DNA of 64,000 nucleotides, taken from the NCBI RefSeq assembly GCF_036172515.1, contig NZ_JAXKVW010000009.1, positions 1-64,000 of the forward strand. Reading direction: 5' to 3'. Positions 1 through 64,000 of this stretch are shown one piece after another (the first letter of the stretch is position 1; every line of letters begins with the position of its first letter). Both the position numbers and the translations under genes were made by a program. The notes beneath the pieces are model-generated. The model made no database searches, was not told where the DNA came from, and was given only the letters and a program-made list of their open reading frames with translations. Source of the stretch: Flexistipes sp. (GTDB lineage: Bacteria > Chrysiogenota > Deferribacteres > Deferribacterales > Flexistipitaceae).

Positions 1-85
1 AGTGGATAAATATTTGCAAATAAAAACAATTATGAGAGGAGGGTGTAGACGGTTAGCGGCAGTAGTTTCGAGTTTCGGCTGTGAA
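1..85 (+). repeat. Truncated copy of a structured repeat or ncRNA element
   Basis: Positions 8-77 align without gaps to the minus strand of 21798-21729, with 59 of 70 positions identical by hand count. The match includes an identical 16-mer (AATTATGAGAGGAGGG at 28-43) and the 10-mer GGCAGTAGTT at 58-67. The rest of this copy lies left of the window. The full copy at 21698-21893 has long inverted arms. It could be a small RNA gene family or a miniature inverted-repeat element. The remainder of the leader up to mrp (86-292) is AT-rich. It carries a -10-like TATAAT at 255-260 and nothing else recognisable. Confidence 0.6.
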
Positions 86-292
86 ATGCGTGCAAATTAC
101 ATTGAAAAATATTCTTGCTGCGAAAAATGGGGTGACGCTAGAATTGTCTCACTTACTCCTTGTTCCTATGCCCTGTAAACTTAACACTAATACACCACTC
201 AACAAATTGAGAGCAAAAAAATTTGTATATGGAAATTTTTCTATATTTCATTATTATAATTATTTGAATATTCATACATAAGGAGGCAACAT

Positions 293-1174
293 ATGAGTTC
301 CAACTGCAATGAAGAAAACTCCTGTAACACATGTGGTTCCGGCAGCAGCTGCGACACATCTGAGAAAGAAAAACATACTGAAGAAATTATCAAAAAGAAG
401 TTATCTAAAATCGATAACAAATTAATGGTAATGAGCGGAAAAGGAGGAGTGGGCAAATCAACAGTTACTGTCAATCTGGCAGCCATGCTTGCTTCACTGG
501 GAAACAAAGTCGGAATTATTGATGCAGATATCCACGGACCAAATATTCCGAAGATGCTGGGCATCAAAGAAAAAGGAGTTCTTTCAACCTCCGAAGGGAT
601 CATACCCTTTGAACCAATAGCCAATTTAAAGGTGATGTCTGTTGCGTTTCTTCTGAAAAATGACGACGACGCTGTTATCTGGAGAGCACCCTTAAAACAC
701 AGCCTGATTCAGCAGTTTGTAAGTGACGTGGAATGGGGAAATCTGGACTACCTTATCATAGATCTGCCCCCCGGTACAGGTGATGAGCCTTTAAGTGTTA
801 CCCACATCATGGGGGAAATTGACGGAAGCATAATTGTAACAACACCACAGGAAGTCGCTCTGCTGGATGCAAGAAAGTCAGTAACATTCAGCAGAAAGAT
901 AAATGTGGAAACACTTGGCATAGTTGAAAATATGAGTGGATTTGTCTGTCCTCATTGCGGAGAAAAAACAGAAATATTTAAAACAGGAGGCGGGAAAAAG
1001 GCTGCACAAGAACTAAGTGTAGATTTTCTGGGGAGTATTCCTCTCGATCCGCAACTTGTTGCAAACGGTGACGATGGTACACCTTACGTTGTAAAAAATG
1101 AAAACAGTCCTGTAACAAAAGCATTCCAGTCCGTGGCTGAAAAAATAATGAAAAAATCCTCCCTTAAATCCTGA
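293..1174 (+). CDS. mrp: Mrp/ApbC/Nbp35-type iron-sulfur cluster carrier ATPase
   Basis: This is a cytoplasmic P-loop ATPase that binds a [4Fe-4S] cluster at its dimer interface and passes it to apo-proteins. The deviant Walker A motif GKGGVGKST lies near residue 50. The C-terminal half has the CPHC pair (FVCPHCGEK) that holds the bridging cluster in this family. The N-terminus carries four cysteines spaced C-x5-C-x2-C-x5-C (residues 5, 11, 14, 20), reminiscent of the extra N-terminal cluster site of Nbp35-type proteins and absent from short Mrp proteins. Length, 293 residues, is normal. A clear AAGGAGG lies just upstream of ATG 293. It stands alone on the plus strand. The substrate proteins cannot be told from sequence. 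Confidence 0.93.
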   Translation: MSSNCNEENSCNTCGSGSSCDTSEKEKHTEEIIKKKLSKIDNKLMVMSGKGGVGKSTVTVNLAAMLASLGNKVGIIDADIHGPNIPKMLGIKEKGVLSTSEGIIPFEPIANLKVMSVAFLLKNDDDAVIWRAPLKHSLIQQFVSDVEWGNLDYLIIDLPPGTGDEPLSVTHIMGEIDGSIIVTTPQEVALLDARKSVTFSRKINVETLGIVENMSGFVCPHCGEKTEIFKTGGGKKAAQELSVDFLGSIPLDPQLVANGDDGTPYVVKNENSPVTKAFQSVAEKIMKKSSLKS

Positions 1175-1180
1175 AATGCG

Positions 1181-1231
1181 GCAATCTCATGTCCCTCAGG
1201 AGAGATTGCTTCGCTACGCTCGCAATGACGG
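1181..1231 (+). repeat. Remnant of a GCAATCTC/GAGATTGC dispersed repeat
   Basis: Inverted 8-mers GCAATCTC (1181-1188) and GAGATTGC (1202-1209) are followed by TTCGCTACGCTCGCAATGAC. The same words, in the same order, occur at 14179-14237. A related form (GAGATTCCTCGG...TCGGAATGAC) is at 45803-45840. This resembles the small GC-rich intergenic palindromes scattered in many bacterial genomes. No coding function is apparent. Confidence 0.6.
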
Positions 1232-1256
1232 CATAGGGGATTGCTTGCTAAACCTG

Positions 1257-1291
1257 CCCTGTTAATGCTGCTTCCGGCAGTATTAACAGGG
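1257..1291. repeat. 14-bp inverted repeat, possible bidirectional terminator
   Basis: CCCTGTTAATGCTG (1257-1270) and CAGTATTAACAGGG (1278-1291) form a 14-bp stem with one G-T wobble and a 7-nt loop, 80 nt downstream of mrp. No T-run follows on either strand, so it is not a classical intrinsic terminator. It may mark the 3' end of the mrp transcript or be part of the neighbouring repeat. Confidence 0.4.
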
Positions 1292-1396
1292 TTCACCCCT
1301 ACTGCCCCTGATACCTCAACAACCTATAATTACATCCAAAGCTTTTCTATCACCCATAACGATGTATTACGCCAAATTATTGAATTGTTGATAGTA

Positions 1397-1421
1397 ATTA
1401 ACTATACTTTATATAGTTAAT
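1397..1421. promoter_or_regulatory. AT-rich palindrome upstream of pyruvate carboxylase
   Basis: ATTAACTATA (1397-1406) and TATAGTTAAT (1412-1421) form a perfect 10-bp inverted repeat around 5 nt. It lies in the 500-nt gene-free stretch between mrp and pyc, about 250 nt before the pyc start. This is the shape of a dimeric repressor operator. AT-rich DNA gives such palindromes by chance, and no regulator is encoded nearby. The rest of 1292-1673 is very AT-rich and shows no other feature. Confidence 0.25.
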
Positions 1422-1673
1422 AATATGTTGCTTTTGTATTATTCAAAACTTTTCAAGTGCTATAATATAGTTTTAATCTATGCATATTTTGGATATTCCA
1501 CATTATTTAGCGTAACAACTAATATTTCTTGTTTTCAATAATATATAGTAATAAATTATAAGTATAAGCTTAATTACTGCATACCAAAAGGCTTAATATC
1601 CTTAATTTATAATACTTATTGACAATTCATTTTTTCTATATTATGCTTTTCTAAAATAAAACAGAGGTTGTTA

Positions 1674-4600
1674 ATGAGAATAAAGAAATTAATGTCAGCC
1701 AATAGAGGCGAAATTTCAATAAGAACTTTCAGGGCTTGCACAGAGCTTGGAATCAGAACCGTAGCCATTTATTCCGAAGAGGACAAATATTCCCTCCACC
1801 GTTACAAAGCCGATGAGGCCTACCTTGTAGGTGCAGGACTTGAGCCTGTACAGGCGTATCTTAATATCGATGAAATTATTGATTTGGCATTAAGAAAAAA
1901 CATCGACGCAATTCATCCCGGATACGGTTTTTTGTCGGAGTCTTACGAATTTGCCGAAGCCTGTGACAAAGCAGGTATTGTGTTTGTTGGACCCAAGCCG
2001 GAAACGTTAAAAATTTTCGGAGATAAACAAACCGCCAAAAATCTTGCCAAAGAATGCAATGTGCCCGTCATAGAAGGTTCTGACGGCGAGGTAAAAAATT
2101 ATGAAGAAGCTGTAAAAGTTGCCAAATACATTGGATATCCCGTATTGCTCAAAGCGACTGCAGGAGGCGGCGGCCGAGGTATCAGAGTTGTTGAAAGCGA
2201 AAAAGATTTAAAAGATAATTTTGAAGCATCCAAAAGAGAAGCTCTTAAAGCTTTCGGCAAAGACGGCATCATCATTGAAAAATATATAAAGAATCCCAAA
2301 CATATAGAAGTACAGCTGCTTGCGGATAAATTCGGCAATACTTTTCATTTGTATGAAAGAGACTGCTCCATTCAGCGAAGGCATCAAAAGGTAATCGAAA
2401 TTGCTCCTTCAATAAACATCCCTAAAGATGCCCTGGACAAACTCTATGAAGATTCAGTCAATATAGGCAAGAGAGCAAACCTTGTCAGCGCTGCAACAGT
2501 TGAATTCCTGGTGGATGAAAAAGGGAAACATTACTTTCTGGAAGTCAACCCCCGTATTCAGGTTGAACATACTGTAACGGAACTTATTACTGGTGTTGAT
2601 ATAGTACAGGCACAGATTTTTATCGCAGCCGGTGAAAAATTGAATTATCCGCTTATAGGCTTAAACAAACAATCTGATGTATACAAACACGGATTTGCTA
2701 TACAAAGCCGGGTCACAACTGAGGATCCTGAAAATCAGTTTATGCCGGATACCGGTGAAATTGAAGCCTACAGGACTGCTGCCGGCTTCGGAGTGCGTTT
2801 GGATGCAGGTAGCGGTTTTGCAGGGGCGGTAATTTCACCACACTATGATTCCCTTCTTGTAAAAGTATCCTCATGGGCAACCACCCTGGAGCAGGCCGCC
2901 AGAAAAATGGATAGAGCACTGAAAGAATTCCGTATCAGAGGTGTAAAAACAAACATTCAGTTTCTTGAAAATGTTGTCATGCATGAAGACTTTATAAAGG
3001 GTACTTTTAACACAAATTTTGTGGATAATACCCCGGAATTATATAGATTCAAGGAGCAGAGAGACAGAGCAACCAAAGCATTGAAATTTCTTGCAAATAA
3101 TATTGTAAACAACCCCTCGGGCGTTAAAATTACCGATGATGTTACTCTGCCTCCTATAAAATCTTTTCCTCCGAAATTTGGTGAAAAAATTCCGAGCGGA
3201 ACCAAAGATATTCTGAACAGAAAAGGTGTTCAGGGGGTATTGGACTATATAAGACAGTCCCAGGAAGTTCTTTTTACTGACACAACATTCAGAGATGCTC
3301 ATCAGTCACTGCTTGCCACAAGATTCAGGACAATCGATATGCTTAATATAGCTGATGCATACTCACATCATATGCACGAGCTCTTCTCGCTGGAAATGTG
3401 GGGTGGTGCAACATTCGACGTTGCATACAGATTCCTCAAAGAATCACCCTGGGACAGGCTGAGACTTTTAAGAGAAAAAATTCCCAATGTTCTTTTCCAA
3501 ATGCTCTTAAGAGCTTCTAATGCCGTTGGATACACGAACTATCCGGACAACGTTGTAAAAAGATTTATAAAACTTTCAGCCGACAACGGTATAGATGTCT
3601 TCCGTATTTTCGACTGTTTTAACTGGATCGAGCAGCTAAAACCGGCAATCGAGGAAGTGAAAAAACATGATAAAATCTGCGAGGCCTCCATATGCTATAC
3701 AGGGGATATTTCCGATAAAAACAGAACAAAATATGATCTCGAATATTATATAAAATTAGCCAATGAGCTGGCTGCAGCCGGAACCGACATTATCGGTATC
3801 AAAGATATGGCGGGACTTTTAAAGCCATACGCATCCCAAACACTGGTAAAGGCAATCAAAGATGAAACGGGACTCCCCGTTCATTTTCATACACATGACA
3901 CCAGTGGTAACGGAGAAGCTGCAGCACTTATGGCTATTGAAGCTGGAGCTGATGTAGTGGACGCCGCTGTAAGCTCCATGAGCGGACTTACGAGTCAACC
4001 CAATCTTGGTTCAATATATTCGGCAATTGAGTATACTGACAAAGCTTCGAGTCTGGACAAAATATGGAAGCAGAATATTTCAGACTACTTCGACAGGGTG
4101 AGAAGGTATTATTTCCCATTTGAAAGCGGCATGAAATCAGCATCAGCTGAGGTATATGACCATGAGATACCCGGCGGGCAGTATTCCAATCTTATTGTGC
4201 AGGTGGAAGCCATGGGCCTGATAGACAAGTGGGAAGAAGTCAGGAGGATGTATGCCGAAGTGAATGATGAACTGGGCGATATTATAAAAGTGACACCTTC
4301 CTCCAAGGTTGTTGGTGACATGGCTTTGTTTATGGTAAGAAACGAGCTGGAAATAAAAGATTTGTATGAAAAGGGCGAAACCCTTTCTTTCCCGGACTCC
4401 GTCGTAGCTTTTTTCAAAGGACTGCTCGGTCAGCCATACGGCGGATTCAACGAAAAACTCAGAAAGATAGTACTTAAAAATGAAAAAGCTATAAAAGAGA
4501 GACCCGGCGAAAAGCTTCCTCCCTACGATTTCAACAATGTTAAAAAACGTCTGGAGAAAAAATACGACAGAAAACTCTCGGACATAGATATAATTTCTTA

Positions 4601-5108
4601 TGCTTTATACCCTCAGGTTTTTGAAGAGTGGTTAAATTTTACCGATGAATTCGGAGACCCCTCTATTTTCAGCACACGCTCCTTCTTCTACCCGTTGAAA
4701 AAAGAAGAAGAGATTCAGGTGGATATCGAAGAAGGAAAAACCCTTATTATTAAATATCTCGGTGAAAGCGAACCGGATGAAAAAGCATACCGAAAAATAT
4801 TTTTTGAACTTAACGGTCAACCCAGAACGGTAAAAATAAAAGACGAAAAATTAACAGATGTTATTAAATCAAATGTAAAAGGTGATTCTTCGGATCCCAA
4901 ACAGATTTGCGCAACCATGCCCGGAAAAATACTGAAAGTTAATGTGAAACAGGGAGAAAAGGTTGCCAAAGGCGATCTGCTCATCATCACCGAAGCTATG
5001 AAAATGGAAACAAAAATCACCGCCAGCTGTGACGGTGAAGTGGAAGAAATCTATCTGCATGAAGGAGATAAGATAGAATCGGGCGATTTGCTTATATCTC
5101 TTGCCTGA
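1674..5108 (+). CDS. pyc: Pyruvate carboxylase, single-chain
   Basis: This biotin enzyme carboxylates pyruvate to oxaloacetate with ATP and bicarbonate, feeding the TCA cycle and gluconeogenesis. Domains in order are: biotin carboxylase (about 1-455, opening with ANRGEISIR and including the ATP-grasp loop GGGGRGIRV); carboxyltransferase (about 535-800, FTDTTFRDAHQSLLATR); a PYC-type allosteric/tetramerisation region; and a C-terminal biotinyl domain with EAMKMET, whose lysine takes biotin. At 1144 residues it matches one-chain enzymes rather than the split archaeal/PycAB type. ATG 1674 is preferred: AGAGG at 1663-1667 sits 6 nt upstream, and the in-frame TTG at 1668 would abut the ribosome site. 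It is monocistronic. Confidence 0.95.
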   Translation: MRIKKLMSANRGEISIRTFRACTELGIRTVAIYSEEDKYSLHRYKADEAYLVGAGLEPVQAYLNIDEIIDLALRKNIDAIHPGYGFLSESYEFAEACDKAGIVFVGPKPETLKIFGDKQTAKNLAKECNVPVIEGSDGEVKNYEEAVKVAKYIGYPVLLKATAGGGGRGIRVVESEKDLKDNFEASKREALKAFGKDGIIIEKYIKNPKHIEVQLLADKFGNTFHLYERDCSIQRRHQKVIEIAPSINIPKDALDKLYEDSVNIGKRANLVSAATVEFLVDEKGKHYFLEVNPRIQVEHTVTELITGVDIVQAQIFIAAGEKLNYPLIGLNKQSDVYKHGFAIQSRVTTEDPENQFMPDTGEIEAYRTAAGFGVRLDAGSGFAGAVISPHYDSLLVKVSSWATTLEQAARKMDRALKEFRIRGVKTNIQFLENVVMHEDFIKGTFNTNFVDNTPELYRFKEQRDRATKALKFLANNIVNNPSGVKITDDVTLPPIKSFPPKFGEKIPSGTKDILNRKGVQGVLDYIRQSQEVLFTDTTFRDAHQSLLATRFRTIDMLNIADAYSHHMHELFSLEMWGGATFDVAYRFLKESPWDRLRLLREKIPNVLFQMLLRASNAVGYTNYPDNVVKRFIKLSADNGIDVFRIFDCFNWIEQLKPAIEEVKKHDKICEASICYTGDISDKNRTKYDLEYYIKLANELAAAGTDIIGIKDMAGLLKPYASQTLVKAIKDETGLPVHFHTHDTSGNGEAAALMAIEAGADVVDAAVSSMSGLTSQPNLGSIYSAIEYTDKASSLDKIWKQNISDYFDRVRRYYFPFESGMKSASAEVYDHEIPGGQYSNLIVQVEAMGLIDKWEEVRRMYAEVNDELGDIIKVTPSSKVVGDMALFMVRNELEIKDLYEKGETLSFPDSVVAFFKGLLGQPYGGFNEKLRKIVLKNEKAIKERPGEKLPPYDFNNVKKRLEKKYDRKLSDIDIISYALYPQVFEEWLNFTDEFGDPSIFSTRSFFYPLKKEEEIQVDIEEGKTLIIKYLGESEPDEKAYRKIFFELNGQPRTVKIKDEKLTDVIKSNVKGDSSDPKQICATMPGKILKVNVKQGEKVAKGDLLIITEAMKMETKITASCDGEVEEIYLHEGDKIESGDLLISLA

Positions 5109-5123
5109 TTTTCTCTTTCCATA

Positions 5124-5149
5124 GAGGCTGCAGAAAAAACTGCAGCCTC
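5124..5149. terminator. Convergent hairpin between pyc and thiI
   Basis: GAGGCTGCAG (5124-5133), AAAAAA loop, CTGCAGCCTC (5140-5149): a perfect 10-bp stem placed 15 nt after the pyc stop and 10 nt after the thiI stop on the other strand. There is no long T-run. Position between convergent genes suggests it ends transcripts from both sides. Confidence 0.6.
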
Positions 5150-5159
5150 CCCTGCTCTA

Positions 5160-6320
5160 TTAACCTATTTTTTCAACGCTGCACTCATATTTCCAATCCG
5201 TTCCCAGCTGCTCAAGCACTTTTTTTTCAGCATTACATACACCGGCAATATTAGCTTTCGTCTCCGGTCTTTTAGGTACAAACAAATGGCAGCAGTCAAC
5301 CTCTTTTCTTATGGATATATCATATGTTCCTATATAACGGGCTTTCTTTACGATTTCTTCTTTATCCAGCCCCACCAAAGGCCTTAGAACAGTTAATCCA
5401 AAGACCTCGTCCACGCACAGCATATTTTCAAGCGTCTGACTTGCAACCTGTGCAAGGGCTTCACCAGTAACAACACCTTTAGCTTTTTCCGAGCGGGCGA
5501 TATCTTCGGCAATACGCCCCATAAAGCGTCTGCTGACAACTGTCACGTACTTGTCAGGCACACATTTTTTAACGGCAAGCTGAACAGACGTAAAATTAAC
5601 AAAATATGAAACTATCGGTTTACCGGCAAAATCTGCGAGATGTTTTATCAAATCTTTAACCTTCAGAATAGAACCTTCACCGGTATAAGGAGGTGTATGA
5701 AAATGCACGGGGATTATTTCACATCCACGCTTCATCATCATCCAGGAAGCAACGGGAGAATCAATCCCTCCTGAAAAGAGAGAAACAACTCTGCCTGCTG
5801 TTCCATACGGCAGCCCTCCCATGCCCCTTACCGCCTCTGTAAACACAATTACCGAGTCTTCAAAAATCTCAATATTTATAATCTGCTTCGGATTATGCAC
5901 GTCAACGCTTGTCCCCCGGACTTCAGAGAGAACAAATTCTCCGATTTCACGGTTCAGATCAAGCGACTTGATGGGATAAGATTTATCATGACGTTTACTT
6001 CGGATTTTGAACGTGGAATCCTTTTCAGCTACTTTTAAAACACTTTTCTTTATTGAGTCAATATCTCTTGAAACAATATATCCCTGAAAGATAACCGTAA
6101 TTCCGAAAATTTTTCTGACTTTTAAAATGAGCTCCTGAAGATTGGCATCATCAGTTTTTGCGATAACTGCATAACGTGCTCTGTATTTTTTAAATTCGTA
6201 AGGACCGGTTGTTTCTGCTTTCTCTTTTATTTTTTTTATGAGGATATTTTCAAAAATATTTCTGTTTTTCCCTTTAAGAATAAGTTCCCCGACACTTATA
6301 AGAAGACATTTTTTCATCAC
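5160..6320 (-). CDS. thiI: tRNA 4-thiouridine synthase ThiI, short form
   Basis: It adenylates U8 of tRNA and transfers sulfur to make 4-thiouridine; some homologues also feed thiamine thiazole synthesis. An N-terminal ferredoxin-like/THUMP region is followed by the PP-loop motif SGGIDSPVASW (about residue 180) of the adenylating domain. At 386 residues it ends after the PP-loop domain and lacks the C-terminal rhodanese domain of the roughly 480-residue E. coli protein. Sulfur must therefore come from another protein. The gene immediately upstream encodes a cysteine desulfurase, with which it overlaps by 4 nt (ATGA). This is the same pairing as ThiI with NifZ in Bacillus. Family knowledge supports tRNA thiolation as the main role. 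Confidence 0.93.
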   Translation of the reverse strand: MMKKCLLISVGELILKGKNRNIFENILIKKIKEKAETTGPYEFKKYRARYAVIAKTDDANLQELILKVRKIFGITVIFQGYIVSRDIDSIKKSVLKVAEKDSTFKIRSKRHDKSYPIKSLDLNREIGEFVLSEVRGTSVDVHNPKQIINIEIFEDSVIVFTEAVRGMGGLPYGTAGRVVSLFSGGIDSPVASWMMMKRGCEIIPVHFHTPPYTGEGSILKVKDLIKHLADFAGKPIVSYFVNFTSVQLAVKKCVPDKYVTVVSRRFMGRIAEDIARSEKAKGVVTGEALAQVASQTLENMLCVDEVFGLTVLRPLVGLDKEEIVKKARYIGTYDISIRKEVDCCHLFVPKRPETKANIAGVCNAEKKVLEQLGTDWKYECSVEKIG

Positions 6321-7423
6321 AACACCAGAGTTTCAGATGCCCACTGGATTTCATGTATAAGTTTATCGATATCCTCTTCCTTCACATCAGGATGTAAAGA
6401 AACCCTCAAAGCTGTTGCAGCTATGCCATCCGAGTAGCCCATATTTTTAAGCACCCTGCTGACACCTCCCTTTGCACATGCCGAAGCTGCCGATACATAA
6501 ATCTCTTTGGAAGAAAGGTGATTAATCAATACCTCAGAAGGCAGCTTACCGGTTGAAAAATTAAAGATGTAATCCACAGAATTTTCAGGAGAATTTATAT
6601 GAAAACGCATTTTATCACAGAAATCTACCATCTTTTTCTTCAGCTTTTTAAGATGATCCCCGTTTTCTTCGTACAATTTTGCAGTAGTTTTCAATGCCTG
6701 TATCAGAGTCAGCACAGCCACAACATTTTCCGTACCGCTTCTGAGACCGAATTCCTGTCCGCCGCCCACAATCAGCGGTTTGATTATTTCGGGATTTTTC
6801 ACATACAGGCAACCGGCTCCTTTCATCGACCCAAGTTTATGCCCGCTGATACTGGCAAAATCAATGTTTTCAAGATTAACCGGAATTTTACCGAAACCCT
6901 GAACTATATCTGCGAAAACCAGGATATCTTTGGAATAACTTTTTATTTCATAGGCAAGTTTCTCCAGCTGATTGACAGCGCCCGTTTCATTATTCACAAG
7001 CATTACCGAACAAACTCTGACATCCTCATCAATAAACGGCTTTATATCCTCAAACTTCAATTCCTCTCTGTGGTGCTTAATATAAATGGTTTCCGCTCCC
7101 AACTCCGACGCACTTTCGGCACTTTCAATCACCGATTTATGCTCAAGATTGCTCAGCAGAATTTTATTTGCAGATTTATAATTAAGGCCTTTAAAAACCA
7201 TGTTGGCGGCTTCTGTAGCTGAAGATGTGAAAATTATATTATTCGGAGAAACGTTCAGATAAAAAGCGAGCTGCCTTCTGGCATTCCCCAATGTCTCGCG
7301 TGTTTGAACCCCGGCAGAATACAGAGCCGAGGGGTTGAAATTATATCTGTCCAGTAAATCGGGAATCTTTTTCCTTATTTCACTGTAAACCGGTGTTGTA
7401 GCAGCATAATCAAGATATATCAT
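6317..7423 (-). CDS. NifS/IscS-like cysteine desulfurase
   Basis: This PLP enzyme takes sulfur from cysteine as a persulfide. The PLP lysine lies in SGHKLGSMKG (about residue 195), and the persulfide cysteine in SAASACAKGGVSR (about residue 318). Length of 368 is a little shorter than housekeeping IscS (about 404), as in NifZ-type desulfurases dedicated to ThiI. Translation is coupled to thiI by a 4-nt overlap. The small membrane-protein gene upstream ends 3 nt before it. No IscU/SufU gene is near, which favours a tRNA-thiolation role over general Fe-S assembly; that is an inference. Confidence 0.92.
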   Translation of the reverse strand: MIYLDYAATTPVYSEIRKKIPDLLDRYNFNPSALYSAGVQTRETLGNARRQLAFYLNVSPNNIIFTSSATEAANMVFKGLNYKSANKILLSNLEHKSVIESAESASELGAETIYIKHHREELKFEDIKPFIDEDVRVCSVMLVNNETGAVNQLEKLAYEIKSYSKDILVFADIVQGFGKIPVNLENIDFASISGHKLGSMKGAGCLYVKNPEIIKPLIVGGGQEFGLRSGTENVVAVLTLIQALKTTAKLYEENGDHLKKLKKKMVDFCDKMRFHINSPENSVDYIFNFSTGKLPSEVLINHLSSKEIYVSAASACAKGGVSRVLKNMGYSDGIAATALRVSLHPDVKEEDIDKLIHEIQWASETLVL

Positions 7424-7426
7424 ACT

Positions 7427-7690
7427 TTAAAATTCAAATTTCTTAACAGGATCAAATGCTTTTGTGATCGGAAGCTTCAGAGCAAGTGATTCGACATTCC
7501 TGTTCTCCACCTCAGACTGTTTTATCACCTCACCGGCATTATTATATACAGTCAGCTCGTAATATCTCACATGTCTGTCATTATACATATCGAAAATCAT
7601 AATACCTAATACCACTACAAAAGCGACATACCAATACTTCATATATTCGCCGCCAAAATATTTGGCAAATTTTCTTTCCTTTTTAGCCAT
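7427..7690 (-). CDS. Small single-pass membrane protein of unknown function
   Basis: 87 residues: a basic N-terminus, one hydrophobic segment (about residues 18-34, KYWYVAFVVVLGIMIFDMY) and a polar C-terminal domain that should lie outside the cytoplasm. I do not recognise a family. It overlaps the molybdopterin-enzyme gene upstream by 8 nt and ends 3 nt before the desulfurase gene, so it is translated with them and is very likely real. An internal methionine at residue 17 (MKYWYVAF) is an alternative start that would leave only the helix and tail. It might anchor or assist the neighbouring oxidoreductase, but nothing in the sequence shows this. Confidence 0.7.
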   Translation of the reverse strand: MAKKERKFAKYFGGEYMKYWYVAFVVVLGIMIFDMYNDRHVRYYELTVYNNAGEVIKQSEVENRNVESLALKLPITKAFDPVKKFEF

Positions 7691-9356
7691 CTAATCTCTC
7701 CACATTCACAAAAGTATCGTAGTAAGCAAGGCCGGTTTTTGAATCGGTTGGCATACTTTTACTCACCATGTTCGGCCACCCTTTTACAAGCTTTCTGTTC
7801 TTATATACGAGTATCGTTTTATTTTCAACCATATTACTAATCTTACACTGGCTCAAAAATTCACCGGTTTCGTTGTATACCCTAAGCAGATCACCATTTG
7901 AAACATTTAGTTCATCAGCATCCTTGCCGCTGATAAAAACATAATTGTCGATATTTCTGTACTTGTCTGCCAGCTGAGAGTTCAGATAAAAATAATGGGA
8001 AGCCGTAAGCAGTCTGAACTTATCCTTTTCCACGTGCGGCTCTTTCAGTTCAAGAGCTCTTTTTATGTATTTTCGGGACTTGACAGGTTCCGTTTTATTT
8101 TTCTTTTTCAGACTTACATCTGTATGCAGAATTTCACCGATACTGCAGGCAATCTGCACATCAGTAAGAGTCTCAGAATTCACTGCACCTCTTTCACCTT
8201 TTACATTAAAAAAATAACTTTCGCTAAAATCATCCTGGGCAAACATACCAGCAGATTTGATAAAATAATCCGCATATCTGCTTGTCTCTGTATAATTGGT
8301 ATCTACGCAAATTAGGTTTTTATTGCCAAACTCCTTGACCTGTAACAGGGGCTCAGGATAGGTAATAACCGGATTTGCCCCCACCACAACATAAATATCA
8401 AAGAACCCTTCTCCCATTTTATGAGTGATATCTGCAATATTCACTCTGTTCTTTTTGACAATCTCCGGCTTATTAAGATTTTCCTGTGATGACTTTCCGT
8501 AATAAAGGAGCTGCTCATTGTTCGTGTATACAGCCAGCTTGTTTATCCAGTTTACAATATTGGCACCGTTTGAATATCGCTGCAAACCGAAACCTTGGAT
8601 AAATGCCGTCTTGCCGCTCTTGACAGACTCCCTCAAATAATCAAAATCTTCAGATGAAAGTCCCGTTTTGTCAAAAATCCCCTCAACCTTATATCCCTGA
8701 CCGGGTACAATTTCCTCCAGAAGTGCCGCTGCCAGTAACCCGTCGGCTCCGGGATTGATTCTGATAAATTTATCGGCAAGTTTTGCAGTGGCAGTCTTCA
8801 CAGGATCAATATACACAATCTTTTTCCCGACTTTTTTCATCTTTTTCAAGTATGCATACAAATGCGGGCTGCAGTTTTTTGCATTTTTGCCAAACAATAT
8901 AATCGTATCAGCTTGAATGAGATTCGTAATTCGGGGATTTTTTATGCAGCCAAAGTCTTCTATATGAGCAGATATCCCCGTTTCATCACAGGGACTACCC
9001 TCTACAAACCAGCAGTTAGGAAAACTGCTGAACAGTTTATCCCAATAATACATATTGTACCCTAAGCTCCCGGAACCTTTAATAAACAGAATCTTTTTAT
9101 CACGGTTCCGCTTCAAAAACTGTGCAGTCTCCCAAACAGCATCTTTATGTGAGCAGAATTTTTGCTCTTCAGCGGCGTTTTTCAAAAACGATTTAACGTC
9201 GGAAAACTCCCTGTCAAAAAAGTGTTTAAGCTTTGTACATACAAAGGGCACATCAAGAAAATAATGTTGAGAAGGTTTTATATCAGCCTTTCCGCCTTTC
9301 ACAGTTATATCAAAGGAGCACAAATCGGGACAATCTTTGGAACAGTACGACAACAT
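7683..9356 (-). CDS. Small molybdopterin oxidoreductase with an N-terminal Fe-S site
   Basis: This is a member of the DMSO-reductase/formate-dehydrogenase superfamily. The N-terminus has C-x3-C-x3-C-x26-C (residues 5, 9, 13, 40), a [4Fe-4S] site. GSPCDETG around residue 123 offers a cysteine as possible Mo ligand. The C-terminal ~110 residues look like the molybdopterin-dinucleotide-binding barrel (FISGKDADELNVSNGD). At 557 residues it is much shorter than most catalytic subunits (700-1000). It has no twin-arginine signal and no adjacent Fe-S or membrane-anchor subunit, so it is probably cytoplasmic. The substrate cannot be assigned. It is first in an operon with the 87-residue membrane protein, cysteine desulfurase and ThiI. 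Confidence 0.8.
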   Translation of the reverse strand: MLSYCSKDCPDLCSFDITVKGGKADIKPSQHYFLDVPFVCTKLKHFFDREFSDVKSFLKNAAEEQKFCSHKDAVWETAQFLKRNRDKKILFIKGSGSLGYNMYYWDKLFSSFPNCWFVEGSPCDETGISAHIEDFGCIKNPRITNLIQADTIILFGKNAKNCSPHLYAYLKKMKKVGKKIVYIDPVKTATAKLADKFIRINPGADGLLAAALLEEIVPGQGYKVEGIFDKTGLSSEDFDYLRESVKSGKTAFIQGFGLQRYSNGANIVNWINKLAVYTNNEQLLYYGKSSQENLNKPEIVKKNRVNIADITHKMGEGFFDIYVVVGANPVITYPEPLLQVKEFGNKNLICVDTNYTETSRYADYFIKSAGMFAQDDFSESYFFNVKGERGAVNSETLTDVQIACSIGEILHTDVSLKKKNKTEPVKSRKYIKRALELKEPHVEKDKFRLLTASHYFYLNSQLADKYRNIDNYVFISGKDADELNVSNGDLLRVYNETGEFLSQCKISNMVENKTILVYKNRKLVKGWPNMVSKSMPTDSKTGLAYYDTFVNVERLDG

Positions 9357-9531
9357 ATTTTCCTCTGAATACTTTTCAGTATAAATACCACAGAGATAAT
9401 AATTTCACAAGATTAGAGAACGTTGAATTGCTTAATAGTGTATTGGCGGGCTGGTAAATTTGTGTATTGGTATATGGGTTGAGTGGTATATTTGGCATTA
9501 GTGGATTTGTTTCTTATGTTTTTACAACGTT
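9357..9531. other. Spacer with short-word repeats, no gene
   Basis: The 210-nt gap between the molybdopterin enzyme gene and pstB holds no credible gene. It contains AACGTTGAA, two copies of GTGTATTGG-like words and GAGTGGTATAT/TAGTGGATTTG phrases. They resemble the vocabulary of the repetitive spacers at 15688-15885, 35290-35420, 47574-47756 and 53326-53480. A promoter for the minus-strand operon starting at 9356 should lie here, but no convincing -35/-10 pair was found. Confidence 0.4.
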
Positions 9532-9566
9532 GAGCCGACGCATTACGGTTTTACCCGTCACGGCTC
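9532..9566 (-). terminator. Imperfect hairpin after pstB
   Basis: GAGCCG (9532-9537) pairs with CGGCTC (9561-9566), with inner ACG/CGT pairing, directly after the pstB stop codon. There is no strong T-run on the minus strand. It probably ends the pst operon, with low certainty. Confidence 0.4.
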
Positions 9567-10331
9567 TTATCCGAATCTTCCCGTGATATAATCTTCCGTC
9601 TGTTTTTTGGCCGGTTGAGTAAATATCTCCTGTGTGTCTCCAACTTCAATCAAATCACCCATATAGAAAAATGCCGTATAGTCAGAGACTCTGGCAGCCT
9701 GCTGCATGCTATGAGTAACAATTATTATCGTATAACGCTCCTTCAGCTCAAAAATCAGATCCTCAATTTTCTGTGTAGCAATAGGATCAAGTGCTGATGC
9801 CGGCTCGTCCATCAAAAGGATATCCGGCTGCATGGCTATGGCTCGTGCAATACACAGCCTCTGTTGCTGTCCGCCTGACAAATTGGTTGCCACTTCAGTA
9901 AGTCTGTCCTTCACTTCATCCCATAAACCTGCTTTGCGGAGGGATTCTTCCACGAGATCATCCATCTGAGGGCCTTTGTTGGCAATACCATGAATTTTAG
10001 GAGCATAAGCTACATTTTCATAAATACTTTTTGGAAAAGGATTGGGTTTTTGAAACACCATGCCAATTCGTTTTCTCAACTCCACCACATCTATTTTGGG
10101 GTCATAAATATCAACATCCCCGAACAAAATCCTTCCCTCTATTTTCGTATCGGGAATCAGATCGTTCATCCTGTTCAAACATCTTAAAAATGTACTTTTT
10201 CCACAGCCTGAGGGTCCTATAAGTGCAGTTACATGATTTTTCATAAAATCCAGACTTATATCATTCAGAGCTTTAAAATCACCATAATAAAAACTCATCT
10301 TTTCCACTTTTACCATTACATCGGCGGACAT
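9567..10331 (-). CDS. pstB: Phosphate ABC transporter ATP-binding protein PstB
   Basis: This cytoplasmic ATPase of the high-affinity phosphate importer has Walker [13 protein letters not shown] signature LSGGQQQRL and Walker [13 protein letters not shown], all intact. At 254 residues it has normal PstB length, and PYENVAYAP-like and [11 protein letters not shown] segments are typical of PstB. GGAGG sits 4 nt before ATG 10331. It is last in pstS-pstC-pstA-pstB. No phoU follows, unlike the E. coli operon, so any PhoU must be encoded outside the window. It is expected to be induced by phosphate starvation through the PHO-box-like sites upstream of pstS. Confidence 0.97.
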
Positions 10332-10361
10332 TTTTCCTCCAGTAAAAATCGTATCATTTGT

Positions 10362-11525
10362 CTACCATTTCTTTTCGTTCTTATTTCTCAACCAGATAGC
10401 AGCCGCGTTTAATGTTAATAAAATTGCAAGCAAAACGATAATGGCAGCAGCAGTCCTCTCGACATAAGCTCTCTGGGAAGCTGAAGCCCATGTATAAATC
10501 TGGGCGGGAAGAACTGTTGCAGCATCAGTGAACGAATCCGGAGCTTCCGGAATATAAGCCATCATCCCCACAAGCAGCAACGGAGCTGTTTCGCCCATGG
10601 CTCTGGCAACCCCTAAAATTGTACCGGTCAGAATTCCCGGTACAGAAACAGGCAGTATGTGATGCCAGATCATCTGCCATTTTGATGCACCTACAGCCAG
10701 CGCACCGTGTCTGATCGAATCAGGTACAGCCTGAAGCGAGGCTCTGGTGCTGATAATTATAACAGGAAGTGTCATAAGAGACAGCGTCAATCCTCCCGCC
10801 AAAGCTGAAGATCTGGGCACACCGAAAAAATTGATAAAAACTGCCAACCCCAGTAAACCAAATAAAATGGAAGGTATGGCCGCCAGGTTATTTATATTAA
10901 CCTCAATGGAGCGGGTAAGCATATTGTCAGGAGCGTACTCCTCAAGATATATTGCAGACATTACCCCGATAGGTACACTGAAAAGAACAGTCAGAATTAT
11001 TACATAAAGCGTTCCCACGGCTGCAGAAAAGATACCTGAGATTTCCGGAAGCTTTGAGTCACCGTTGATGAAAAAATATTTATTAAAGGCAAGCTCAATC
11101 TTCCCCGCATTCTTCAATTTGTCTATTTTCTGCTTGTCACTGCTGCTGAGACCGTTAGGCTGGCCTTTAATATACTGATCCACAGAGTCCTTTGCCACAA
11201 CCCAGCGTGTTACTGTTTTGCCCATCAAGTCAGGGTTATTCTCCACTTGTGAAGGAATCATTCTCACAAAACCGTGACTGACAAAATCCCTCACTTCCTC
11301 GTTTACTGCCAAAGGGGGGATTTCCACGGTTTCCATTGTATATGTGACTTTCGCTTTTATCTCTGTTTGCATAAAAGCGGTATAACCTTTACTGACAATA
11401 TCAGTAAAAAAGAAAATCAAAAATCCCAGAGACAGAAGCAATGCTGCAAAACCGTAAAATTTGAAGCGTTTTTCCGCTCTGTACCTTTTTTTATTTGCCT
11501 GCGAAGACTCAATAAGCGATGACAT
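10362..11525 (-). CDS. pstA: Phosphate ABC transporter permease PstA, with extended N-terminus
   Basis: This inner-membrane permease is a partner of PstC. After a first membrane helix (about residues 27-47) comes a periplasmic insert of roughly 110 residues, followed by the conserved five-helix transport core with the EAA-type loop (ALAVGASKWQMIWHH). The insert explains the length of 387 compared with about 290 in E. coli, and resembles the DUF3333-type PstA N-terminus. ATG 11525 is chosen. An in-frame GTG at 11531, two codons upstream, is possible but leaves less room for an AGAG ribosome site. It lies 11 nt after pstC. Confidence 0.95.
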   Translation of the reverse strand: MSSLIESSQANKKRYRAEKRFKFYGFAALLLSLGFLIFFFTDIVSKGYTAFMQTEIKAKVTYTMETVEIPPLAVNEEVRDFVSHGFVRMIPSQVENNPDLMGKTVTRWVVAKDSVDQYIKGQPNGLSSSDKQKIDKLKNAGKIELAFNKYFFINGDSKLPEISGIFSAAVGTLYVIILTVLFSVPIGVMSAIYLEEYAPDNMLTRSIEVNINNLAAIPSILFGLLGLAVFINFFGVPRSSALAGGLTLSLMTLPVIIISTRASLQAVPDSIRHGALAVGASKWQMIWHHILPVSVPGILTGTILGVARAMGETAPLLLVGMMAYIPEAPDSFTDAATVLPAQIYTWASASQRAYVERTAAAIIVLLAILLTLNAAAIWLRNKNEKKW

Positions 11526-11536
11526 TAACACACACT

Positions 11537-12781
11537 CTATTCATATTTTTCTCTGAATTTTCTGACAATGATAGTTGATATAATATTTAAAATCAAAGTA
11601 AGTATTAGTAAAACAAAGCCGAGGCCAAATGCAGACAGTGTTTCCAGACTGTCAAAAGACTGATCGCCTGTAAGAGAATCCACAATTCTCACGGTAACTG
11701 TGGTCATACCTTCCAGTGGATTAGCTGTCAGATTGGGTCTCAATCCTGCAGCCATAACAACAATCATAGTCTCCCCGATAGCTCTGGAAACAGAAAGAAG
11801 AAATGCTGATACAATCCCCGGCAGTGCTGCAGGCAATATGACCCTTTTGGTTGTTTCGGCCACTGTTGTACCTAAAGCCAATGACCCTTCTCTGAGACTG
11901 CGGGGTACAGCATTTATAACATCATCAGAAAGTGATGACATCAAAGGAATAATCATAATACCCATCACAAGGCCCGGTGAAAGCGCATTGGTATAAGCAG
12001 CTTCCAGACCAAAAAAAGCCGCAGCCTTAACAACCAGAGGGCTTACGGTAATTGCGGCAAAAAATCCGTATACAACTGTTGGAATACCAGCCAGAACTTC
12101 AAGAAGCGGTTTCATTATTTTTCGAAATTTTGGAGTTGCATATTCAGCCAGAAAAATTGCTGAAAAAAGTCCAATCGGAACAGCAACACACATTGCAATA
12201 AACGTTATCATAAACGTACCGGCGAAAATAGGAACGGCACCAAAATCGGCAGTAGCCGCCTGTTCCCCGCCTCTGCCGGCTCCGCTCAGAAAAGCCGTAT
12301 CAGGATTCCATTTAGTTCCTGTAATAAAATTCCAGAAGCCAACAGCATCAAAAAATCTCAGCGCTTCAAATAAAATGGAAAGAACAATGCCCACCGTCGT
12401 CATAATAGAAACAAGAGATGCAGCAATCAAAGACCACTTTATAACATTTTCCACTTTATTACGTGCTCTGAAATCCGGGGATATTTTCTTTAAACCAAAT
12501 GCAAAACCTGATGCCACCAAAACAATACATGCAGCAATAAGTATAAACGGGCTTACAGAGTAAATACCGGTAACATGTAACAGACCGGCAGCGACAGCCG
12601 CCACCATCGAAGGCACACCCATAATTACCACAACAAACCATCCGTGCATGTACGGTCGGGAATGAATGGATATATTTTGATTTTCCCAGACAGATGCTTT
12701 TCTGGATGCTATAATATAGGCTATATAAGCTAACGGAACTATGCCGCCCAGCACAATAAATATAAGATTCCCCAAGCTCAA
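11537..12781 (-). CDS. pstC: Phosphate ABC transporter permease PstC, with extra N-terminal helices
   Basis: This is the second permease of the phosphate importer. It has 414 residues with three additional N-terminal hydrophobic segments before the usual six-helix core; the EAA-type loop is LALGTTVAETTKRVILP. The start is TTG at 12781. An in-frame TAA lies 6 nt upstream, no ATG or GTG precedes the first helix, and GGGAG sits 8 nt before the TTG. A stem-loop (12807-12828) separates it from pstS, which probably lowers permease expression relative to the binding protein. Confidence 0.95.
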   Translation of the reverse strand: MSLGNLIFIVLGGIVPLAYIAYIIASRKASVWENQNISIHSRPYMHGWFVVVIMGVPSMVAAVAAGLLHVTGIYSVSPFILIAACIVLVASGFAFGLKKISPDFRARNKVENVIKWSLIAASLVSIMTTVGIVLSILFEALRFFDAVGFWNFITGTKWNPDTAFLSGAGRGGEQAATADFGAVPIFAGTFMITFIAMCVAVPIGLFSAIFLAEYATPKFRKIMKPLLEVLAGIPTVVYGFFAAITVSPLVVKAAAFFGLEAAYTNALSPGLVMGIMIIPLMSSLSDDVINAVPRSLREGSLALGTTVAETTKRVILPAALPGIVSAFLLSVSRAIGETMIVVMAAGLRPNLTANPLEGMTTVTVRIVDSLTGDQSFDSLETLSAFGLGFVLLILTLILNIISTIIVRKFREKYE

Positions 12782-12806
12782 ATCTTAAACTCCCTGAAAA
12801 CTATAA

Positions 12807-12828
12807 AGAGCCGGCAAAAACCGGCTCT
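12807..12828 (-). terminator. Intercistronic stem-loop between pstS and pstC
   Basis: AGAGCCGG (12807-12814), loop CAAAAA, CCGGCTCT (12821-12828): a perfect 8-bp stem 22 nt after the pstS stop and 25 nt before the pstC start. It lacks a T-run on the minus strand. It would act as a partial terminator or as an mRNA stabiliser, making PstS in excess over the permeases, as seen in many binding-protein operons. Confidence 0.6.
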
Positions 12829-12850
12829 CCTATATATTATTTTTCTGAAC

Positions 12851-13864
12851 TTATTTCAAGTCTGATAATTGAAGCTCTTTTCTGTTTTCCCAGTTTTTCC
12901 TGACTTCTTCCCTTTTTTCCTTAGGCAGAGGTATCAAGCCTATATTTTTCAGATAGCCGTATTCCCCAATCATCTTTTCACTGAGAAAAAGATCAACATA
13001 AGCATCTATACCGGGAACTTTTCCGATATGATCTTTTTTAACATAGAAATACAAACTTCTGGATACAGGATATTTTCCGCTGGATATATATTCAGGCTTA
13101 GGTTCATATCCTTCAATTATTGCTCCCTGTATCCTGCCCTGATTTTCCTCAAGGAATGAATATCCAAATATACCAATTGCATCCGGATCCTTTGTGAGCC
13201 TTTGGACTATAAGGTTATCATTTTCACCAGCAGGCACATAAGCCCCGTCCTGACGAATCTTGGTATATTCACCTCCGTAAGCAGGAATTTCCTCGGAAGC
13301 AGCCTCCATGACCAATCCTTCAAAAGCATCTCTTGTCCCTGAAGAAGTCGGAGGACCGTATATCAAAATTTTAGTGTGCGGCAAATCAGGATTAATCTCG
13401 TCCCAGTATTCATAAGGATTCTTCACCAGTTTACCATTTTTCGGTACTTCAGCTGCAACAGCCAGAAGTATATCTTCTCTGCTTAATTTAAGTCTTTCGG
13501 CCTTTTCATTGTTTGCCAGAACAATTCCGTCATATCCGAAAACCACCTCAATAATTCCGTCAACTCCGTTGTCCATGGCCCTTTTAAACTCTGAAACCTT
13601 GATACGTCTTGACGAATTGGTAATATCAGGTGTGTCAATACCGTCTCCTGCCCATGTTAATTTGTGTCCGCCACCGGAACCTGTTGACTCGATAACGGGG
13701 GTGGGATACTTGGTTGTTGCCCCGAATTCTTCTGACACATAACTTGCAAAAGGATAAACCGTACTTGAACCCACAATTCTGATCTGATCCCTAGCCGAGG
13801 CGAAACTACTGGCGAAAACAACCATTGCCACAGCTATCAGCATACTTTTCAACAAACGTTTCAT
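12851..13864 (-). CDS. pstS: Phosphate-binding protein PstS
   Basis: This periplasmic receptor delivers phosphate to PstCA. It has a signal peptide MKRLLKSMLIAVAMVVFASS with a cleavage site near ASA-RDQ, then the PstS core. The core contains the phosphate-binding IVGSSTVYPF and TGSGGG loops, and SSGTRDAFE in the second half. The start was moved to ATG 13864: GGAGG lies 7 nt upstream, and the 11 extra residues of a longer reading frame (to 13897) would bury the signal peptide. It is first gene of the pst operon, with PHO-box-like repeats 76-115 nt upstream. Confidence 0.96.
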   Translation of the reverse strand: MKRLLKSMLIAVAMVVFASSFASARDQIRIVGSSTVYPFASYVSEEFGATTKYPTPVIESTGSGGGHKLTWAGDGIDTPDITNSSRRIKVSEFKRAMDNGVDGIIEVVFGYDGIVLANNEKAERLKLSREDILLAVAAEVPKNGKLVKNPYEYWDEINPDLPHTKILIYGPPTSSGTRDAFEGLVMEAASEEIPAYGGEYTKIRQDGAYVPAGENDNLIVQRLTKDPDAIGIFGYSFLEENQGRIQGAIIEGYEPKPEYISSGKYPVSRSLYFYVKKDHIGKVPGIDAYVDLFLSEKMIGEYGYLKNIGLIPLPKEKREEVRKNWENRKELQLSDLK

Positions 13865-13923
13865 GTAAGAACCTCCTTTTTTTAAACGTTTTTCCAATCA
13901 TTTGCCTGATTGTGAATGATTAA

Positions 13924-13979
13924 ATTAATAGTGCTAACATGTTATATATATGTAATGTGCATGTAAAATTTTTGTAAAA
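13924..13979 (-). promoter_or_regulatory. Four-unit PHO box and -10 upstream of pstS
   Basis: On the minus strand, half-sites TTTTACA (13979-13973), TTTTACA (13968-13962), CATTACA (13957-13951) and TATAACA (13946-13940) repeat every 11 bp, each separated by 4 bp. TATTAA (13930-13925) follows 9 nt later as a -10 box. Tandem 7-bp sites at 11-bp period abutting a -10 is the known design of PhoB/PhoP-activated promoters. The TT(A/T)ACA words match the Bacillus-style consensus better than the enterobacterial CTGTCAT. The regulator gene is not in the window. Confidence 0.75.
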
Positions 13980-14053
13980 TGAGGAAACTATGGTTTTCTC
14001 AATAAATTTTAAAGACACTGCATACTTCATGTAATTAAAATACTTAAAGATTA

Positions 14054-14086
14054 TTTGACAACTTCCTAACAATTTTCTGATTCTTT
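14054..14086 (+). promoter_or_regulatory. Weak PHO-box-like pair upstream of phoH
   Basis: TTTGACA (14054-14060), 4 nt, CCTAACA (14065-14071), 9 nt, then a poor -10 (TTCTTT). The layout matches the pstS site but base matches are weak. The repeat element at 14134-14237 lies between this site and the phoH start. TTGACA at 14055-14060 may simply be a sigma-70 -35. Confidence 0.25.
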
Positions 14087-14133
14087 TTGTTTAAAATTAT
14101 AAAAATAAAACTTCAAGTTTCGTACTTTGCTAT

Positions 14134-14237
14134 GTCATTGCGAAACCGAGCACTTAAGAATCTAAGTGCTCGGTTGTGGCAATCTCAAAATAATATAAAA
14201 AAGAGATTGCTTCGTCGTTACAACTCCTCGCAAAGAC
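14134..14237. repeat. 104-bp miniature inverted-repeat element
   Basis: Ends are GTCATTGCGA (14134-14143) and TCGCAAAGAC (14228-14237), an inverted repeat with one mismatch. Inside are a perfect 13-bp stem AACCGAGCACTTA/TAAGTGCTCGGTT (14144-14156, 14163-14175) and the inverted pair GCAATCTC/GAGATTGC (14179-14186, 14203-14210). A shorter version without the 13-bp stem is at 1181-1231. No coding capacity. It sits in the phoH leader. Confidence 0.6.
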
Positions 14238-14296
14238 TTGCAACAGGAACAATGAGCAAAACGTAATAAAATATTTAATAATTTGAAGGTGGCATT

Positions 14297-15685
14297 ATGA
14301 CTAAATCAAAGAAAAAAAATTTTGTACTCGATACAAGCGTAATTCTTCACTCCCCGTATTGTTTAGATTCTTTTGAAGATAATAACATTTACATCCCTGC
14401 AATAGTACTTGAGGAGCTGGATAATCTCAAAACAGGCTTTGATTCAAGAAGCTACAACGCAAGGGAATTTATTAGGCAGCTTGAAAATTACAGGTCTACA
14501 GGGGATCTGCTGGGAGGAGTAAAACTCAAAAACGGAGGCAAGCTCTTCGTCAGATTCCACATAGAGGATAAGGGTGCACCTATAGAATTAGGGAAAAATA
14601 TTAATGATAACTTTATCCTCAAAGCAGCACTAAATTTAAAAAGTAAATCATCCAGAACAACTGTTTTGGTATCAAAAGATGTAAACCTCAGAATTAAAGC
14701 CGAGGTTATAGGGATAAAAGCTGAAGATTACTACCACGAGAAATCTTTTCAATGCTTAAACAGTAACGACATAATGTACGTTTCTTCAGATGAAAATATC
14801 GATAAAATATATGAAAAAAATTTTATCGACATAGATGAGATTGAAGTCCAGTTTAACCAAAACTCAGAGACTTTGCCCGACTATGCAATAGTAGCTTCCC
14901 TTATGAACAGTAAAAAAACAGCTCTGTGCCGTATTGTTAATGAGAAATCATCGAAAAAACTGGAACTTCTGAAAAATCAACCGGCAAATTTCTATATATC
15001 ACCTCTTAATTATAAACAAAAATTTCTTTATGATGCCCTTATGCGGGATGATATCAAACTTGTATTTGCAATCGGCTTCGCGGGGACAGGGAAGACACTG
15101 TTATCAATTGCTTCCGGATTATCACAGGTATTAACCCAAAAATACAAAAAAATGGTGATAACACGGTCTCATGTGCCTATGGGCAGAGATCTGGGATATC
15201 TTCCAGGGAATCTTAACGAAAAGCTGGAACCGTGGCTTAAACCCATTTATGACAATATGGAGCTTATTCTTGACAATATAAGCGAGGACAAACAACCTGT
15301 AAGTAAGGATAACGCACTTCTGAAAAAACATATGAATGAATTGACACTGGATTACCTGAAAAGTACAAATTTTGTAGAGGTGGAAGCAATAAACTTTATC
15401 AGAGGCAGAACTTTCCACGACTCCTTCCTGATAATCGATGAAGCGCAAAATCTTACACCTCATGAAGTTAAAACAATAATTACCCGAGCGGGGCAAAACA
15501 CTAAAATAGTTATGACAGGAGATCCTTCCCAAATAGACAACCCTTACCTGGATGAAAAAGATAATGGTTTGGTTTATAGTTCTGAGAGGTTTAAAAAGAA
15601 TAAATCAAAGATTGCAGCCTCGATTATACTCGATAGATGTGAAAGAAGCGAAATCGCCCAGGAAGCCTCCGATTTTCTAAATTAA
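14297..15685 (+). CDS. PIN-domain PhoH family ATPase (PhoH2-like)
   Basis: The N-terminal PIN ribonuclease domain (about 1-140) opens with NFVLDTSVILHSP and a conserved acidic EELDNLK. The C-terminal PhoH ATPase (about 235-462) has Walker A GFAGTGKT and Walker B LIIDEAQN followed by TGDPSQID. At 462 residues this is the PIN-PhoH fusion (PhoH2 type), which in other bacteria acts as an RNA helicase/ribonuclease. The name PhoH comes from phosphate-starvation induction in E. coli, and its place divergent to pstS fits that. GAAGGTGG lies just before ATG 14297. The target RNA is unknown. Confidence 0.92.
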   Translation: MTKSKKKNFVLDTSVILHSPYCLDSFEDNNIYIPAIVLEELDNLKTGFDSRSYNAREFIRQLENYRSTGDLLGGVKLKNGGKLFVRFHIEDKGAPIELGKNINDNFILKAALNLKSKSSRTTVLVSKDVNLRIKAEVIGIKAEDYYHEKSFQCLNSNDIMYVSSDENIDKIYEKNFIDIDEIEVQFNQNSETLPDYAIVASLMNSKKTALCRIVNEKSSKKLELLKNQPANFYISPLNYKQKFLYDALMRDDIKLVFAIGFAGTGKTLLSIASGLSQVLTQKYKKMVITRSHVPMGRDLGYLPGNLNEKLEPWLKPIYDNMELILDNISEDKQPVSKDNALLKKHMNELTLDYLKSTNFVEVEAINFIRGRTFHDSFLIIDEAQNLTPHEVKTIITRAGQNTKIVMTGDPSQIDNPYLDEKDNGLVYSSERFKKNKSKIAASIILDRCERSEIAQEASDFLN

Positions 15686-15687
15686 AT

Positions 15688-15885
15688 GGAAGAGTAGAAG
15701 AGTGGAAGAGTGGAGGAGTGGTATGTTAGTGCTAAGCATTAAGTTCTAAGTGCTAAGTTTACCATGTTAAACCAGCTTTTATGTTTAACTGGGGTGCAAA
15801 GTGCTAAGTTTATTTAAACTATGAATAACAACGAATAACGTTGAACCTTGAACGTTGAACGTTATATGTTGAACGTTTTTTGCGT
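15688..15885. repeat. Composite short-word repeat spacer
   Basis: The spacer holds, in order: purine-rich GGAAGAGTGGAAGAGTGG-type repeats; TTAGTGCTAAGCATTAAG and related TAAG heptads; an inverted pair GTTAAAC/GTTTAAC (15766-15772, 15783-15789); another GTGCTAAGTTT; and GTTGAACCTTGAACGTTGAAC-type repeats. The reverse complement shares words and partial order with the spacers at 47574-47756 and 53326-53480. The middle part aligns with 35290-35345. There are no ORFs. It lies between convergent phoH and the secreted protein gene. Confidence 0.55.
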
Positions 15886-15891
15886 TTCTTT

Positions 15892-17904
15892 CTAAAATAA
15901 ACTGGAAAGTCCTAATATGTTTTCAAAATCCCATATGTTCATAAAAAAAGCGTTAAACTGCTCCCGCCTCAGCTGTTCCATCTCCCTTTTCCAGAAAAAA
16001 AGATTTGAAACAGGGTAAAGGTATCCGAAACCGTAAGATGTAAAGCTGTCAAATCTTTCTGATATATATCCATCAAATCTGTAATATCTCTTTTGCTCTT
16101 TTACCAGTTTAAGTGCACTCTGATAAACAAAAGACATTTCTGTCATTTTCGCATTATATCCTTTTATATTTCCCAAAGATTTATATGCGGAAGCTGTAAG
16201 CAGCAAATATTTAAATTTAGCCCTCAATGCTGTCACTGTAAGGGCATTGTTCAGCTCGTCAGCTAAATCTGACAACACTTTGTTCTCAATATCATCAATT
16301 TCCCTATCAATTAAACTGCTGAGGGTTATTGCTTGCTTGTAAAATTCTTTCAGCATCATGATATTTTTATTCTCCGCTATATTTGCGGCATTTTTTGTGT
16401 TCATTGACAAAATCTCTTTCATGGTAAATACAGGTCTCGGCTGGAATCCTCTGTTAAAAGGCGGGGGAAGTTCTGAAAAAGGCGCTGCTGCCGGCAAATA
16501 TTCAAGCAGCTTTTCATCAATCAAAAACTCCATCTGCAGATCAAGTGATTTGCCGAACAAGCGTGATAATAGATTTTTACCAAATAAGAATTCGAAAATA
16601 TTAATTTTCTCAGAGCCTGGATTTTCTGTGTTCCCAGTCCATGACCATTTTGCCACAGCCCAGTCAATTAACCAGTACCCCCATTCCCAGCCCGAAGAAA
16701 ACGTCAAATGTCCGGCTATATCTTTACCTTTTAAAAGCATTATATCATTCCACCTAGAAGTCAGATATGGTAAAAACAAATTGGGAATTGAATTATCGAA
16801 TGTAACCCAGTATGAAGACTCTGGCCAATACCATACATCTCTTTCTCTGTTATAATGCAAAAGTTTGCTGTACATAAACCGAAAATTCTTATTTTCATAG
16901 GCGGGGGCATAGTTGTCCTTAAGGGCATAGCACATAACCGTATGAATCAATATTCCGGTATTATCGCTCATTATATTACAATTACCGTCATGTAATATTC
17001 GTTTTTCATCTTTTATTACATGTGTTGCAAGAAAAACCTTGCTTGAATAATCCCTCTCAATTTTTCTTATCAGGTATTGTATTTCGTCCGAATGTGTAAC
17101 CCTTAAATCCGGCAAAAATTCTCCCATGGTGGTATCAATGGAAACAAAATCCCAGTCGGACTTGAACAACATTGAAAGTTTCTCGTCGATCTGCCTTTTA
17201 TAATTATTCTTAAACAGCGTAACAAACTGAAAAGCATTCTGCTGTATCATGCTGAATGACGTCATTATGCCTGCCTTCACCCCATAATTGTGTGCTCTTT
17301 CAACAAGTTCAGGAGCATAATCCGACCATTTTTCCAAATTCACAGTCCGTAAAAGATAAAACTGAAAAACATTTTGACCGTTTCTTACAAGCCATTTCAG
17401 ATAATTGTCTATTTTCTCCATAGCCCCTGCTCTCCAGGGTGCATGCAGATATTCAGTAAGTTCAGTGGGATGAAGTGTATGCAGATGAAAGCCGCGATTC
17501 TTAAAGTTAGGATATTTATTATAGCTTATATTCTCCAATAAAATTCTGCGGGGAATTACAGTTTGTTCCGGATGTACAAAACGAAAACCTGCGGCATCCT
17601 GAAGAAAAGAGTACACACCGTAAACAATATTCTGTTGAGTACTCCCGGAAATTTTTATTTTCCAGTAACTATTGGTCTTAATAACCGATACTTTAAAACC
17701 GTTTTTAATTTTTTTATTAACTTCCAAGAAAAAAATAAGCGGATATCCCGCCTTTGTTCTGTCCAAAAGGTCGGCTGAGTCTGAAATAGCATTTGACAGC
17801 GCCGAAATAACAGTCAGATTATCACTCAAATGAAAAAACGTTTCAGCGCCAAAAGAAAATTTAGCCAAAACCAAAAACATCAAAATAATCAATATTTTTC
17901 TCAT
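15892..17904 (-). CDS. Secreted glycosidase-like protein, family uncertain
   Basis: 670 residues with a signal peptide (MRKILIILMFLVLAKFSFG-A), so probably periplasmic or secreted. Residues about 25-115 resemble the small alpha/beta domain that precedes the catalytic barrel in GH20 and GH67 glycosidases (YGVYSFLQDAAGFRFVHPE). The following approximately 350 residues look barrel-like, with WYWPESSYWVTF and HLTFSSGWEWGYWLID rich in aromatics. The last approximately 180 residues are helical. I cannot place it in a numbered GH family or point to catalytic acids. It is monocistronic, convergent with phoH and divergent from the PHP-glycosyltransferase gene. It may act on surface or environmental glycans; this is inference. 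Confidence 0.6.
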   Translation of the reverse strand: MRKILIILMFLVLAKFSFGAETFFHLSDNLTVISALSNAISDSADLLDRTKAGYPLIFFLEVNKKIKNGFKVSVIKTNSYWKIKISGSTQQNIVYGVYSFLQDAAGFRFVHPEQTVIPRRILLENISYNKYPNFKNRGFHLHTLHPTELTEYLHAPWRAGAMEKIDNYLKWLVRNGQNVFQFYLLRTVNLEKWSDYAPELVERAHNYGVKAGIMTSFSMIQQNAFQFVTLFKNNYKRQIDEKLSMLFKSDWDFVSIDTTMGEFLPDLRVTHSDEIQYLIRKIERDYSSKVFLATHVIKDEKRILHDGNCNIMSDNTGILIHTVMCYALKDNYAPAYENKNFRFMYSKLLHYNRERDVWYWPESSYWVTFDNSIPNLFLPYLTSRWNDIMLLKGKDIAGHLTFSSGWEWGYWLIDWAVAKWSWTGNTENPGSEKINIFEFLFGKNLLSRLFGKSLDLQMEFLIDEKLLEYLPAAAPFSELPPPFNRGFQPRPVFTMKEILSMNTKNAANIAENKNIMMLKEFYKQAITLSSLIDREIDDIENKVLSDLADELNNALTVTALRAKFKYLLLTASAYKSLGNIKGYNAKMTEMSFVYQSALKLVKEQKRYYRFDGYISERFDSFTSYGFGYLYPVSNLFFWKREMEQLRREQFNAFFMNIWDFENILGLSSLF

Positions 17905-17954
17905 AAGAAATCTTTATATATGTTTAAAGTGGAATTTTTAAGCAATTTGTTGTC

Positions 17955-17987
17955 ATTTACAACTTTTTTACATTTATACATCATTAA
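17955..17987 (+). promoter_or_regulatory. PHO-box-like promoter facing the PHP-glycosyltransferase gene
   Basis: ATTTACA (17955-17961), 4 nt, TTTTACA (17966-17972), 9 nt, CATTAA (17982-17987): the same layout as at pstS, and the -10 differs from pstS TATTAA by one base. The leader to the start at 18208 would be about 215 nt. A second, weaker run (TTTTACA 18133-18139, TATCACA 18155-18161, TATTTT 18171-18176) lies closer. The 303-nt gap 17905-18207 shows nothing else. Confidence 0.4.
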
Positions 17988-18207
17988 ATAATGTTTTTCT
18001 TCATTTTCCAGAAAACGGAATAATATCCCCTTATAACTGTAAATAAAGGGTTTAAAATAAAATTTTGCCGGAATAGTACTTCACTTTCTGAGTTATTAAG
18101 AATTTTCATCCTGTCCAAAATCAAAAACAATTTTTTACAATTATTTAAAGTTTTTATCACAAAATCTTAATATTTTTCCTTAGTATAAATTAAAAAGCGG
18201 AGGTATT

Positions 18208-20622
18208 ATGAGTGATAAATTAACTAAAGCAGATTTGCATCTCCATTCAATGTATTCCAGCCGTCCTTCGGAGTGGTTTTTGAAAAAGCTCGGTGCTTCA
18301 GAATCTTATTCAAAACCTGAAGATCTTTACAAACTTTCAGTTCAAAGGGGGATGAACTTTGTAACCATTACCGACCATAATGAAATAAAGGGTTCACTGG
18401 AACTAAAGGAAAAATACCCTGAAAATGTTATTACAGGTGTGGAATCAACAGTATATTTTCCGGAAGACGGGTGCAAAGTTCATATCCTGACTTACGGTCT
18501 TGATTATGAACAGTTTAAAAATATCCAGGAAATACGCACAGACATATACACGTTTAGAGATTTTATAAAGCAGGAGAATCTTGCATACTCTGTAGCTCAT
18601 GCAACATATTCGGTAAACGGAAAGCTGTCAAAAGAACATTTGGAAAAGCTTATTCTCCTTTTTGATATTTTCGAGGTAAGAAACGGAAGCAGAAGCGAGT
18701 TGCATAACAATTCATGGCTGGCAATTCTGGGAGGACTAACGGAAAGCTACATCGAAGACATATACACCAAACATAAAATTGAACCAATAAGTGATGATCC
18801 ATGGCTAAAAGGATTTACAGGGGGGTCTGACGACCATGCGGGACTTTTTGCTGGCAAAACTTACACCATTTCAAAGGAAACAAATATCGATAACTTCTTA
18901 GAAAGTATCAAAAACAAAAAAACAATGGCTTCAGGTAGAACCAATAACTTCCAAGGCCTTGTATTTGCTATTTATAAAATAGCCTGCGATTTTGCCAGAC
19001 AAAAAAACAAAACTTTTAAAAAATCCAGTATTCAGGAAATTACCAGCTTAATTTTTGAGAAAACTAAGCTCAGTTTCAGAGATAAAATAAAACTTAGCAA
19101 AATGAAATCTAAAAAGAAAAGTGCTGTTTATAAAGCAATTGCTGAGCTTGTGGAAAGTGTTCAGAGTACAGATACTGACAATATAGATAGAAGACTGGAT
19201 TTGATTTATGAAAAAATCACCGACAGTACAGATCAGATTTTTAAAATACTGCTGAAATCATTTGACAAAGGTGTCACAAATCTGGATGTTGTGAAAATGG
19301 GGAAATCAGCTTCTTCTGCTATACCGGGAATTTTCATAACAATGCCTTTTTACACTTCTTTTAAGCACATGTATGCCGGCAAAGAGATGATAGAAAGTCT
19401 CAAAAAGGACGTTTTAGATGATAAATCTCTAAAAAGGAATAATATTTTATGGTTTACAGATACAATAAATGATCTTAATGGGGTTTCCGTAACACTTCAA
19501 ACGATTGCAAAGAAAGCTTTTGAAGTGGATTCAAATTTGATGTTTGTTGCCACACTCAAAGATAAAAAAATCCCTGAGAATCTGCCGGGACAAATTGAAA
19601 TAATTCCATCAGTGCATAATCTGAAAATGCCATACTACAACCATTTAGAGATAAAAATTCCCTCAATGCTGAGACTATTGAAGTTTGCGTATGAATTTAA
19701 TCCCGATGAGATTTACATTTCGACTCCCGGACCCATGGGACTTGCGGGGCTTCTGATTGCAAACCTCCTGGATATAAAATGCACAGGAATTTATCATACC
19801 GATTTTGCCTGTGAGGTTAGTGAAATCGCTCGGGATAAAAACATTACAGATATTGTAGATACTTACACAAACTGGTTCTTTTCAAAAATGAATAAAACAC
19901 TTGTACCCACAAACGAATATATGCAAAAACTTGAAAACAAAGGGTTCAGCAAAACGAATCTGGGTTACTTTAAAAGAGGAATTGAAACAGATATCTTCAG
20001 ACCCCATTCCAAGACTGAAGAAAAAGGGTTCTTTAAATTGCTCTATGTAGGTAGGATATCCAAAGATAAAAACATGGATTTTCTCATTGAGTTTTTTGAA
20101 AAACTTCAAAAAAGAATAAAGGATGTAAAACTTGAAATAGTTGGAGATGGTCCTTATTTCAAAACGTTATACAAAAAAGTAAAACGGAATAAGGATATTA
20201 TACTTAAAGGTAAGATGGATTATGAAGATTTACCTGAAATCTATAATTCAGCAGACCTTTTGGCATTTCCCAGCGTTACTGATACATTCGGAATGGCTGT
20301 TTTGGAAGCTCAGGCATGTGGAATCCCCGCACTGGTATCAAACATTGGCGGCCCCCAGGAAATAATAAAAGATGGAGAAACCGGTTTCATTGCCCCTGTA
20401 AACAAAGATGTCTGGCTCCACATTACAGCAAACGTTATCGAGATGAAAAGAAATAACTATACTGAATATCTTAAACTAAAAAAGGCATCTAGAAATCGTG
20501 TCATTGAAAAATACGACCTGAACAAAATTCTCAAGAAGCTTTTGGACACGGACACATGCACAGAAGAAAAACAGGTAAAAGTAAGAAAGCTGGAAAGTAT
20601 AAAAAATGCACTGAGCGCTTAA
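18208..20622 (+). CDS. PHP metal-hydrolase domain fused to GT4 glycosyltransferase
   Basis: 804 residues in three parts. Residues 1-250 are a PHP domain with metal-binding HLHSMYSS, TITDHNE and GGSDDHAG. About 250-390 is a lysine-rich linker. About 410-790 is a GT-B glycosyltransferase of family 4, with LLYVGRISKDKN and the nucleotide-sugar E-x7-E in FGMAVLEAQACG. The GT half resembles enzymes that glycosylate diacylglycerol. The PHP half could remove a phosphate or cleave a phospho-head group. GCGGAGG precedes ATG 18208. PHO-box-like sites upstream suggest use under phosphate limitation. Substrates are unknown; the combined hydrolase-transferase reading is inference. Confidence 0.85.
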   Translation: MSDKLTKADLHLHSMYSSRPSEWFLKKLGASESYSKPEDLYKLSVQRGMNFVTITDHNEIKGSLELKEKYPENVITGVESTVYFPEDGCKVHILTYGLDYEQFKNIQEIRTDIYTFRDFIKQENLAYSVAHATYSVNGKLSKEHLEKLILLFDIFEVRNGSRSELHNNSWLAILGGLTESYIEDIYTKHKIEPISDDPWLKGFTGGSDDHAGLFAGKTYTISKETNIDNFLESIKNKKTMASGRTNNFQGLVFAIYKIACDFARQKNKTFKKSSIQEITSLIFEKTKLSFRDKIKLSKMKSKKKSAVYKAIAELVESVQSTDTDNIDRRLDLIYEKITDSTDQIFKILLKSFDKGVTNLDVVKMGKSASSAIPGIFITMPFYTSFKHMYAGKEMIESLKKDVLDDKSLKRNNILWFTDTINDLNGVSVTLQTIAKKAFEVDSNLMFVATLKDKKIPENLPGQIEIIPSVHNLKMPYYNHLEIKIPSMLRLLKFAYEFNPDEIYISTPGPMGLAGLLIANLLDIKCTGIYHTDFACEVSEIARDKNITDIVDTYTNWFFSKMNKTLVPTNEYMQKLENKGFSKTNLGYFKRGIETDIFRPHSKTEEKGFFKLLYVGRISKDKNMDFLIEFFEKLQKRIKDVKLEIVGDGPYFKTLYKKVKRNKDIILKGKMDYEDLPEIYNSADLLAFPSVTDTFGMAVLEAQACGIPALVSNIGGPQEIIKDGETGFIAPVNKDVWLHITANVIEMKRNNYTEYLKLKKASRNRVIEKYDLNKILKKLLDTDTCTEEKQVKVRKLESIKNALSA

Positions 20623-20625
20623 GGT

Positions 20626-21591
20626 TTATTCTTCCTGTATACATATTTCTTTTCTTCTAACAGCTTTAACAGTCCTGTAACTGACATATATTATTATTAA
20701 AGTTAAAATTAATAACATAATGATTGCTAAAACATTAAAGAAAAATATGTGTGTTTTGTGATACATAAGTATTGTAGCAACAGTGAAAGCCACAGTTGGA
20801 AAAGTGTAAGCCCACCATGAAATATAAAATTTTATCTTTGAATACACTTTTACCTGGGTAAATACAACTATTACCAGGAAAAAAGAAATATAATATAGCA
20901 CTCTGGCAAATCCGTCCAGTGCTCCGGTAATATTTACATATGCAATAAATGCAATTGCGGGAGGAGCATAAAGGATAAAAAATGTAGGAATCAGTTTATC
21001 CGGCAGCGGATTATGGAAAATAATTCTGTTGAAAACTATAATAAACAATGCAATCCACATTACCAAACCGATACTGAAAAAGAACCATGATATTTCTATA
21101 AAACCGTGCTGAGAACCTGCAATAGGAACCAGTACATTCCCTACTATAGGTATAAACCAGGCCGGATTCAAGTGATGGAACTCAAACTTTGTATGTCTGA
21201 TCCATATGTACATAATCACAACTGATGAAATAATCTGCAATAGTGCTCCTACAAACCAGAAATATTTGGATAATCCTGTATTTAAAGGATAATAAATAAT
21301 AGCCAGAATTAAAAAAAGCTTTGCCAATATAGGGTAGAAATTGATTTTTATTGGATGGTTAAACTCATTTTTAACCTCTTCAGGGTATTTTAAGCATTTG
21401 ATTGCATAAACCACCAGGAAAAAGACAAAAAGTAGTATTGTAAAATACAAAAAGGGCTTATATAGAGGAAATCCAAAATCAAATATATGCTCACTTTTTT
21501 GTAAAGCAAGACTGTACCCCATTAAGCCTAATAATACTGCCAAAAAATTTATAGGAAAATTTCCAAGCCTGCTGTTACTGTTTTCAGACAT
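20626..21591 (-). CDS. TDT/SLAC1-TehA family membrane transporter or anion channel
   Basis: 321 residues with about ten hydrophobic segments. The signatures of the tellurite-resistance/dicarboxylate transporter fold are NPAWFIPIVGNVLVPIAG in the middle and SWWAYTFPTVAF near the C-terminus. Members carry anions (chloride, nitrate, malate, sulfite) or give tellurite resistance; the substrate here is unknown. ATG 21591 is chosen because AGGTG lies 4 nt upstream. A longer frame to 21612 adds MKITRCC without its own ribosome site. It is convergent with the PHP-glycosyltransferase gene (3-nt gap) and probably monocistronic. Confidence 0.85.
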   Translation of the reverse strand: MSENSNSRLGNFPINFLAVLLGLMGYSLALQKSEHIFDFGFPLYKPFLYFTILLFVFFLVVYAIKCLKYPEEVKNEFNHPIKINFYPILAKLFLILAIIYYPLNTGLSKYFWFVGALLQIISSVVIMYIWIRHTKFEFHHLNPAWFIPIVGNVLVPIAGSQHGFIEISWFFFSIGLVMWIALFIIVFNRIIFHNPLPDKLIPTFFILYAPPAIAFIAYVNITGALDGFARVLYYISFFLVIVVFTQVKVYSKIKFYISWWAYTFPTVAFTVATILMYHKTHIFFFNVLAIIMLLILTLIIIYVSYRTVKAVRRKEICIQEE

Positions 21592-21697
21592 ACAACACCT
21601 CGTGATTTTCAATTATTCATATATTGAAATATGCAGATAACAACTCTGTTGTCAAGTAAAACGTTATTGGCGCCCTCCCATTTTTTAACAGCTATGC

Positions 21698-21893
21698 CAA
21701 TAAGGGGGCTTTCACTCATATTCGAGATCGGAACTCGTAACTACTGCCAGTAACCGCCTATGCCCTCCTCTCATAATTCTTATCATTAGCAAATATTTGC
21801 TCAGTTACAAGTTTCATTCACAGGGTATGATCGTTAACTGGCAGTACGTTCCTCAGACATCGATCTCTTCATTCGTGGAAATCCCCCTTATTG
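21698..21893 (-). ncRNA. 196-bp structured element, candidate small RNA or MITE
   Basis: Ends CAATAAGGGGG (21698-21708) and CCCCCTTATTG (21883-21893) are a perfect 11-bp inverted repeat. Further pairings run inward in register: GAGATCG with CGATCTC (21724-21730, 21861-21867), GAAC with GTTC, ACTGCCAGT with ACTGGCAGT (21743-21751, 21837-21845), and ATGCCC with GGGTAT. The result is one long hairpin with internal loops and a 57-nt apical part holding the palindrome AGCAAATATTTGCT. A second copy occurs at 8-77. On the minus strand a possible promoter (TTGCAC, then TACTTT) precedes it. Length and shape recall 6S-like RNAs, but no known conserved motif was confirmed. There is no coding gene in 21592-21958. 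Confidence 0.45.
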
Positions 21894-21958
21894 ATCTAAA
21901 GTATTGGCAGACTATTTAAATGTGCAATTTTTGGGAGGTTGCTAAAAACGTTACGCTT

Positions 21959-23008
21959 TTAAAGGTAAGCTTTGTTATTTTTAAGCGGAAAAGTGTCAAA
22001 ATAATGAACGGATATACCAAACACAACCCCGCCCAAGAGTAAATACATATAGTATGTAAAAAAACGCCATAATATTACAGTCATTCCTATGAGTTGTACC
22101 GGAAGAAAAAATGTAAGTACTGCTGAAGCCATTATTTCAACTCCACCGGAGCCACCCGGGAGAAACAGCATATGGCCTATTGATATAAATATCCCCTGAA
22201 TCAAAAAAAGAAAAAAGACACCCTCATCCGCTCCTAATTCATAAGCGATAAGAGGCAAGATTCCATACCTGCATATCCACTGGGTAAAACTAAAGAAGCT
22301 CACTGCAATTAAAGCGGATTTTCTCCTGCGGAACAATTCTTTAAAACAGCTGTAACTTTTCTTTATTTCAGACAGCACATTGAATTTTTCAAAAAAAGCA
22401 ATAAACTTCCTTTTAAACTTTAACATTATTATCGATAAAATTATAAAGCAAAACAAAACAATTACAGCAACAATTTCCAAATGATTCAGCAGAGCCGGAA
22501 TAATAAGTTTATTCTCCGCAGAACCCAAAAATTCATTTAGTAAATTGTTTCCAAAAAAAACAAAGAAGATAGGAATAAAAAGTATAATAAAAATCATAAT
22601 ATCTATTAGATTCTCCAATGCAACTACACTTATAATTTCTGAAGGAGCCAAGCCGGTTTTCTTCAAAAAAGCGAACTGAACCACATTGCCCCCAAAACCG
22701 GAAGGGGTGGCAGCCACTGCAAATTCAGAGGAAAAAGAAATCATAAAAGATTTTCGTAAAATCACCGGGTAATCCAATGCCTTTAAAAGAGTAAATAATC
22801 TGAGGCTTTTGGAAAACCATGCAAAAAAAGTCATGAAAAACAGTAAATACCAGATTTTATAATCCATATTTAAAGCAAAGCCAAAGCTTAATTTACTCCG
22901 GTTCAGAAAAAGAATTACCGTTATAACAGAAACAGATATCCCGGCAGCAAACAGTGACCACTTAAGTATTCTTTTTATTGATTTTCTTAAATCAGTCTGA
23001 TTCTGCAT
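21959..23008 (-). CDS. YbhN/LPG-synthase-TM family membrane protein (UPF0104)
   Basis: 349 residues with about eight hydrophobic segments. The core FAVAATPSGFGGNVVQFAFLK and FLPGGSGGVEIMAS match the lysylphosphatidylglycerol synthase transmembrane/flippase family. Members flip or move lipids and often sit beside glycosyltransferase genes. It lacks the C-terminal aminoacyl-transferase domain of MprF, so a lipid-transport role is more likely than synthesis. It overlaps the deacetylase gene upstream by 17 nt and is last of a four-gene operon. In this context it may translocate a glycolipid made by the cluster; that is inference. Confidence 0.85.
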   Translation of the reverse strand: MQNQTDLRKSIKRILKWSLFAAGISVSVITVILFLNRSKLSFGFALNMDYKIWYLLFFMTFFAWFSKSLRLFTLLKALDYPVILRKSFMISFSSEFAVAATPSGFGGNVVQFAFLKKTGLAPSEIISVVALENLIDIMIFIILFIPIFFVFFGNNLLNEFLGSAENKLIIPALLNHLEIVAVIVLFCFIILSIIMLKFKRKFIAFFEKFNVLSEIKKSYSCFKELFRRRKSALIAVSFFSFTQWICRYGILPLIAYELGADEGVFFLFLIQGIFISIGHMLFLPGGSGGVEIMASAVLTFFLPVQLIGMTVILWRFFTYYMYLLLGGVVFGISVHYFDTFPLKNNKAYL

Positions 23009-23741
23009 ATAAGCCCGATAACTCCTTGTATGTTAAAAAATTCCTTCTTTTTTTCAGGTGAACTATCTCTGCTAAAAGCTGTTCTTTCAAAATTGGTGTT
23101 TCCAGATCACCGGGATGCACCGACACCCTCACAATTGGGGAAAAAACGGAAATAAAACTGAAAAGCCTTGCCCATATGATTGAGAGAAGCTTTCTCAAAA
23201 GACTGCGTGAAGTTAAAGATAAAACAGGGGCTTTAAGAAATATATCTGATTTCAGCAGTAAAATACCTGTTAATTTAGTAGTATAGGTTAAACCAGCATT
23301 TTTTAAGGTTTTTAAGGTATTGTCGTTAACAAGCCAGGCCGGTGCCACAAAACCATAAGCTTTCAAGCCGTTGCAGCGGAATGACTCCAAGCCTTTCCTG
23401 ATTCTGCTTTCTGCATCATAATAGCTAATTCTGTAAAATTCTCCCTCATGTGCGGTGTAAATACTGCTTATGATATTTTTAAATATACTGTCTTTTTTAA
23501 TCTCTTCATAATGGTAATATCCATGCAATACAATTTCATGTCCCTGAGACTGTTTCTTCTGAAGCCATCGGACAAATTTCAGGTCGGAAGATAAATCATG
23601 TTCTTTGTGCATATAGGGGACTACAAGTAAAGAAACAAAATAGACACCCAACTCATTCAGCTTTTTTATGAACTCGTTAAAGATATGGTAATTTCCTGCA
23701 TGGACATCGTGCAGGGAAACAACAAAGAATTTACCAGACAT
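22992..23741 (-). CDS. NodB-like polysaccharide deacetylase (DUF2334-type)
   Basis: 249 residues. Motif 1 is VVSLHDVHAGN and motif 2 is EIVLHGYYHYEE, which supply the metal ligands of a carbohydrate-esterase-4-like fold; the later VHPGDLE is a plausible third motif. It has no signal peptide, so it should act in the cytoplasm on a sugar or glycolipid intermediate. It lies 1 nt after the GNAT gene and overlaps the membrane protein gene by 17 nt. De-N-acetylation of a GlcNAc-lipid made by the neighbouring GT4 is a reasonable guess, but not shown. Confidence 0.8.
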   Translation of the reverse strand: MSGKFFVVSLHDVHAGNYHIFNEFIKKLNELGVYFVSLLVVPYMHKEHDLSSDLKFVRWLQKKQSQGHEIVLHGYYHYEEIKKDSIFKNIISSIYTAHEGEFYRISYYDAESRIRKGLESFRCNGLKAYGFVAPAWLVNDNTLKTLKNAGLTYTTKLTGILLLKSDIFLKAPVLSLTSRSLLRKLLSIIWARLFSFISVFSPIVRVSVHPGDLETPILKEQLLAEIVHLKKRRNFLTYKELSGLYAESD

Positions 23742-23742
23742 T

Positions 23743-24390
23743 TCAGGTAACGTCCTTTATAAAGGTGGCAATGTAAACATTTTTATCCAATATCTTGTCA
23801 AATTTAGTTGTTCTCCTTGAATTAAACAGTTTAAAGCCAAATCTTTCAAATGTACGCACATCTCTTCTGTCATCATAAATCTGCGTTTGAAAGGCAATTT
23901 TATGAACACCGTTCCCTTCAGCCTTTGACAGCAGTGTCTTCAGTAATTTCAGTGAAACACTGCCATCTCGGTATTTTTTTGCAATATTCATGTGAAAGTG
24001 AGCTGCCATGAGAGGTATACGTGGTGTTTCTCTGAATCCTTTCAGAAAGAACCACTTCAAAAAGTTTCTGTCATTTTTAGTCAGTTTACCCTTAGAAAAA
24101 CTCAGCATAAGCCTGAAAAAGAGTTTAATGTTTGTAAAAAACATACCCAAAAACAAATATCTTACAGGATGAAAAGACCCTATAATATAACCTGCAATCT
24201 CACCATCCTCCAGAGCTGCAAAGCAGTTTTCCGGCTCATAGTCCAGATAGTATTTTGTGAAAAAATCGGCAAAAATTTCTCCTTCGCTGAAAACAGATTT
24301 TACATTGCTGCCCATAAAACCTGTTTGTCTGCATATCTGTCTTACATGTTCTTTTAAGTCATCGGATACGTTTACTATCTCAACCTTCAA
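23743..24390 (-). CDS. GNAT-family acetyltransferase, probable
   Basis: 215 residues. The central AALEDGEIAGYIIGSFHPVRY strand and the later KKYRDGSVSLKLLKTL, in the place of the acetyl-CoA pyrophosphate loop, suggest a GNAT fold, as does the final FERFGFKLFNSR. The loop is atypical. Overlap of 4 nt (ATGA) with the glycosyltransferase gene upstream shows translational coupling. It may acylate an amino sugar or lipid intermediate of this cluster. The substrate is unknown. Confidence 0.65.
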   Translation of the reverse strand: MKVEIVNVSDDLKEHVRQICRQTGFMGSNVKSVFSEGEIFADFFTKYYLDYEPENCFAALEDGEIAGYIIGSFHPVRYLFLGMFFTNIKLFFRLMLSFSKGKLTKNDRNFLKWFFLKGFRETPRIPLMAAHFHMNIAKKYRDGSVSLKLLKTLLSKAEGNGVHKIAFQTQIYDDRRDVRTFERFGFKLFNSRRTTKFDKILDKNVYIATFIKDVT

Positions 24391-25586
24391 CGGGCACCTT
24401 CTTCACACTCTTGCCGGGTTGGTAAATCTGAATTTTTTCCGGTTTTCAAAAGATTCTCATATTCATTAATAAGATTCTCATAGAAACTGCCTTTGCCGAA
24501 TTTTTCACGCACACGAACAGCAATATTATTACTGCTATCTTCCCTGTTATTTTTTACCAGAACTTCACTAATTTTTGCAGCCAGGGGCTCTGTTCCAAAA
24601 GTTTTAACAAGGTTATTCTTGTTGAGGGTTACATACTCCAAACCGCTTTTTTCAAAAGCTACGCAATCGGTTCCGCACGCCTGAGCCTCCAGCAGACTGA
24701 GCCCGAACGTCTCGGACATACCCGGATGAACAAACAGATCAGCTGCAGAATAAAGCTCTCTGAGTAATTCTTTGTCATTAATATAATAAATATACTTTAT
24801 TTTCGGATTCCCGCGGCTTATCTGTTCAATTAACCGTCTTTGTTCTCCATCCCCAGCAACAATAATGTAAATATCAAGTTCTTTGATTAATTCAGGTACA
24901 GGAGAAAGAGCGGATACATTTTTTTCTCTTGCAATTCTCCCAACATACAAAAGTAATCTGGCATTTTCCGGTATACCGTATTTCCTGTAAATTTTATGTT
25001 TGCTGCTTACAGGATAAAAAAATTCTGTATCCACTTCAAAAGGATTAAGTTTTAGATTATCAACTCCGAGTTTCTCCAAATAATTTTTAAAATCCGGATT
25101 GGTAACAAGCGTTATATTCATATTGGAATAAAACCATTTAAGATATTTTAAAATCATAAAATGAAAAGGACAGAAACAAAAAGATGGTAAAAATTTTAAA
25201 ACACTTCTTTTTATAGCTCCCGGAATGTCAGAATGATAAAAACCCGCAACATGCACTTTATTCCTTCTGCCGGCAATCAGAGCAAGTATACCGGGAATAT
25301 ATGGATCCCCGGTTTCGATAATATCCGGGTTTTCATCATTTAGTATCTTATAAATTTTTTTTAGACTAATAAAAAAACGATAACTTTCAGAAAAAGGGAG
25401 CTTCGGGGATTTAATATAATAGGTTTTGAGGTTGTTTTCTTCTACAGTTTTGTTCTCGTGCCACGGAATAATCAATATATGCTTAAAATCCGCTTTTTTG
25501 TGGAAAAAAGAACGCTTATGATTTAAATAAGTTTTAACTCCCCCGCTGATTGGGCTGTACAGCTGAGTAATATCGCAAATTTTCAT
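24387..25586 (-). CDS. GT4 family glycosyltransferase
   Basis: 399 residues, GT-B fold. The N-terminal QLYSPISGGVKTYL is the acceptor-side glycine loop. LLLYVGRIAREKNVSAL starts the C-terminal domain, and ETFGLSLLEAQACG carries the E-x7-E nucleotide-sugar site. It probably transfers a hexose to a lipid or glycan at the inner face of the membrane. It is the first gene of GT4-GNAT-deacetylase-flippase, divergent from phnD across a 251-nt region. Its C-terminal tail (EECEEGAR-like, acidic) has no recognised role. The acceptor is unknown. Confidence 0.9.
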   Translation of the reverse strand: MKICDITQLYSPISGGVKTYLNHKRSFFHKKADFKHILIIPWHENKTVEENNLKTYYIKSPKLPFSESYRFFISLKKIYKILNDENPDIIETGDPYIPGILALIAGRRNKVHVAGFYHSDIPGAIKRSVLKFLPSFCFCPFHFMILKYLKWFYSNMNITLVTNPDFKNYLEKLGVDNLKLNPFEVDTEFFYPVSSKHKIYRKYGIPENARLLLYVGRIAREKNVSALSPVPELIKELDIYIIVAGDGEQRRLIEQISRGNPKIKYIYYINDKELLRELYSAADLFVHPGMSETFGLSLLEAQACGTDCVAFEKSGLEYVTLNKNNLVKTFGTEPLAAKISEVLVKNNREDSSNNIAVRVREKFGKGSFYENLINEYENLLKTGKNSDLPTRQECEEGAR

Positions 25587-25614
25587 AAAATAAATCTACA
25601 AAATAACAGTCAGA

Positions 25615-25647
25615 AAAATATCAACTAATTGCAAAGATAATGTCAAA
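25615..25647 (-). promoter_or_regulatory. Weak PHO-box-like promoter for the GT4 cluster
   Basis: On the minus strand: TTTGACA (25647-25641), 4 nt, CTTTGCA (25636-25630), 9 nt, TATTTT (25620-25615). The spacing matches the pstS site, while the half-sites are one to two bases off. TTGACA here could instead be a sigma-70 -35 with GATATT as -10. Confidence 0.3.
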
Positions 25648-25752
25648 TAGAGATTACCTGTATTTTAATCCAAATATTTATTGAGCAATTTAAATACTTC
25701 AAAACATTTAAAAATTTAAGCATGTAGTAAATACAAGCAACTGAGAAATCAA

Positions 25753-25785
25753 ATTTACAGGTAAATTACATAAAGACAATATCTT
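25753..25785 (+). promoter_or_regulatory. PHO-box-like promoter of the phn operon
   Basis: ATTTACA (25753-25759), 4 nt, AATTACA (25764-25770), 9 nt, TATCTT (25780-25785), about 50 nt before the phnD start. Half-site sequence, 11-bp period and distance to the -10 all match the pstS promoter. C-P lyase operons are classic members of Pho regulons. Confidence 0.5.
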
Positions 25786-25837
25786 TTTAACATTGCACAT
25801 TTATTATTACGTTACAATAAAAACGAAGAGGTGTGGC

Positions 25838-26839
25838 ATGTTTAGAAAATTATTAGTAATGGTTATGATTTTAGTATTAGGCATCAGTTCCGTACATGCT
25901 GATTCTCATGGTAATATGCCTGAGCAGATTAATTTCGGTATCATACCAACAGAATCAACAACTGCACTGGAAAAAAGTTTCAGGCCTTTCCTTGAAAGCA
26001 TGGAAGACTTTCTGGGAATACCTGTAAAGCCATTTTTTGCTTCTGATTATGCTGGTATTATAGAGGCGATGAGATTTGATAAGGTCGATATTGCCTGGTA
26101 CGGAAATAAATCGGCAATTGAAGCAGTTGACAGAGCCGGAGGTGAGGTTTTTGTTCAGACTATAAAAGATGACGGTACCAGAGGGTACTATTCCCATCTC
26201 ATCACCTATAAAGGCTCAGGTGTTGACAGTCTTGAGGATGTTCTTGAATGTGATAAAACTCTGACTTTCAGTAATGGTGATCCCAACTCCACTTCAGGTT
26301 TTGCAATTCCGGGCTACTATGTTTGGGCAAAGAACGCCATTACCCCCGAGGAATGTTTCAAAAGGGTAACAAGCTCCAACCATGGAGGGAATGCCGTTGC
26401 TGTGGCAACCGAAAAAGTCCATGTAGCCACAAACAATAATGAATCTCTATATCGATTTTCTCAGCAAAAACCTGAATTAGCCAAAAACATAAAAGTAATA
26501 TGGACTTCGCCGATTATACCTTCGGATCCAATAGTATGGAGAAAGGATCTCCCCGAAAAATTGAAAGAAAAAGTAGTGTACTTTTTTATACAATACGGCC
26601 GCTACGGCAGCATAGATAAAATTGAAAGGGAAAGAAAAGTACTTTCACAAATGTCAGATGGATGGGGACCTTTCCTGGCATCATCCAATGCTCAGCTTCT
26701 TGATGTACGTAAAATAGAGGCATTTAAGAAAAAACTTAAAGCTGAAAACAATAATGACAAAGATGCCTTAAGAGAGGCAGAAGCAGAAATTAAAAGGCTT
26801 GAAAAGTTAAACAAAATTTATGGTAAAAGTGGATATTAA
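25838..26839 (+). CDS. phnD: Phosphonate ABC transporter substrate-binding protein PhnD
   Basis: This periplasmic receptor for phosphonates has a signal peptide MFRKLLVMVMILVLGISSVHA, then the PhnD core: INFGIIPTEST, DYAGIIEAMRF and the ligand region DIAWYGNKSAIEA. A long charged helix ends the protein. The start was set at ATG 25838: AGAGG lies 6 nt upstream and the signal peptide begins there, while a frame open to 25793 adds 15 unlikely residues and would begin at the predicted transcription start. It is first gene of the phn operon and is followed by a terminator-like hairpin. Confidence 0.95.
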   Translation: MFRKLLVMVMILVLGISSVHADSHGNMPEQINFGIIPTESTTALEKSFRPFLESMEDFLGIPVKPFFASDYAGIIEAMRFDKVDIAWYGNKSAIEAVDRAGGEVFVQTIKDDGTRGYYSHLITYKGSGVDSLEDVLECDKTLTFSNGDPNSTSGFAIPGYYVWAKNAITPEECFKRVTSSNHGGNAVAVATEKVHVATNNNESLYRFSQQKPELAKNIKVIWTSPIIPSDPIVWRKDLPEKLKEKVVYFFIQYGRYGSIDKIERERKVLSQMSDGWGPFLASSNAQLLDVRKIEAFKKKLKAENNNDKDALREAEAEIKRLEKLNKIYGKSGY

Positions 26840-26860
26840 CCCCTCCTGCTTTTATCACTT

Positions 26861-26889
26861 GCCGCTGTCATTAATAACAGCGGCTTTTT
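26861..26889 (+). terminator. Hairpin with T-run between phnD and phnE (attenuator)
   Basis: GCCGCTGT (26861-26868), 8-nt loop, ACAGCGGC (26877-26884), then TTTTT: a good intrinsic terminator 21 nt after phnD. Since phnE-phnN follow on the same strand with small gaps, it probably terminates only part of the transcripts. That would leave PhnD in excess. Confidence 0.75.
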
Positions 26890-26913
26890 ACCCTGAAACA
26901 CAAGAGGTTAAAT

Positions 26914-27732
26914 ATGGAAAATACAGATAAGCTCAACCTTTCCGCAAACGCATCCAATCATCTGCGGATAAAATGGCCTGAAATTTTTTCAAGAACCACT
27001 TATATTTTAGTAATTATTGCAGTATTGGGTATTTCCTATTTTCCTGCAGAAATTTACAGATGGCCCATGATATTCACGGATGCAGCAAATATGGCCACCT
27101 ATCTTTCCGATTTTCTTAAACCGGATTTTACAGACCTTAAACTTTATGTGATGAAAATGTTTGAGACAATTACAATTGCAGCATGGGGTACCTTTTTGTC
27201 AATTGTATTCGGCATCCCCTTTGCTTTGTTATCATCAAACAATATCGCCCCCAAATGGATTGTCCAGCCAATCAGAAGACTTATGGATGCAGCAAGAGCT
27301 ATAAACGAACTGGTTTTTGCAATTCTTTTTGTGGCAGCAGTGGGGCTCGGCCCCTTTGCCGGAACAATGGCGGTTTTTGTTCATAATACAGGCATAATAA
27401 GCAAACTCTTTTCCGAATCCGTTGAAGCTGTGGATATGCGTCCAGTAGAGGGCATACGTTCCACAGGAGCCGGATATTTCCATGAAATTATTTACGGTAT
27501 AATCCCGCAGGTAATGCCTCTATGGTCAAGCTTTTCTTTGTACAGATTTGAAACAAATGTCCGCTCTGCAACTGTATTAGGTATAGTTGGTGCAGGAGGT
27601 ATAGGGTTTACTTTCTATGAATCTTTCAGGGCATTTAAATATTCAGATGCTGCAGCAATAATTATCGTAGTGGTTATCACGGTTTCTTTAATAGATTTAC
27701 TTTCCTCTCAATTAAGAAAAAAACTTATTTAA
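26914..27732 (+). CDS. phnE: Phosphonate ABC transporter permease PhnE
   Basis: 272 residues, inner-membrane permease with about six hydrophobic segments. The EAA-type loop contacting the ATPase is GIRSTGAGYFHEIIYGIIP, followed by SATVLGIVGAGGIGF, typical of PhnE/MetI-class permeases. AAGAGG precedes ATG 26914. There is a single permease gene here, as in E. coli K-12 (where phnE is broken), so the active permease should be a homodimer. It works with PhnD and PhnC. Confidence 0.95.
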   Translation: MENTDKLNLSANASNHLRIKWPEIFSRTTYILVIIAVLGISYFPAEIYRWPMIFTDAANMATYLSDFLKPDFTDLKLYVMKMFETITIAAWGTFLSIVFGIPFALLSSNNIAPKWIVQPIRRLMDAARAINELVFAILFVAAVGLGPFAGTMAVFVHNTGIISKLFSESVEAVDMRPVEGIRSTGAGYFHEIIYGIIPQVMPLWSSFSLYRFETNVRSATVLGIVGAGGIGFTFYESFRAFKYSDAAAIIIVVVITVSLIDLLSSQLRKKLI

Positions 27733-27757
27733 TATAAAAAATAGCTTGGAGGGTTAT

Positions 27758-28537
27758 GTGTCTGTAATAAAAATAAATAATGTTTGCAAATCATTTAAAA
27801 AAGGAAAACCTGTTCTGAAAAATATTAATTTAAATATAGAAAAAGGGGAAATGGTGGGGTTAATAGGCCCTTCCGGCTCAGGAAAGTCGACTTTGCTCCG
27901 TTTACTAGGCGGATTTGAAGTAATTGATCCTGTACCTGATAGTGAAATTGAAATGCTAGGTCAGCTAACCCAAAATAATGGTAAAAAAACATCTTCCTGC
28001 CGGCAGTCACACCAGTATATCGGTATAATATTCCAACAATTTAACCTTGTGGGACGACTAAGACTTCTGACAAATGTTCTGATTGGAAGACTCGGTAAGA
28101 TCCCTTCATGGAAGGGCACTTTGGGATTCTTCCCAAAGGAAGATAAAATTAAAGCATTGGAAGCTCTGGAGCGTGTAAATATGGTGGATTTTGCATTCCA
28201 AAGGGCATCTACTTTGTCCGGAGGGCAACAGCAACGTGGGGCTATAGCCCGGGTACTTGCACAGGAATCAAAAATAATTCTTGCTGATGAACCTATTGCG
28301 TCCCTTGATCCGGCATCCTCGGACAGAGTTATGAATCACCTGGTCAACATTAATAGAACAGACAAAACCACTATTATCGTTTCACTTCATCAGTTTGAGG
28401 TTGCCAGAACAAGGTGCGAAAGAATTGTTGCTTTAAAAGATGGTGAAATCATTTATGACGGCAGTCCTGAAAATATTTCAAGAAATGATTTGATAAATCT
28501 TTACGGTGTGGAAAGTGCGGACGCACTTTATGCTTAA
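27758..28537 (+). CDS. phnC: Phosphonate ABC transporter ATP-binding protein PhnC
   Basis: This is the ATPase of the phosphonate importer, with Walker A GPSGSGKST, signature [15 protein letters not shown] and Walker B IILADEPIASLD. The start is set at GTG 27758, 4 nt after GGAGGG (27748-27753). The in-frame TTG at 27746 overlaps that ribosome site, and the nearer ATG at 27756 is out of frame and stops at once. Length is 259. Gene order phnD-phnE-phnC differs from E. coli phnC-D-E. Confidence 0.95.
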   Translation: MSVIKINNVCKSFKKGKPVLKNINLNIEKGEMVGLIGPSGSGKSTLLRLLGGFEVIDPVPDSEIEMLGQLTQNNGKKTSSCRQSHQYIGIIFQQFNLVGRLRLLTNVLIGRLGKIPSWKGTLGFFPKEDKIKALEALERVNMVDFAFQRASTLSGGQQQRGAIARVLAQESKIILADEPIASLDPASSDRVMNHLVNINRTDKTTIIVSLHQFEVARTRCERIVALKDGEIIYDGSPENISRNDLINLYGVESADALYA

Positions 28538-28555
28538 ATAATAAAAGGAGCTTAT

Positions 28556-28969
28556 ATGAATAGAAGAGATCTAAATTTTGTTTTTCAAAATTCAGATAAA
28601 AACCAACTGAACCGATTATATGAAAAAATAAGCAGTGAACAAAAAGTTATTGTTATACAGGAGCCCACATCCCAAACAATAATGCTGCCTGTGAAAGATC
28701 CTGTAAGCGGGGGTACATTTTATGCAGGTGAGGTACTTGTCACAACCAGTACCGTGGAAGTTAACGGTAGTAAAGGGTGGGCAATGGTAATGGATGATAA
28801 CCCTGAACTGTCATTGATTTTATCCATGATAGACGGATGTTTCGCTTCAGGCTTGTACACAGATTTAATAGAATCGTTATATATCTCCACCTTGACCAAG
28901 ATTTCTGATACCCGTGAAAAAATAAACCAAATGGTCAATTCTACAAAAGTAAGCTTTGATTTAATGTAG
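28556..28969 (+). CDS. phnG: C-P lyase core subunit PhnG
   Basis: 137 residues. It is part of the PhnGHIJ core complex that makes and cleaves 5-phosphoribosyl-1-phosphonate. PhnG with PhnH and PhnI is needed for transfer of the phosphonate to the ribose of ATP with loss of adenine. The family pattern QEPTSQTIMLPVKDP and FYAGEVLVTTSTVEV is visible. AAAAGGAG precedes the start, and a 6-nt gap leads to phnH. Confidence 0.93.
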   Translation: MNRRDLNFVFQNSDKNQLNRLYEKISSEQKVIVIQEPTSQTIMLPVKDPVSGGTFYAGEVLVTTSTVEVNGSKGWAMVMDDNPELSLILSMIDGCFASGLYTDLIESLYISTLTKISDTREKINQMVNSTKVSFDLM

Positions 28970-28975
28970 GTCAAT

Positions 28976-29512
28976 ATGGATAAGCACAATATAAATGATT
29001 TAAACAGAGATAACTTCAGAATATTAATGCACTCGTTGGCACACCCCGGAACCAACGGTCAAATTAAGCCGGTCTTTGATTCATTTTTTCTGGGTATAGC
29101 TTCATGCCTGCTCTATCCTGAAGTTGCATTTTTTTATAAAGGTACAGAAGATTTTTCCCTTTTAAATTTAATCACAAACTCAAATAAAGCCCCTCTGGAA
29201 ACTGCAGACTATATTTTTTGTGATGGAATTACTGTCGATCCTGTTACCCAGGCTAAAAGCGGAACTTTTAAAAATCCTGAGTTTTCAGCTTCAGTATTTT
29301 TTAAATGTCGTGATTTTGACGGTATCAGGCTGAAAATATCAGGTCCCGGAATAAAAAATTTTAATAATATAACTCTTCCCGTGGACAAGTATTTTATAGA
29401 GTCCCTAAATAAAAAAAACGGTCTTTATCCACTTGGTATAGAAGTGTTTTTTATAAATGATGAAGGGCTGATAACAGCATTAAGCAGAACAACAACTATT
29501 GAGGTGATTTAA
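28976..29512 (+). CDS. phnH: C-P lyase core subunit PhnH
   Basis: 178 residues. PhnH is a PLP-transferase-fold protein without PLP and binds the PhnGIJ core. The N-terminal FRILMHSLAHPGTNGQIKP is the family hallmark (FRxxLxAMARPG in proteobacteria), with A-H replacing A-R in the usual motif. It starts 6 nt after phnG and ends 1 nt before phnI. It lacks catalytic residues of its own. Confidence 0.92.
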   Translation: MDKHNINDLNRDNFRILMHSLAHPGTNGQIKPVFDSFFLGIASCLLYPEVAFFYKGTEDFSLLNLITNSNKAPLETADYIFCDGITVDPVTQAKSGTFKNPEFSASVFFKCRDFDGIRLKISGPGIKNFNNITLPVDKYFIESLNKKNGLYPLGIEVFFINDEGLITALSRTTTIEVI

Positions 29513-29513
29513 A

Positions 29514-30560
29514 ATGGGTTATGTTGCCGTAAAGGGCGGAGAAAAAGCTATTGAATACTCACAGAACTTTTACAGGCAATTTTTTTACAGAAAATCTGAT
29601 AATAATTTTATTATAAATAATTTAAGTTTTGCTGTTGATAAAGTTATGAGTGAAGGAGGGCTTTTTACAAAATTACTAAGTGCTGAAGCAATAAGAAAAT
29701 CAGGCGGAGATCTCCTTAATGCCTCATTCTATGTAAGAGCTCACAGAAGTACGTGCCAGCGGACAGGTGATGCCAGGATAGTAAAAACTGAAGACATAAG
29801 AATTCTCCGAAGAATATCTTCCGCTTTTAAAGATATAGAAGGAGGGCAAATCCTGGGTCCTTCGGATGATTATGCTGTTAAACTGCTTCTAAACGCTGAT
29901 TACAGGGAAAAAAAGTACAAAAACTTCAACAAATCGGATATCTATCTGAAATCAGCCCTGACTACACTAAGAAACAATAATTTGGTAAAAAAAATAGAAA
30001 AAGATAACCAGATTTGGGATATTACAAGGGTTTTTCCAAATCCCCCTTACCCAAGGAGTGCTGTACAACAGGTTATGAGCCGGGGGGAAACCGGTGCCAT
30101 GCTTGCTTTTGCATATACCACTATGAGGGGTTACGGAGATGTTCATCCTACTATCGGTGATTTGCGAATTGGATATGCCCCCGTTTATTTTAAGCACCCT
30201 TTTCTTGAAGAAGAAATAAAAATAGGCGATATAGAAGTAACATCATGTGAGTGCGTCGGTTCCTTTAATAAGGATCAGAACGGAGATATCAAGCTCACCA
30301 CAGGTTTCGGTTTTTGTTTCGGATTCAATGAAACAAAAGCAATTTCAATGTCAATACTGGATCTTTCCCTTTACAATAAATCTTATACAATTGGAGAGAA
30401 ACATATCGCAGATGATTTTGAGATAATAATGTTCCATATAGACGGCATAGAATCATACGGGTTTGCAAACCATTTTAAACTCCCCCACTACGTTACTTTT
30501 CAATCCGACCTGCAGGTATTTGACAATGCAAATCAATTTAACAAAAAGGAGAAAAAATGA
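29514..30560 (+). CDS. phnI: C-P lyase subunit PhnI
   Basis: 348 residues. PhnI is the nucleosidase-like subunit that, with PhnG and PhnH, catalyses displacement of adenine from ATP by the phosphonate. Conserved stretches include MGYVAVKGGEKAIEYS, GGDLLNASFYVRAHRST and GYGDVHPTIGDLR. Its stop overlaps the phnJ start by 4 nt (ATGA), consistent with 1:1 assembly of PhnI and PhnJ in the core. Confidence 0.95.
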   Translation: MGYVAVKGGEKAIEYSQNFYRQFFYRKSDNNFIINNLSFAVDKVMSEGGLFTKLLSAEAIRKSGGDLLNASFYVRAHRSTCQRTGDARIVKTEDIRILRRISSAFKDIEGGQILGPSDDYAVKLLLNADYREKKYKNFNKSDIYLKSALTTLRNNNLVKKIEKDNQIWDITRVFPNPPYPRSAVQQVMSRGETGAMLAFAYTTMRGYGDVHPTIGDLRIGYAPVYFKHPFLEEEIKIGDIEVTSCECVGSFNKDQNGDIKLTTGFGFCFGFNETKAISMSILDLSLYNKSYTIGEKHIADDFEIIMFHIDGIESYGFANHFKLPHYVTFQSDLQVFDNANQFNKKEKK

Positions 30561-31378
30561 TTTACGCCTTTTTGGATGAAGATGCCAAAAAAGAAATTAG
30601 AAGAGCAATATTAAAGGCTATAGCCATACCTGGTTATCTTGTTTCATTCGCATCAAGGGAGATGCCCATTGCCAGAGGCTGGGGCACAGGAGGGCTGCAG
30701 GTCACACTTTCCGTAATAAGTCCCGAAGATGTTTTAAAGGTTATAGACCAGGGGTCGGATGACAGTGTAAACGCAGTAAATATCAGAAAATTTATCGAAA
30801 ATGTTACAAATAATGAAACCACCACCGAAACTGAAAAAGCCACACTGATACAAAGCAGACACAGAATCCCCGAGAAACCTTTAAAAAATGGGCAGATACT
30901 TGTATTGCAGGTGCCGGAACCGGAAGTTCTTTCCAATGTGGAAACAGATAGTGCCAAACAAAAAGATATGCACGCCAACGAGGATTATTCCAAATTATGG
31001 GTTCTTCTTTATGAAGATACAGCCCAATTCGGGGACAGCAGAATAGGCAGCAGATATCCGGTGAGGGTTCACGGAAGATATATAATGGATCCAAGCCCCA
31101 TCCCCAAATATGACACACCTAAGCTAAACAAAAATGAGGCACTCATACTTCTGGGAGCGGGCAGAGAAAAAAAAATTTATGCTGTTCCTCCTTTCACCGA
31201 TGTTGAGCCTATAAAATTCGATGACCAAGGCTTTCATATCGAAGAGTTTAAAGACAAAAGGTGTGAAATCTGCGGCGCTTCAGGGGTATATTTTGATGAG
31301 ATTTTTGATGAAAATGATAACCCCCATTATTACTGTAATGACACTGCTTACTGTGCAAGCAGAAAAGGAAATCTATAA
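30557..31378 (+). CDS. phnJ: Radical-SAM C-P lyase PhnJ
   Basis: 273 residues. It is the catalytic subunit that cleaves the carbon-phosphorus bond of 5-phosphoribosyl-1-phosphonate with a [4Fe-4S] cluster and S-adenosylmethionine, giving a 1,2-cyclic phosphate and an alkane. Four cysteines near the C-terminus are in the family pattern C-x2-C then C-x5-C (CEIC, and YCNDTAYC). The N-terminal GWGTGGLQVTLSVIS and the middle GSRYPVRVHGRYIMDPSPIP are also typical. It overlaps phnI by 4 nt, and its stop shares one base with the phnK start. Oxygen sensitivity of the cluster suits anaerobic life. Confidence 0.96.
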   Translation: MIYAFLDEDAKKEIRRAILKAIAIPGYLVSFASREMPIARGWGTGGLQVTLSVISPEDVLKVIDQGSDDSVNAVNIRKFIENVTNNETTTETEKATLIQSRHRIPEKPLKNGQILVLQVPEPEVLSNVETDSAKQKDMHANEDYSKLWVLLYEDTAQFGDSRIGSRYPVRVHGRYIMDPSPIPKYDTPKLNKNEALILLGAGREKKIYAVPPFTDVEPIKFDDQGFHIEEFKDKRCEICGASGVYFDEIFDENDNPHYYCNDTAYCASRKGNL

Positions 31379-32214
31379 TGATTTTAAATACCAATAACCT
31401 CACAAAAATCTTCGGGGACGGTTGCAGCAGGTGTATTTCATCAACAGGTTCAGAAGCCGGAAACTCGATATGCCCCCATTGCCAAAGTATTGTCGCAGTT
31501 AATTCAGTAAACATTGAATTAAACGACGGGGAAGTTCTTGGGATAGTCGGAGAATCAGGCAGCGGTAAATCAACACTTTTAAAACTTCTTTATAGGGACA
31601 TCGATGCATCTCAAGGAAAAGTTTTTTTAAACGACTTCAAAGATAAGTATGGGAAAATGAAAGATATAATGAAAGCAAACCTTCAGGAACTGAAATGGCT
31701 AAGAACTTCACTGATGTCAATTATCTATCAAAATCCGGCTCTGGGTTTGAATTTTCATTTTTCAGCAGGTGGGAATATAGCTGAAAAAATAATTATGAAG
31801 GGTGAGAACCGGTACCGTAACATAAGAGAAAAAGCTCTGTATTTTATGGACAAAACTGAATTGCCGTTAAGCAGAGTAGATAATTACCCGGATAAATTTT
31901 CCGGAGGACAGCAGCAGAGAGTACAAATTTCCAAAGCAATGTCATCGGATCCCAAACTGCTTCTTCTGGATGAGCCCACTACAGGGTTAGATTTATCTGT
32001 CCAGGCAAAAATTTTGGATCTGATAAAAATACTTCAGAAAAAACTTGGCTTTGCAATGATAATTGTCTCCCATGATTTGGGGGTCATAAAACATTTAACA
32101 GATATAACAGTTGTCATGAAAAACGGTGAAATTGTGGAAAAGGGACTTACAGACCAAATCCTGGAGGATCCTTTCCACCCTTATACACAACTTATCGTTT
32201 CCAGTATTTTATAG
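31378..32214 (+). CDS. phnK: C-P lyase ABC protein PhnK with a cysteine-rich insert
   Basis: 278 residues. This ABC ATPase docks on the PhnGHIJ core rather than on a transporter. It has Walker A GESGSGKST, signature FSGGQQQRVQISKAM and Walker B LLLLDEPTTGLD. Between the first strand and Walker A is an insert of about 20 residues with GCSRC and CPHC, a zinc-ribbon-like four-cysteine set absent from E. coli PhnK but which I recall from some anaerobes. TAATG couples it to phnJ. The insert might bind metal; it was not tested. Confidence 0.94.
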   Translation: MILNTNNLTKIFGDGCSRCISSTGSEAGNSICPHCQSIVAVNSVNIELNDGEVLGIVGESGSGKSTLLKLLYRDIDASQGKVFLNDFKDKYGKMKDIMKANLQELKWLRTSLMSIIYQNPALGLNFHFSAGGNIAEKIIMKGENRYRNIREKALYFMDKTELPLSRVDNYPDKFSGGQQQRVQISKAMSSDPKLLLLDEPTTGLDLSVQAKILDLIKILQKKLGFAMIIVSHDLGVIKHLTDITVVMKNGEIVEKGLTDQILEDPFHPYTQLIVSSIL

Positions 32215-32223
32215 GAGAAAATA

Positions 32224-32928
32224 ATGACACGGCTTCTTGTTGAGAAACTTACAAAATATTTTACCTTACATACCAAAGGCGGGATTGTTGTTAAAGGATT
32301 CAGCAATGTTTCATTTGAGCTGAAAGAAGGGGAATTCCTTGCACTCAGCGGCAGCAGTGGCAGCGGCAAATCTTCTGTATTAAAAAGTATCTATAGGACA
32401 TACATCCCTTCTTCCGGGAATGTTTTTTATTACTCAAAAAATGGAAAAACAATTAATTTAGCCGCCGCAGATGAAAGCACCATCCTGACAATGAGAAAAG
32501 CTGAGGTAGGTTACGTTTCGCAATTTTTACGTGTACTGCCAAGAATTACTGCATTAGAAGTTGTGGCACAGCCTTTAAAAGATCTTGGAGAATACGAAAC
32601 AAAAGCACTGGATGAGGCATCAGGACTTCTGGATTTTTTAGGTATCAGAGAAGAGCTGCTCAACATATCACCCCTGACATTCTCAGGAGGCGAGCAGCAA
32701 AGAGTCAATATTGCCCAGGGAGTAATAGCTCCGAAAAATCTTCTATTGTTAGATGAACCTACAGCTTCTCTGGATGCGGAAAATTCTGAAAAAGTACTTA
32801 CAAAATTGCTGGAGATAAAAAGGAAAGGTACAAGCATGATAGGTATCTTTCACAACAGAGATATAATGCAAAAAGTAAGTGATAAAATTTACAATTTAGA
32901 GGAAAAGGCCTATGCAGTTAGTAATTAG
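32224..32928 (+). CDS. phnL: C-P lyase ABC protein PhnL
   Basis: 234 residues. This is the second ABC-type ATPase of the C-P lyase system, required together with PhnK for activity in vivo and found with the core as a PhnK-PhnL sandwich. It has Walker A SGSSGSGKSS, signature [16 protein letters not shown] and Walker B LLLLDEPTASLD. AGGAG lies upstream of ATG 32224. It overlaps phnM by 17 nt. Confidence 0.94.
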   Translation: MTRLLVEKLTKYFTLHTKGGIVVKGFSNVSFELKEGEFLALSGSSGSGKSSVLKSIYRTYIPSSGNVFYYSKNGKTINLAAADESTILTMRKAEVGYVSQFLRVLPRITALEVVAQPLKDLGEYETKALDEASGLLDFLGIREELLNISPLTFSGGEQQRVNIAQGVIAPKNLLLLDEPTASLDAENSEKVLTKLLEIKRKGTSMIGIFHNRDIMQKVSDKIYNLEEKAYAVSN

Positions 32929-34081
32929 AAGCAGTCAGATTTTAACCGGTGGCAGATTCATCCCGGCGGATATTGCAATTTCAGGCAGTATTATCTCATC
33001 AATAGAACCATATAAAAGCCTGGACTCGGCTATAGACATGGGGAATATGAAAATCGTTCCGGGTTTTGTTGACCTTCATTCGGATGCAATAGAAAAGGAG
33101 ATTGAACCAAGGCCCGGAGCAAGGTTTCCTCTAAAGGCAGCGGTTATGAATTTAGACAAAAAACTCGGTTTATCGGGGATAACAACAATGTTTCATGCAG
33201 TGGGTTTCAATGATGAAGAACTCACCAAAAACAGAAGGGGAACGGAAAAATCAGCAGAGCTTGTCAATGAAATATATTTCAGCAACAAACGGTTTTTAAA
33301 TGTTGATAACTACATTCATACCAGGTTTGAAATTACAAGCCGAAGTTCTATTAATACGGTCAAAAAGCTTATCAGTGAGCATAAAATCAATATGCTCTCA
33401 CTTATGGACCATTCCCCTGGACAAGGGCAGTTTAAAACTCTTGAGTCATGGAAAAAATATCATCTTTCGGCATACAGTTTTGATATTGAAAATATAGAAA
33501 AGTATATTGAAAAAAAACTTTCATCCGACAAAACAGGTATTGTTGAGGAACTTGTAAAATTTGCAAGATCATATAATATTCCGGTGCTCAGCCATGATGA
33601 TGACTGCAAAGAGAAATTAAACACACTTAAAAATCTCGGGATAACATTTTCAGAATTTCCACTGAGTATAGAAGTGGCTGAATATGCAAAAAGTTTAAAC
33701 ATAAGTACCGGCATGGGTGCCCCAAATGTGGTAAGGGGAGGATCCCAGAGCGGCAATATCGCCGCAAAAGAACTGATATCCAAAAATTTATGTGATTATC
33801 TCTGCAGTGATTATCACCCTTCCTCAATGCTTTTGGCGCCTTACAAACTTCAGGAGGACCTCAACATTCCACTTGAAAAAGGGCTCCAACTGGTGAGTAC
33901 TAATCCTGCCCAGTTAGCGGGTCTAAAAGACAGGGGGATAATAGCGATAGGTAAAAAAGCTGACTTAATAGTGATAGATGAGTCCTACACACCAAATATC
34001 GTTTTTACAATTAAAAACGGTAAACCAATATATAACGGGATAAATAATGATAAACAGGTGTTAAACCATGCTTTACTGTAA
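32912..34081 (+). CDS. phnM: Triphosphoribosyl 1-phosphonate diphosphatase PhnM
   Basis: 389 residues, amidohydrolase superfamily. It removes pyrophosphate from 5-triphosphoribosyl-1-phosphonate to give the PhnJ substrate. Metal-binding and family motifs are VDLHSDAIEKEIEPRPGARF, SLMDHSPGQGQF, VLSHDDD and SDYHPSSMLLAP. It overlaps phnL by 17 nt and the hexapeptide transferase by 14 nt, so translation is tightly coupled. Confidence 0.96.
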   Translation: MQLVIRSSQILTGGRFIPADIAISGSIISSIEPYKSLDSAIDMGNMKIVPGFVDLHSDAIEKEIEPRPGARFPLKAAVMNLDKKLGLSGITTMFHAVGFNDEELTKNRRGTEKSAELVNEIYFSNKRFLNVDNYIHTRFEITSRSSINTVKKLISEHKINMLSLMDHSPGQGQFKTLESWKKYHLSAYSFDIENIEKYIEKKLSSDKTGIVEELVKFARSYNIPVLSHDDDCKEKLNTLKNLGITFSEFPLSIEVAEYAKSLNISTGMGAPNVVRGGSQSGNIAAKELISKNLCDYLCSDYHPSSMLLAPYKLQEDLNIPLEKGLQLVSTNPAQLAGLKDRGIIAIGKKADLIVIDESYTPNIVFTIKNGKPIYNGINNDKQVLNHALL

Positions 34082-34709
34082 ATCTCTCAATAAAATTGAT
34101 AAGAAAAAACTTTCCCCGGAGCCTCTAATAGACTCCACTTCCAGCATTACAGATACATATATCGGCAGATATACAGAAATCGGTAAAAATAACAGTATTG
34201 CTGAGTCATCAATAGATGATTACAGCTACACATGCGAAAACTGCCAGATTATTTATTCGGAAATTGCCAAATTTGTAAACATTGCATCCTATGTCAGACT
34301 TAATCCGGGACAGCACCCTATGAAATGGGTATCACAGCACCATTTTCTTTACAGAAAAGATATGTATGGTTTCGGAGAGGATGACAACTCATTTTTTGAG
34401 TGGCGGAGAAACCAAAAGGTTATCATTGGAAACGATGTGTGGCTGGGACATAACAGTTTGATAATGGGTGGCGTTTCAATCGGGGACGGAGCAGTTGTTG
34501 GGAGTTGTTCTGTTGTTACAAAAGATGTGCCCTCTTATGCTGTAGTTGCCGGAGTTCCGGCCAAGATAATTAAATACCGATTCAACGAGGAAATTATAGA
34601 AAAAATGATGGAAATAAAATGGTGGAACTGGCCGCATGAAGTGATTGAGAAACGTTTAGATGATTTCAAAAATCCCGAATATTTCATTAAAAAATATACT
34701 AAAAGCTAA
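34068..34709 (+). CDS. Hexapeptide-repeat transferase of the phosphonate operon
   Basis: 213 residues. The left-handed beta-helix is visible as repeating turns (VIIGNDVWLGHNSLIMGG, VSIGDGAVVGSCSVV) ending in the typical AGVPAKIIKYRF. A recognised subgroup of such transferases occurs only in phn operons, where an acyl or other group may be moved onto a pathway intermediate or aminophosphonate. The precise reaction is not established. It overlaps phnM by 14 nt. E. coli has an unrelated GNAT enzyme, PhnO, in this position, so this could be its functional counterpart. Confidence 0.85.
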   Translation: MLYCKSLNKIDKKKLSPEPLIDSTSSITDTYIGRYTEIGKNNSIAESSIDDYSYTCENCQIIYSEIAKFVNIASYVRLNPGQHPMKWVSQHHFLYRKDMYGFGEDDNSFFEWRRNQKVIIGNDVWLGHNSLIMGGVSIGDGAVVGSCSVVTKDVPSYAVVAGVPAKIIKYRFNEEIIEKMMEIKWWNWPHEVIEKRLDDFKNPEYFIKKYTKS

Positions 34710-34714
34710 AAATA

Positions 34715-35260
34715 ATGCAAAAAATTATACTTATAGTGGGTCAAAGCGGAGCGGGTAAAGATACGCTTCTCAATGGTGCGACAAAATACATGAGATGTAA
34801 TTTTGTAAAACGATACATTACAAGAAGTCCCGACGAATCAGAAAATAACTATTATATAAGCCGTAAATGTTTTGAAACACTTTCAAAAACAGGATATTTT
34901 ATTGCAGAGTGGAGAGCTCATTCTAATTTGTACGGTATAGCAAAGGATGATATAAAAGAAGGCACCAATATAATATCTGTATCTAGGCAGGTTGTGGAAA
35001 AATTTGAGCATATTTTCGAAAATGTAATCACTATTGAAATTACTGCACCTAAAGAGGTGTTGCTTCAAAGACTTAAAGAAAGAGGACGGGAAAAGACGAA
35101 AGAGCAACAAAAGAGACTCGGAAGAACGTATGAAAAAATAAATGCAAAGAAATTGGTAACGTTCAATAATTATCTTGAAAAGGAGGCAAGCAGCCGAAAG
35201 TTTGTAGAACTTTTGAAACGTATAGAAAGAAATGATAACAAGTTGCTGTCACGAAAATAA
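34715..35260 (+). CDS. phnN: Ribose 1,5-bisphosphate phosphokinase PhnN
   Basis: 181 residues, guanylate-kinase-like P-loop protein with Walker A VGQSGAGKDT. In C-P lyase pathways it phosphorylates ribose 1,5-bisphosphate to PRPP, returning the ribose carbon to nucleotide metabolism. It is last gene of the operon. No phnP (cyclic phosphodiesterase, the step just before PhnN) or phnF regulator is present. The start ATG 34715 has a weak ribosome site, so it may rely on readthrough coupling from the transferase gene 5 nt upstream. Confidence 0.93.
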   Translation: MQKIILIVGQSGAGKDTLLNGATKYMRCNFVKRYITRSPDESENNYYISRKCFETLSKTGYFIAEWRAHSNLYGIAKDDIKEGTNIISVSRQVVEKFEHIFENVITIEITAPKEVLLQRLKERGREKTKEQQKRLGRTYEKINAKKLVTFNNYLEKEASSRKFVELLKRIERNDNKLLSRK

Positions 35261-35289
35261 TAAACTCCAAGAAAACATAGCCGTATTTT

Positions 35290-35420
35290 GGATGAGGTGT
35301 ATTAGTGTTAAGTCTTAAGCGTTAAGTTTACCCCGTTAAATCAGACTTCGCTGGGCTGCCTTCACATTTAATAGGGTAAATTCGTGTAAATTAGTGAAAT
35401 TCGTGGTTCAAAACCTTTGA
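35290..35420. repeat. Composite short-word repeat spacer with hairpin
   Basis: After phnN: TTAGTGTTAAGTCTTAAGCG and TTAAGTTTACC heptads, an inverted repeat TACCCCGTTAAAT/ATTTAATAGGGTA (35329-35341, 35366-35378; 11 of 13 pairs), then TTCGTGTAAATTAGTGAAAT and ATTCGTGGTT words. The first part aligns with the middle of the spacer at 15688-15885. It may serve to end phn transcription, but there is no T-run. There is no credible gene in 35261-35489. Confidence 0.5.
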
Positions 35421-35489
35421 AAAATGAAAATACATATTTACCATACTCAAACAGATGCAACCTGGTATAAAAGTTATATATCGTTTAGT

Positions 35490-35915
35490 TTATAATACAG
35501 CATTGAGAAAATTTTTGATTTTATCCTCAATCTCATCTCTTATCTTTCTGACTTTTTCAAGCCTTTCTTCCTCGCTGCCTGTAGCTGCAGAGGGATCCGG
35601 AAAAGGCCAGTGGAGTCTTTCGCTAAACCCCGGAAAAATGGGACAATTTTCAGCCGCTTCCTTGTCGCAGACGGCAATCACATAGTTATAAGTTCTGCCT
35701 TCCTTAAAAAAGTCAAACACCGACTTTGTCTTATTTCCGGAAATATCAATACCCCTTTCAGACATCACTTTAACTACATCCTGATTTAATGTACCCGGTT
35801 CCAGCCCGGCACTTTCAACAAAGACATTACCGCCTCCGTATTTTTTTGCAAACGCCTCTGCCATCTGGCTCCTGGCAGAATTGTGCACACACACAAAGAG
35901 TATTTTCTTATACAT
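35490..35915 (-). CDS. arsC: Arsenate reductase, low-molecular-weight phosphatase type
   Basis: 141 residues with LMW-PTP fold. The P-loop is CVHNSARS (C9 nucleophile). Two further cysteines in VCDKEAAENCPIFPG match the relay cysteines of thioredoxin-coupled ArsC (C82/C89 in S. aureus), which separates it from plain tyrosine phosphatases. It reduces arsenate to arsenite. No arsenite exporter or ArsR is near. Placement after a PHO-box-like promoter and sulfotransferase suggests it protects against arsenate that enters by the induced Pst system. It lies 35 nt after the sulfotransferase gene. Confidence 0.88.
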   Translation of the reverse strand: MYKKILFVCVHNSARSQMAEAFAKKYGGGNVFVESAGLEPGTLNQDVVKVMSERGIDISGNKTKSVFDFFKEGRTYNYVIAVCDKEAAENCPIFPGFSERLHWPFPDPSAATGSEEERLEKVRKIRDEIEDKIKNFLNAVL

Positions 35916-35950
35916 TTTAATCCCCTGTAAGTTTATTATAAATTATTTTA

Positions 35951-36838
35951 CTATAACTGATAATCGAATCTCTTCATCCACCTGTTGCAGTGTCTTTTAA
36001 GTTGTTCAAACATCTTGTTATCCCAGTCTTTAAAATTTGGAAATTTCCCTTTAGACCTTGAGTGTACCTTTTTATTAAGAAGGTCCGGTTTTAAATCATA
36101 ATCATAAATTTCTGAGTTAAAATTTGTTGCAAATTTAAGCATATCTTCAAGGTAAGAAGTATCCTCTCTGTCAAAAATATCCTCAAAACGGTAAACCCTA
36201 AAATTATCTTTCCCTTCCATTGTATTTATTACATGCTCATTCAGTTTATTGTAAAACCAGCAGTATTTTTCAAATTTGCTCATCCTTTTCCACTTCTTTG
36301 CCCAGTTGTCATCAGAGAAATCCATTGCAGTTGGGCTTAACTTTAGAAGCTTTTCATCAAACGGTCCGTATAAATAGTATTCAAAGGTATTCAGAGCAGA
36401 CGTTACCCATTTTTTAGGATCCCTGACGATATGGATAAATTTTGCATTTACAAATACTTTATCGATAACCTCCAGTATCCCGTAAATATGCCCGCTTGAT
36501 TCCACATAAATATCTTTAGGTGAGCTGGATACAAAATCCTTCCGCATATCTGCTACATAATCAGCTGTTTTTTCACTTTCAAGTTCACCTACCATGTATT
36601 TCCGGCTTAATTTGAACATACAGTGCCTATGAGAAAATTGCCCGGCAGTCATATTGTAAAAACCGAAATCCCGAACCTCTTTAATAAAATCCTTAGGTCT
36701 TGTTATCCATGGACTACCCGGTTCATGGTAGGCAGTGGCATCCTTTACCATTAAACTTAAATTTTTAGCCAAAAACTGAGTTCCCGTCCTGCCGGTAGAA
36801 GTTATAAAAACAGACGGCTTGGTAATCTTGTTATGCAT
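35951..36838 (-). CDS. PAPS-dependent sulfotransferase
   Basis: 295 residues. The PAPS 5'-phosphosulfate loop is VFITSTGRTGTQFLAKNL at the N-terminus. The 3'-phosphate site is FIHIVRDPKKWVTSALN in the middle (RDP with a serine 7 residues on). These two motifs define the sulfotransferase superfamily (Sulfotransfer_3-like). It has no signal or membrane helix, so it is cytoplasmic or membrane-peripheral. Its start overlaps the stop of the glycosyltransferase gene (TAATG), so the two proteins are made together. This suggests the acceptor is the glycosyltransferase product. The acceptor is inferred, not shown. Confidence 0.85.
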   Translation of the reverse strand: MHNKITKPSVFITSTGRTGTQFLAKNLSLMVKDATAYHEPGSPWITRPKDFIKEVRDFGFYNMTAGQFSHRHCMFKLSRKYMVGELESEKTADYVADMRKDFVSSSPKDIYVESSGHIYGILEVIDKVFVNAKFIHIVRDPKKWVTSALNTFEYYLYGPFDEKLLKLSPTAMDFSDDNWAKKWKRMSKFEKYCWFYNKLNEHVINTMEGKDNFRVYRFEDIFDREDTSYLEDMLKFATNFNSEIYDYDLKPDLLNKKVHSRSKGKFPNFKDWDNKMFEQLKRHCNRWMKRFDYQL

Positions 36839-37998
36839 TATACAACCCTTTTCAATTTTTGTTTCAATTGAGAGTAGTACAGTTTTTCAACCTTTTGTCC
36901 AAAAGCAGTATCGGAAAATTTTTCAGCACTTTTCACAGCATTGTTTCTCCATAAAGTTAGATCATTTGCCGACACAGCCTGCAAAACAACCTCAGGCAGT
37001 TCAGAGTCGCTGTCGAAAAAACATCCGTTATATTTATCCTCCACAACATTTTCCAGATTGCTGTCATATTTAGCAATCACAGGTAACCCTGAGGCAAGGG
37101 CTTCAATATAGGTGAGCCCTTGTGTTTCCGATGTGGAGGCACTTATAAAGAAATCCGCCATTTTATAATATTTATCTATCTCAGTATATTTCACTTCACC
37201 TGTAAACACTATGTTCTCTGAAATTCGGAGCTTCATACTCAAGTTCTCAAGATTGAATTTTTCATCTCCGTCTCCGGCAATGACCAAAAATATTTCCGGG
37301 TTTACTTTGACAATTTCAGGCATCGCTTTAATCAGGACATTTATATTCTTTTCTTTTGCAAGTCTTCCAACAAAGAGCAAAATCTTCACACTTCTGCTGA
37401 TTCCCAGTTTATCCCTGAAACTGTTATAAATTTCTGAATCAGGATAAAAACGCTTTATATCGATACCTGTGGGGATCACATTTAACTTACTTTGCACACC
37501 GTAGTCCTTTAAAATTCCCGATGTTTTTTCCGAAGGGGCGATGACACAATCACTTTTATTGCAGATAATACGGCTCAATTTCCTGACAAGTTTTACAGCA
37601 TATCTGTCACCAACACCTTTAGTAACATAGTGGGTATAGTCCTCATACATGGTATGATAAGTATGTACAAGCGGAAGATTTAATTTTCCTGCAACAATTC
37701 TCCCGAAGGTTCCTATGGAAAATTCCGTATGTGTATGTATTAAATCAAACTTCTCCCTCTTTATCATACGTATAGTTCTATAAGAATAAAACATTGCCAC
37801 CCGGTGTTCTTTCTGCATGGGAAATGTTATACTTGAGAGTCTAATGACATCTGTTTCACTATCTGCATTAGGTACCTTAACAGTAATAATCACAACTTTA
37901 TGACCAAGCCTTTCCAATTGTGATTTCAGGATACCGATTGAAGTAACAACACCGTTCACCTGGGGATAATAAGTATCTGTAAAAAAAGCAATTTTCAT
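36838..37998 (-). CDS. GT4 glycosyltransferase, resembles diacylglycerol glucosyltransferases
   Basis: 386 residues. The N-terminus FFTDTYYPQVNGVVTSIG, middle FSIGTFGRIVAGKLNLP and HTYHTMYEDYTHYV, and donor site ETQGLTYIEALASG match GT4 enzymes that transfer a hexose to 1,2-diacylglycerol (the family of monoglucosyl- and sulfoquinovosyl-diacylglycerol synthases). In several bacteria such enzymes are induced by phosphate starvation to replace phospholipids. AGAGG sits 5 nt before ATG 37998. It is the first gene of GT4-sulfotransferase-ArsC, with PHO-box-like repeats upstream. A glycan acceptor other than lipid cannot be excluded. Confidence 0.88.
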   Translation of the reverse strand: MKIAFFTDTYYPQVNGVVTSIGILKSQLERLGHKVVIITVKVPNADSETDVIRLSSITFPMQKEHRVAMFYSYRTIRMIKREKFDLIHTHTEFSIGTFGRIVAGKLNLPLVHTYHTMYEDYTHYVTKGVGDRYAVKLVRKLSRIICNKSDCVIAPSEKTSGILKDYGVQSKLNVIPTGIDIKRFYPDSEIYNSFRDKLGISRSVKILLFVGRLAKEKNINVLIKAMPEIVKVNPEIFLVIAGDGDEKFNLENLSMKLRISENIVFTGEVKYTEIDKYYKMADFFISASTSETQGLTYIEALASGLPVIAKYDSNLENVVEDKYNGCFFDSDSELPEVVLQAVSANDLTLWRNNAVKSAEKFSDTAFGQKVEKLYYSQLKQKLKRVV

Positions 37999-38018
37999 AT
38001 AAACCTCTTTATTTTATT

Positions 38019-38073
38019 AATTTAGTAACTTTTTGTAAAATCAATATCAAATAATTGTTATATTTCAGTGAAA
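38019..38073 (-). promoter_or_regulatory. PHO-box-like promoter of the GT4-sulfotransferase-arsC operon
   Basis: On the minus strand, units TTTCACT (38073-38067), TATAACA (38062-38056), TTTGATA (38051-38045) and TTTTACA (38040-38034) repeat at 11 bp. TAAATT (38024-38019) follows after 9 nt. Two units are identical to units of the pstS site (TATAACA, TTTTACA) and two are degenerate. Order and spacing to the -10 are as at pstS. Confidence 0.45.
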
Positions 38074-38113
38074 ACTGCTTAAAGGAAACATCTTGAAAAG
38101 AAATTCATTAATA

Positions 38114-38157
38114 TTTTGCAAATTTTTAACATTTTTTTAACATAGAGGTGCAATTGT
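38114..38157 (+). promoter_or_regulatory. PHO-box-like promoter of the ppx-ppx-ppk operon
   Basis: TTTTGCA (38114-38120), TTTAACA (38125-38131) and TTTAACA (38136-38142) repeat at 11 bp. A poor -10 (AATTGT, 38152-38157) follows after 9 nt. It faces away from the GT4 site at 38019-38073, so the 180-nt divergent region would serve both operons. Confidence 0.45.
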
Positions 38158-38178
38158 TAGACAAAGGGGTAAAAATCG

Positions 38179-39699
38179 GTGAATGACAAAAACCTGACAA
38201 TAGGAATAATAGACCTTGGTTCAAATTCCATCAGACTTCAGATTGCAAATGTTTTTGAAAAGAGTTACCGCATAGTGCATGAATACAGGGAAATCGTACG
38301 AATTGGTGATGACCTTTTCAAATACGGTTTTCTCACAGAACATTCTGTGAATAAGATTTATGCATGTTTTACGGACATAAAAAAGATACTGGAAAGTTAT
38401 AGTGTAGGAATTATAAGAGCAGTTGCCACTGCGACACTCAGGGAACTGAAAGAAGGTTATGAAATTGTTCAGGAAATAAAATCAAGATATGGCATAAGTC
38501 TGGAAATTATAAGCGGTGAAGCAGAAGCAAAATTGTCCTACCTTGCAATTTCCGGCAGTTTTCAAACAGATAAATATAATGCAATAATAACAGATATTGG
38601 CGGAGGAAGTGCAGAGTACACTCTTGCACTAAAAGGGGAGATCGTAAATATAACAAGCAAGAAACTTGGTTGTTCACGCTTAAAAAATATATTTCTGCAT
38701 CATAACCCTCCTGAAATAGCAGAAGTCTATAAATTAAAGCAGCATATACAGGAAGAAGTAGAAAATTATGGAGATTATCATATCGACTTAGTAGTTTGCA
38801 CTGGCGGTACAATCAATAATATTGCAAATATCTATTATATTTCATCAAATAAAGATGAAAAAACAAAAATTAAATACATACCACGTAAATTTCTAAAAGA
38901 TTTCATAAACAAAATCAGATATATGGATACTGAAAGTATAAGAAAGATAAAAGGTGTTGAGCCTAAAAGGGCTGATATTCTATTACCCGCAGCTATAAAC
39001 ATCGAAGTTTTGCTTTCAAAATCTTCATTCAACGGCTTTTATACATTTACCGGCGGACTGAGAACCGGCTTGATTATCGATACACTGAATTCAATGAATA
39101 TTACTCTGCCTTTTCAGGATTTAGGCGAGGATATATTTTACTCCCAGCTGATAGAAATAGGAAACAAATTTCAGTTTGAAGAAGAACATGCCCGGCATGT
39201 TGCTTTCCTTTCGGAAAGATTTTTTGATGAGCTAAACAAAAAATGGAAGCTTGATAACGAAAACAGAAATATCCTTACCGCAGCAGCAATTCTACACGAT
39301 ATTGGAAACTATATCTCCTTCTCCAAACATCATAAACACTCATATTATTTAATAAAAAATTCCGACATTGCAGGTTTCAATTACAGACAGAAATTAATGA
39401 CTGCCCACGTTGCCAGATATCATAGAAAAAATCTGCCCAAAAAAAGTCATCAGATTTATGAAGATCTGGACAGCAAAGATATAAACATTGTAAAGAAGCT
39501 GGCAGCCATACTCCGGGTTGCTGATGGCCTGGACAGAGGGCATAAAAAATTTATTTCGGATGTTAATATCAAGATTACAAAAGACAATATTACCATTAAT
39601 CCTTTATCTGATAAAAATATCATTTTGGAAAAAAAAGCATTCGAATTAAAGAAAGATATGCTTGAAAGTGTTACAGGAAAGAATCTGGAGATATTATGA
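38179..39699 (+). CDS. ppx: Exopolyphosphatase/pppGpp phosphohydrolase with HD domain
   Basis: 506 residues. The Ppx/GppA actin-like fold (1-300) has both phosphate loops (GIIDLGSNSIRLQI, ITDIGGGSAEY), the catalytic-glutamate loop IISGEAEAKLSY and CTGGTINNIANI. The HD domain (about 320-506) has AAILHDIGNYI. This is the long Ppx type, hydrolysing terminal phosphate from polyphosphate or the 5'-phosphate of pppGpp; the choice cannot be made from sequence. The start is GTG 38179 with AAAGGGG upstream. It overlaps the next gene by 4 nt. It is first in an operon with a second Ppx-like gene and ppk. Confidence 0.92.
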   Translation: MNDKNLTIGIIDLGSNSIRLQIANVFEKSYRIVHEYREIVRIGDDLFKYGFLTEHSVNKIYACFTDIKKILESYSVGIIRAVATATLRELKEGYEIVQEIKSRYGISLEIISGEAEAKLSYLAISGSFQTDKYNAIITDIGGGSAEYTLALKGEIVNITSKKLGCSRLKNIFLHHNPPEIAEVYKLKQHIQEEVENYGDYHIDLVVCTGGTINNIANIYYISSNKDEKTKIKYIPRKFLKDFINKIRYMDTESIRKIKGVEPKRADILLPAAINIEVLLSKSSFNGFYTFTGGLRTGLIIDTLNSMNITLPFQDLGEDIFYSQLIEIGNKFQFEEEHARHVAFLSERFFDELNKKWKLDNENRNILTAAAILHDIGNYISFSKHHKHSYYLIKNSDIAGFNYRQKLMTAHVARYHRKNLPKKSHQIYEDLDSKDINIVKKLAAILRVADGLDRGHKKFISDVNIKITKDNITINPLSDKNIILEKKAFELKKDMLESVTGKNLEIL

Positions 39700-41213
39700 A
39701 AAACGGTATTTTTGCAACAATTAACGTGGGAGCTAGCGCTCTTCGGATGCAGATATCAGAATTTATCGACCATAAAGAAAGAACATTGGAATACCTTATA
39801 AAACCATTAAAATTGGGTAGAGATACTTTTTCCAAAGGCTATATTACTCTGGAAAATGTCCACAATGCCACAGAAATCCTGGGGAATTTTTCTGACAAAT
39901 TTAAAGAATATAACATTAAGAATAACTATAAGGCAATTTGTACAAGCAGTGTAAGAGATGCTGAAAATAAATACTTTTTTATAGACCATGTTCGTATCAA
40001 AACAGGGATTAAACTGGAGATAATCGATGAGACGGATGAGCTGTTTGTAAAAAGTTTGGGAGTAAAAAATGATATAAAGGATTTTCAAAAAATGGAGGAA
40101 AAAGGGCTTCTTTTTGTAAATCTTGCCAGCGGAAACATAGGCATTAACCTGATAAAAAAAGATTTACGGCTGTTTTCTGCTGCGCTGCCTTTCGGAAGCC
40201 TGAGAGTCTGCGAATTTTTTAAGGGTGTTAATGAAGATCTGAAATATCGTGCTTATGAACAGTACATTCATAAGATGCGACATCATATAGAAACTACCTG
40301 CAGGAGAATAGATTCTGTTAAATATTTAGTGGGATCCGGAAGTTCAATTAATCTTATAATTGAAGTTATGAAGCCATCAAACTTCTCCATAGATAAACGT
40401 TCCATTAAAAAACTTTATGATAAAACAAAACGATTATCAACAAGCGAAATAACCGGGCAACTCAATATAAACAGCTACTACGCAGAAATTCTCAAGCCTA
40501 CATTATATGTTTATTTATCGCTCATGGATCTGGTAAAAACAGATGTTTTATATTTCAGTAAACAAAGTTTTCCCACTCAATTGACATTGTATTATACCAA
40601 AAACATAAAGGAAAAAAAACTTAACAGGAAATTTATCACCAACATAAAAAATTACGCATTGCGGTATGAAACGGATGAAAAACATGCAAATCAGGTGGCA
40701 AAATTCAGCAAAAAAATATTTAATAAACTTAAGTCCCTCCATTCGCTGAAATCAAAAGATCTTTTAATTCTGGAAGCTGCAGCTTTACTGCATGATGTAG
40801 GCTATTTTATTGGAATTAATAACCATCAGGAGCATTCCTATTATATAGCTCGTGCATTCAGTATGCCCGGTTTTGATGCTGAAACAATTGATACAATTTC
40901 TACCATAGCGCTTTTTCATAGGGACAAACATCACTTAACATTTGATTCAAGATTTACATCACTTCCTATAGAAAAGAAACTCCTTATTCGTAAACTTATT
41001 GCTTTACTGAAAATAGCTGATGCGCTAGATGCCAGTCATATGCAGATTGTCAGAGATATAGAAATTAATACAAATTCAGATGGAATTACTCTAACAGCAA
41101 AAGCCCACAAAAAACCTTTTTTTGAAGAAATCACTTTTTACAGAAAAAACAGAGATTTTTTGGAAATATACGGGATTCCGATTAATTTAAAACTGGATTT
41201 GCTAAATGCCTGA
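39696..41213 (+). CDS. Divergent Ppx/GppA-HD paralogue, probably not a polyphosphatase
   Basis: 505 residues, same two-domain layout as the preceding protein but with eroded active site. The first loop is INVGASALRMQI instead of IDLGSNSIRLQI. The catalytic SGEAEA is replaced by IDETDELF. The second phosphate loop is VNLASGNIGINL instead of TDIGGGSAEY. The third is LVGSGSSINLI. The HD pair is kept (ALLHDVGYFI). It is intact in length and coupled to both neighbours (4-nt and 8-nt overlaps), so it is maintained, perhaps as a regulatory partner or an HD-only hydrolase. Function is unknown. Confidence 0.85.
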   Translation: MKNGIFATINVGASALRMQISEFIDHKERTLEYLIKPLKLGRDTFSKGYITLENVHNATEILGNFSDKFKEYNIKNNYKAICTSSVRDAENKYFFIDHVRIKTGIKLEIIDETDELFVKSLGVKNDIKDFQKMEEKGLLFVNLASGNIGINLIKKDLRLFSAALPFGSLRVCEFFKGVNEDLKYRAYEQYIHKMRHHIETTCRRIDSVKYLVGSGSSINLIIEVMKPSNFSIDKRSIKKLYDKTKRLSTSEITGQLNINSYYAEILKPTLYVYLSLMDLVKTDVLYFSKQSFPTQLTLYYTKNIKEKKLNRKFITNIKNYALRYETDEKHANQVAKFSKKIFNKLKSLHSLKSKDLLILEAAALLHDVGYFIGINNHQEHSYYIARAFSMPGFDAETIDTISTIALFHRDKHHLTFDSRFTSLPIEKKLLIRKLIALLKIADALDASHMQIVRDIEINTNSDGITLTAKAHKKPFFEEITFYRKNRDFLEIYGIPINLKLDLLNA

Positions 41214-43242
41214 TTCTCAGTTGTTTAATAACAGAGAACTAAGCTGGCTTTCATTTAACAGACGGGTCATACTCCAGGCCAGAGATGAAAATGTCCCACT
41301 TATTGAAAAACTCAAATTTCTGGCGATTTCCTCATCTAATCTGGATGAGTTTTTTATGGTGAGGGTGGGAGGATTAATAGACCATATCGCAGCCAGTTAC
41401 ATGGAAAAAGATCTTTCGGGACTTACTTCAATCCAGCAATTGCAAGAAATATCTGAGGAATGTCACAATCTCACCATTATCCAATCGGAAATTTACTATG
41501 ATTTAAAACAACAGTGCGCAAAGGAAAGAATCTATATCGAAGCGGAAATTGAGGAAAATTTTGAATGGATCGAGTCCCTTTTTTACGAGGTAATTTTCCC
41601 TGTGATATCCCCTATTACGCTGGGACCGGCAAATCCATTCCCTTTCCTGGCAAACCTGAGGTTGTGTATTCTTGTAAAAATAAAACAAAAAGGTAATGTT
41701 TACGATTCTTTGATTTTAGTCCCTGAACTGCTGGAGCGCGTTTATAAATTGGAAAAGAATGGCATAAGCTACTATTATACTGTAGAGCAAATTATCATTA
41801 ACTTTTTGTCCACCATCTACAAAGGGTATGAGATTATTGATAATTTTGTATTCAGGATTACAAGAAATGCTGATTTATCTCTGCATGATGAAGAAGTGGA
41901 AGACTTGCTGATTCTTATAGAGAAATATCTGGATAAGAGACAAAAGAGCAATGCTGTAAGATTGGAAGTAAATAAGCCGTTACCGCAGGATTTAAAGAAC
42001 AAGTTCAAAACATTTTTTGATATAAATGATTCACATATTTATGAACTGAGCCATCCTCTGGATCTGAGTTTTCTTTTTAATATAAGTGAAAATAATGAAA
42101 AATTTTATTACCCAGAGTTTAATCCTTGGCTGCCCCGGGAGGTAAAATCTAAAAGCCTCTTTGACTATCTTAAAACAGCGGATTTAATACTTTACAGGCC
42201 ATATCACGATTTCGGATTAATTGGCAATTTTATCCGGCAAGCTGCTGAAGATCATAACGTTTTAAGTATAAAGATGACCCTTTACAGAGCTAATGAAAAT
42301 TCAAAAATTATTGAATCGCTGGCAAAAGCAGCAAAAAACGGTAAGCATGTCTGTGTTATCATAGAACTAAAAGCCCGATTTGATGAAGAAAGAAATGTGG
42401 AGTGGGCAAAACGTCTTGAAAATGCAGGCTGTATCGTAACATACGGTTTTATGGATTTGAAGGTTCATGCAAAAGCACTTCTGATAGTCAGAAAAGAAAA
42501 CGGAAAAATTCAGCGCTATGTCCATATGTCAACGGGCAATTACAATGAAAAAACAGCCAGGTTGTACACTGATATTGATTATCTGACCACGGATAAGCAA
42601 ATTGCCGAAGAAACTGTTAATCTGTTTAATTATCTGATGGGTTATTCGGATGTATATAAATGGAAATTAACAGAAGGTACGGAACAAAAGATCACCACAG
42701 CGCCAAACAGTTTAAGAGAAAAATTAATGGAACTTATCGATGAAGAAATAAAAAACGCCAGAAAAGGGAAAAAAGGGCATATTATTGCAAAAATAAATTC
42801 CTTATACGACAAAGAACTCACCTTAAAACTTTATGAAGCCTCCTCAGCAGGTGTAAAAATAGAATTGATAGTAAGAGGTATATGTTCTTTAAGACCTCAG
42901 GTTAAGGGTTTAAGTGAAAATATTAGCGTAAAAAGTATAGTCGGCCGATTTCTTGAGCATCCCAGAGTTTTATACTTTTTATCATCCGGTTCACATAAAG
43001 TTTTTATTTCCACTGCAGACTGGATGGTAAGAAATCTGGACAGAAGAGTGGAACTTTTGACAGAGATCGAAGATAAAGGAAGTAAAATATTTTTACAAAA
43101 ATTACTGCAGGATAACCTAAATGACCGGGCAAAATCATGGTATATGAAAGATGACAGGTATTTTAAAATAAAACAAAAAGAAAAAACGGAATATAATTAT
43201 CAGGAAGAATACCTAATCGGGATAAATGAAATTTTGGATTAA
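41206..43242 (+). CDS. ppk: Polyphosphate kinase PPK1
   Basis: 678 residues. It reversibly polymerises the gamma-phosphate of ATP into polyphosphate at the membrane. N-terminal FNNRELSWLSFNRRVI and SSSNLDEFFMVRVGGL are PPK1 hallmarks. The phospholipase-D-like active part has MDLKVHAKALLI (phospho-accepting His) and VHMSTGNYNEKTARLYTDI. The C-terminus has MVRNLDRRVELLTEI. Normal length (E. coli 688). It overlaps the preceding gene by 8 nt, so synthesis and breakdown enzymes are co-translated from one PHO-box-like promoter. Confidence 0.96.
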   Translation: MPDSQLFNNRELSWLSFNRRVILQARDENVPLIEKLKFLAISSSNLDEFFMVRVGGLIDHIAASYMEKDLSGLTSIQQLQEISEECHNLTIIQSEIYYDLKQQCAKERIYIEAEIEENFEWIESLFYEVIFPVISPITLGPANPFPFLANLRLCILVKIKQKGNVYDSLILVPELLERVYKLEKNGISYYYTVEQIIINFLSTIYKGYEIIDNFVFRITRNADLSLHDEEVEDLLILIEKYLDKRQKSNAVRLEVNKPLPQDLKNKFKTFFDINDSHIYELSHPLDLSFLFNISENNEKFYYPEFNPWLPREVKSKSLFDYLKTADLILYRPYHDFGLIGNFIRQAAEDHNVLSIKMTLYRANENSKIIESLAKAAKNGKHVCVIIELKARFDEERNVEWAKRLENAGCIVTYGFMDLKVHAKALLIVRKENGKIQRYVHMSTGNYNEKTARLYTDIDYLTTDKQIAEETVNLFNYLMGYSDVYKWKLTEGTEQKITTAPNSLREKLMELIDEEIKNARKGKKGHIIAKINSLYDKELTLKLYEASSAGVKIELIVRGICSLRPQVKGLSENISVKSIVGRFLEHPRVLYFLSSGSHKVFISTADWMVRNLDRRVELLTEIEDKGSKIFLQKLLQDNLNDRAKSWYMKDDRYFKIKQKEKTEYNYQEEYLIGINEILD

Positions 43243-43261
43243 TACTTTAAATTTTTAAATT

Positions 43262-44134
43262 CTAAAATGTGTATCTTGTTTCCCAAAAAGTTATTATTTT
43301 ACTTAATGTGAATGTCAGTATAAAATATAAGAGGGTTATTACTATCCAGATTTCCATAGTAAGAAACGTTGCAGACATAAGCTCCAATCCCTGAAATGTC
43401 AGTTCCGGAACTGCAATAACGGATACGATGGCCGAATCTTTTATTGTTGAAACAAACTGGGACGCAAGGGGAGGCAGAATCCTTCTGAAGGCCTGTGGCA
43501 GAATGACATATCTGATAACTTTATACTTATTCATGCCAAGAGCATACGCTGACTCAACCTGGTTTTTTGGAACAGACATAATCCCCGATTTTACAATTTC
43601 AGATATGTACGCCGCCTCGTAAACAGTCAAAGCGAGCACTCCTGAAAAAAAAGATGACATGATAGGCAGCGGAGCAAAAATAAATTCTGCAAAATTTCTG
43701 AAATTTTCCCCCATACTTCGCATGATACTGTCGATATGCAGTAAATTAAAAAGCTGGTCACCTATAAAAAAATACGAGATGAAAATTAAAACAATAGGAG
43801 GAATATTTCTATGCACCTCAACAAAAGTAATAGAAATGAGATTACGAAAAAGTTTGTTACTGGATCTCAGGATTCCCAGAACAGTGCCGAGGATAGTGGC
43901 AAATATTATAGACCACACACTGAGTTTGATTGTATAGAATATCCCCTGCATAAAAACGCCGGGGTGGATTGAACCTTTTTCAATGTAGAAAAAGTGGGGG
44001 AAGATCTCCCCCCACTGCCAGTCATACATAAGGTAACTGTGTACTTTCCAGAGGAAAGCAGCAATAAGAAAAAACAGCAAACCCAGAAAGAAAAAATCAA
44101 ATAAGGTAAATCTGATTTTACCCGTTCTTATCAT
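43262..44134 (-). CDS. Polar amino-acid ABC transporter permease (HisM/GlnP type)
   Basis: 290 residues. It has an N-terminal helix and a periplasmic stretch (YDWQWGEIFPHFF), then the transport core beginning MQGIFYTIKLSVWSII, the VHRNIPPIVLIFISYF segment, and the EAA loop ESAYALGMNKYKVIRYVILP with PQAFRRILPP after it. GGAG lies 7 nt before ATG 44134. It is last of permease-binding protein-permease. It shares the whole layout with the permease at 44987-45760 and the two likely form a heterodimer. No ATPase gene is in the cluster. Confidence 0.9.
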   Translation of the reverse strand: MIRTGKIRFTLFDFFFLGLLFFLIAAFLWKVHSYLMYDWQWGEIFPHFFYIEKGSIHPGVFMQGIFYTIKLSVWSIIFATILGTVLGILRSSNKLFRNLISITFVEVHRNIPPIVLIFISYFFIGDQLFNLLHIDSIMRSMGENFRNFAEFIFAPLPIMSSFFSGVLALTVYEAAYISEIVKSGIMSVPKNQVESAYALGMNKYKVIRYVILPQAFRRILPPLASQFVSTIKDSAIVSVIAVPELTFQGLELMSATFLTMEIWIVITLLYFILTFTLSKIITFWETRYTF

Positions 44135-44144
44135 TCAAAGGCTC

Positions 44145-44972
44145 CTACTTGATTCTCTCTTCCCATTTCCTCGTTTCAAACCAGTATTTATACCTTTCTT
44201 TTAACCAGCCGGAATCCCAATTAAGCCGAATCCAGCTGTTGAATACATTCAACGTGTCTATATCCCCTTTTCTGACGGCAAAAGCTATAGGCTCCTTTGT
44301 GAAATTTTCATCAATTGGCACATAAAGTCTGTCCGGATATTTGACCGCCTGAAAGTGCGGAAGCGGAGCCGATGCCACCATTGCATGAGCCCTTCCCACA
44401 AGTACTTCCTGAACAGCCTGTGATTCGGAATCAAAAAGTTTCAGTTTGGCTTTTGGCAGATGTTTTCTGGCGGCAACTTCAGCAGTTGTCCCCAGTCTGG
44501 CAGCAATTATCATATCCTCTTTATTGAAATCACTGATTTCATCCATCCCCTTGGCATTTATTTTACTTGCCACTATAGACATACCGGAATATTCGTAAGG
44601 GATGGTAAAATTGACCTTAAGGTTTCTCTTAGGAGTAATGCTCATACCGCCTATGATTACGTCATACTTTCCTGTCAGCAGTGCCGGTATGATGCCGGAC
44701 CATTTGGTTGGAATAAATTCAACTTTAACTCCCAAGTCATTGGCCAGCTTTTTAGCAACATCAATTTCAAAACCTATGAATTCACCGTCTTTGGCTTTCA
44801 TCGCCCACGGCACAAAAGTGGAAAAACCCACTTTTAAAACACCTCTTTGAATAACCTTTTCAATTGTGCTCTCATTGCTCAGTTTCTCCCTGACCGATTC
44901 GGCAAAAACCGGTGAAGAAATAGCAAAAATCATACTGAAAATAATCAGAGACTGAAAAATACGTCTAAACAT
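44145..44972 (-). CDS. Amino-acid ABC transporter substrate-binding protein
   Basis: 275 residues. The signal peptide MFRRIFQSLIIFSMIFAISS is followed by a cleavage site near VFA-ES, then the SBP family-3 fold: GVLKVGFSTFVPWAM, GFEIDVAKKLANDLG, KYDVIIGGMSITPKR and AARLGTTAEVAARKH. It binds a polar amino acid in the periplasm; the ligand cannot be read from sequence. AAGGAGG precedes the start. It lies between the two permease genes, an order that suggests a single transcriptional unit. Confidence 0.93.
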   Translation of the reverse strand: MFRRIFQSLIIFSMIFAISSPVFAESVREKLSNESTIEKVIQRGVLKVGFSTFVPWAMKAKDGEFIGFEIDVAKKLANDLGVKVEFIPTKWSGIIPALLTGKYDVIIGGMSITPKRNLKVNFTIPYEYSGMSIVASKINAKGMDEISDFNKEDMIIAARLGTTAEVAARKHLPKAKLKLFDSESQAVQEVLVGRAHAMVASAPLPHFQAVKYPDRLYVPIDENFTKEPIAFAVRKGDIDTLNVFNSWIRLNWDSGWLKERYKYWFETRKWEERIK

Positions 44973-44986
44973 ACCGTCCTCCTTTT

Positions 44987-45760
44987 TTATTCGTACACCT
45001 TCATATTAACAAATTTCACCAAAATGGATAACATTAAGTTAATCAACAGATATATACCTGCAACCGTAAACCATATTTCAAAAACCAGATAAGTCTCGCT
45101 TACAAGTCTCTGAGCCTGCATTGTCATATCATAAATAGATATGGTACTGACAAGGGCAGAATCCTTAACCAGTGCTATCATCTGGCTTGTTAAAGGCGGT
45201 GCTGCCAGCCTTAAAGCCTGCGGCAGTATAATGTACCGCATACGCTGATAGAAATTCATGCCCAGACTCATCGATGATTCAAACTGCTCTTTTCCTACGG
45301 AAAGTATAGAACCCCTGATAATTTCGGATATATATGCACCCTCAAACAAACTCAGAGCTATAACCCCTGAATAAAAGGCATTGATGCCAAAAGGTGGCGC
45401 TATAACAAAATATACGAAAAAAAGCTGAATAATAAGGGGTGTGTTTCTGATAATGAGAATGTAGCCGCGTGCTATAAAATTACCGGAAAAGGATTCTGTC
45501 ATCCTGAGAATGGCAGTAAAGAAACCCAGTAAAATCGCCAGGATAAGGCTTACGGACGATATTTTAAGAGTTATTCCAAGCCCCTGGATAATGGGACCGA
45601 ATACCAGCCGGCCGTTTTCATAGGTATATAAAAATTCTTTGATTCTGTAAAACTGCCAGTTATAGCCTATACGCTGAGACAGGAAAATTACTGCTGCAAC
45701 AATTAAAAACAGAAAAACAGCAAATTTTAAAATATCAATGAGTTTATACTTATAAAGAAT
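44987..45760 (-). CDS. Polar amino-acid ABC transporter permease with ATT start codon
   Basis: 257 residues if read from ATT 45760. The frame is open from the TAA at 45764-45766 and holds no ATG, GTG or TTG before the methionine at 45502. Starting there would remove the N-terminal helix and the first core helix (GLGITLKISSVSLILAILLG). Residues upstream of 45502 (YNWQFYRIKEFL, then GITLKISSVS) align with the N-terminus of the sister permease (YDWQWGEIFPHFF, YTIKLSVWS), so they are coding. GGAG lies 6 nt before the ATT. The EAA loop is SSMSLGMNFYQRMRYIILP. Confidence 0.85.
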   Translation of the reverse strand: MLYKYKLIDILKFAVFLFLIVAAVIFLSQRIGYNWQFYRIKEFLYTYENGRLVFGPIIQGLGITLKISSVSLILAILLGFFTAILRMTESFSGNFIARGYILIIRNTPLIIQLFFVYFVIAPPFGINAFYSGVIALSLFEGAYISEIIRGSILSVGKEQFESSMSLGMNFYQRMRYIILPQALRLAAPPLTSQMIALVKDSALVSTISIYDMTMQAQRLVSETYLVFEIWFTVAGIYLLINLMLSILVKFVNMKVYE

Positions 45761-45802
45761 CTGTTACTCCTATAACAATACTAAGCAGAACTGCAAATAT
45801 TA

Positions 45803-45871
45803 GAGATTCCTCGGTTCCACTTCGTTCCACTCGGAATGACAATTTTTACGGTTTAGGTACAAAAAATTGTC
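45803..45871. repeat. GAGATTCC/GGAATGAC repeat and adjoining 10-bp hairpin
   Basis: GAGATTCCTCGG (from 45803) and TCGGAATGAC (45831-45840) belong to the same style of dispersed repeat as 1181-1231. GACAATTTTT (45838-45847) and AAAAATTGTC (45862-45871) form a 10-bp stem overlapping its end. Together they sit between murB and the permease operon, where a terminator for murB and a promoter for the permease are expected. No clear promoter was seen. Confidence 0.45.
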
Positions 45872-45914
45872 GTTTAGATTAAAAACGATATATTAAACGA
45901 ATATGTAAATATGC

Positions 45915-46775
45915 TTAAAAATTTATTAGTTTAACTTCCTCTTCAAGCAATATCCCTTTCTGATTATAAACTGTATCTTTTACATATTTAATAAGTCTGT
46001 AAATATCCAAACTGGTAGCATTGCCTTTATTTACAATAAAATTAGCGTGTTTCTCCGAAACCTCTGCATCACCGATTCGCAACCCTTTGAGCCCGCACGA
46101 TTCAATAAGCGTACCAGCATAATTGTTCTCGGGTCTTTTAAAAACGGAACCGCAGGAGCAGGATTCCACAGGTTGCTTTTCATCCCTTTTTGACGCTGTT
46201 AAATCAATCTTTTTTTTCAGTGACAAAGGATCTGCATATTTAAGCAAAAACTCTGCACTAAGAACTATATATCCATCCAGTGAAGATTTTCTGTAACCGA
46301 ATTCAATTTCTCCTCTGCTTAATGTTAGTACCCTCCCTTCACTGTCCAAAACTTCCACTTTCTCTAAATTATCTGAAATATCGCTGCCGAAAGCACCGGC
46401 ATTCATTAAGCAGGACCCTCCTGTAGAACCGGGTATACCGTAAAGATTTTCCAGACCGGCAAGTCCGGATAAAGCAGTAAATTCTATCAAACAATGCAGA
46501 GGAACCCCCGCCCCGCAAATCACACGCTGACGGCTTCTTACAATCCACCTGTTTAAACCTGCAAGTACAATAACAAGACCGTCAAACAAGTCATCGCTGA
46601 AAAGAACATTTGAACCGGCACCGATAAGTGTATATGAAACCCCTTTTTTCCGCCGCCATTCTAAAATACCTGACAGTTCCTGGGCGGTTTCCGGACAGGC
46701 AAGATAACGTGCAGTTCCGCCGGCCCGGTAAAAATAATAATCCTTTAAAAACACATTTTCGCTGATTAGCTTCAT
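45915..46775 (-). CDS. murB: UDP-N-acetylenolpyruvoylglucosamine reductase MurB
   Basis: 286 residues, type II MurB. This FAD enzyme reduces UDP-GlcNAc-enolpyruvate to UDP-MurNAc with NADPH in peptidoglycan synthesis. FAD-binding segments are RAGGTARYLACPET and YTLIGAGSNVLFSD. GLENLYGIPGSTGGSCLMNA follows, and SCSCGSVFKRP carries the proton-donor position. C-terminal KHANFIVNKGNATSLD is also typical. Its start overlaps the mtnP stop (ATGA). It is away from the usual mur cluster. Confidence 0.96.
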   Translation of the reverse strand: MKLISENVFLKDYYFYRAGGTARYLACPETAQELSGILEWRRKKGVSYTLIGAGSNVLFSDDLFDGLVIVLAGLNRWIVRSRQRVICGAGVPLHCLIEFTALSGLAGLENLYGIPGSTGGSCLMNAGAFGSDISDNLEKVEVLDSEGRVLTLSRGEIEFGYRKSSLDGYIVLSAEFLLKYADPLSLKKKIDLTASKRDEKQPVESCSCGSVFKRPENNYAGTLIESCGLKGLRIGDAEVSEKHANFIVNKGNATSLDIYRLIKYVKDTVYNQKGILLEEEVKLINF

Positions 46776-47566
46776 TTACCCTTACTTATTCTCGTATTTT
46801 CAAGTGCATTTCTGCAATCACACTTTCTGTTTTCAACAGCATTAATATCAAGATTCAGGATAATTCGTTTCAGTTTATCTTCACTCTTTTTCACCGTTTC
46901 CACCACTTCATCCGCAGTCAATTTGTTACGGGAAATACCGGCTGCATCATTGGCGACAACACTGATATTAACATAGCAGATTTCCGCCTCTCTTGCCAGT
47001 GAGCACTCGGGAAACAGTGTCATTCCCACAATATCAGCACCCATTCCTTTGAAAGCTTTGATTTCAGCTGCCGTTTCCATTCTCGGTCCGTTAGTACAGA
47101 TATATACACCTTTGTCTGAAAAATTCAATCCGGACGAAGCGCAGCTTTCTTTGACTGCCTTTCTGAGCTCTGGACAAAACGGTTCAGTTATATCTATATG
47201 ATGTATATTACCCTTGGTTGCAAAGGTATGATTTCTGCCGTTTGTGAAATCGATGGCATTATCTGAAATGACGATATCCCCGGGATTCAGGTCTGCGCTA
47301 ATTCCTCCAACTGCTGCAAATGAAAGTATTGCATCCACTCCTGCTTTTTTGAAGGCTGAGATATTTGCCCTGTAATTCACCAAATGAGGCGGGAATTCAT
47401 GACCGGCACCATGTCTTGCCAGAAAATAATACCTGTTACCATAATACTCATAAATCTTAAACGCAGCCGAAGGTTCACCGTAATCGGTGTCAATTTTTTC
47501 CTCACCGGTATAATTAAAAGCTTCAATAGAATATAAACCGCTTCCGCCAATAATACCGATCTTCAT
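46772..47566 (-). CDS. mtnP: 5'-methylthioadenosine phosphorylase family
   Basis: 264 residues, purine nucleoside phosphorylase family 2. It splits methylthioadenosine (or methylthioinosine) with phosphate. GIIGGSGLYSI opens the fold. RHGAGHEFPPHLVNYRAN holds the phosphate-binding histidine, and GPRMETAAEIKAFKGMGAD and MTLFPECSLAREAEICY are the nucleoside-site motifs. Exact base preference (adenine versus hypoxanthine) cannot be decided. A short C-terminal tail has a CDC triplet like that seen in human MTAP-like proteins. GGAGG precedes ATG 47566. It is coupled to murB. Confidence 0.92.
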   Translation of the reverse strand: MKIGIIGGSGLYSIEAFNYTGEEKIDTDYGEPSAAFKIYEYYGNRYYFLARHGAGHEFPPHLVNYRANISAFKKAGVDAILSFAAVGGISADLNPGDIVISDNAIDFTNGRNHTFATKGNIHHIDITEPFCPELRKAVKESCASSGLNFSDKGVYICTNGPRMETAAEIKAFKGMGADIVGMTLFPECSLAREAEICYVNISVVANDAAGISRNKLTADEVVETVKKSEDKLKRIILNLDINAVENRKCDCRNALENTRISKGK

Positions 47567-47573
47567 AAAACCT

Positions 47574-47756
47574 CCTTTTTAGTTCAAAGTTCAAGATTCA
47601 TGGTTCAACGTTCAAGACGTAAGACGTGACACGTAAAACGTGAGACATACTATCAACCACCTCAACTTACTCAACCTCTACCTCTACCTTTACCTTTACC
47701 TCTACCTCTTCACTCCCTCCCTATCTCCCTCACTTAACGCTTAATGCTTAATACTG
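47574..47756. repeat. Composite short-word repeat spacer
   Basis: In order: GTTCAAAGTTCAAG and GGTTCAACGTTCAAG words; GACGTAAGACGTGACACGTA; ACTATCAACC; a pyrimidine tract of CTCTACCTCTACC, CACTCCCTCCC and ATCTCCCTCA units; and finally CACTTAACGCTTAATGC. The order is the same as at 53326-53480 for the first four blocks. No gene. Confidence 0.6.
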
Positions 47757-48362
47757 TTATATTTTTGGCTTTGGCAAATTCCAGTTTTTTGTAATGGAAA
47801 TCATTCGTATTGCAATAACAGCAGCAGCCGAAATAAAAACATTTATATCCGGCACAATATTTAAAATATCCAGGCAGACAAAAATCAGCCCACCGGCAAT
47901 ACATGCAGAGGCATATATCTCCCTCTGAAGCACAAGAGGAACTTCACCCTGCAGAACGTCCCTCATCATCCCCCCTGCAGTAGCAGTCATAACACCGAGA
48001 AAAACGGCGCCGAAATAACCTATATCAAATTTCAATCCCACTGAAATTCCGATGACAGTAAATGTTCCAAGACCGATTGCATCCATTATCAACAGAAGCT
48101 TAAAACGTCTCTCAACATACCTGTGGAAGAAAAAGACAAGCAAACCGGCAGTTATCGAAACAAAAAAGTAGGTAATATCCCGGAATATAAAAGGCGGAAC
48201 CCTTCCCACAAGCACATCTCTGATTGTACCGCCGCCCACTGCGGTAACGGTAGCCAAAACAAGTATGCCGTATAAATCCATCTTTTTTCGTACCGCAGCT
48301 ATTGCACCGCTGACGGCAAAAGCAAATGTGCCCAATAAGTCAAAAACATATAATACAGTCAC
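47757..48362 (-). CDS. TRIC-family cation channel (UPF0126)
   Basis: 201 residues with about seven hydrophobic segments in two homologous halves. Each half has the family motif: GGGTIRDVLVGRVPPF in the first and AGGMMRDVLQGEVPLV in the second. Bacterial members are homotrimeric K+-type channels. The start is GTG 48362, reached just after the lolD stop (1-nt gap) with AAAGG upstream. A frame open to 48524 would overlap lolD by about 160 nt and adds a non-homologous N-terminus. It is last gene of guaB-guaA-lolCE-lolD-TRIC. Confidence 0.88.
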   Translation of the reverse strand: MTVLYVFDLLGTFAFAVSGAIAAVRKKMDLYGILVLATVTAVGGGTIRDVLVGRVPPFIFRDITYFFVSITAGLLVFFFHRYVERRFKLLLIMDAIGLGTFTVIGISVGLKFDIGYFGAVFLGVMTATAGGMMRDVLQGEVPLVLQREIYASACIAGGLIFVCLDILNIVPDINVFISAAAVIAIRMISITKNWNLPKPKI

Positions 48363-48363
48363 A

Positions 48364-49029
48364 TCAAACCTTTTCCAGCTTGATTTCCTTGTCGGAAAGT
48401 CCGGAGAGGTGCTCATCGTGCGTAACGAGTATAACGGTAACGCCTTCCTCATTAAGTTTCTTAAACAGTTCAAAAACACCGTAACTGTTTTTCCTGTCAA
48501 GGTTTCCGGTGGGTTCATCGGCAAGAATCAGTTTGGGATTATTCATCAGAGCACGTGCAACTGCAACCCTCTGTTGCTCTCCTCCTGAAAGCTCCATAGG
48601 ATAGTGACTTTCCCTGTCGCTCATTCCCACCTTTTCCAGAATCTCCGCAGCCCTCTTTGCCGCCTCATTTTTTGATATTTTGCCAATCAAGGCGGGCATC
48701 ATGACATTTTCAATGGCAGTAAAGTCGTTAAGGAGGTAATGAAACTGAAAAACAAACCCCACTTCGTTATTCCTATAACTGTCAAGTCCGGTATTTTTTT
48801 GTTTATAAACAGCTTCACCTTCAAAATTGACAATACCGGAATCCGGTCTTTCCAGTCCTCCGATAATATGAAGCAGTGTTGACTTACCCACTCCAGACGG
48901 GCCCACAATTGAAATAAACTGCCCCTTCTCAACGCTCAGATTAAAATCACTAAGCACATTGATGACAGCCGGCCCCTTTTTAAATGTCTTATTAATATTT
49001 ATCAGCTCAACCAAATAACCGCTCATCAT
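48364..49029 (-). CDS. lolD: Lipoprotein-releasing ABC transporter ATPase LolD
   Basis: 221 residues. This ATPase extracts lipoproteins from the inner membrane for delivery to LolA. It has Walker [10 protein letters not shown], signature [15 protein letters not shown] and Walker [13 protein letters not shown]. The LolD/MacB-type [18 protein letters not shown] is present. It overlaps the LolC/E gene by 4 nt (ATGA) and the pair forms the exporter. Of the two adjacent ATG codons (49029, 49026) the first gives the usual overlap. Confidence 0.95.
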
Positions 49030-50255
49030 TCATTCCTCAACGCTTCGATAGGATCCATCTTTGCAGCCTGCCTTGCAGGGATAATAGATGAAATAAATGT
49101 GATAAAAATAGCACAAACGGTAACTAACAGAAAAATTTCGGGAACTATTTTTATAGGAATACTGTCCATATAGTACACATCAGCCGGAAGCTCTATCAGT
49201 TTGTAACGTTTTAAAACAAAACATATTGCATAAGCGATAATATTCCCGAAAACAGTACCCACAACACCTATATATAAGCCCTGCTTTATGAAAATGTTTT
49301 TAATCAATTTTTCAGAAGCACCCATGGCTCTTATTATAGCAATATCACGTTTTTTATCCTTAACCGTCATCGTAATAAGACTGATCACGTTAAAAGATGC
49401 AACTACGATTATTAACGTTAATATAACAAACATGGCGGCCTTTTCCAGCTTTAGTGCAGAAAAAAGATTCTGGTTCATACTCAGCCAGTCTCTTGCCCAA
49501 AAAGGAAAACCCAGTTTGTTTTCAATTTTTTCGGCAATTTCTCCGGCATTATCGAAATTTTTTACTTTCACACTAAAACCGGAAATGTTATCTCCCATTT
49601 GCATAAAATCCTGAATATCGTGTAAATTAACATAGGCAAGTGAATTATTATACTCATACATCCCTGTATCAAAAACACCTGCAACCTGAAACTTTTTCAT
49701 CTTCGGAGTAAAGCCGAACGGTCCCTTTTTGCCAAACGGTGAAACCACAACAATCTCTTCTCCTATACTTGTTGAAAGACTGTTTGCCAAAGCTTTCCCG
49801 AGAATAATCGGTGGCTTAGCCGTTGTATTATCACTTTTTAAATCAAAATTTCCCCTCTTCATATATTTACCGATATTTGAAGATTCTATCTCTCTTTTTC
49901 CTATTACCCCCCTTAAAACAACTCCACTGACACGATCTTCACTTGTAAGCAGTACCTGACTAATAATGAAAGGGGAAACGCCTACAACATTATCCGTTTT
50001 TGCAATTTCTTCCGTCGTTGCTTTCCAGTTATCAATTGCACTGCCGTCAATTTTATTGACAATAATATGGGAATTTGCTCCAAGGATTTTCTGTTTGAGA
50101 TTATCTTCAAAACCTATCATCACGTTAATAACGACGATAAGAGTTGCCACACCGAGGACAATTCCTATTATGGAAATCAAAGATATAAAAGAGAGTACCT
50201 TCGTCTCTTTTTTAGATTTAAGATACCTGTAGGCCAGAAAATTGCTGATTTTCAT
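49026..50255 (-). CDS. lolC: Lipoprotein-releasing permease LolC/LolE family
   Basis: 409 residues: one N-terminal helix (LISIIGIVLGVATLIVVINV), a large periplasmic domain of about 220 residues, three C-terminal helices, and the cytoplasmic ending [17 protein letters not shown] typical of MacB/LolC-type permeases. Only one such gene is present beside lolD, so the exporter would be a homodimer (LolF-like) unless a second permease is elsewhere. GGGAG lies 12 nt upstream of the ATG, a long spacing. It starts 9 nt after guaA. Confidence 0.92.
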   Translation of the reverse strand: MKISNFLAYRYLKSKKETKVLSFISLISIIGIVLGVATLIVVINVMIGFEDNLKQKILGANSHIIVNKIDGSAIDNWKATTEEIAKTDNVVGVSPFIISQVLLTSEDRVSGVVLRGVIGKREIESSNIGKYMKRGNFDLKSDNTTAKPPIILGKALANSLSTSIGEEIVVVSPFGKKGPFGFTPKMKKFQVAGVFDTGMYEYNNSLAYVNLHDIQDFMQMGDNISGFSVKVKNFDNAGEIAEKIENKLGFPFWARDWLSMNQNLFSALKLEKAAMFVILTLIIVVASFNVISLITMTVKDKKRDIAIIRAMGASEKLIKNIFIKQGLYIGVVGTVFGNIIAYAICFVLKRYKLIELPADVYYMDSIPIKIVPEIFLLVTVCAIFITFISSIIPARQAAKMDPIEALRNE

Positions 50256-50264
50256 AAAATAAAA

Positions 50265-51815
50265 TTACTCCCATTCAATGGTTGCCGGCGGTTTGGAACT
50301 GATATCGTAAACAACCCTGTTAATCCCCTGAACTTCGTTAATAATTCTGTTTGATATAGATCCCAGAACCTCATAAGGAATTCTTGACCAATCGGCAGTC
50401 ATACCGTCAACACTGGAAACAGCCCTGAATGCAAGGACATTTTCATATGTTCTGTTATCCCCCATAACTCCCACCGACTGAACAGGAAGCAATACGGAAA
50501 ATGCCTGCCATATTTCATTGTAAAGACCGGCCCCTTTTATTTCATTTATAGCTATGGCATCAGCCAGCCTCAGTATCGCAAGTCTGTCCTCTGTAACCTC
50601 TCCTAAAATTCTGATAGCAAGCCCCGGTCCCGGAAACGGGTGGCGCATAATCATCTTCTCGGGGATTCCCAGCTCAAGACCTACTTTCCTCACCTCGTCC
50701 TTAAACAGTTCCCGGAGTGGCTCAATGAGACTGAAATTCATCCTTTCCGGCAGCCCGCCTACATTGTGGTGTGTTTTTATAGTGGCAGAGGGACCCTTAA
50801 ATGAAACAGATTCTATAACATCAGGGTAAAGCGTACCCTGTGCCAGAAACTCAAACGGGCCGTGTTTTCTTGCTTCCTCTTCAAAAACCTCAATAAAAGT
50901 GTTTCCTATTTTTTTTCGTTTTTCTTCGGGATCGGTTACACCTTTCAAAACATTTAGAAACCGTTTTCTTGCATCCACATGGACAAGATTTATACTGAAA
51001 CTGTCTCTGAAAGTTTTTACAACATCATCAGCTTCATCTTTACGGAGAAGACCGTTATCCACAAACACACATGTAAGGTTGCTTCCTATTGCTTCATGCA
51101 AAAGTACGGCAACTACTGATGAATCTACACCACCGCTCAAAGCGCATAAAACCCTTTTATCTCCCACAGTTTCACGTATTTTATCAATCTCGGTGTGGAT
51201 AAAATTACCGGAAGTCCATATCTGCTTGCAGCCGCAGATATCAACAACAAAGTTTCTGAAAATTTCACTCCCCCTGGGAGTGTGAACAACTTCCGGATGA
51301 AACTGGATAGCATAAAAAGGCCTGGAAATGTGTTTCATAGCTGCAATCGGTGCATTTTTCGTATAACCAATCACAGAAAAGTTCTCAGGCATACTGTCAA
51401 GCTTATCACCATGGCTCATCCAAACTGTAATTTTACCCTCGGAGGAAACCCCTCTGAATAAATCTGTATCATTACTTATATGCAATTCGCTTCTGCCGTA
51501 TTCCCTTTCAACTGATCGGGAAACAACTCCCCCGAAGTGTTTACATATAATCTGCATCCCATAGCAGATACCCAGCACAGGAATCCCCATATCGAAAATC
51601 CTTTCGTCAACCTGAGGGGAATCCTCTGCATAAACACTCCCCGGACCCCCTGACAGGATAATACCCTTGGGCTCAAACTCCTCTATTTTGCTGAAATCTA
51701 CGGTACAGGGGTGTATTTCACAGTAAACACGCGCCTCTCTTATCCTTCTCGCTATCAACTGTGTATACTGGGAACCAAAATCCAGTATTAGAATCTTTTC
51801 GTCATGAATATTCAT
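50265..51815 (-). CDS. guaA: GMP synthase (glutamine-hydrolysing)
   Basis: 516 residues. It converts XMP to GMP with ATP and glutamine. The class-I amidotransferase domain (1-200) has [10 protein letters not shown], nucleophile GICYGMQ and histidine [11 protein letters not shown]. The ATP-pyrophosphatase domain has [15 protein letters not shown]. The dimerisation domain ends in [13 protein letters not shown] precedes ATG 51815. It follows guaB by 27 nt, giving a guaBA operon for guanine nucleotide synthesis. Confidence 0.97.
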
Positions 51816-51842
51816 TTATCACCTTTTGCTTTCTAACTTTCG

Positions 51843-53480
<1,638 letters not shown>

Positions 53481-53482
53481 CA

Positions 53483-54301
53483 TCAAAGTCCCCAGTCTCT
53501 GCTGTAACGAAAATCAACGCCCACAGTCCTGTCGCTGACTTTGGCAACAACCGGCAGACAGCGCTTAAACTGATTTGCTTTTATCCTTCTGCTGACTTCA
53601 TCTATAAATTTCTCATCAAAACCCATACGTATCAATTCTTTTTTATTTTTTCTTTTATCAATCATTTCAAACAGCAGCTTATCAGCGTCCTTATAAGAAA
53701 AACCAAGCTCTCCCTCATCCGTTTGGTTCTGCCACAAATCTGCTGTTGGATGTTTTTCAATCACTTCTTCCGGAATTCCCATATACTCAGCCAAACCCCA
53801 AACTTGCGTTTTATACAGATCACCCACAGGATTCAAAGCTGAAGCCATGTCACCATACCAGGTGCCGTATCCCAGAAGAAGCTCCGTTTTATTGCTTGTT
53901 CCCAGGACAAGAGCGCCATGTGCTGCTGATAAATCAAAAAGTGTAACCATCCTCATTCTTGCACATACATTCCCGAATCTCACATTTCCTATATAATGGT
54001 CAAAAACATTGAGATACGCATCTGCATATGGGGAAATATCTATTACTTCACAGTTGATACCCAGAAATCCGGCAACTTTTTTCGCATCTTCAAGGCTTTT
54101 TGAGCTGCTGGTTTTATAAGGAAGACAGTATGCAAAAACATGATCCTTGCCCAAAGCTTCTACCGCCAGAGCAGCGGAAAGAGCCGAGTCAACCCCGCCG
54201 CTCAATCCTATCACAAGGTTATTAAGACCTGTTTTCCCGGTTTCCTCTTTCAAAAAATTAACAAGAACTTCTTTTAATGTCTGATAGCTTACATTCATCA
54301 T
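53483..54301 (-). CDS. nadE: NAD synthetase, stand-alone synthetase domain
   Basis: 272 residues. It amidates deamido-NAD with ATP. The PP-loop is VIGLSGGVDSALSAAL. GNVCARMRMVTLFDLSA and GTSNKTELLLGYGTWYGDMA are conserved synthetase segments. It lacks the N-terminal nitrilase domain of glutamine-dependent NadE, but a nitrilase gene ends 4 nt upstream, so ammonia may be supplied by that separate protein. Two adjacent ATG codons (54301, 54298) are equally possible. It is last gene of the ychF operon. Confidence 0.94.
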   Translation of the reverse strand: MMNVSYQTLKEVLVNFLKEETGKTGLNNLVIGLSGGVDSALSAALAVEALGKDHVFAYCLPYKTSSSKSLEDAKKVAGFLGINCEVIDISPYADAYLNVFDHYIGNVRFGNVCARMRMVTLFDLSAAHGALVLGTSNKTELLLGYGTWYGDMASALNPVGDLYKTQVWGLAEYMGIPEEVIEKHPTADLWQNQTDEGELGFSYKDADKLLFEMIDKRKNKKELIRMGFDEKFIDEVSRRIKANQFKRCLPVVAKVSDRTVGVDFRYSRDWGL

Positions 54302-54305
54302 CCGC

Positions 54306-55136
54306 TCATCTTTGTGTCATATTGGTTTTATATGAAATCCTTAATTTATCCTTTAACACTAAAGGGTTTTTTATCCTTTCCTGTCTGATATTGTCTCTAT
54401 CCAGCTTTACAATGCATTTATCCTCTTTGAGAAAAGGCAGACTGCATTCGATACTTCCTCCTGCTTTATAAATCTTCGATCCGCCCCAAAAAGTAACACC
54501 CTCCTCAACTCCCGCTCTGTTAGCAAAAACAACGGTACTTGTCATGTTAGTGGAAATATATCCGCAGGTATAATCCCATACTTTCTCGGCATAAAAACCG
54601 CTTTCTCCAATTCCTCTTAAAGGGCTTCCCGCCGGGATAAAAACCATATCTACATTATTTTCAGCTATATGCAAAAGGGAATCTGCATGGAGTGCATCTT
54701 CACATATCAGAATGGAACCCCTGAAAAATTTCGTATCGAAAAAGGAAAATGAGCTCCCTTCAGAAAAATATCTTTTTTCATCAAAAAGCCCGTAAGCCGG
54801 CAGGAAAACTTTCTTGTGAATACTGAGGATTTCACCCTGTTCAACATACGCAGCCGCATTATAGAAACATCCGGGCTGCTCTTCATATACAAAACCGAAA
54901 ACAATTGAAATATAGTTGGAATACTCTTTTATCCGACGGATAATTTCTGAATTCAGATCCATGGCCACATCGCTCACTGCATCCCTCAAGTCATAGCCGG
55001 TCATTGAGAGTTCGGGGAAAATCACGACATTACAGCGTGCGGACACTGCTTCTTCAATTATCTGATAATGCTTTTCCGCATTCTTTTCAGGAGATGCAAG
55101 ATAAGGCTTAAACTGGCTGATCATAAGTTTCAGCAT
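54306..55136 (-). CDS. Carbon-nitrogen hydrolase, probable glutaminase partner of NadE
   Basis: 276 residues, nitrilase superfamily. The catalytic triad is recognisable: Glu in VVIFPELSMTGYDLRD, Lys in HKKVFLPAYGLFDEKRYF and Cys in ILICEDALHADS. These segments (PELSxTGY-DL, YGxFDExRYF, CED) are the form seen in the glutaminase half of fused NAD synthetases. It lies 4 nt before nadE. The start is set at ATG 55136, just past the moaC stop; a frame to 55184 would overlap moaC by 47 nt. A general amidase role is the alternative. Confidence 0.87.
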   Translation of the reverse strand: MLKLMISQFKPYLASPEKNAEKHYQIIEEAVSARCNVVIFPELSMTGYDLRDAVSDVAMDLNSEIIRRIKEYSNYISIVFGFVYEEQPGCFYNAAAYVEQGEILSIHKKVFLPAYGLFDEKRYFSEGSSFSFFDTKFFRGSILICEDALHADSLLHIAENNVDMVFIPAGSPLRGIGESGFYAEKVWDYTCGYISTNMTSTVVFANRAGVEEGVTFWGGSKIYKAGGSIECSLPFLKEDKCIVKLDRDNIRQERIKNPLVLKDKLRISYKTNMTQR

Positions 55137-55137
55137 A

Positions 55138-55614
55138 TCATTCTTCCCTTCTATAAGTTCCGCTTTTACCGCCGCTTTTTTCAATTAATCTAATATCAGA
55201 AATTACCATATCTTTGTCAACAGCTTTACACATATCATATATAGTCAATGCAGCCATACTTACACCCGTCAAAGCTTCCATTTCAACACCGGTGCGCCCT
55301 GCAAGCTTTACTTTTACATCTATTCTGATTCGTGATTTATCCACTTCCGGAATAAACTCAACATCTACAGCGGTTATATTCAAAGGATGGCACATGGGTA
55401 TCAGATCCCCGGTCTTTTTAACAGCCATAATAGCAGCTACTCTGGCCACTTCAAAAACTGCACCTTTTTCTACATTCCCGGATAAAATAAGCTCCAGTGT
55501 GGAGCCCTTCATATAAATATAACCGGATGCGTAAGCCTCCCTACGGGTAGTACTTTTGGATGTTACATCAACCATCTTACTTCTTCCGTGTTTATCCAGG
55601 TGACTAAAAGACAT
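55138..55614 (-). CDS. moaC: Cyclic pyranopterin monophosphate synthase MoaC
   Basis: 158 residues. It makes cPMP in molybdenum cofactor synthesis, which the molybdopterin enzyme at 7683-9356 would need. Conserved parts are MVDVTSKSTTRREA, DLIPMCHPLNITAVDV, TGVEMEALTGVSMAALTIYD and the lysine-rich KSGGKSG end. The start is ATG 55614 with GGAG 6 nt upstream (the GTG at 55617 is too close). It overlaps no other moa gene; moaA is not nearby. Confidence 0.96.
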   Translation of the reverse strand: MSFSHLDKHGRSKMVDVTSKSTTRREAYASGYIYMKGSTLELILSGNVEKGAVFEVARVAAIMAVKKTGDLIPMCHPLNITAVDVEFIPEVDKSRIRIDVKVKLAGRTGVEMEALTGVSMAALTIYDMCKAVDKDMVISDIRLIEKSGGKSGTYRREE

Positions 55615-55617
55615 CAC

Positions 55618-56403
55618 TTACTCCTTACTTTTAACGGGGTATTTTGCAAAGATTTCGGAAACATCCGATGATGTTTTAACATAGTTCCAAACCTCACCCC
55701 GAAAATCCTTTACCTTTTCGAAATTGACCCGCTTTCTGTCAAAACTGAATTCAGCATATTTTTTAAAACTTCCATTATTTTCAGTAGAATTTGAAAAAAC
55801 CTCAATATGAAAATTTTCATAAGGTGAATTTATAAGCTTAAAAATCACAACCTCCATAAAATGTTTAAGTTCTTTTGAGAAGGGATTGGACATATTGTCT
55901 GAAACAACCCTTTCCCTTTTCATTTCGGTTGTATATATAAGCTCCAGTTTAACCGTACTGTCCTCAACTTGAAGCTGTTTATACTTAAAAACCGGAACTA
56001 TCCCTTCTTTTTCAAAATAATCGGATTCAATCATGTTGAAATTAAATCTGTCTATAAAACTTTTCACACTCAAAGAAAGTTTTTTGTCAAAATATGAATT
56101 GCTTTCCGAGCTCCCGCCGAGAGTGTCTTTAAAACTGATATCCTTTTTCAGGGCATAGCCGCTTCTGACATTGTTAACTTTCACCTTGTACCATTTCCCC
56201 TGCTCTCCGATCACTATTATTTTTGCACCTTCATAAAAAGTTCTTACTCTTCTTGCGTCTAAGTCAGGTTTGTCTCTGACATACACGACATTTGCTTTTA
56301 TAATCCCCAGCGATTCCACAAAAGCACCGGTTTTTTCTTCACAGAAACCGTTAAATATAAAGACAACAAAAAGAATGACCGGGATAAATATTTTTTTAAA
56401 CAT
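55618..56403 (-). CDS. Exported protein with SH3-like domain, function unknown
   Basis: 261 residues. The signal peptide is [21 protein letters not shown] bacterial SH3-type domain spans about 30-95 (VYVRDKPDLDARRVRTFYEG, GKWYKVKV, SGYALKKD), a fold that often binds peptidoglycan. The C-terminal ~150 residues are alpha/beta and unlike anything I recognise. The start is set at ATG 56403, which overlaps the ychF stop by 8 nt; a frame to 56430 would add nine residues before the signal. It probably sits in the periplasm. It is co-transcribed with ychF and moaC without an evident functional link. Confidence 0.75.
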   Translation of the reverse strand: MFKKIFIPVILFVVFIFNGFCEEKTGAFVESLGIIKANVVYVRDKPDLDARRVRTFYEGAKIIVIGEQGKWYKVKVNNVRSGYALKKDISFKDTLGGSSESNSYFDKKLSLSVKSFIDRFNFNMIESDYFEKEGIVPVFKYKQLQVEDSTVKLELIYTTEMKRERVVSDNMSNPFSKELKHFMEVVIFKLINSPYENFHIEVFSNSTENNGSFKKYAEFSFDRKRVNFEKVKDFRGEVWNYVKTSSDVSEIFAKYPVKSKE

Positions 56404-57487
56404 TGAACCTAAAATATATAATATCTCCATTTTTTACAATATACTCTTTGCCCTCAAGTCTCATTTTGCCTGCTTCTTTAATTTTCTGGAGTGATTTATA
56501 CTCTTTAAATATGTCGAAGCTGCAAACTTCAGCTCTTATAAACCCTCTGCTGATGTCAGAATGAATCTTACCCGCAGCATCCACAGCCTTTGTGTTCTTT
56601 TTTATTGTCCAGGCTTTCACTTCCTTTTCCCCTGCTGTAAAGAAAGTAATTAAATCAAGAAGTTCATAACCACCTGCTATAACCTTCTCCAGACCGGATT
56701 TTTTAAGACCCATTTCATTAAGAAACTCGTTTTTTTCATCTTCATCCAGTTCGGCAATCTCCGCTTCAAGTTTGCAGGAGATTTTCACACATCCGGCATT
56801 TTCCTTTTCTGCTACCTTTTTCAATTGACTTACATAATTATTGTCGATGGCAAGCCCGTCTTCATCGACATTTGCCACATAAAGCACCGGCTTTACAGTA
56901 AGAAGATTAAATTCCTTGATATACTTCATATCATCGACGCTTACAATATTTCTCAGCTGTACCCCTTCTGCAGCTTTATTGTATATTTTCTCCAAAACAT
57001 CCGATTTAATTTTCAGTTCCTTATCTCCGCTTTTCGCGGATTTTTTTACCTTTGTCAGAGCTTTCTCCAGAACATCGAGATCTGCCAGCAGAAGCTCCAT
57101 ATTTATAACTTCCACATCACCAACCGGATCAACTTTGCCGCTTACATGGCTTATATCCGTCTCATCAAAACACCTGACAATATGAACAATTGCATCCACT
57201 TCCCTGATATTGCTCAGAAATTTGTTGCCCAGCCCTTCTCCTTTACTGGCATCTTTCACCAAACCGGCGATATCCACAAATTCAATGGTGGTGGCAACAG
57301 TGCTTTTCGGTTTTATGCAATCGCTTATAAAATCAAGTCTTTCATCCGGTACTTCAACAATACCGATATTGGGATCTATTGTGCAAAAAGGGTAATTGGC
57401 ACTTTCCGCTCCCGCTTTAGTCAATGCATTAAATAATGTTGATTTGCCTACATTCGGCAATCCTACTATACCGCAATTAAATCCCAT
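56396..57487 (-). CDS. ychF: Ribosome-binding GTPase/ATPase YchF (OLA1 family)
   Basis: 363 residues, Obg-related P-loop protein. G1 is GLPNVGKST. The switch region [11 protein letters not shown] is followed by G3 [20 protein letters not shown]. The C-terminal TGS domain ends in [15 protein letters not shown]. YchF hydrolyses ATP as well as GTP and associates with ribosomes in stress. It is first gene after the hppA terminator and leads ychF-SH3 protein-moaC-nitrilase-nadE. In many genomes ychF directly follows pth; here hppA intervenes. Confidence 0.96.
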
Positions 57488-57561
57488 CTGTAATCCCTCA
57501 GCTTATTCTGTTCACGCATTAAATTAAAATATAATCCAATAATGCATCTCTTATCCTAGTA

Positions 57562-57589
57562 AAAAAGGGCAGCCTCAGCTGCCCTTTTT
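57562..57589 (-). terminator. Intrinsic terminator after hppA
   Basis: AAAAAGGGCAGC (57562-57573), CTCA loop, GCTGCCCTTTTT (57578-57589): a perfect 12-bp stem 3 nt after the hppA stop. On the minus strand the stem ends in a run of T. This is a strong rho-independent terminator separating the hppA operon from ychF. Confidence 0.92.
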
Positions 57590-57592
57590 GTT

Positions 57593-59611
57593 TTATAATA
57601 ATGGAGCTATTATAAGCGAAACTATACTCATAAGTTTAATTAGTATATTCATGGCAGGTCCGCACGTATCTTTGAACGGATCACCAACAGTGTCGCCGGT
57701 AACAGCAGCTTTATGAGCTTCTCCGCCTTTTGCCTCTCCTTCCACTTCTCCGGCTTCTATAAACTTCTTGGCATTGTCCCAGGCACCGCCGGCATTAGCC
57801 ATAAGCAAAGCCAGAAGGACACCGGCCAATGTAGCTCCTGCAAGCATACCGCCCAAAGCTTCTTTGCCTATTCCGAAGCCTATAATAATAGGAGAAATAA
57901 CTGCCACCAAACCGGGAAGAACCATTTCCTTCAGAGCAGCTGTTGTCGATATATCCACACATGTTTTAGGATCCGGCTTCACACCCTCTTTTCCTTCCAG
58001 TAGCCCCGGAATATCTTTAAACTGTCTTCTGATTTCCTCCACCATTTGACCTGCAGCTTTACCAACAGAAGTCATCGTCAGAGAAGCCACAAGGAATGGG
58101 ATAAAACCACCCACAAAAAGACCTATAACAACTTTTGGCTGAATAAGGTTTATTTCCGTCAATCCTGCACTGCTGCTGTAAGCTGCAAAGAGAGCCAAAG
58201 CGGTCAAAGCAGCAGAACCGATAGCAAAACCTTTACCAACTGCTGCAGTTGTATTACCTATGGAGTCAAGATTGTCAGTAATATCTCTAACATCTTTGCC
58301 CAATCCGGCCATTTCAGAGATACCCCCTGCATTATCAGCCACCGGTCCGTAAGCATCAACAGTCATTGTAACACCAACAGTCGCCAGCATACCGACTGCT
58401 GCAATACCTATACCGTAGAGCCCAGCCTGTGCATTGGCCACAAATATTGCAAGACATATCATGGCAAGGGGCAGAACAACACTCTCAAGCCCCACTGCAA
58501 AACCCTGTATAATGTTTGTGGCAGGACCGGTCTTGGATGCATTTGCTATTTTAAAAACAGGCTTGGATGAAGTGTAGTACTCGGTGATAAGACCAATCAC
58601 AATACCGGCTACTGTTCCAAACAGCACAGCCCAGAATACACCAATACTAATCTGAAAAGCTGTAATAGCGAAGAAAGCTCCAACTAAAAACACACCGGCA
58701 CCTATAAACGTAGAGTACCTGAGCGCAGACGCCGGTGCCGAACCGCTCAGTGCTTTCATGGAAAAAACACCGATCAGTGAAGCTATAAGACCTATAATTG
58801 CGAAAAGTACAGGAAGAAACATAAGGTTCATTGTCAGACCTGCACCGCCGAGTTTTGCCAGAAGGGCCGGACTTGCTGTTGCCGCAATAGCAATTGTGGC
58901 AATCATGGAACCGACATATGATTCGAAAATATCAGCACCCATTCCGGCAATATCACCTACATTATCACCTACATTATCAGCAATTACACCTGGATTCCTG
59001 GGATCATCTTCAGGGATACCGGCTTCAACCTTACCAACAAGGTCGGCACCCACGTCCGCGGCTTTCGTGTAAATACCGCCGCCTATTCTTGCAAAAAGAG
59101 CTATAGAGGATGCACCCATTGCAAACCCGTTTATATTCTTCGCTGTTTCGGGATCACCATAAATTAGAAAGAAAATTCCCACACCAAGAAGACCCAAACT
59201 TGCAACAGCCAGCCCCATAACAGCTCCACCGTTATATGATATGAACAGGGCTGATGCCATACCTTCTGATCTGGCAGCTTCACTCGTTCTTACATTAGCT
59301 TTTGTTGCTGCTTTCATACCTATAAAACCGGCTAAAGCCGAACAAACAGCACCACTAATAAAAGCTATACCGGTGCTGAATCCGAGTCCGTCAGCAAACA
59401 GCATCAGAACAAACACTACAGCTACAAATACAGCCAGAATCTTATACTCTCTTGAGAGAAAAGTCATAGCACCCTCATGAATCATACCAGCAATCTCTTT
59501 CATAAGATTAGTGCCTTCCGGCTGCCTTTTAATATAATTATAAATCACCACGGCCACTATCAGGCCTGCCGCCCCCAGTATCGGAGCAAAAATACTCAAT
59601 GCTGAAGCCAT
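57593..59611 (-). CDS. hppA: Membrane-bound ion-pumping pyrophosphatase, K+-dependent type
   Basis: 672 residues with about 16 membrane helices. It uses pyrophosphate hydrolysis to pump H+ or Na+ out of the cytoplasm. The substrate site is [20 protein letters not shown] with the later [16 protein letters not shown]. The segment [19 protein letters not shown] carries alanine where K+-independent enzymes have lysine (NTTKA), which marks the K+-dependent class. Pumped ion cannot be decided from this alone. GGAGG precedes ATG 59611. It is co-transcribed with pth and prs, whose pathways make pyrophosphate. Confidence 0.95.
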
Positions 59612-59614
59612 TTT

Positions 59615-60205
59615 TTAGTCCTCCTTTTTTGTTATATTTTTGTTATTAAACTTCGTCATAGCGGAAACAACACCCTCCTTTATAAAGCAAGAGACGGCAT
59701 TTTTGCACAAATCCACAAATTCTTCAATATTTTTACTCTCTGTCCGGGTAAATTTTCCCAAAACATAATCAGAAACAGCAATATTGGGGTTTTCAGGTCT
59801 GCCAATACCCATTTTGGCTCTGATAAAATCCTCACCGCCTAGACATGCAATTATAGAAATCAGTCCTTTGTGACCGGCGGAAGAGCCGCCCCTTTTAATT
59901 TTAAGTTTGCCGAACGGAAGATCAACATCGTCGTAAATCACAAGAATATTCTCCAGCTCAATGTCATAGTAAAAAGCAAGTGCAGCCACAGCTTTGCCGC
60001 TGAGATTCATATATGTCTGTGGTTTTTGAATGAAAACTTTTTTCCCGTCAACAACAAAATCACCGTAATCCGAATAAAAACCGCCCCTGATATCAGCATT
60101 GTAATGAGAGATAAGGGCGTCTGCCGCCATAAAGCCAATATTATGGCGGGTGGTCCTGTATTTCATACCGGGATTACCCAGCCCTACTACGAGAATTTTG
60201 TCCAT
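59615..60205 (-). CDS. pth: Peptidyl-tRNA hydrolase
   Basis: 196 residues. It releases peptides from peptidyl-tRNA that drops off the ribosome. ILVVGLGNPGMKYRTTRHN has the catalytic histidine and the tRNA-binding start. QKPQTYMNLSGKAV and YDDVDLPFGKLKIKRGGSSAGHKGL are also family motifs. It abuts prs (start 1 nt before the prs stop codon) and is followed 3 nt later by hppA. The L25/Ctc gene commonly found between prs and pth is absent. Confidence 0.97.
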   Translation of the reverse strand: MDKILVVGLGNPGMKYRTTRHNIGFMAADALISHYNADIRGGFYSDYGDFVVDGKKVFIQKPQTYMNLSGKAVAALAFYYDIELENILVIYDDVDLPFGKLKIKRGGSSAGHKGLISIIACLGGEDFIRAKMGIGRPENPNIAVSDYVLGKFTRTESKNIEEFVDLCKNAVSCFIKEGVVSAMTKFNNKNITKKED

Positions 60206-61162
60206 TTACTGTTCTGTTTTATATTTAAAAAGAGAGCTGATACTTTCCTTATTGAAAATTCGAAGTATCGACTCTGCAAACAACTCACCGGTTTTTAAAA
60301 CCTTAAACTTTGAAATGGTGCTTTTCTCTTTGGACAGCTCTATAGTATCACATAAAATCACTTCTTCTAAAGGGCTTGAAAGAATACGCTCCACTGCAGG
60401 TCCGCTCAGTACACCGTGCGTAGCTGCAGCCCTGACAGATTTGGCTCCGTGCTCCATAACTGTAGAGGCAGCCTGTGAAAGTGTACCTGCAGTATCTATC
60501 ATATCATCAATAATTATCACATGCTTGTCATTAACATCCCCGATCACATGCATTGCTTTGGCTACATTGGGTCCCGTTCGCCTTTTATCTATAATAGCTA
60601 AGGAACTTTCCAGCGTCTTGGCATATATGCGCGCTCTCGGCACTCCGCCTGCATCGGGAGAGACAACCACATAGTCTTTTCCGTACATATTCTTGTTAAT
60701 GAAATATTCGGAAAGGATGGGGGTTGCATAAAGGTTATCCACCGGGATATCAAAAAATCCCTGTATCTGGCCGGCATGCAGATCCATAGTAACAAGTCTG
60801 TCGATGCCTGAGGTTGTAAGTAGATCTGCAATCAGTTTTGCAGTAATCGGCACCCTGGGCTCCACTGTCCTGTCCTGCCTTGCATATCCGAAATAAGGGA
60901 TAACTGCCGTTATACTGCTGGCCGATGCCCTTTTCAGGGCATCCACCATAATCATAAGCTCCATAAGATGAGCTTCAGCCGGTTGATTCGTGGATTGGAT
61001 GACAAAGACATCCCTGCCTCTGACACTTTCGTTAATCTTGACAAAAATCTCCCCGTCACCAAACTTGGTAACTGTAGCATCCCCAAGTCTCATCCCGAGT
61101 TTCTTGACAACATCCTGGGCAAGCTTTTGATTTGAATTACCTGAAAATACCAAAAAGTCCAT
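60206..61162 (-). CDS. prs: Ribose-phosphate pyrophosphokinase (PRPP synthase)
   Basis: 318 residues. It makes PRPP from ribose 5-phosphate and ATP. VFSGNSNQKLAQDV is the N-terminal signature, and IPYFGYARQDRTVEPRVPI the catalytic flexible region. VVSPDAGGVPRARIYAK and the PRPP loop IIIDDMIDTAGTL follow. The ATP-site stretch reads QSTNQPAEAHLMEL instead of the common QSTxxPVNDNLMEL, a mild departure. PRPP also connects with PhnN in the C-P lyase pathway. Confidence 0.97.
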   Translation of the reverse strand: MDFLVFSGNSNQKLAQDVVKKLGMRLGDATVTKFGDGEIFVKINESVRGRDVFVIQSTNQPAEAHLMELMIMVDALKRASASSITAVIPYFGYARQDRTVEPRVPITAKLIADLLTTSGIDRLVTMDLHAGQIQGFFDIPVDNLYATPILSEYFINKNMYGKDYVVVSPDAGGVPRARIYAKTLESSLAIIDKRRTGPNVAKAMHVIGDVNDKHVIIIDDMIDTAGTLSQAASTVMEHGAKSVRAAATHGVLSGPAVERILSSPLEEVILCDTIELSKEKSTISKFKVLKTGELFAESILRIFNKESISSLFKYKTEQ

Positions 61163-61173
61163 TCGGATCTCCT

Positions 61174-62019
61174 TTAAATTACGTTATTTATATTCTCAGT
61201 TTTATAAACAAAATAGCTTTTATTAAATATTTTAAAATAATCATACGCTTTATTCAAATATTTCTTTGACGAGTAAATTCCAAACACCGTAGCACCGCTT
61301 CCGGAAAGCAGCGCAGCGTCAGCATCAAGAGCCAGCATCTTTTCTTTTATCAGATACGTCTCAGGATATCTTTTAAACACAACATTTTGCAAACCGTTAT
61401 CAACGGAGTCCAGAACATCTGTGTAATTTAAAACGGGATGCATATTACTGACGGTATTATAAGGTGTCAACGTTAAATTTTTATCCGAATAAACACTGGA
61501 TGTGGAAATAGTTACAGGGGGTTTCACCAGCAAGACGTAAAAGGATGGAAGCACTGCTGTTTTATCCACTATTTCGCCTCTGCCTCTGACAAAAGCCGGC
61601 TGATTGTACAGGAAAAAAACGGTATCCGAACCCACCTTTGACATAATGTCAACCTTATCATCAAAACTCATTTTAAGACTGAAAATCTCATTAAGTATTT
61701 GCAAAAAAGCAGCTGCATTGCTGCTCCCCCCCCCCAGACCTGCTCCTGAAGGAATGTTTTTGTATAAACAGACATCAACCTGATGTTTGAGATTATATTC
61801 TTTTTGTACCAGAGCGAACGTCTTTGAAATTATGTTGTTTTCATCAACCGGAATAGTTTTATCATTACAGGTTATCCGAAACTGCCTGCTTTTTTGGACT
61901 TTAAGCAGGTCGAAAAGATTAACAGGGCTCATCAACGATTCAATATTGTGAAAACCGTCCTGTCTTTTGTTCAGAATTTTCAAAAACAGATTGACTTTAG
62001 CATAAGCTCTTATCAGCAT
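61174..62019 (-). CDS. ispE: 4-diphosphocytidyl-2-C-methyl-D-erythritol kinase IspE
   Basis: 281 residues, GHMP kinase of the non-mevalonate isoprenoid pathway. AYAKVNLFLKILNKRQDGFH is the substrate-binding start. PSGAGLGGGSSNAAA is the ATP loop, and ALLSGSGATVFGIY the third GHMP motif. The ATP loop is encoded in part by ten consecutive G on the coding strand (61735-61726), a slippage-prone tract. It sits in the common TPR-lolB-ispE-prs-pth order. Confidence 0.95.
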   Translation of the reverse strand: MLIRAYAKVNLFLKILNKRQDGFHNIESLMSPVNLFDLLKVQKSRQFRITCNDKTIPVDENNIISKTFALVQKEYNLKHQVDVCLYKNIPSGAGLGGGSSNAAAFLQILNEIFSLKMSFDDKVDIMSKVGSDTVFFLYNQPAFVRGRGEIVDKTAVLPSFYVLLVKPPVTISTSSVYSDKNLTLTPYNTVSNMHPVLNYTDVLDSVDNGLQNVVFKRYPETYLIKEKMLALDADAALLSGSGATVFGIYSSKKYLNKAYDYFKIFNKSYFVYKTENINNVI

Positions 62020-62058
62020 TGGACCACCGGATGTTTATATTATTAAAAAATGTCCTGA

Positions 62059-62676
62059 TTAATTGTACAGTTGCATTTTAAACATTTGCTCTGCTCCGTT
62101 ATACTCCAGCATCTTAAGCTTATCCTCATCATATTTATATTCCACGGCTTCTGTGCCGCGCCTAATCCGGACAATATCAAAATCAGCATCGGCATAAATC
62201 ACCGTATCGTTTTTGGAAAAAACATAATGGTTTGCAAATATATCAAAACGAAAATCCTCATCAGGCATCAGCAGCGGCACATAAAGCAATTTCACCAAAT
62301 GTGCAACCTTTTCTTCACTGAAAAAACTGTCGTAACGGCTGCTTATATCTTCCCCTTCTTTAATTATCTCCAGAGTATTTCCATCATATATCGCCTCCAG
62401 ATATACCTGCCCGAACATCCCCAAAACATTCATTTTTAATTTTCCTTCACATGTTTTGACAATAGTGCCTTTGAATTTTACTTTGCTGAATCGGTCTTCG
62501 TAACTGAATACACCCTTGGACTTCAGTCTGCAGAACTCAGGAGTGAGTTTTCTTACATTGCTGACTGCTTCTTCTTTGGAAATTTTTTGCGTTTTATCCA
62601 GTTGGGGTGTCTTAACGGCGCAATTTACCGTGAAAAATAAAACAACAATTGCACTAATCACCCTTAATATATTCAT
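62059..62676 (-). CDS. LolB-like outer-membrane lipoprotein (DUF4292-type), probable
   Basis: 205 residues. The lipoprotein signal MNILRVISAIVVLFFTVNC gives a lipobox-like FTVN-C with Cys near position 19. The rest is beta-rich (KSKGVFSYEDRFSKVKFKG, GKLKMNVLGMFGQVYLEAIY), as in the LolA/LolB half-barrel that binds lipoprotein acyl chains. Position just before ispE is where lolB occurs in many genomes. The start is ATG 62676 with AAGGG upstream; GTG 62682 is possible. It overlaps the TPR gene by 23 nt. It would complete the LolCD(E)-LolA-LolB route together with 48364-50255. Confidence 0.7.
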   Translation of the reverse strand: MNILRVISAIVVLFFTVNCAVKTPQLDKTQKISKEEAVSNVRKLTPEFCRLKSKGVFSYEDRFSKVKFKGTIVKTCEGKLKMNVLGMFGQVYLEAIYDGNTLEIIKEGEDISSRYDSFFSEEKVAHLVKLLYVPLLMPDEDFRFDIFANHYVFSKNDTVIYADADFDIVRIRRGTEAVEYKYDEDKLKMLEYNGAEQMFKMQLYN

Positions 62677-64000
62677 CAACACCCTTGTTTATCCCCATGG
62701 CATCCAGAATAGACCTCATGTGCTCCCTTAATTCTTTTTCCTCAGGCGCCAGGTTTAAAGCCTTTTTTTGATATTCTTTGGCCAGCTCATATCGTTTTTG
62801 TTTATAAAGTATCCAGGCTTTTGTATCCAGATAAGCCGGATTATTTCCGTCAATTTCCAGAGCTCTGTTGACAAGTTCCAGGGCTTTTGTCAGTTTCATA
62901 TCATTTTCAGCATACAGATATGCGAGAAAATTTAACGCTGAATCATTGTTATTATTTATCTTCAAAACCTTCTTTATAATATCGATGGTTTCATTCAAAT
63001 CACCTTTTTTTTCAGTTACAAAAGCTTTGTTCATAAGAAGGGTTTCACTGTCCGGGTTGGATTTAAGTCCTTTATTCAAAATATCAACAGCCTTTTTCAA
63101 ATTTCCCTTTCTTTCATAAACAGCCGATTTTATTCTGTAAAAATCAACGTCTTTGTAAACCTCCGAAACATCCGCCAAAACATCCAGTGCTTTATCATAA
63201 GCTCCCTGGGAAAGGTAAACAAAAGCCAGTCTCTTTTTGGCCTGAGTGTAATCACTTCTTATCCTTAACGTTTCTTTGTAATATTTTTCAGCTTTATCAT
63301 ACTCTTTCAGAGCTTCATATGCCACTGCAATGTAAAAGGCTGACTGGGTGTCGTCGCTGTCTAAATTATAGGCTTGCTCCAGAACTTCGATTACTTTTTT
63401 GTATTTATTCTGTTTGAGATATATTTTTCCCATCTGTTTCAGGACATAAATTTTTCGCTCTCCGGAAAGTTTGTCCACAATTTGAGAATAATATTTTAAT
63501 GCTTCCTCATAACGATTTGATTCCATATAAAGTTCTGCTAATTTCAATTCAGGAAGTATTAAGCCGGGGTGCTTTTCCTGAGCTATTTTCAGATATTTCA
63601 TAGCTTTTTGGTTTTGATTTTCTCTCAGATATATATCAGCAAGCAGAAGAGCGGCCTCAAGATTCTTTTCCATATTGACAGCTTTTATAAAATCCTCTTC
63701 AGCCCTTTTAGTCAGATCGAGATACATATACAACTTTCCCCGCTGCAGGAAATAGGAAACGTCTTCATTTTTTTTGATAAGCTTGTCGTAAACCCCGATA
63801 GCGGATGAAAAATCATTCATATTTTTATAAATATCCGCCTGAAGCTCAAAATATTTGTTACTTTTCTCTATTGACACCGCTTTTTCGATATATTTTCCGG
63901 CACTTTGGAATTCCTGCAGATTTTCATAGTAAACTTTTGCAAGCTGGTAATATAATTCTGCCGGATTACCAATACTGCCACTATCTATACCATTCTTTAA
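62654..64000 (-). CDS. TPR-repeat protein, N-terminus beyond the window
   Basis: At least 448 residues. The frame stays open through the right edge, so the start is not seen; the GTG at 63877 is internal, since the upstream residues (ELYYQLAKVYYENLQEF) are also TPR-like. It is built of about ten 34-residue tetratricopeptide repeats with the usual small/large pattern (ALKYYSQIVDKLSG, AEKYYKETLRIRSDYTQAKK). It is a protein-interaction scaffold. Homologues before lolB-ispE are commonly exported, which cannot be checked here. It overlaps the LolB-like gene by 23 nt. Confidence 0.85.
   Translation of the reverse strand, partial: LKNGIDSGSIGNPAELYYQLAKVYYENLQEFQSAGKYIEKAVSIEKSNKYFELQADIYKNMNDFSSAIGVYDKLIKKNEDVSYFLQRGKLYMYLDLTKRAEEDFIKAVNMEKNLEAALLLADIYLRENQNQKAMKYLKIAQEKHPGLILPELKLAELYMESNRYEEALKYYSQIVDKLSGERKIYVLKQMGKIYLKQNKYKKVIEVLEQAYNLDSDDTQSAFYIAVAYEALKEYDKAEKYYKETLRIRSDYTQAKKRLAFVYLSQGAYDKALDVLADVSEVYKDVDFYRIKSAVYERKGNLKKAVDILNKGLKSNPDSETLLMNKAFVTEKKGDLNETIDIIKKVLKINNNNDSALNFLAYLYAENDMKLTKALELVNRALEIDGNNPAYLDTKAWILYKQKRYELAKEYQKKALNLAPEEKELREHMRSILDAMGINKGVDEYIKGD

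Follow-up and report, generated by a model that had tools for sequence, protein, structure and literature searches.

The window analysed in this work (the first 64,000 nucleotides of contig C9 of Flexistipes sp.) carries an operon for a phosphate ABC transporter and, adjoining its promoter, a block of genes for phosphonate, polyphosphate and, by prediction, lipid metabolism (Table 1). The more likely start of pstS, read by eye, is the ATG near 13864. In the phn operon, the two ATPases and the amidohydrolase correspond by position to phnK, phnL and phnM, and the guanylate-kinase-like protein to phnN. Several other products score below the specific NCBIfam cut-offs: the PhoH protein reaches 223.8 bits in the PhoH2 family (cut-off 680), the proteins of the 21959..25586 operon reach 223.9 and 129.5 bits in the GlcN-PG synthase and flippase families (NF053787, cut-off 480, and NF053789, cut-off 320), and the GT4 protein of the 35490..37998 operon reaches 291.4 bits in the alpha-monoglucosyldiacylglycerol synthase family (NF049988, cut-off 400).

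Table 1. Genes, operons and predicted Pho-box sites in the window and at the regulator operon on the same contig (scores and ranks from the Pho-box matrix)
Feature	Position	Strand	Description
pstS-pstC-pstA-pstB, phosphate ABC transporter	9567..13897	-	Pfam PBP_like_2, BPD_transp_1 with DUF3333/DUF3708, ABC_tran
pstS Pho-box array	13935..13978	-	four units, 11-bp pitch: TTTACA, TTTACA, ATTACA, ATAACA; TATTAA 9 nt further; score 24.5
Island, phoH to ppk	13981..43334		29.35 kb; absent from sister genome G001
phoH Pho-box array	14044..14087	+	TTAAAG, TTGACA, CTAACA, CTGATT, then 9 nt, TAAAAT; score 19.5, rank 3
phoH, PIN-PhoH type	14297..15685	+	Pfam PhoH and PIN_4
670-aa protein	15892..17904	-	N terminus signal-peptide-like (by eye); weak NAGLU N-terminal match
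Distal two-unit site 5' of PHP-glycosyltransferase	about 17955-17972	+	two good units only; score 12.4, rank 11
Proximal Pho-box array of PHP-glycosyltransferase	18134..18177	+	TTTACA, TTAAAG, ATCACA, TTAATA; score 17.2
PHP-domain/GT4 glycosyltransferase fusion	18208..20622	+	804 aa; Pfam GT4 domains over cut-off
Putative operon: GT4 glycosyltransferase, GNAT acetyltransferase, DUF2334 deacetylase, flippase-like protein	21959..25586	-	GpgSDF/HexSDF-like order
Pho-box array of the 25586 glycosyltransferase operon	25603..25646	-	TTGACA, TTTGCA, TTGATA, CTGACT, then 9 nt, TAGATT; score 18.8, rank 4
Putative phnD site	25754..25797	+	TTTACA, ATTACA, ACAATA, TTAACA, 9 nt, TATTAT
Phosphonate uptake and C-P lyase operon	25793..35260	+	phnD, permease, ATPase, phnG, phnH, phnI, phnJ, two ATPases, amidohydrolase, hexapeptide protein, guanylate-kinase-like protein (Pfam; NCBIfam PhnD)
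Putative operon: GT4 glycosyltransferase, sulfotransferase, arsenate-reductase-like protein	35490..37998	-	GT4 nearest to alpha-monoglucosyl-DAG synthase
Pho-box array of the 37998 glycosyltransferase operon	38029..38072	-	TTCACT, ATAACA, TTGATA, TTTACA; score 18.2
ppx Pho-box array	38115..38147	+	TTTGCA, TTAACA, TTAACA; score 17.1
ppx, second Ppx/GppA-like protein, ppk1	38179..43242	+	profile matches (Pfam, NCBIfam)
phoU-phoB-phoR operon	C9:94638-97722		30 kb beyond the window, same contig

The N-terminal half of the PHP-glycosyltransferase misses the cut-off of the Pfam PHP family (PF02811, 20.8 bits against 26.4), and its sequence profile found no match in the PDB at E 0.01, for which reason a fold search was undertaken. 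Since the 50 PDB matches listed for the model of the whole protein fall on the glycosyltransferase half, the first 259 residues were predicted alone. Their best Foldseek match is the PHP domain of RNase AM (E 5.9e-10), and the first nine matches listed by VIA-align have Z 14.5-17.3 and rmsd 3.0-3.9 over 180-209 aligned residues. In 18 aligned rows, D9, H11, H13, D56, H57, E79, H131, D208 and H210, which we take to be the PHP metal-binding motifs, are invariant. Within the range of families listed in that comparison, the metal-site residues and the predicted fold place this half in the PHP phosphoesterase superfamily.

The block from phoH to ppk is missing from the sister genome G001: the alignment ends at 13980, bordering the intact pst array, and restarts at 43335, the two points being separated by 85 bp in G001, with 92-97% identity on both flanks. 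The phosphate block is therefore variable between close genomes at one place, as in flexible phosphate genomic islands; islands at pst are already known from other organisms. No direct word of at least 12 bp is common to the two ends (13601-14400 and 43101-43500), no tRNA gene was found in the window, no mobility gene was found among its ORFs scanned by Pfam, and a plasmid search with the 25586 glycosyltransferase returned 186 records, all below 60% identity, and hence no donor. We infer that the event was an insertion here. The opposite direction, a block ancestral to the genus and deleted in G001 (presumed Flexistipes sinusarabici), is less probable but deserves serious consideration, as island genes occur also in G002, another genome of the genus, and G001 lacks in addition a full ppk1, which was found in 23 of the 29 genomes searched. 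On the other hand, three genomes of another family (L054-L056, judged by eye) have the permease next to pstS as G001 does, the GC content of the island (35.7%) lies under that of the window flanks (40.3-40.4%), and phnJ is nearly missing from the phylum (3 of 50 genomes). It is also possible that the island was gained before the split and then lost in G001.

The search for regulatory sites relied on a weight matrix trained on 19 promoters from other families only, namely 9 of 9 pstS promoters, all of which carry an array at 11-bp pitch, and 10 of 24 phoU promoters, chosen by eye for a visible array. Both strands of C9:1-104000 (104 kb, 91 upstream regions) and a 360-kb sample of other contigs were scanned. 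On C9, seven upstream regions score between 17.1 and 29.4, and the eighth-best only 9.1. The seven belong to phoU-phoB-phoR, pstS, phoH, two glycosyltransferase operons, the PHP-glycosyltransferase and ppx-ppk. They account for all seven matches of at least 17 on this part of the contig; all stand 5' of phosphate or lipid-type operons and none lies in an ORF of at least 100 aa. The comparison of matches before and inside genes proposed in the preliminary description thus turned out in favour of promoters in the part of the genome scanned, the 360-kb sample containing a single match (score 18.2), inside an ORF. Column-permuted matrices (n=200) yield on average 0.05 regions of at least 17, with a maximum of 2, and pitches from 7 to 16 other than 11 yield 0-2 matches on C9 and 0-5 in the sample. 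The units are close to (T/C)T(T/G/A)ACA. Two strong sites off this contig, the best there among the candidates from a three-unit word, could not be assigned to any phosphate gene: C11:70118 has a Na/Pi-symporter-like gene some 200 bp away, but on the opposite strand, and C3:139069 has no evident phosphate gene on its strand.

It could be argued that the true PhoB targets are limited to pst and phoU-phoB-phoR and that the five island arrays arose by chance in AT-rich promoters. The window is indeed AT-rich, the island arrays (17.1-19.5) score under those of pst (24.5) and phoU (29.4), and the bare two-unit word TTNACA-N5-TTNACA, which we rejected as a genome-wide marker, is not enriched (22 occurrences, compared with 18 of the reversed control). 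The case was built on at least three units and on comparison, a three-unit word with one mismatch allowed (33 vs 19) serving only to find candidates. A score of 14 is reached by 0-0.9% of the shuffled upstream sequences from relatives, yet all five island promoters reach at least 17.1, far above the next best of the 91 regions. Moreover, G002 has counterparts of four of the five arrays, all scoring at least 15.7, although these carry little independent weight because G002 is 80-96% similar to the island. We thus consider a chance origin quite unlikely.

The arrays at pstS, ppx and the 37998 glycosyltransferase lie where the preliminary description had placed them. The sites of phoH and the 25586 glycosyltransferase, described there as weaker, do exist and rank third and fourth on both strands of C9:1-104000. 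Repeats upstream of the PHP-glycosyltransferase are likewise present; the distal pair, however, was rejected as the main site in favour of the proximal array, which scores higher and adjoins the gene. A pair similar to the distal one is visible by eye in L088, of the same genus. The phnD repeats, by contrast, do not rise above chance (3.9 with three units; 8.1, rank 61, with the best three of four), and phnD was rejected as a proven member of the regulon; PhoB control of phn is suggested by gene content. Neither did a -10-like hexamer 9 nt after the last unit prove general: at least four of six matches to TATAAT occur in 6 of 9 arrays, the last unit being picked by the analyst. Averaged over the seven own arrays, the match is best at an offset of 9 nt (4.00; runner-up 3.86), and the same holds for 30 arrays of relatives (3.67; runner-up 3.37); the lead is slight, so this spacing is only a tendency.

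The genome encodes a PhoB-PhoR pair, the PhoR-type kinase sharing one operon with PhoU, and this operon bears the strongest array of all those scanned (C9:94515). That a different OmpR-family protein binds the arrays, phosphate being involved only indirectly, is highly improbable: tandem repeats are general targets of the OmpR family and two of the three such DNA-binding domains in the genome are not PhoB, but the arrays stand before phoU-phoB-phoR itself and before pst, and no phosphate gene was recognised by eye among the ORFs lying up to about 1.5 kb from either of these two proteins.

Relatives extend the picture to promoters that were not used in training. In other families, an upstream array of at least 10 precedes 7 of 11 PHP-glycosyltransferase orthologues (2.7% in shuffles; 18.9 in L064) and 4 of 12 phoH orthologues (0.9%), with none in the first 300 coding bases of these genes. 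Among the 14 phoU promoters left out of training, three score at least 14 (25.8-28.6); 11 of all 24 lack an array by score, L115 being one phoU without it. Only 1 of 21 ppx promoters has an array (of 22 orthologues, one with 18 bp upstream was left out), and we rejected Pho control of the polyphosphate genes as a feature of the order as a whole. Four ppx orthologues near contig ends score at best 7.5 and one such phoH 0.4, without arrays. Closer by, the pstS array of G001 also has a three-unit score of 24.5, and G002 has arrays at ppx (20.7), both PHP-glycosyltransferase copies, the 25586-type (19.0) and 37998-type (15.7) operons and phoU, whereas its phoH has none by the matrix.

Taken together, the arrays of three to four units at 11-bp pitch are very probably sites of the cell's PhoB, controlling pst and five of the island operons, and the single phosphate-starvation regulon of PhoB type proposed in the preliminary description is supported by the seven matrix matches and the regulator operon with its own array. 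In favour we count the matrix gap, the permuted matrices, the pitch control, the regulator operon, the unused promoters, the G002 arrays, the absence of the island from G001 and the rarity of phnJ; against it, the failure of phnD, the scarcity of ppx arrays, phoH of G002, the choice of phoU training promoters by eye, the match inside an ORF and the two sites without an evident phosphate gene. According to the proposed mechanism, when phosphate falls, PhoB would occupy the TT(T/G/A)ACA-like units and activate pst, phoH and ppx-ppx-ppk, as well as the PHP-glycosyltransferase and the two other operons that contain a glycosyltransferase. Besides pst, all predicted targets in the window lie on the 29-kb island, whose genes may bring in phosphonate phosphorus, handle polyphosphate and swap phospholipids for glycolipids. 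It is tempting to go further and regard the island as a self-contained phospholipid-replacement kit under the host PhoB, where the PHP-GT4 fusion would convert phospholipid or phosphatidate to glycolipid in one polypeptide (PHP removing the phosphate, GT4 adding the sugar), the GT-GNAT-DUF2334-flippase operon would make an amino-sugar lipid of positive charge and the GT-sulfotransferase operon a sulfated lipid of negative charge, every head-group charge thus being preserved in the absence of phosphorus; we regard this as a rather doubtful speculation.

A search of open-access full texts retrieved no paper that combines Pho box, phosphate starvation and Deferribacter, and a Pho box with a testable Pho regulon is now proposed for a lineage of Deferribacterota. 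The island would be a nutrient block that lies next to the resident pst promoter and has operons bearing sites of the kind expected for the resident regulator, and the conserved PHP-glycosyltransferase fusion and the two lipid-type operons are candidates for the formation of phosphorus-free membranes in anaerobes.

The word recognized by PhoP of Bacillus is TT(A/T)ACA, and the Flexistipes unit is closer to it than to the Synechocystis unit, which is CTTAACCT. The 11-bp pitch is common to the Pho boxes of Escherichia coli PhoB and cyanobacterial SphR, described as 8-bp direct repeats with a 3-bp linker, at least two in E. coli, near the -10, and at least three in Synechocystis (PMC1906773). Unlike those regulons, as far as the available part of that source describes them, the predicted targets here include the PHP-glycosyltransferase and other lipid-type genes. 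A group-1 glycosyltransferase of Desulfovibrio alaskensis (Dde_3613, from Agt-dependent glycolipid synthesis) is required for phosphorus-free glycolipids under phosphate limitation (PMC5193443); the PHP-glycosyltransferase is likened to it by predicted function and differs in having a PHP domain joined to the transferase. The 21959..25586 operon shares a glycosyltransferase, a deacetylase and a flippase-like protein with GpgSDF of Pseudomonas aeruginosa and HexSDF of Clostridioides difficile, which make amino-sugar lipids (PMC12713373, PMC10128005), but, judging from the portions available, differs in the inserted GNAT protein, in scores under the NCBIfam cut-offs and in its predicted control by PhoB rather than by HexRK, as for HexSDF. 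The closest parallel to the island is found in HIMB59 and, according to work cited in the same paper, in Prochlorococcus and Pelagibacterales, where variable blocks carrying pst together with phoBR, ppk and exopolyphosphatase, or else phn, occupy a fixed place, differ between close genomes and, as the authors suggest, are frequently transferred; in one Pelagibacterales genomospecies a single island holds both phn and pst genes, and a glycosyltransferase, LpxH or diacylglycerol kinase is present in some of the islands of HIMB59 (PMC10734472). The Flexistipes block likewise varies at one place between close genomes; compared with the HIMB59 islands as presented in the available part of that work, it adjoins a pst operon common to the sister genome, exceeds the longest pst island (29.35 kb against 18.5 kb) and joins phn, ppx-ppk and glycolipid-type operons.

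The predicted PhoB-binding arrays, in which units near TT(T/G/A)ACA recur at 11-bp pitch, were scored with a weight matrix (unit of 11 columns, three consecutive units) trained on 19 promoters, 9 of pstS and 10 of phoU, all from other families of the order and none from this genus. The matrix unit approximates (T/C)T(T/G/A)ACA, with T or C in the last column. On both strands of C9:1-104000 (C9 being the contig opened by the window, one of 31 in the 2.47-Mb source genome), the seven best sites lie upstream of the C9 genes scored in the table, and the eighth, at 16.0, lies within an ORF. Counted per gene, the same seven are the best of 91 upstream regions, taken from script-picked ORFs of at least 130 aa; the eighth region reaches only 9.1, and 200 column-permuted matrices yielded on average 0.05 such regions (maximum 2). 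A 360-kb sample of other contigs contains one match of at least 17, within an ORF, and matrices with a pitch of 7-10 or 12-16 bp gave 0-2 matches on C9 and 0-5 in the sample. Since pstS and phoU are orthologous to the training promoters, only the other five arrays constitute an independent test.

Features of the predicted regulon, with three-unit array scores here and in G002, a second genome of the same genus
Feature	Position (strand)	Gene order or content	Score	Score in G002
pstSCAB	9567-13897		24.5	
Island	13981-43334	phoH to ppk		
REP-like sequence	14130-14250	CATTGCGA ... TTGCTTCGTCG		
phoH			19.5	no array (-0.7)
670-aa protein	15892-17904			
PHP-GT	18208-20622	PHP-domain/GT4 glycosyltransferase fusion	17.2	16.7 and 18.9 (two copies)
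25586 operon	21959-25586 (-)	glycosyltransferase, GNAT, DUF2334 deacetylase, flippase-like protein	18.8	19.0
37998 operon	35490-37998 (-)	glycosyltransferase, sulfotransferase, arsenate-reductase-like protein	18.2	15.7
Arsenate-reductase-like protein	35490-35915	last in the 37998 operon		
ppx			17.1	20.7
Regulator operon	C9:94638-97722	phoU, phoB, PhoR-type kinase, head to tail	29.4	25.7
Site on contig C11	C11:70118-70134 (L242:10118)	two strong units in register	20.3	

Profile searches confirmed, fully or nearly so, the gene calls of the preliminary description (pstSCAB, phoH, PHP-GT, phn/C-P lyase, ppx-ppx-ppk1 and both glycosyltransferase operons). At the site that it had marked upstream of phnD, the units read TTTACA and ATTACA, then one poor match and TTAACA, with TATTAT 9 nt further on; in spite of this attractive layout, the site scores only 3.9 over three units, ranks 61 in the best-three-of-four list and is not separable from background by the matrix. 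The spacing of 9 nt between the last unit and a -10 hexamer, proposed for every site, holds as a tendency and not as a rule, and no enrichment of the two-unit word was found. The regulator operon lies about 30 kb beyond the window; besides PhoB, the genome encodes two OmpR-type DNA-binding domains. Some 200 bp separate the site on C11 from a gene resembling Na/Pi symporters, after which comes a gppA-like gene, but the site is on the opposite strand, ahead of a 61-aa ORF.

All predicted targets in the window other than pst fall within 29.35 kb that are absent from G001, a sister genome taken as Flexistipes sinusarabici. C9:1-104000 aligns with G001:1918000-1975500 at 95.8% identity up to position 13980 and again, at 96.8%, from 43335 onwards; G001 carries just 85 bp between these flanks. 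Identity across the entire stretch ranges from 92 to 97%, and further, smaller gaps occur near C9:74-79 kb and 94.5 kb. The left breakpoint coincides with the pst array's outer edge; the array has the same score in G001. The right breakpoint lies in the terminal part of an ABC permease gene, the final residues of which differ. Insertion in this lineage is favoured by a similar permease end that, as read by eye, adjoins pstS in three genomes of another family (L054-L056). The GC content of the island is 35.7%, versus 40.3-40.4% in the remaining window; phnJ is present in 3 of 50 genomes of the phylum, and full ppk1 is absent from 6 of the 29 genomes searched, including G001, where only weak partial matches occur. 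The island ends share no direct word of at least 12 bp, no tRNA was found in the window, and no mobility gene is present among the scanned ORFs. It is possible that the island was gained before the split from G002, which carries island genes, and was then lost in G001.

The REP-like sequence lies directly inside the left end of the island, and the words composing it occur repeatedly across C9 as well as in the sampled stretches. The island part of G002 is colinear apart from roughly 8 kb that lack a match. The 670-aa protein has a signal-peptide-like start and a weak match to the NAGLU N-terminal domain, with no Pfam family above the cut-off; it is kept in G002 between phoH and one of the two PHP-GT copies, which reside on separate contigs (L193, L194).

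Among orthologues from other families, arrays scoring at least 10 precede PHP-GT in 7 of 11 cases (2.7% in shuffles) and phoH in 4 of 12 (0.9%). The corresponding counts are 1 of 9 for the phoH paralogue, 1 of 21 for ppx and 13 of 24 for phoU, where 10 of the 13 belong to the training set. The initial 300 bases of coding sequence in the same genes contain no such array. In three genomes from two families (G003, G010, G021) phoH lies immediately 5' of PHP-GT, with an upstream array at G010 only (18.6). Given this difference in recurrence among relatives, Pho control of PHP-GT looks old, whereas for ppx-ppk it seems specific to the present lineage. The closest named match of PHP-GT is from Deferribacteraceae UBA1873 (91%); other Deferribacteraceae, e.g. 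Denitrovibrio and Seleniivibrio, show 45-46%, and several other phyla a similar 39-47%.

Pho boxes of 11-bp pitch (PMC1906773) and pst-linked phosphate islands (PMC10734472) have been reported. In the open-access literature we found no paper combining Pho box with Deferribacter, or phosphate, Pho box, genomic island, phosphonate and lipid jointly, and no description of the Pho box and regulon of this lineage, of an island adjoining pst whose operons bear such arrays, or of conserved, predicted membership of a PHP-GT4 fusion in the Pho regulon.

The metal-site residues of the PHP half of PHP-GT are invariant across 18 rows from several phyla. This half adopts a PHP fold in the predicted structure (Foldseek E 5.9e-10 to the PHP domain of RNase AM; Z 14.5-17.3 over the first nine rows of the VIA alignment), and the GT4 half resembles BshA. 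A role of PHP-GT in phosphate-limited glycolipid synthesis is plausible by analogy, because the Desulfovibrio alaskensis glycosyltransferase Dde_3613 is reported to be required for glycolipids under phosphate limitation (PMC5193443). The glycosyltransferase of the 37998 operon is closest to alpha-monoglucosyl-DAG synthase, with a score under the cut-off, and the sulfotransferase gene comes next. The arsenate-reductase-like protein (122.7 bits versus a cut-off of 174.3) would fit the entry of arsenate via the induced phosphate transporter. The 25586 operon is of a kind with GpgSDF of Pseudomonas aeruginosa, which leads to glucosaminyl-PG, and HexSDF of Clostridioides difficile, which leads to an aminohexosyl glycolipid (PMC12713373, PMC10128005); it is likened to these systems rather than assigned to them, since its scores are under the family cut-offs, and under phosphate starvation its acceptor would more likely be a glycolipid than PG.

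Follow-up and report, generated by a model that had tools for sequence, protein, structure and literature searches.

Within the window, i.e. the whole 64,000-nucleotide stretch of Flexistipes DNA that was analysed, the minus-strand region 35490–37998 carries, in order of transcription, genes for a GT4 glycosyltransferase similar to alpha-monoglucosyl-diacylglycerol synthases (36838–37998, 386 aa), a PAPS-dependent sulfotransferase of the Sulfotransfer_3 family (35951–36838, 295 aa), and an ArsC-type arsenate reductase of the thioredoxin-coupled type (35490–35915, 141 aa). With a probability of roughly one half, we read the operon as directing Pho-induced synthesis of a glycosyl-diacylglycerol, which would then be sulfated by the paired sulfotransferase. 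The enzyme classes and the PAPS-making genes are well supported by the sequence. A first-pass annotation of the region had raised the same sulfated-glycolipid reading; Pho control, a lipid-type GT4, the sulfotransferase, the PAPS supply and conservation of the pair (in the related genome G002) are all supported by sequence, and we infer the lipid product, together with the identity of the sugar, the action of the sulfotransferase on the GT4 product and the physiological role.

Operon organisation and predicted Pho control

Assignment of the three genes to a single minus-strand operon is well supported by the sequence, and they lie at the coordinates first annotated. The stop codon of the GT4 gene and the start codon of the sulfotransferase gene share one base (TATAATGCAT = TAATG), and the overlap is kept in the sister genome G002 (MAG UBA1873, same genus), where the junction reads ATGATG. 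The two genes had been described as translationally fused; the overlap itself stood but the fusion did not, since the stop and start codons merely overlap, and the genes are probably translationally coupled. The ArsC gene starts 35 nt past the sulfotransferase gene, following it as first described; in its translation, the C-x5-R loop reads CVHNSARS, and two more cysteines lie in CDKEAAENC. The protein matched TIGR02691 over its full length (1.1e-35, 122.7 bits, below the curated 174.3 bits) and PF01451 above the cut-off.

In G002, the three genes occur in the same order beside ppx-ppx-ppk. The orthologues were 85% (GT4) and 88% (sulfotransferase) identical to those of the window, with dN/dS ratios of 0.12 and 0.08, respectively, indicating purifying selection, so that both look like functional genes. 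This conservation of gene order, overlap and selection speaks for the sulfated-glycolipid reading. The GC percentage of the two genes (36–37% against 38%) gave no foreign mark.

The Pho box of the operon (38023–38072, minus strand) consists of five half-sites spaced 11 bp apart and all in phase, i.e. TTCACT, ATAACA, TTGATA, TTTACA and TTACTA from 38072 to 38023. Half-sites of the TTNACA type, repeated every 11 bp, precede the pstS, phnD, gpgS-like, ppx and GT4 genes. When a matrix was trained on the first four of these promoters and the GT4 promoter was held out, the latter scored 16.9 (p=0.0004, against 5000 Markov-resampled controls), ranking fifth in the window with an overlapping pstS site included in the count; spacings other than 11 bp reached at most 4.2 at this promoter. 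The box is kept before the GT4 orthologue of G002 (p=0.0008, by the same resampling). A genome-wide scan that allowed no more than one mismatch gave five matches (two with the reversed pattern as control), three of which lie at pstS, ppx and phoU-phoB. The matrix scan found no Pho box directly before the ArsC gene (p=0.11). The initial description of the site as PHO-box-like was thus substantiated, and Pho control of the operon is a well supported prediction; a box found blind, conserved, and with its motif at Pho genes across the genome argues for the sulfated-glycolipid reading.

The operon lies in a phosphate island that runs in the order pstSCAB, PHP-GT4 fusion, gpgSDF-like operon, phn genes, GT4 operon and ppx-ppx-ppk. 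The pstSCAB phosphate uptake operon (9567–13897, minus strand), which served as motif reference, has its Pho box upstream at 13951–13978. The PHP-GT4 fusion gene (18208–20622) is followed by the gpgSDF-like lipid operon (21959–25586), which has a Pho box of its own (score 17.9, falling to 11.3 with p=0.008 once its promoter is withheld from the training set) and encodes a gpgS-like GT4, a deacetylase and a flippase, all three with best matches to GlcN-PG families and all three below the curated cut-offs. The phn operon (25793–35260, plus strand, upstream Pho box at 25754–25781) is annotated for phosphonate uptake and C-P lyase; matches to the PhnD, PhnM and transferase-hexapeptide families exceeded the cut-offs, whereas a PhnN-like match fell short. 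The divergent genes for polyphosphate metabolism, ppx, a ppx paralogue and ppk1 (38179–43242, plus strand), are linked to a box of three half-sites (38115–38142, plus strand; score 20.0, or 16.8 with p=0.002 if this promoter is withheld from the training set) that is separate from the GT4 box. No SqdB was recognised within the GT4 operon or the neighbouring genes, and no polysaccharide-assembly genes were found inside or adjoining the operon, the latter being a point in favour of the sulfated-glycolipid reading.

The glycosyltransferase and its paired sulfotransferase

The GT4 protein contains the Pfam domains Glyco_transf_4 (1.7e-37) and Glycos_transf_1 (1.8e-36), the motif TYHTMYEDYTHY (TYHT..EYY/.HY in sister genes) and E-x7-E, and a basic N-domain (pI 9.5) of a kind common to most relatives. 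Its best curated family was the alpha-monoglucosyl-diacylglycerol synthase NF049988, matched over the full length with 291 bits, below the curated equivalog cut-off of 400 bits and 170 bits ahead of the runner-up MshA (121 bits). Among the GT4 relatives, which were gathered from a survey of 385 genomes, those in canonical MGS plus IagA/BgsA-type pairs likewise remained under the NF049988 cut-off (292–304 bits). In two relatives, L028 and L029, the next gene encodes another glycosyltransferase, that of L028 scoring 434 bits against the lipoteichoic-acid-anchor enzyme IagA/BgsA. In a maximum-likelihood tree, the window GT4, its G002 orthologue, L028 and L029 formed a clade of four with support of 99/98.

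The resemblance to diacylglycerol glucosyltransferases that had first been suggested was thereby supported. On the basis of the NF049988 match and the clade, diacylglycerol is the likeliest acceptor, and we consider this assignment highly probable; closeness to the synthase model and the sister position to MGS genes count for the sulfated-glycolipid reading. Counting against it are the score under the synthase cut-off and the flanks of the 13 other relatives examined, none of which (0/13) held a sulfotransferase gene. Contig C26 of the same genome encodes another lipid-type GT4, which is joined to a phosphoesterase in one fusion protein, and the matrix scan found no Pho box before that operon (p=0.36). 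This fusion protein could be the main glycolipid synthase of the genome, which also weighs against the reading.

The sulfotransferase matched the Pfam family Sulfotransfer_3 (PF13469) with 36.6 bits (gathering cut-off 27). Both PAPS-binding motifs are intact, i.e. the 5′-phosphosulfate loop ITSTGRTGT and the 3′-phosphate motif IVRDPKKW, as had been noted at first sight, and Gly19, Arg139 and Ser147 were invariant in an alignment of 11 sulfotransferases. Structure prediction, which the first-pass annotation had put forward as a check, gave a sulfotransferase fold: the AF2 model from eleven sequences had a pTM of 0.69 and a mean pLDDT of 62 (38 from two sequences only), and its top 17 PDB fold matches were all sulfotransferases at modest TM-scores of 0.38–0.50, including the curacin pathway domain, tyrosylprotein sulfotransferases and STF9. 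Motifs, Pfam match and predicted fold thus agree with the sulfated-glycolipid reading. A sequence search of the PDB returned no relative, and no homologue of known substrate was found at the sequence level. Within the genomes searched, close relatives of the sulfotransferase occurred only in the two Flexistipes-genus genomes. The nearest match outside the genus, in genome G240, was 26% identical and adjoins an FkbM-like methyltransferase gene.

PAPS supply and distribution of the pair

A PAPS module consisting of a permease, a CysQ-like phosphatase, CysD, and a CysNC protein that includes an APS kinase domain was identified in the same genome, a draft rated 99.8% complete. The PF13469 profile found the window sulfotransferase only and PF00685 found none; an APS/PAPS reductase was not found, as the PF01507 profile matched CysD only. 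By the profiles of two sulfotransferase families and the reductase, the window sulfotransferase is the sole PAPS consumer found in its own genome, and the module, with no reductase or second Sulfotransfer_3 or Sulfotransfer_1 gene found, speaks for the sulfated-glycolipid reading. F. sinusarabici and G002 each have, in addition, an APS-reductase-type CysH (PF01507).

Other observations point the other way. The same PAPS module occurs in F. sinusarabici alongside several sulfotransferase genes, which belong to a surface-polysaccharide cluster at 376–396 kb that also contains Wzx-like and GT2 genes; as the operon is missing there, the module is not dedicated to it, and both this and the setting of those sulfotransferases tell against the sulfated-glycolipid reading. 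In G002 (MAG, 88% complete), neither CysD nor APS kinase was detected, which also tells against it; the level of completeness and the presence of an APS reductase needing APS suggest a gap rather than a true absence.

The window genome presumably represents a second Flexistipes species besides F. sinusarabici. The lineage carrying the operon is anaerobic and from hot brine, and the genus is heat-loving and salt-loving. In F. sinusarabici, whose MAS10 complete genome comprises 2,526,590 bases and whose polar-lipid data were stated as unavailable (PMC3236037), neither the GT4 nor the sulfotransferase nor the window ppx had a close homologue by protein search, and in a nucleotide comparison with 18.1–38.1 kb of the window, the matches were limited to a dispersed repeat and a single stretch of 33 bases. 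In a genome of another genus of the same order (G003), ppx-ppx-ppk is retained, and none of the GT4, sulfotransferase and ArsC genes adjoins it. Conserved GT4-sulfotransferase pairs in other genomes, which had been proposed as a further check, did not appear in the rest of the phylum sampled, F. sinusarabici included, nor anywhere outside the two Flexistipes-genus genomes in samples of 385 and 51 genomes; with the pair in these two alone, the comparative case for GT4-sulfotransferase coupling is thin. Searches for a horizontal origin via phages or plasmids gave no match.

Proposed pathway, alternatives and known systems

In the proposed pathway, low phosphate would cause a PhoB-type regulator to bind the box at 38023–38072 and switch on the GT4, sulfotransferase and ArsC genes. 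The GT4 would transfer a hexose, probably glucose from UDP-glucose, onto diacylglycerol, giving a neutral glycolipid, and the coupled sulfotransferase would move sulfate from PAPS to a sugar hydroxyl. The resulting sulfated hexosyl-diacylglycerol, anionic and phosphorus-free, would stand in for phosphatidylglycerol and cardiolipin, while PAPS would be made by CysD/CysNC, leftover PAP removed by CysQ, and arsenate entering through the induced phosphate transporter handled by ArsC. A broader version, in which this two-step product and that of the Pho-controlled aminoglycolipid operon in the same phosphate island would together let the cell adjust negatively as well as positively charged head groups at no further cost in phosphorus, is somewhat doubtful.

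Most of the bacterial Sulfotransfer_3 enzymes met sit in polysaccharide clusters, e.g. in F. sinusarabici, and the FkbM-like neighbour of the best non-genus match (G240) is of the same tendency. The GT4 and the sulfotransferase might thus decorate the LPS core or a surface polysaccharide, a sulfated sugar replacing phosphate groups of LPS or another envelope glycan when phosphate is limiting; we regard this as unlikely, as the GT4 groups with glycolipid synthases and not with LPS or capsule glycosyltransferases, and the operon and its surroundings hold no other polysaccharide genes. The GT4 might also make an ordinary Pho-induced neutral glycosyl-diacylglycerol, of the kind that Agt makes to replace phospholipids in phosphate limitation (PMC4796936; Dde_3613, PMC5193443), and the co-regulated sulfotransferase, lacking a close homologue of known substrate, use a different acceptor. 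The stop/start overlap in both genomes argues for coupled stoichiometry instead, and no other sulfotransferase or acceptor pathway was found at the locus, which leaves such a split in function improbable.

The gpgSDF-like operon (21959–25586) offers a further partner, as it is Pho-boxed, its proteins best match GlcN-PG families, and HexSDF of C. difficile produces aminohexosyl-hexosyldiradylglycerol (PMC10128005; discussed in PMC12713373). It might extend the GT4 product, with the sulfotransferase acting on, or balancing, that aminoglycolipid. Little credence is given to this arrangement: the operons are 10 kb apart, the proteins are below the curated cut-offs (3/3), and no evidence points to a shared substrate.

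The preferred sulfated hexosyl-diacylglycerol pathway has relatives among several known systems. Alpha-monoglucosyl-diacylglycerol synthases share with the window GT4 the full-length NF049988 match, the motifs and the sister position to MGS plus IagA/BgsA-type pairs; here the score is below the cut-off, a sulfotransferase gene instead of a second glycosyltransferase gene lies beside the GT4 gene, and the operon is predicted to be Pho-controlled. The sulfolipid SQDG, made by SqdB/SqdX, is a sulfonate, for which UDP-sulfoquinovose is built before transfer. It and the predicted lipid would both be anionic, sulfur-containing and phosphorus-free glycolipids for phosphate limitation, whereas in the proposed pathway the sugar would be transferred first and then esterified with sulfate. 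The same proposed order is found in the animal sulfatide/seminolipid route, in which the glycolipid is made first and its sugar is then sulfated from PAPS by cerebroside sulfotransferase; that enzyme belongs to another sulfotransferase family, accepts galactosyl-ceramide or galactosyl-alkylacylglycerol, and is not Pho-controlled.

Among lipid-head-group GT4 operons, GpgSDF (GlcN-PG) of Pseudomonas aeruginosa (PMC12713373) and HexSDF of C. difficile are alike in kind, with a related Pho-boxed operon in the window, but they add a cationic amino sugar and have a deacetylase and a flippase and no sulfotransferase. A phosphate-starvation promoter combined with a lipid glycosyltransferase is also characteristic of the PlcP/Agt remodelling of marine bacteria and Agrobacterium, where Agt makes Pho-controlled glycolipids including the anionic glucuronosyl-diacylglycerol (GADG), thought to replace phosphatidylglycerol (PMC4796936), and of the Agt homologue Dde_3613 of Desulfovibrio alaskensis, which shows a fitness defect when phosphate-limited (PMC5193443). 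The charge in GADG comes from glucuronic acid, whereas here it would come from a PAPS-derived sulfate ester; in addition, the window GT4 is of another subfamily and its operon lacks PlcP. In the open-access literature, no paper was found on a bacterial Pho-controlled pair for a PAPS-sulfated glycosyl-diacylglycerol. Pho-driven lipid remodelling is known, and PAPS sulfation of its glycolipid would be new. If the reading is true, the pair would represent a second genetic route, besides that to SQDG, to an anionic, sulfur-containing and phosphorus-free membrane lipid, would provide a gene marker for sulfated glycolipids of anoxic environments, and would test the idea that membrane charge is held constant when cells drop phospholipids.

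Putative aminoglycolipid operon and its surroundings

A gpgSDF/hexSDF-like operon encoding a GT4 glycosyltransferase, a deacetylase and a flippase was located on the minus strand at 21959–25586, with a GNAT-type acetyltransferase gene inserted within it. The top match for each of the three products was a GlcN-PG family, in every case under the cut-off. The operon has its own Pho box (25619–25646), and it possibly directs synthesis of a Pho-controlled aminoglycolipid.

Identity to the same-genus MAG UBA1873 was mosaic, i.e. 95–96% over the gpg-like block (21960–26010) and only 77% over the neighbouring phn block (26110–33780), a pattern suggesting that the lipid operon has been exchanged recently. 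A dispersed repeat at 21663–21948 contains imperfect inverted repeats and was unmatched in an Rfam search; F. sinusarabici carries some 20 or more copies of it, and some also occur in UBA1873.

Other genes of the phosphate island

Two adjacent, diverged Ppx/GppA-HD proteins are encoded on the plus strand at 38179–41213, immediately 5′ of ppk1, and this tandem was conserved in UBA1873 and in another genus of the order (G003). The Ppx domain was far weaker in the second protein, which may be regulatory. A 670-aa protein with a signal-peptide-like N-terminal stretch (15892–17904, minus strand) gave zero matches in Pfam and NCBIfam searches.

Sulfotransferases and GT4 fusions

The surface-polysaccharide cluster of F. 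sinusarabici (G001 374000–393900) carries several different sulfotransferase genes; no genes like these were found in the window's genome with the same sulfotransferase families.

The 804-aa PHP-domain–GT4 fusion protein (18208–20622, plus strand; PHP a weak Pfam match) is preceded at 224 nt by a candidate Pho box (17956–17983, p = 0.006), and a similar fusion is carried by G048 of the same phylum. On contig C26 of the window's genome (13985–17274), a flippase-like gene overlaps that of a 742-aa phosphoesterase–GT4 fusion; no Pho box was found at this operon, and the pair is kept in F. sinusarabici and genome G012. The fusion scores 201 bits against the alpha-monoglucosyl-diacylglycerol synthase family (NF049988) and has the appearance of a glycolipid enzyme into which a phosphatase domain is built.
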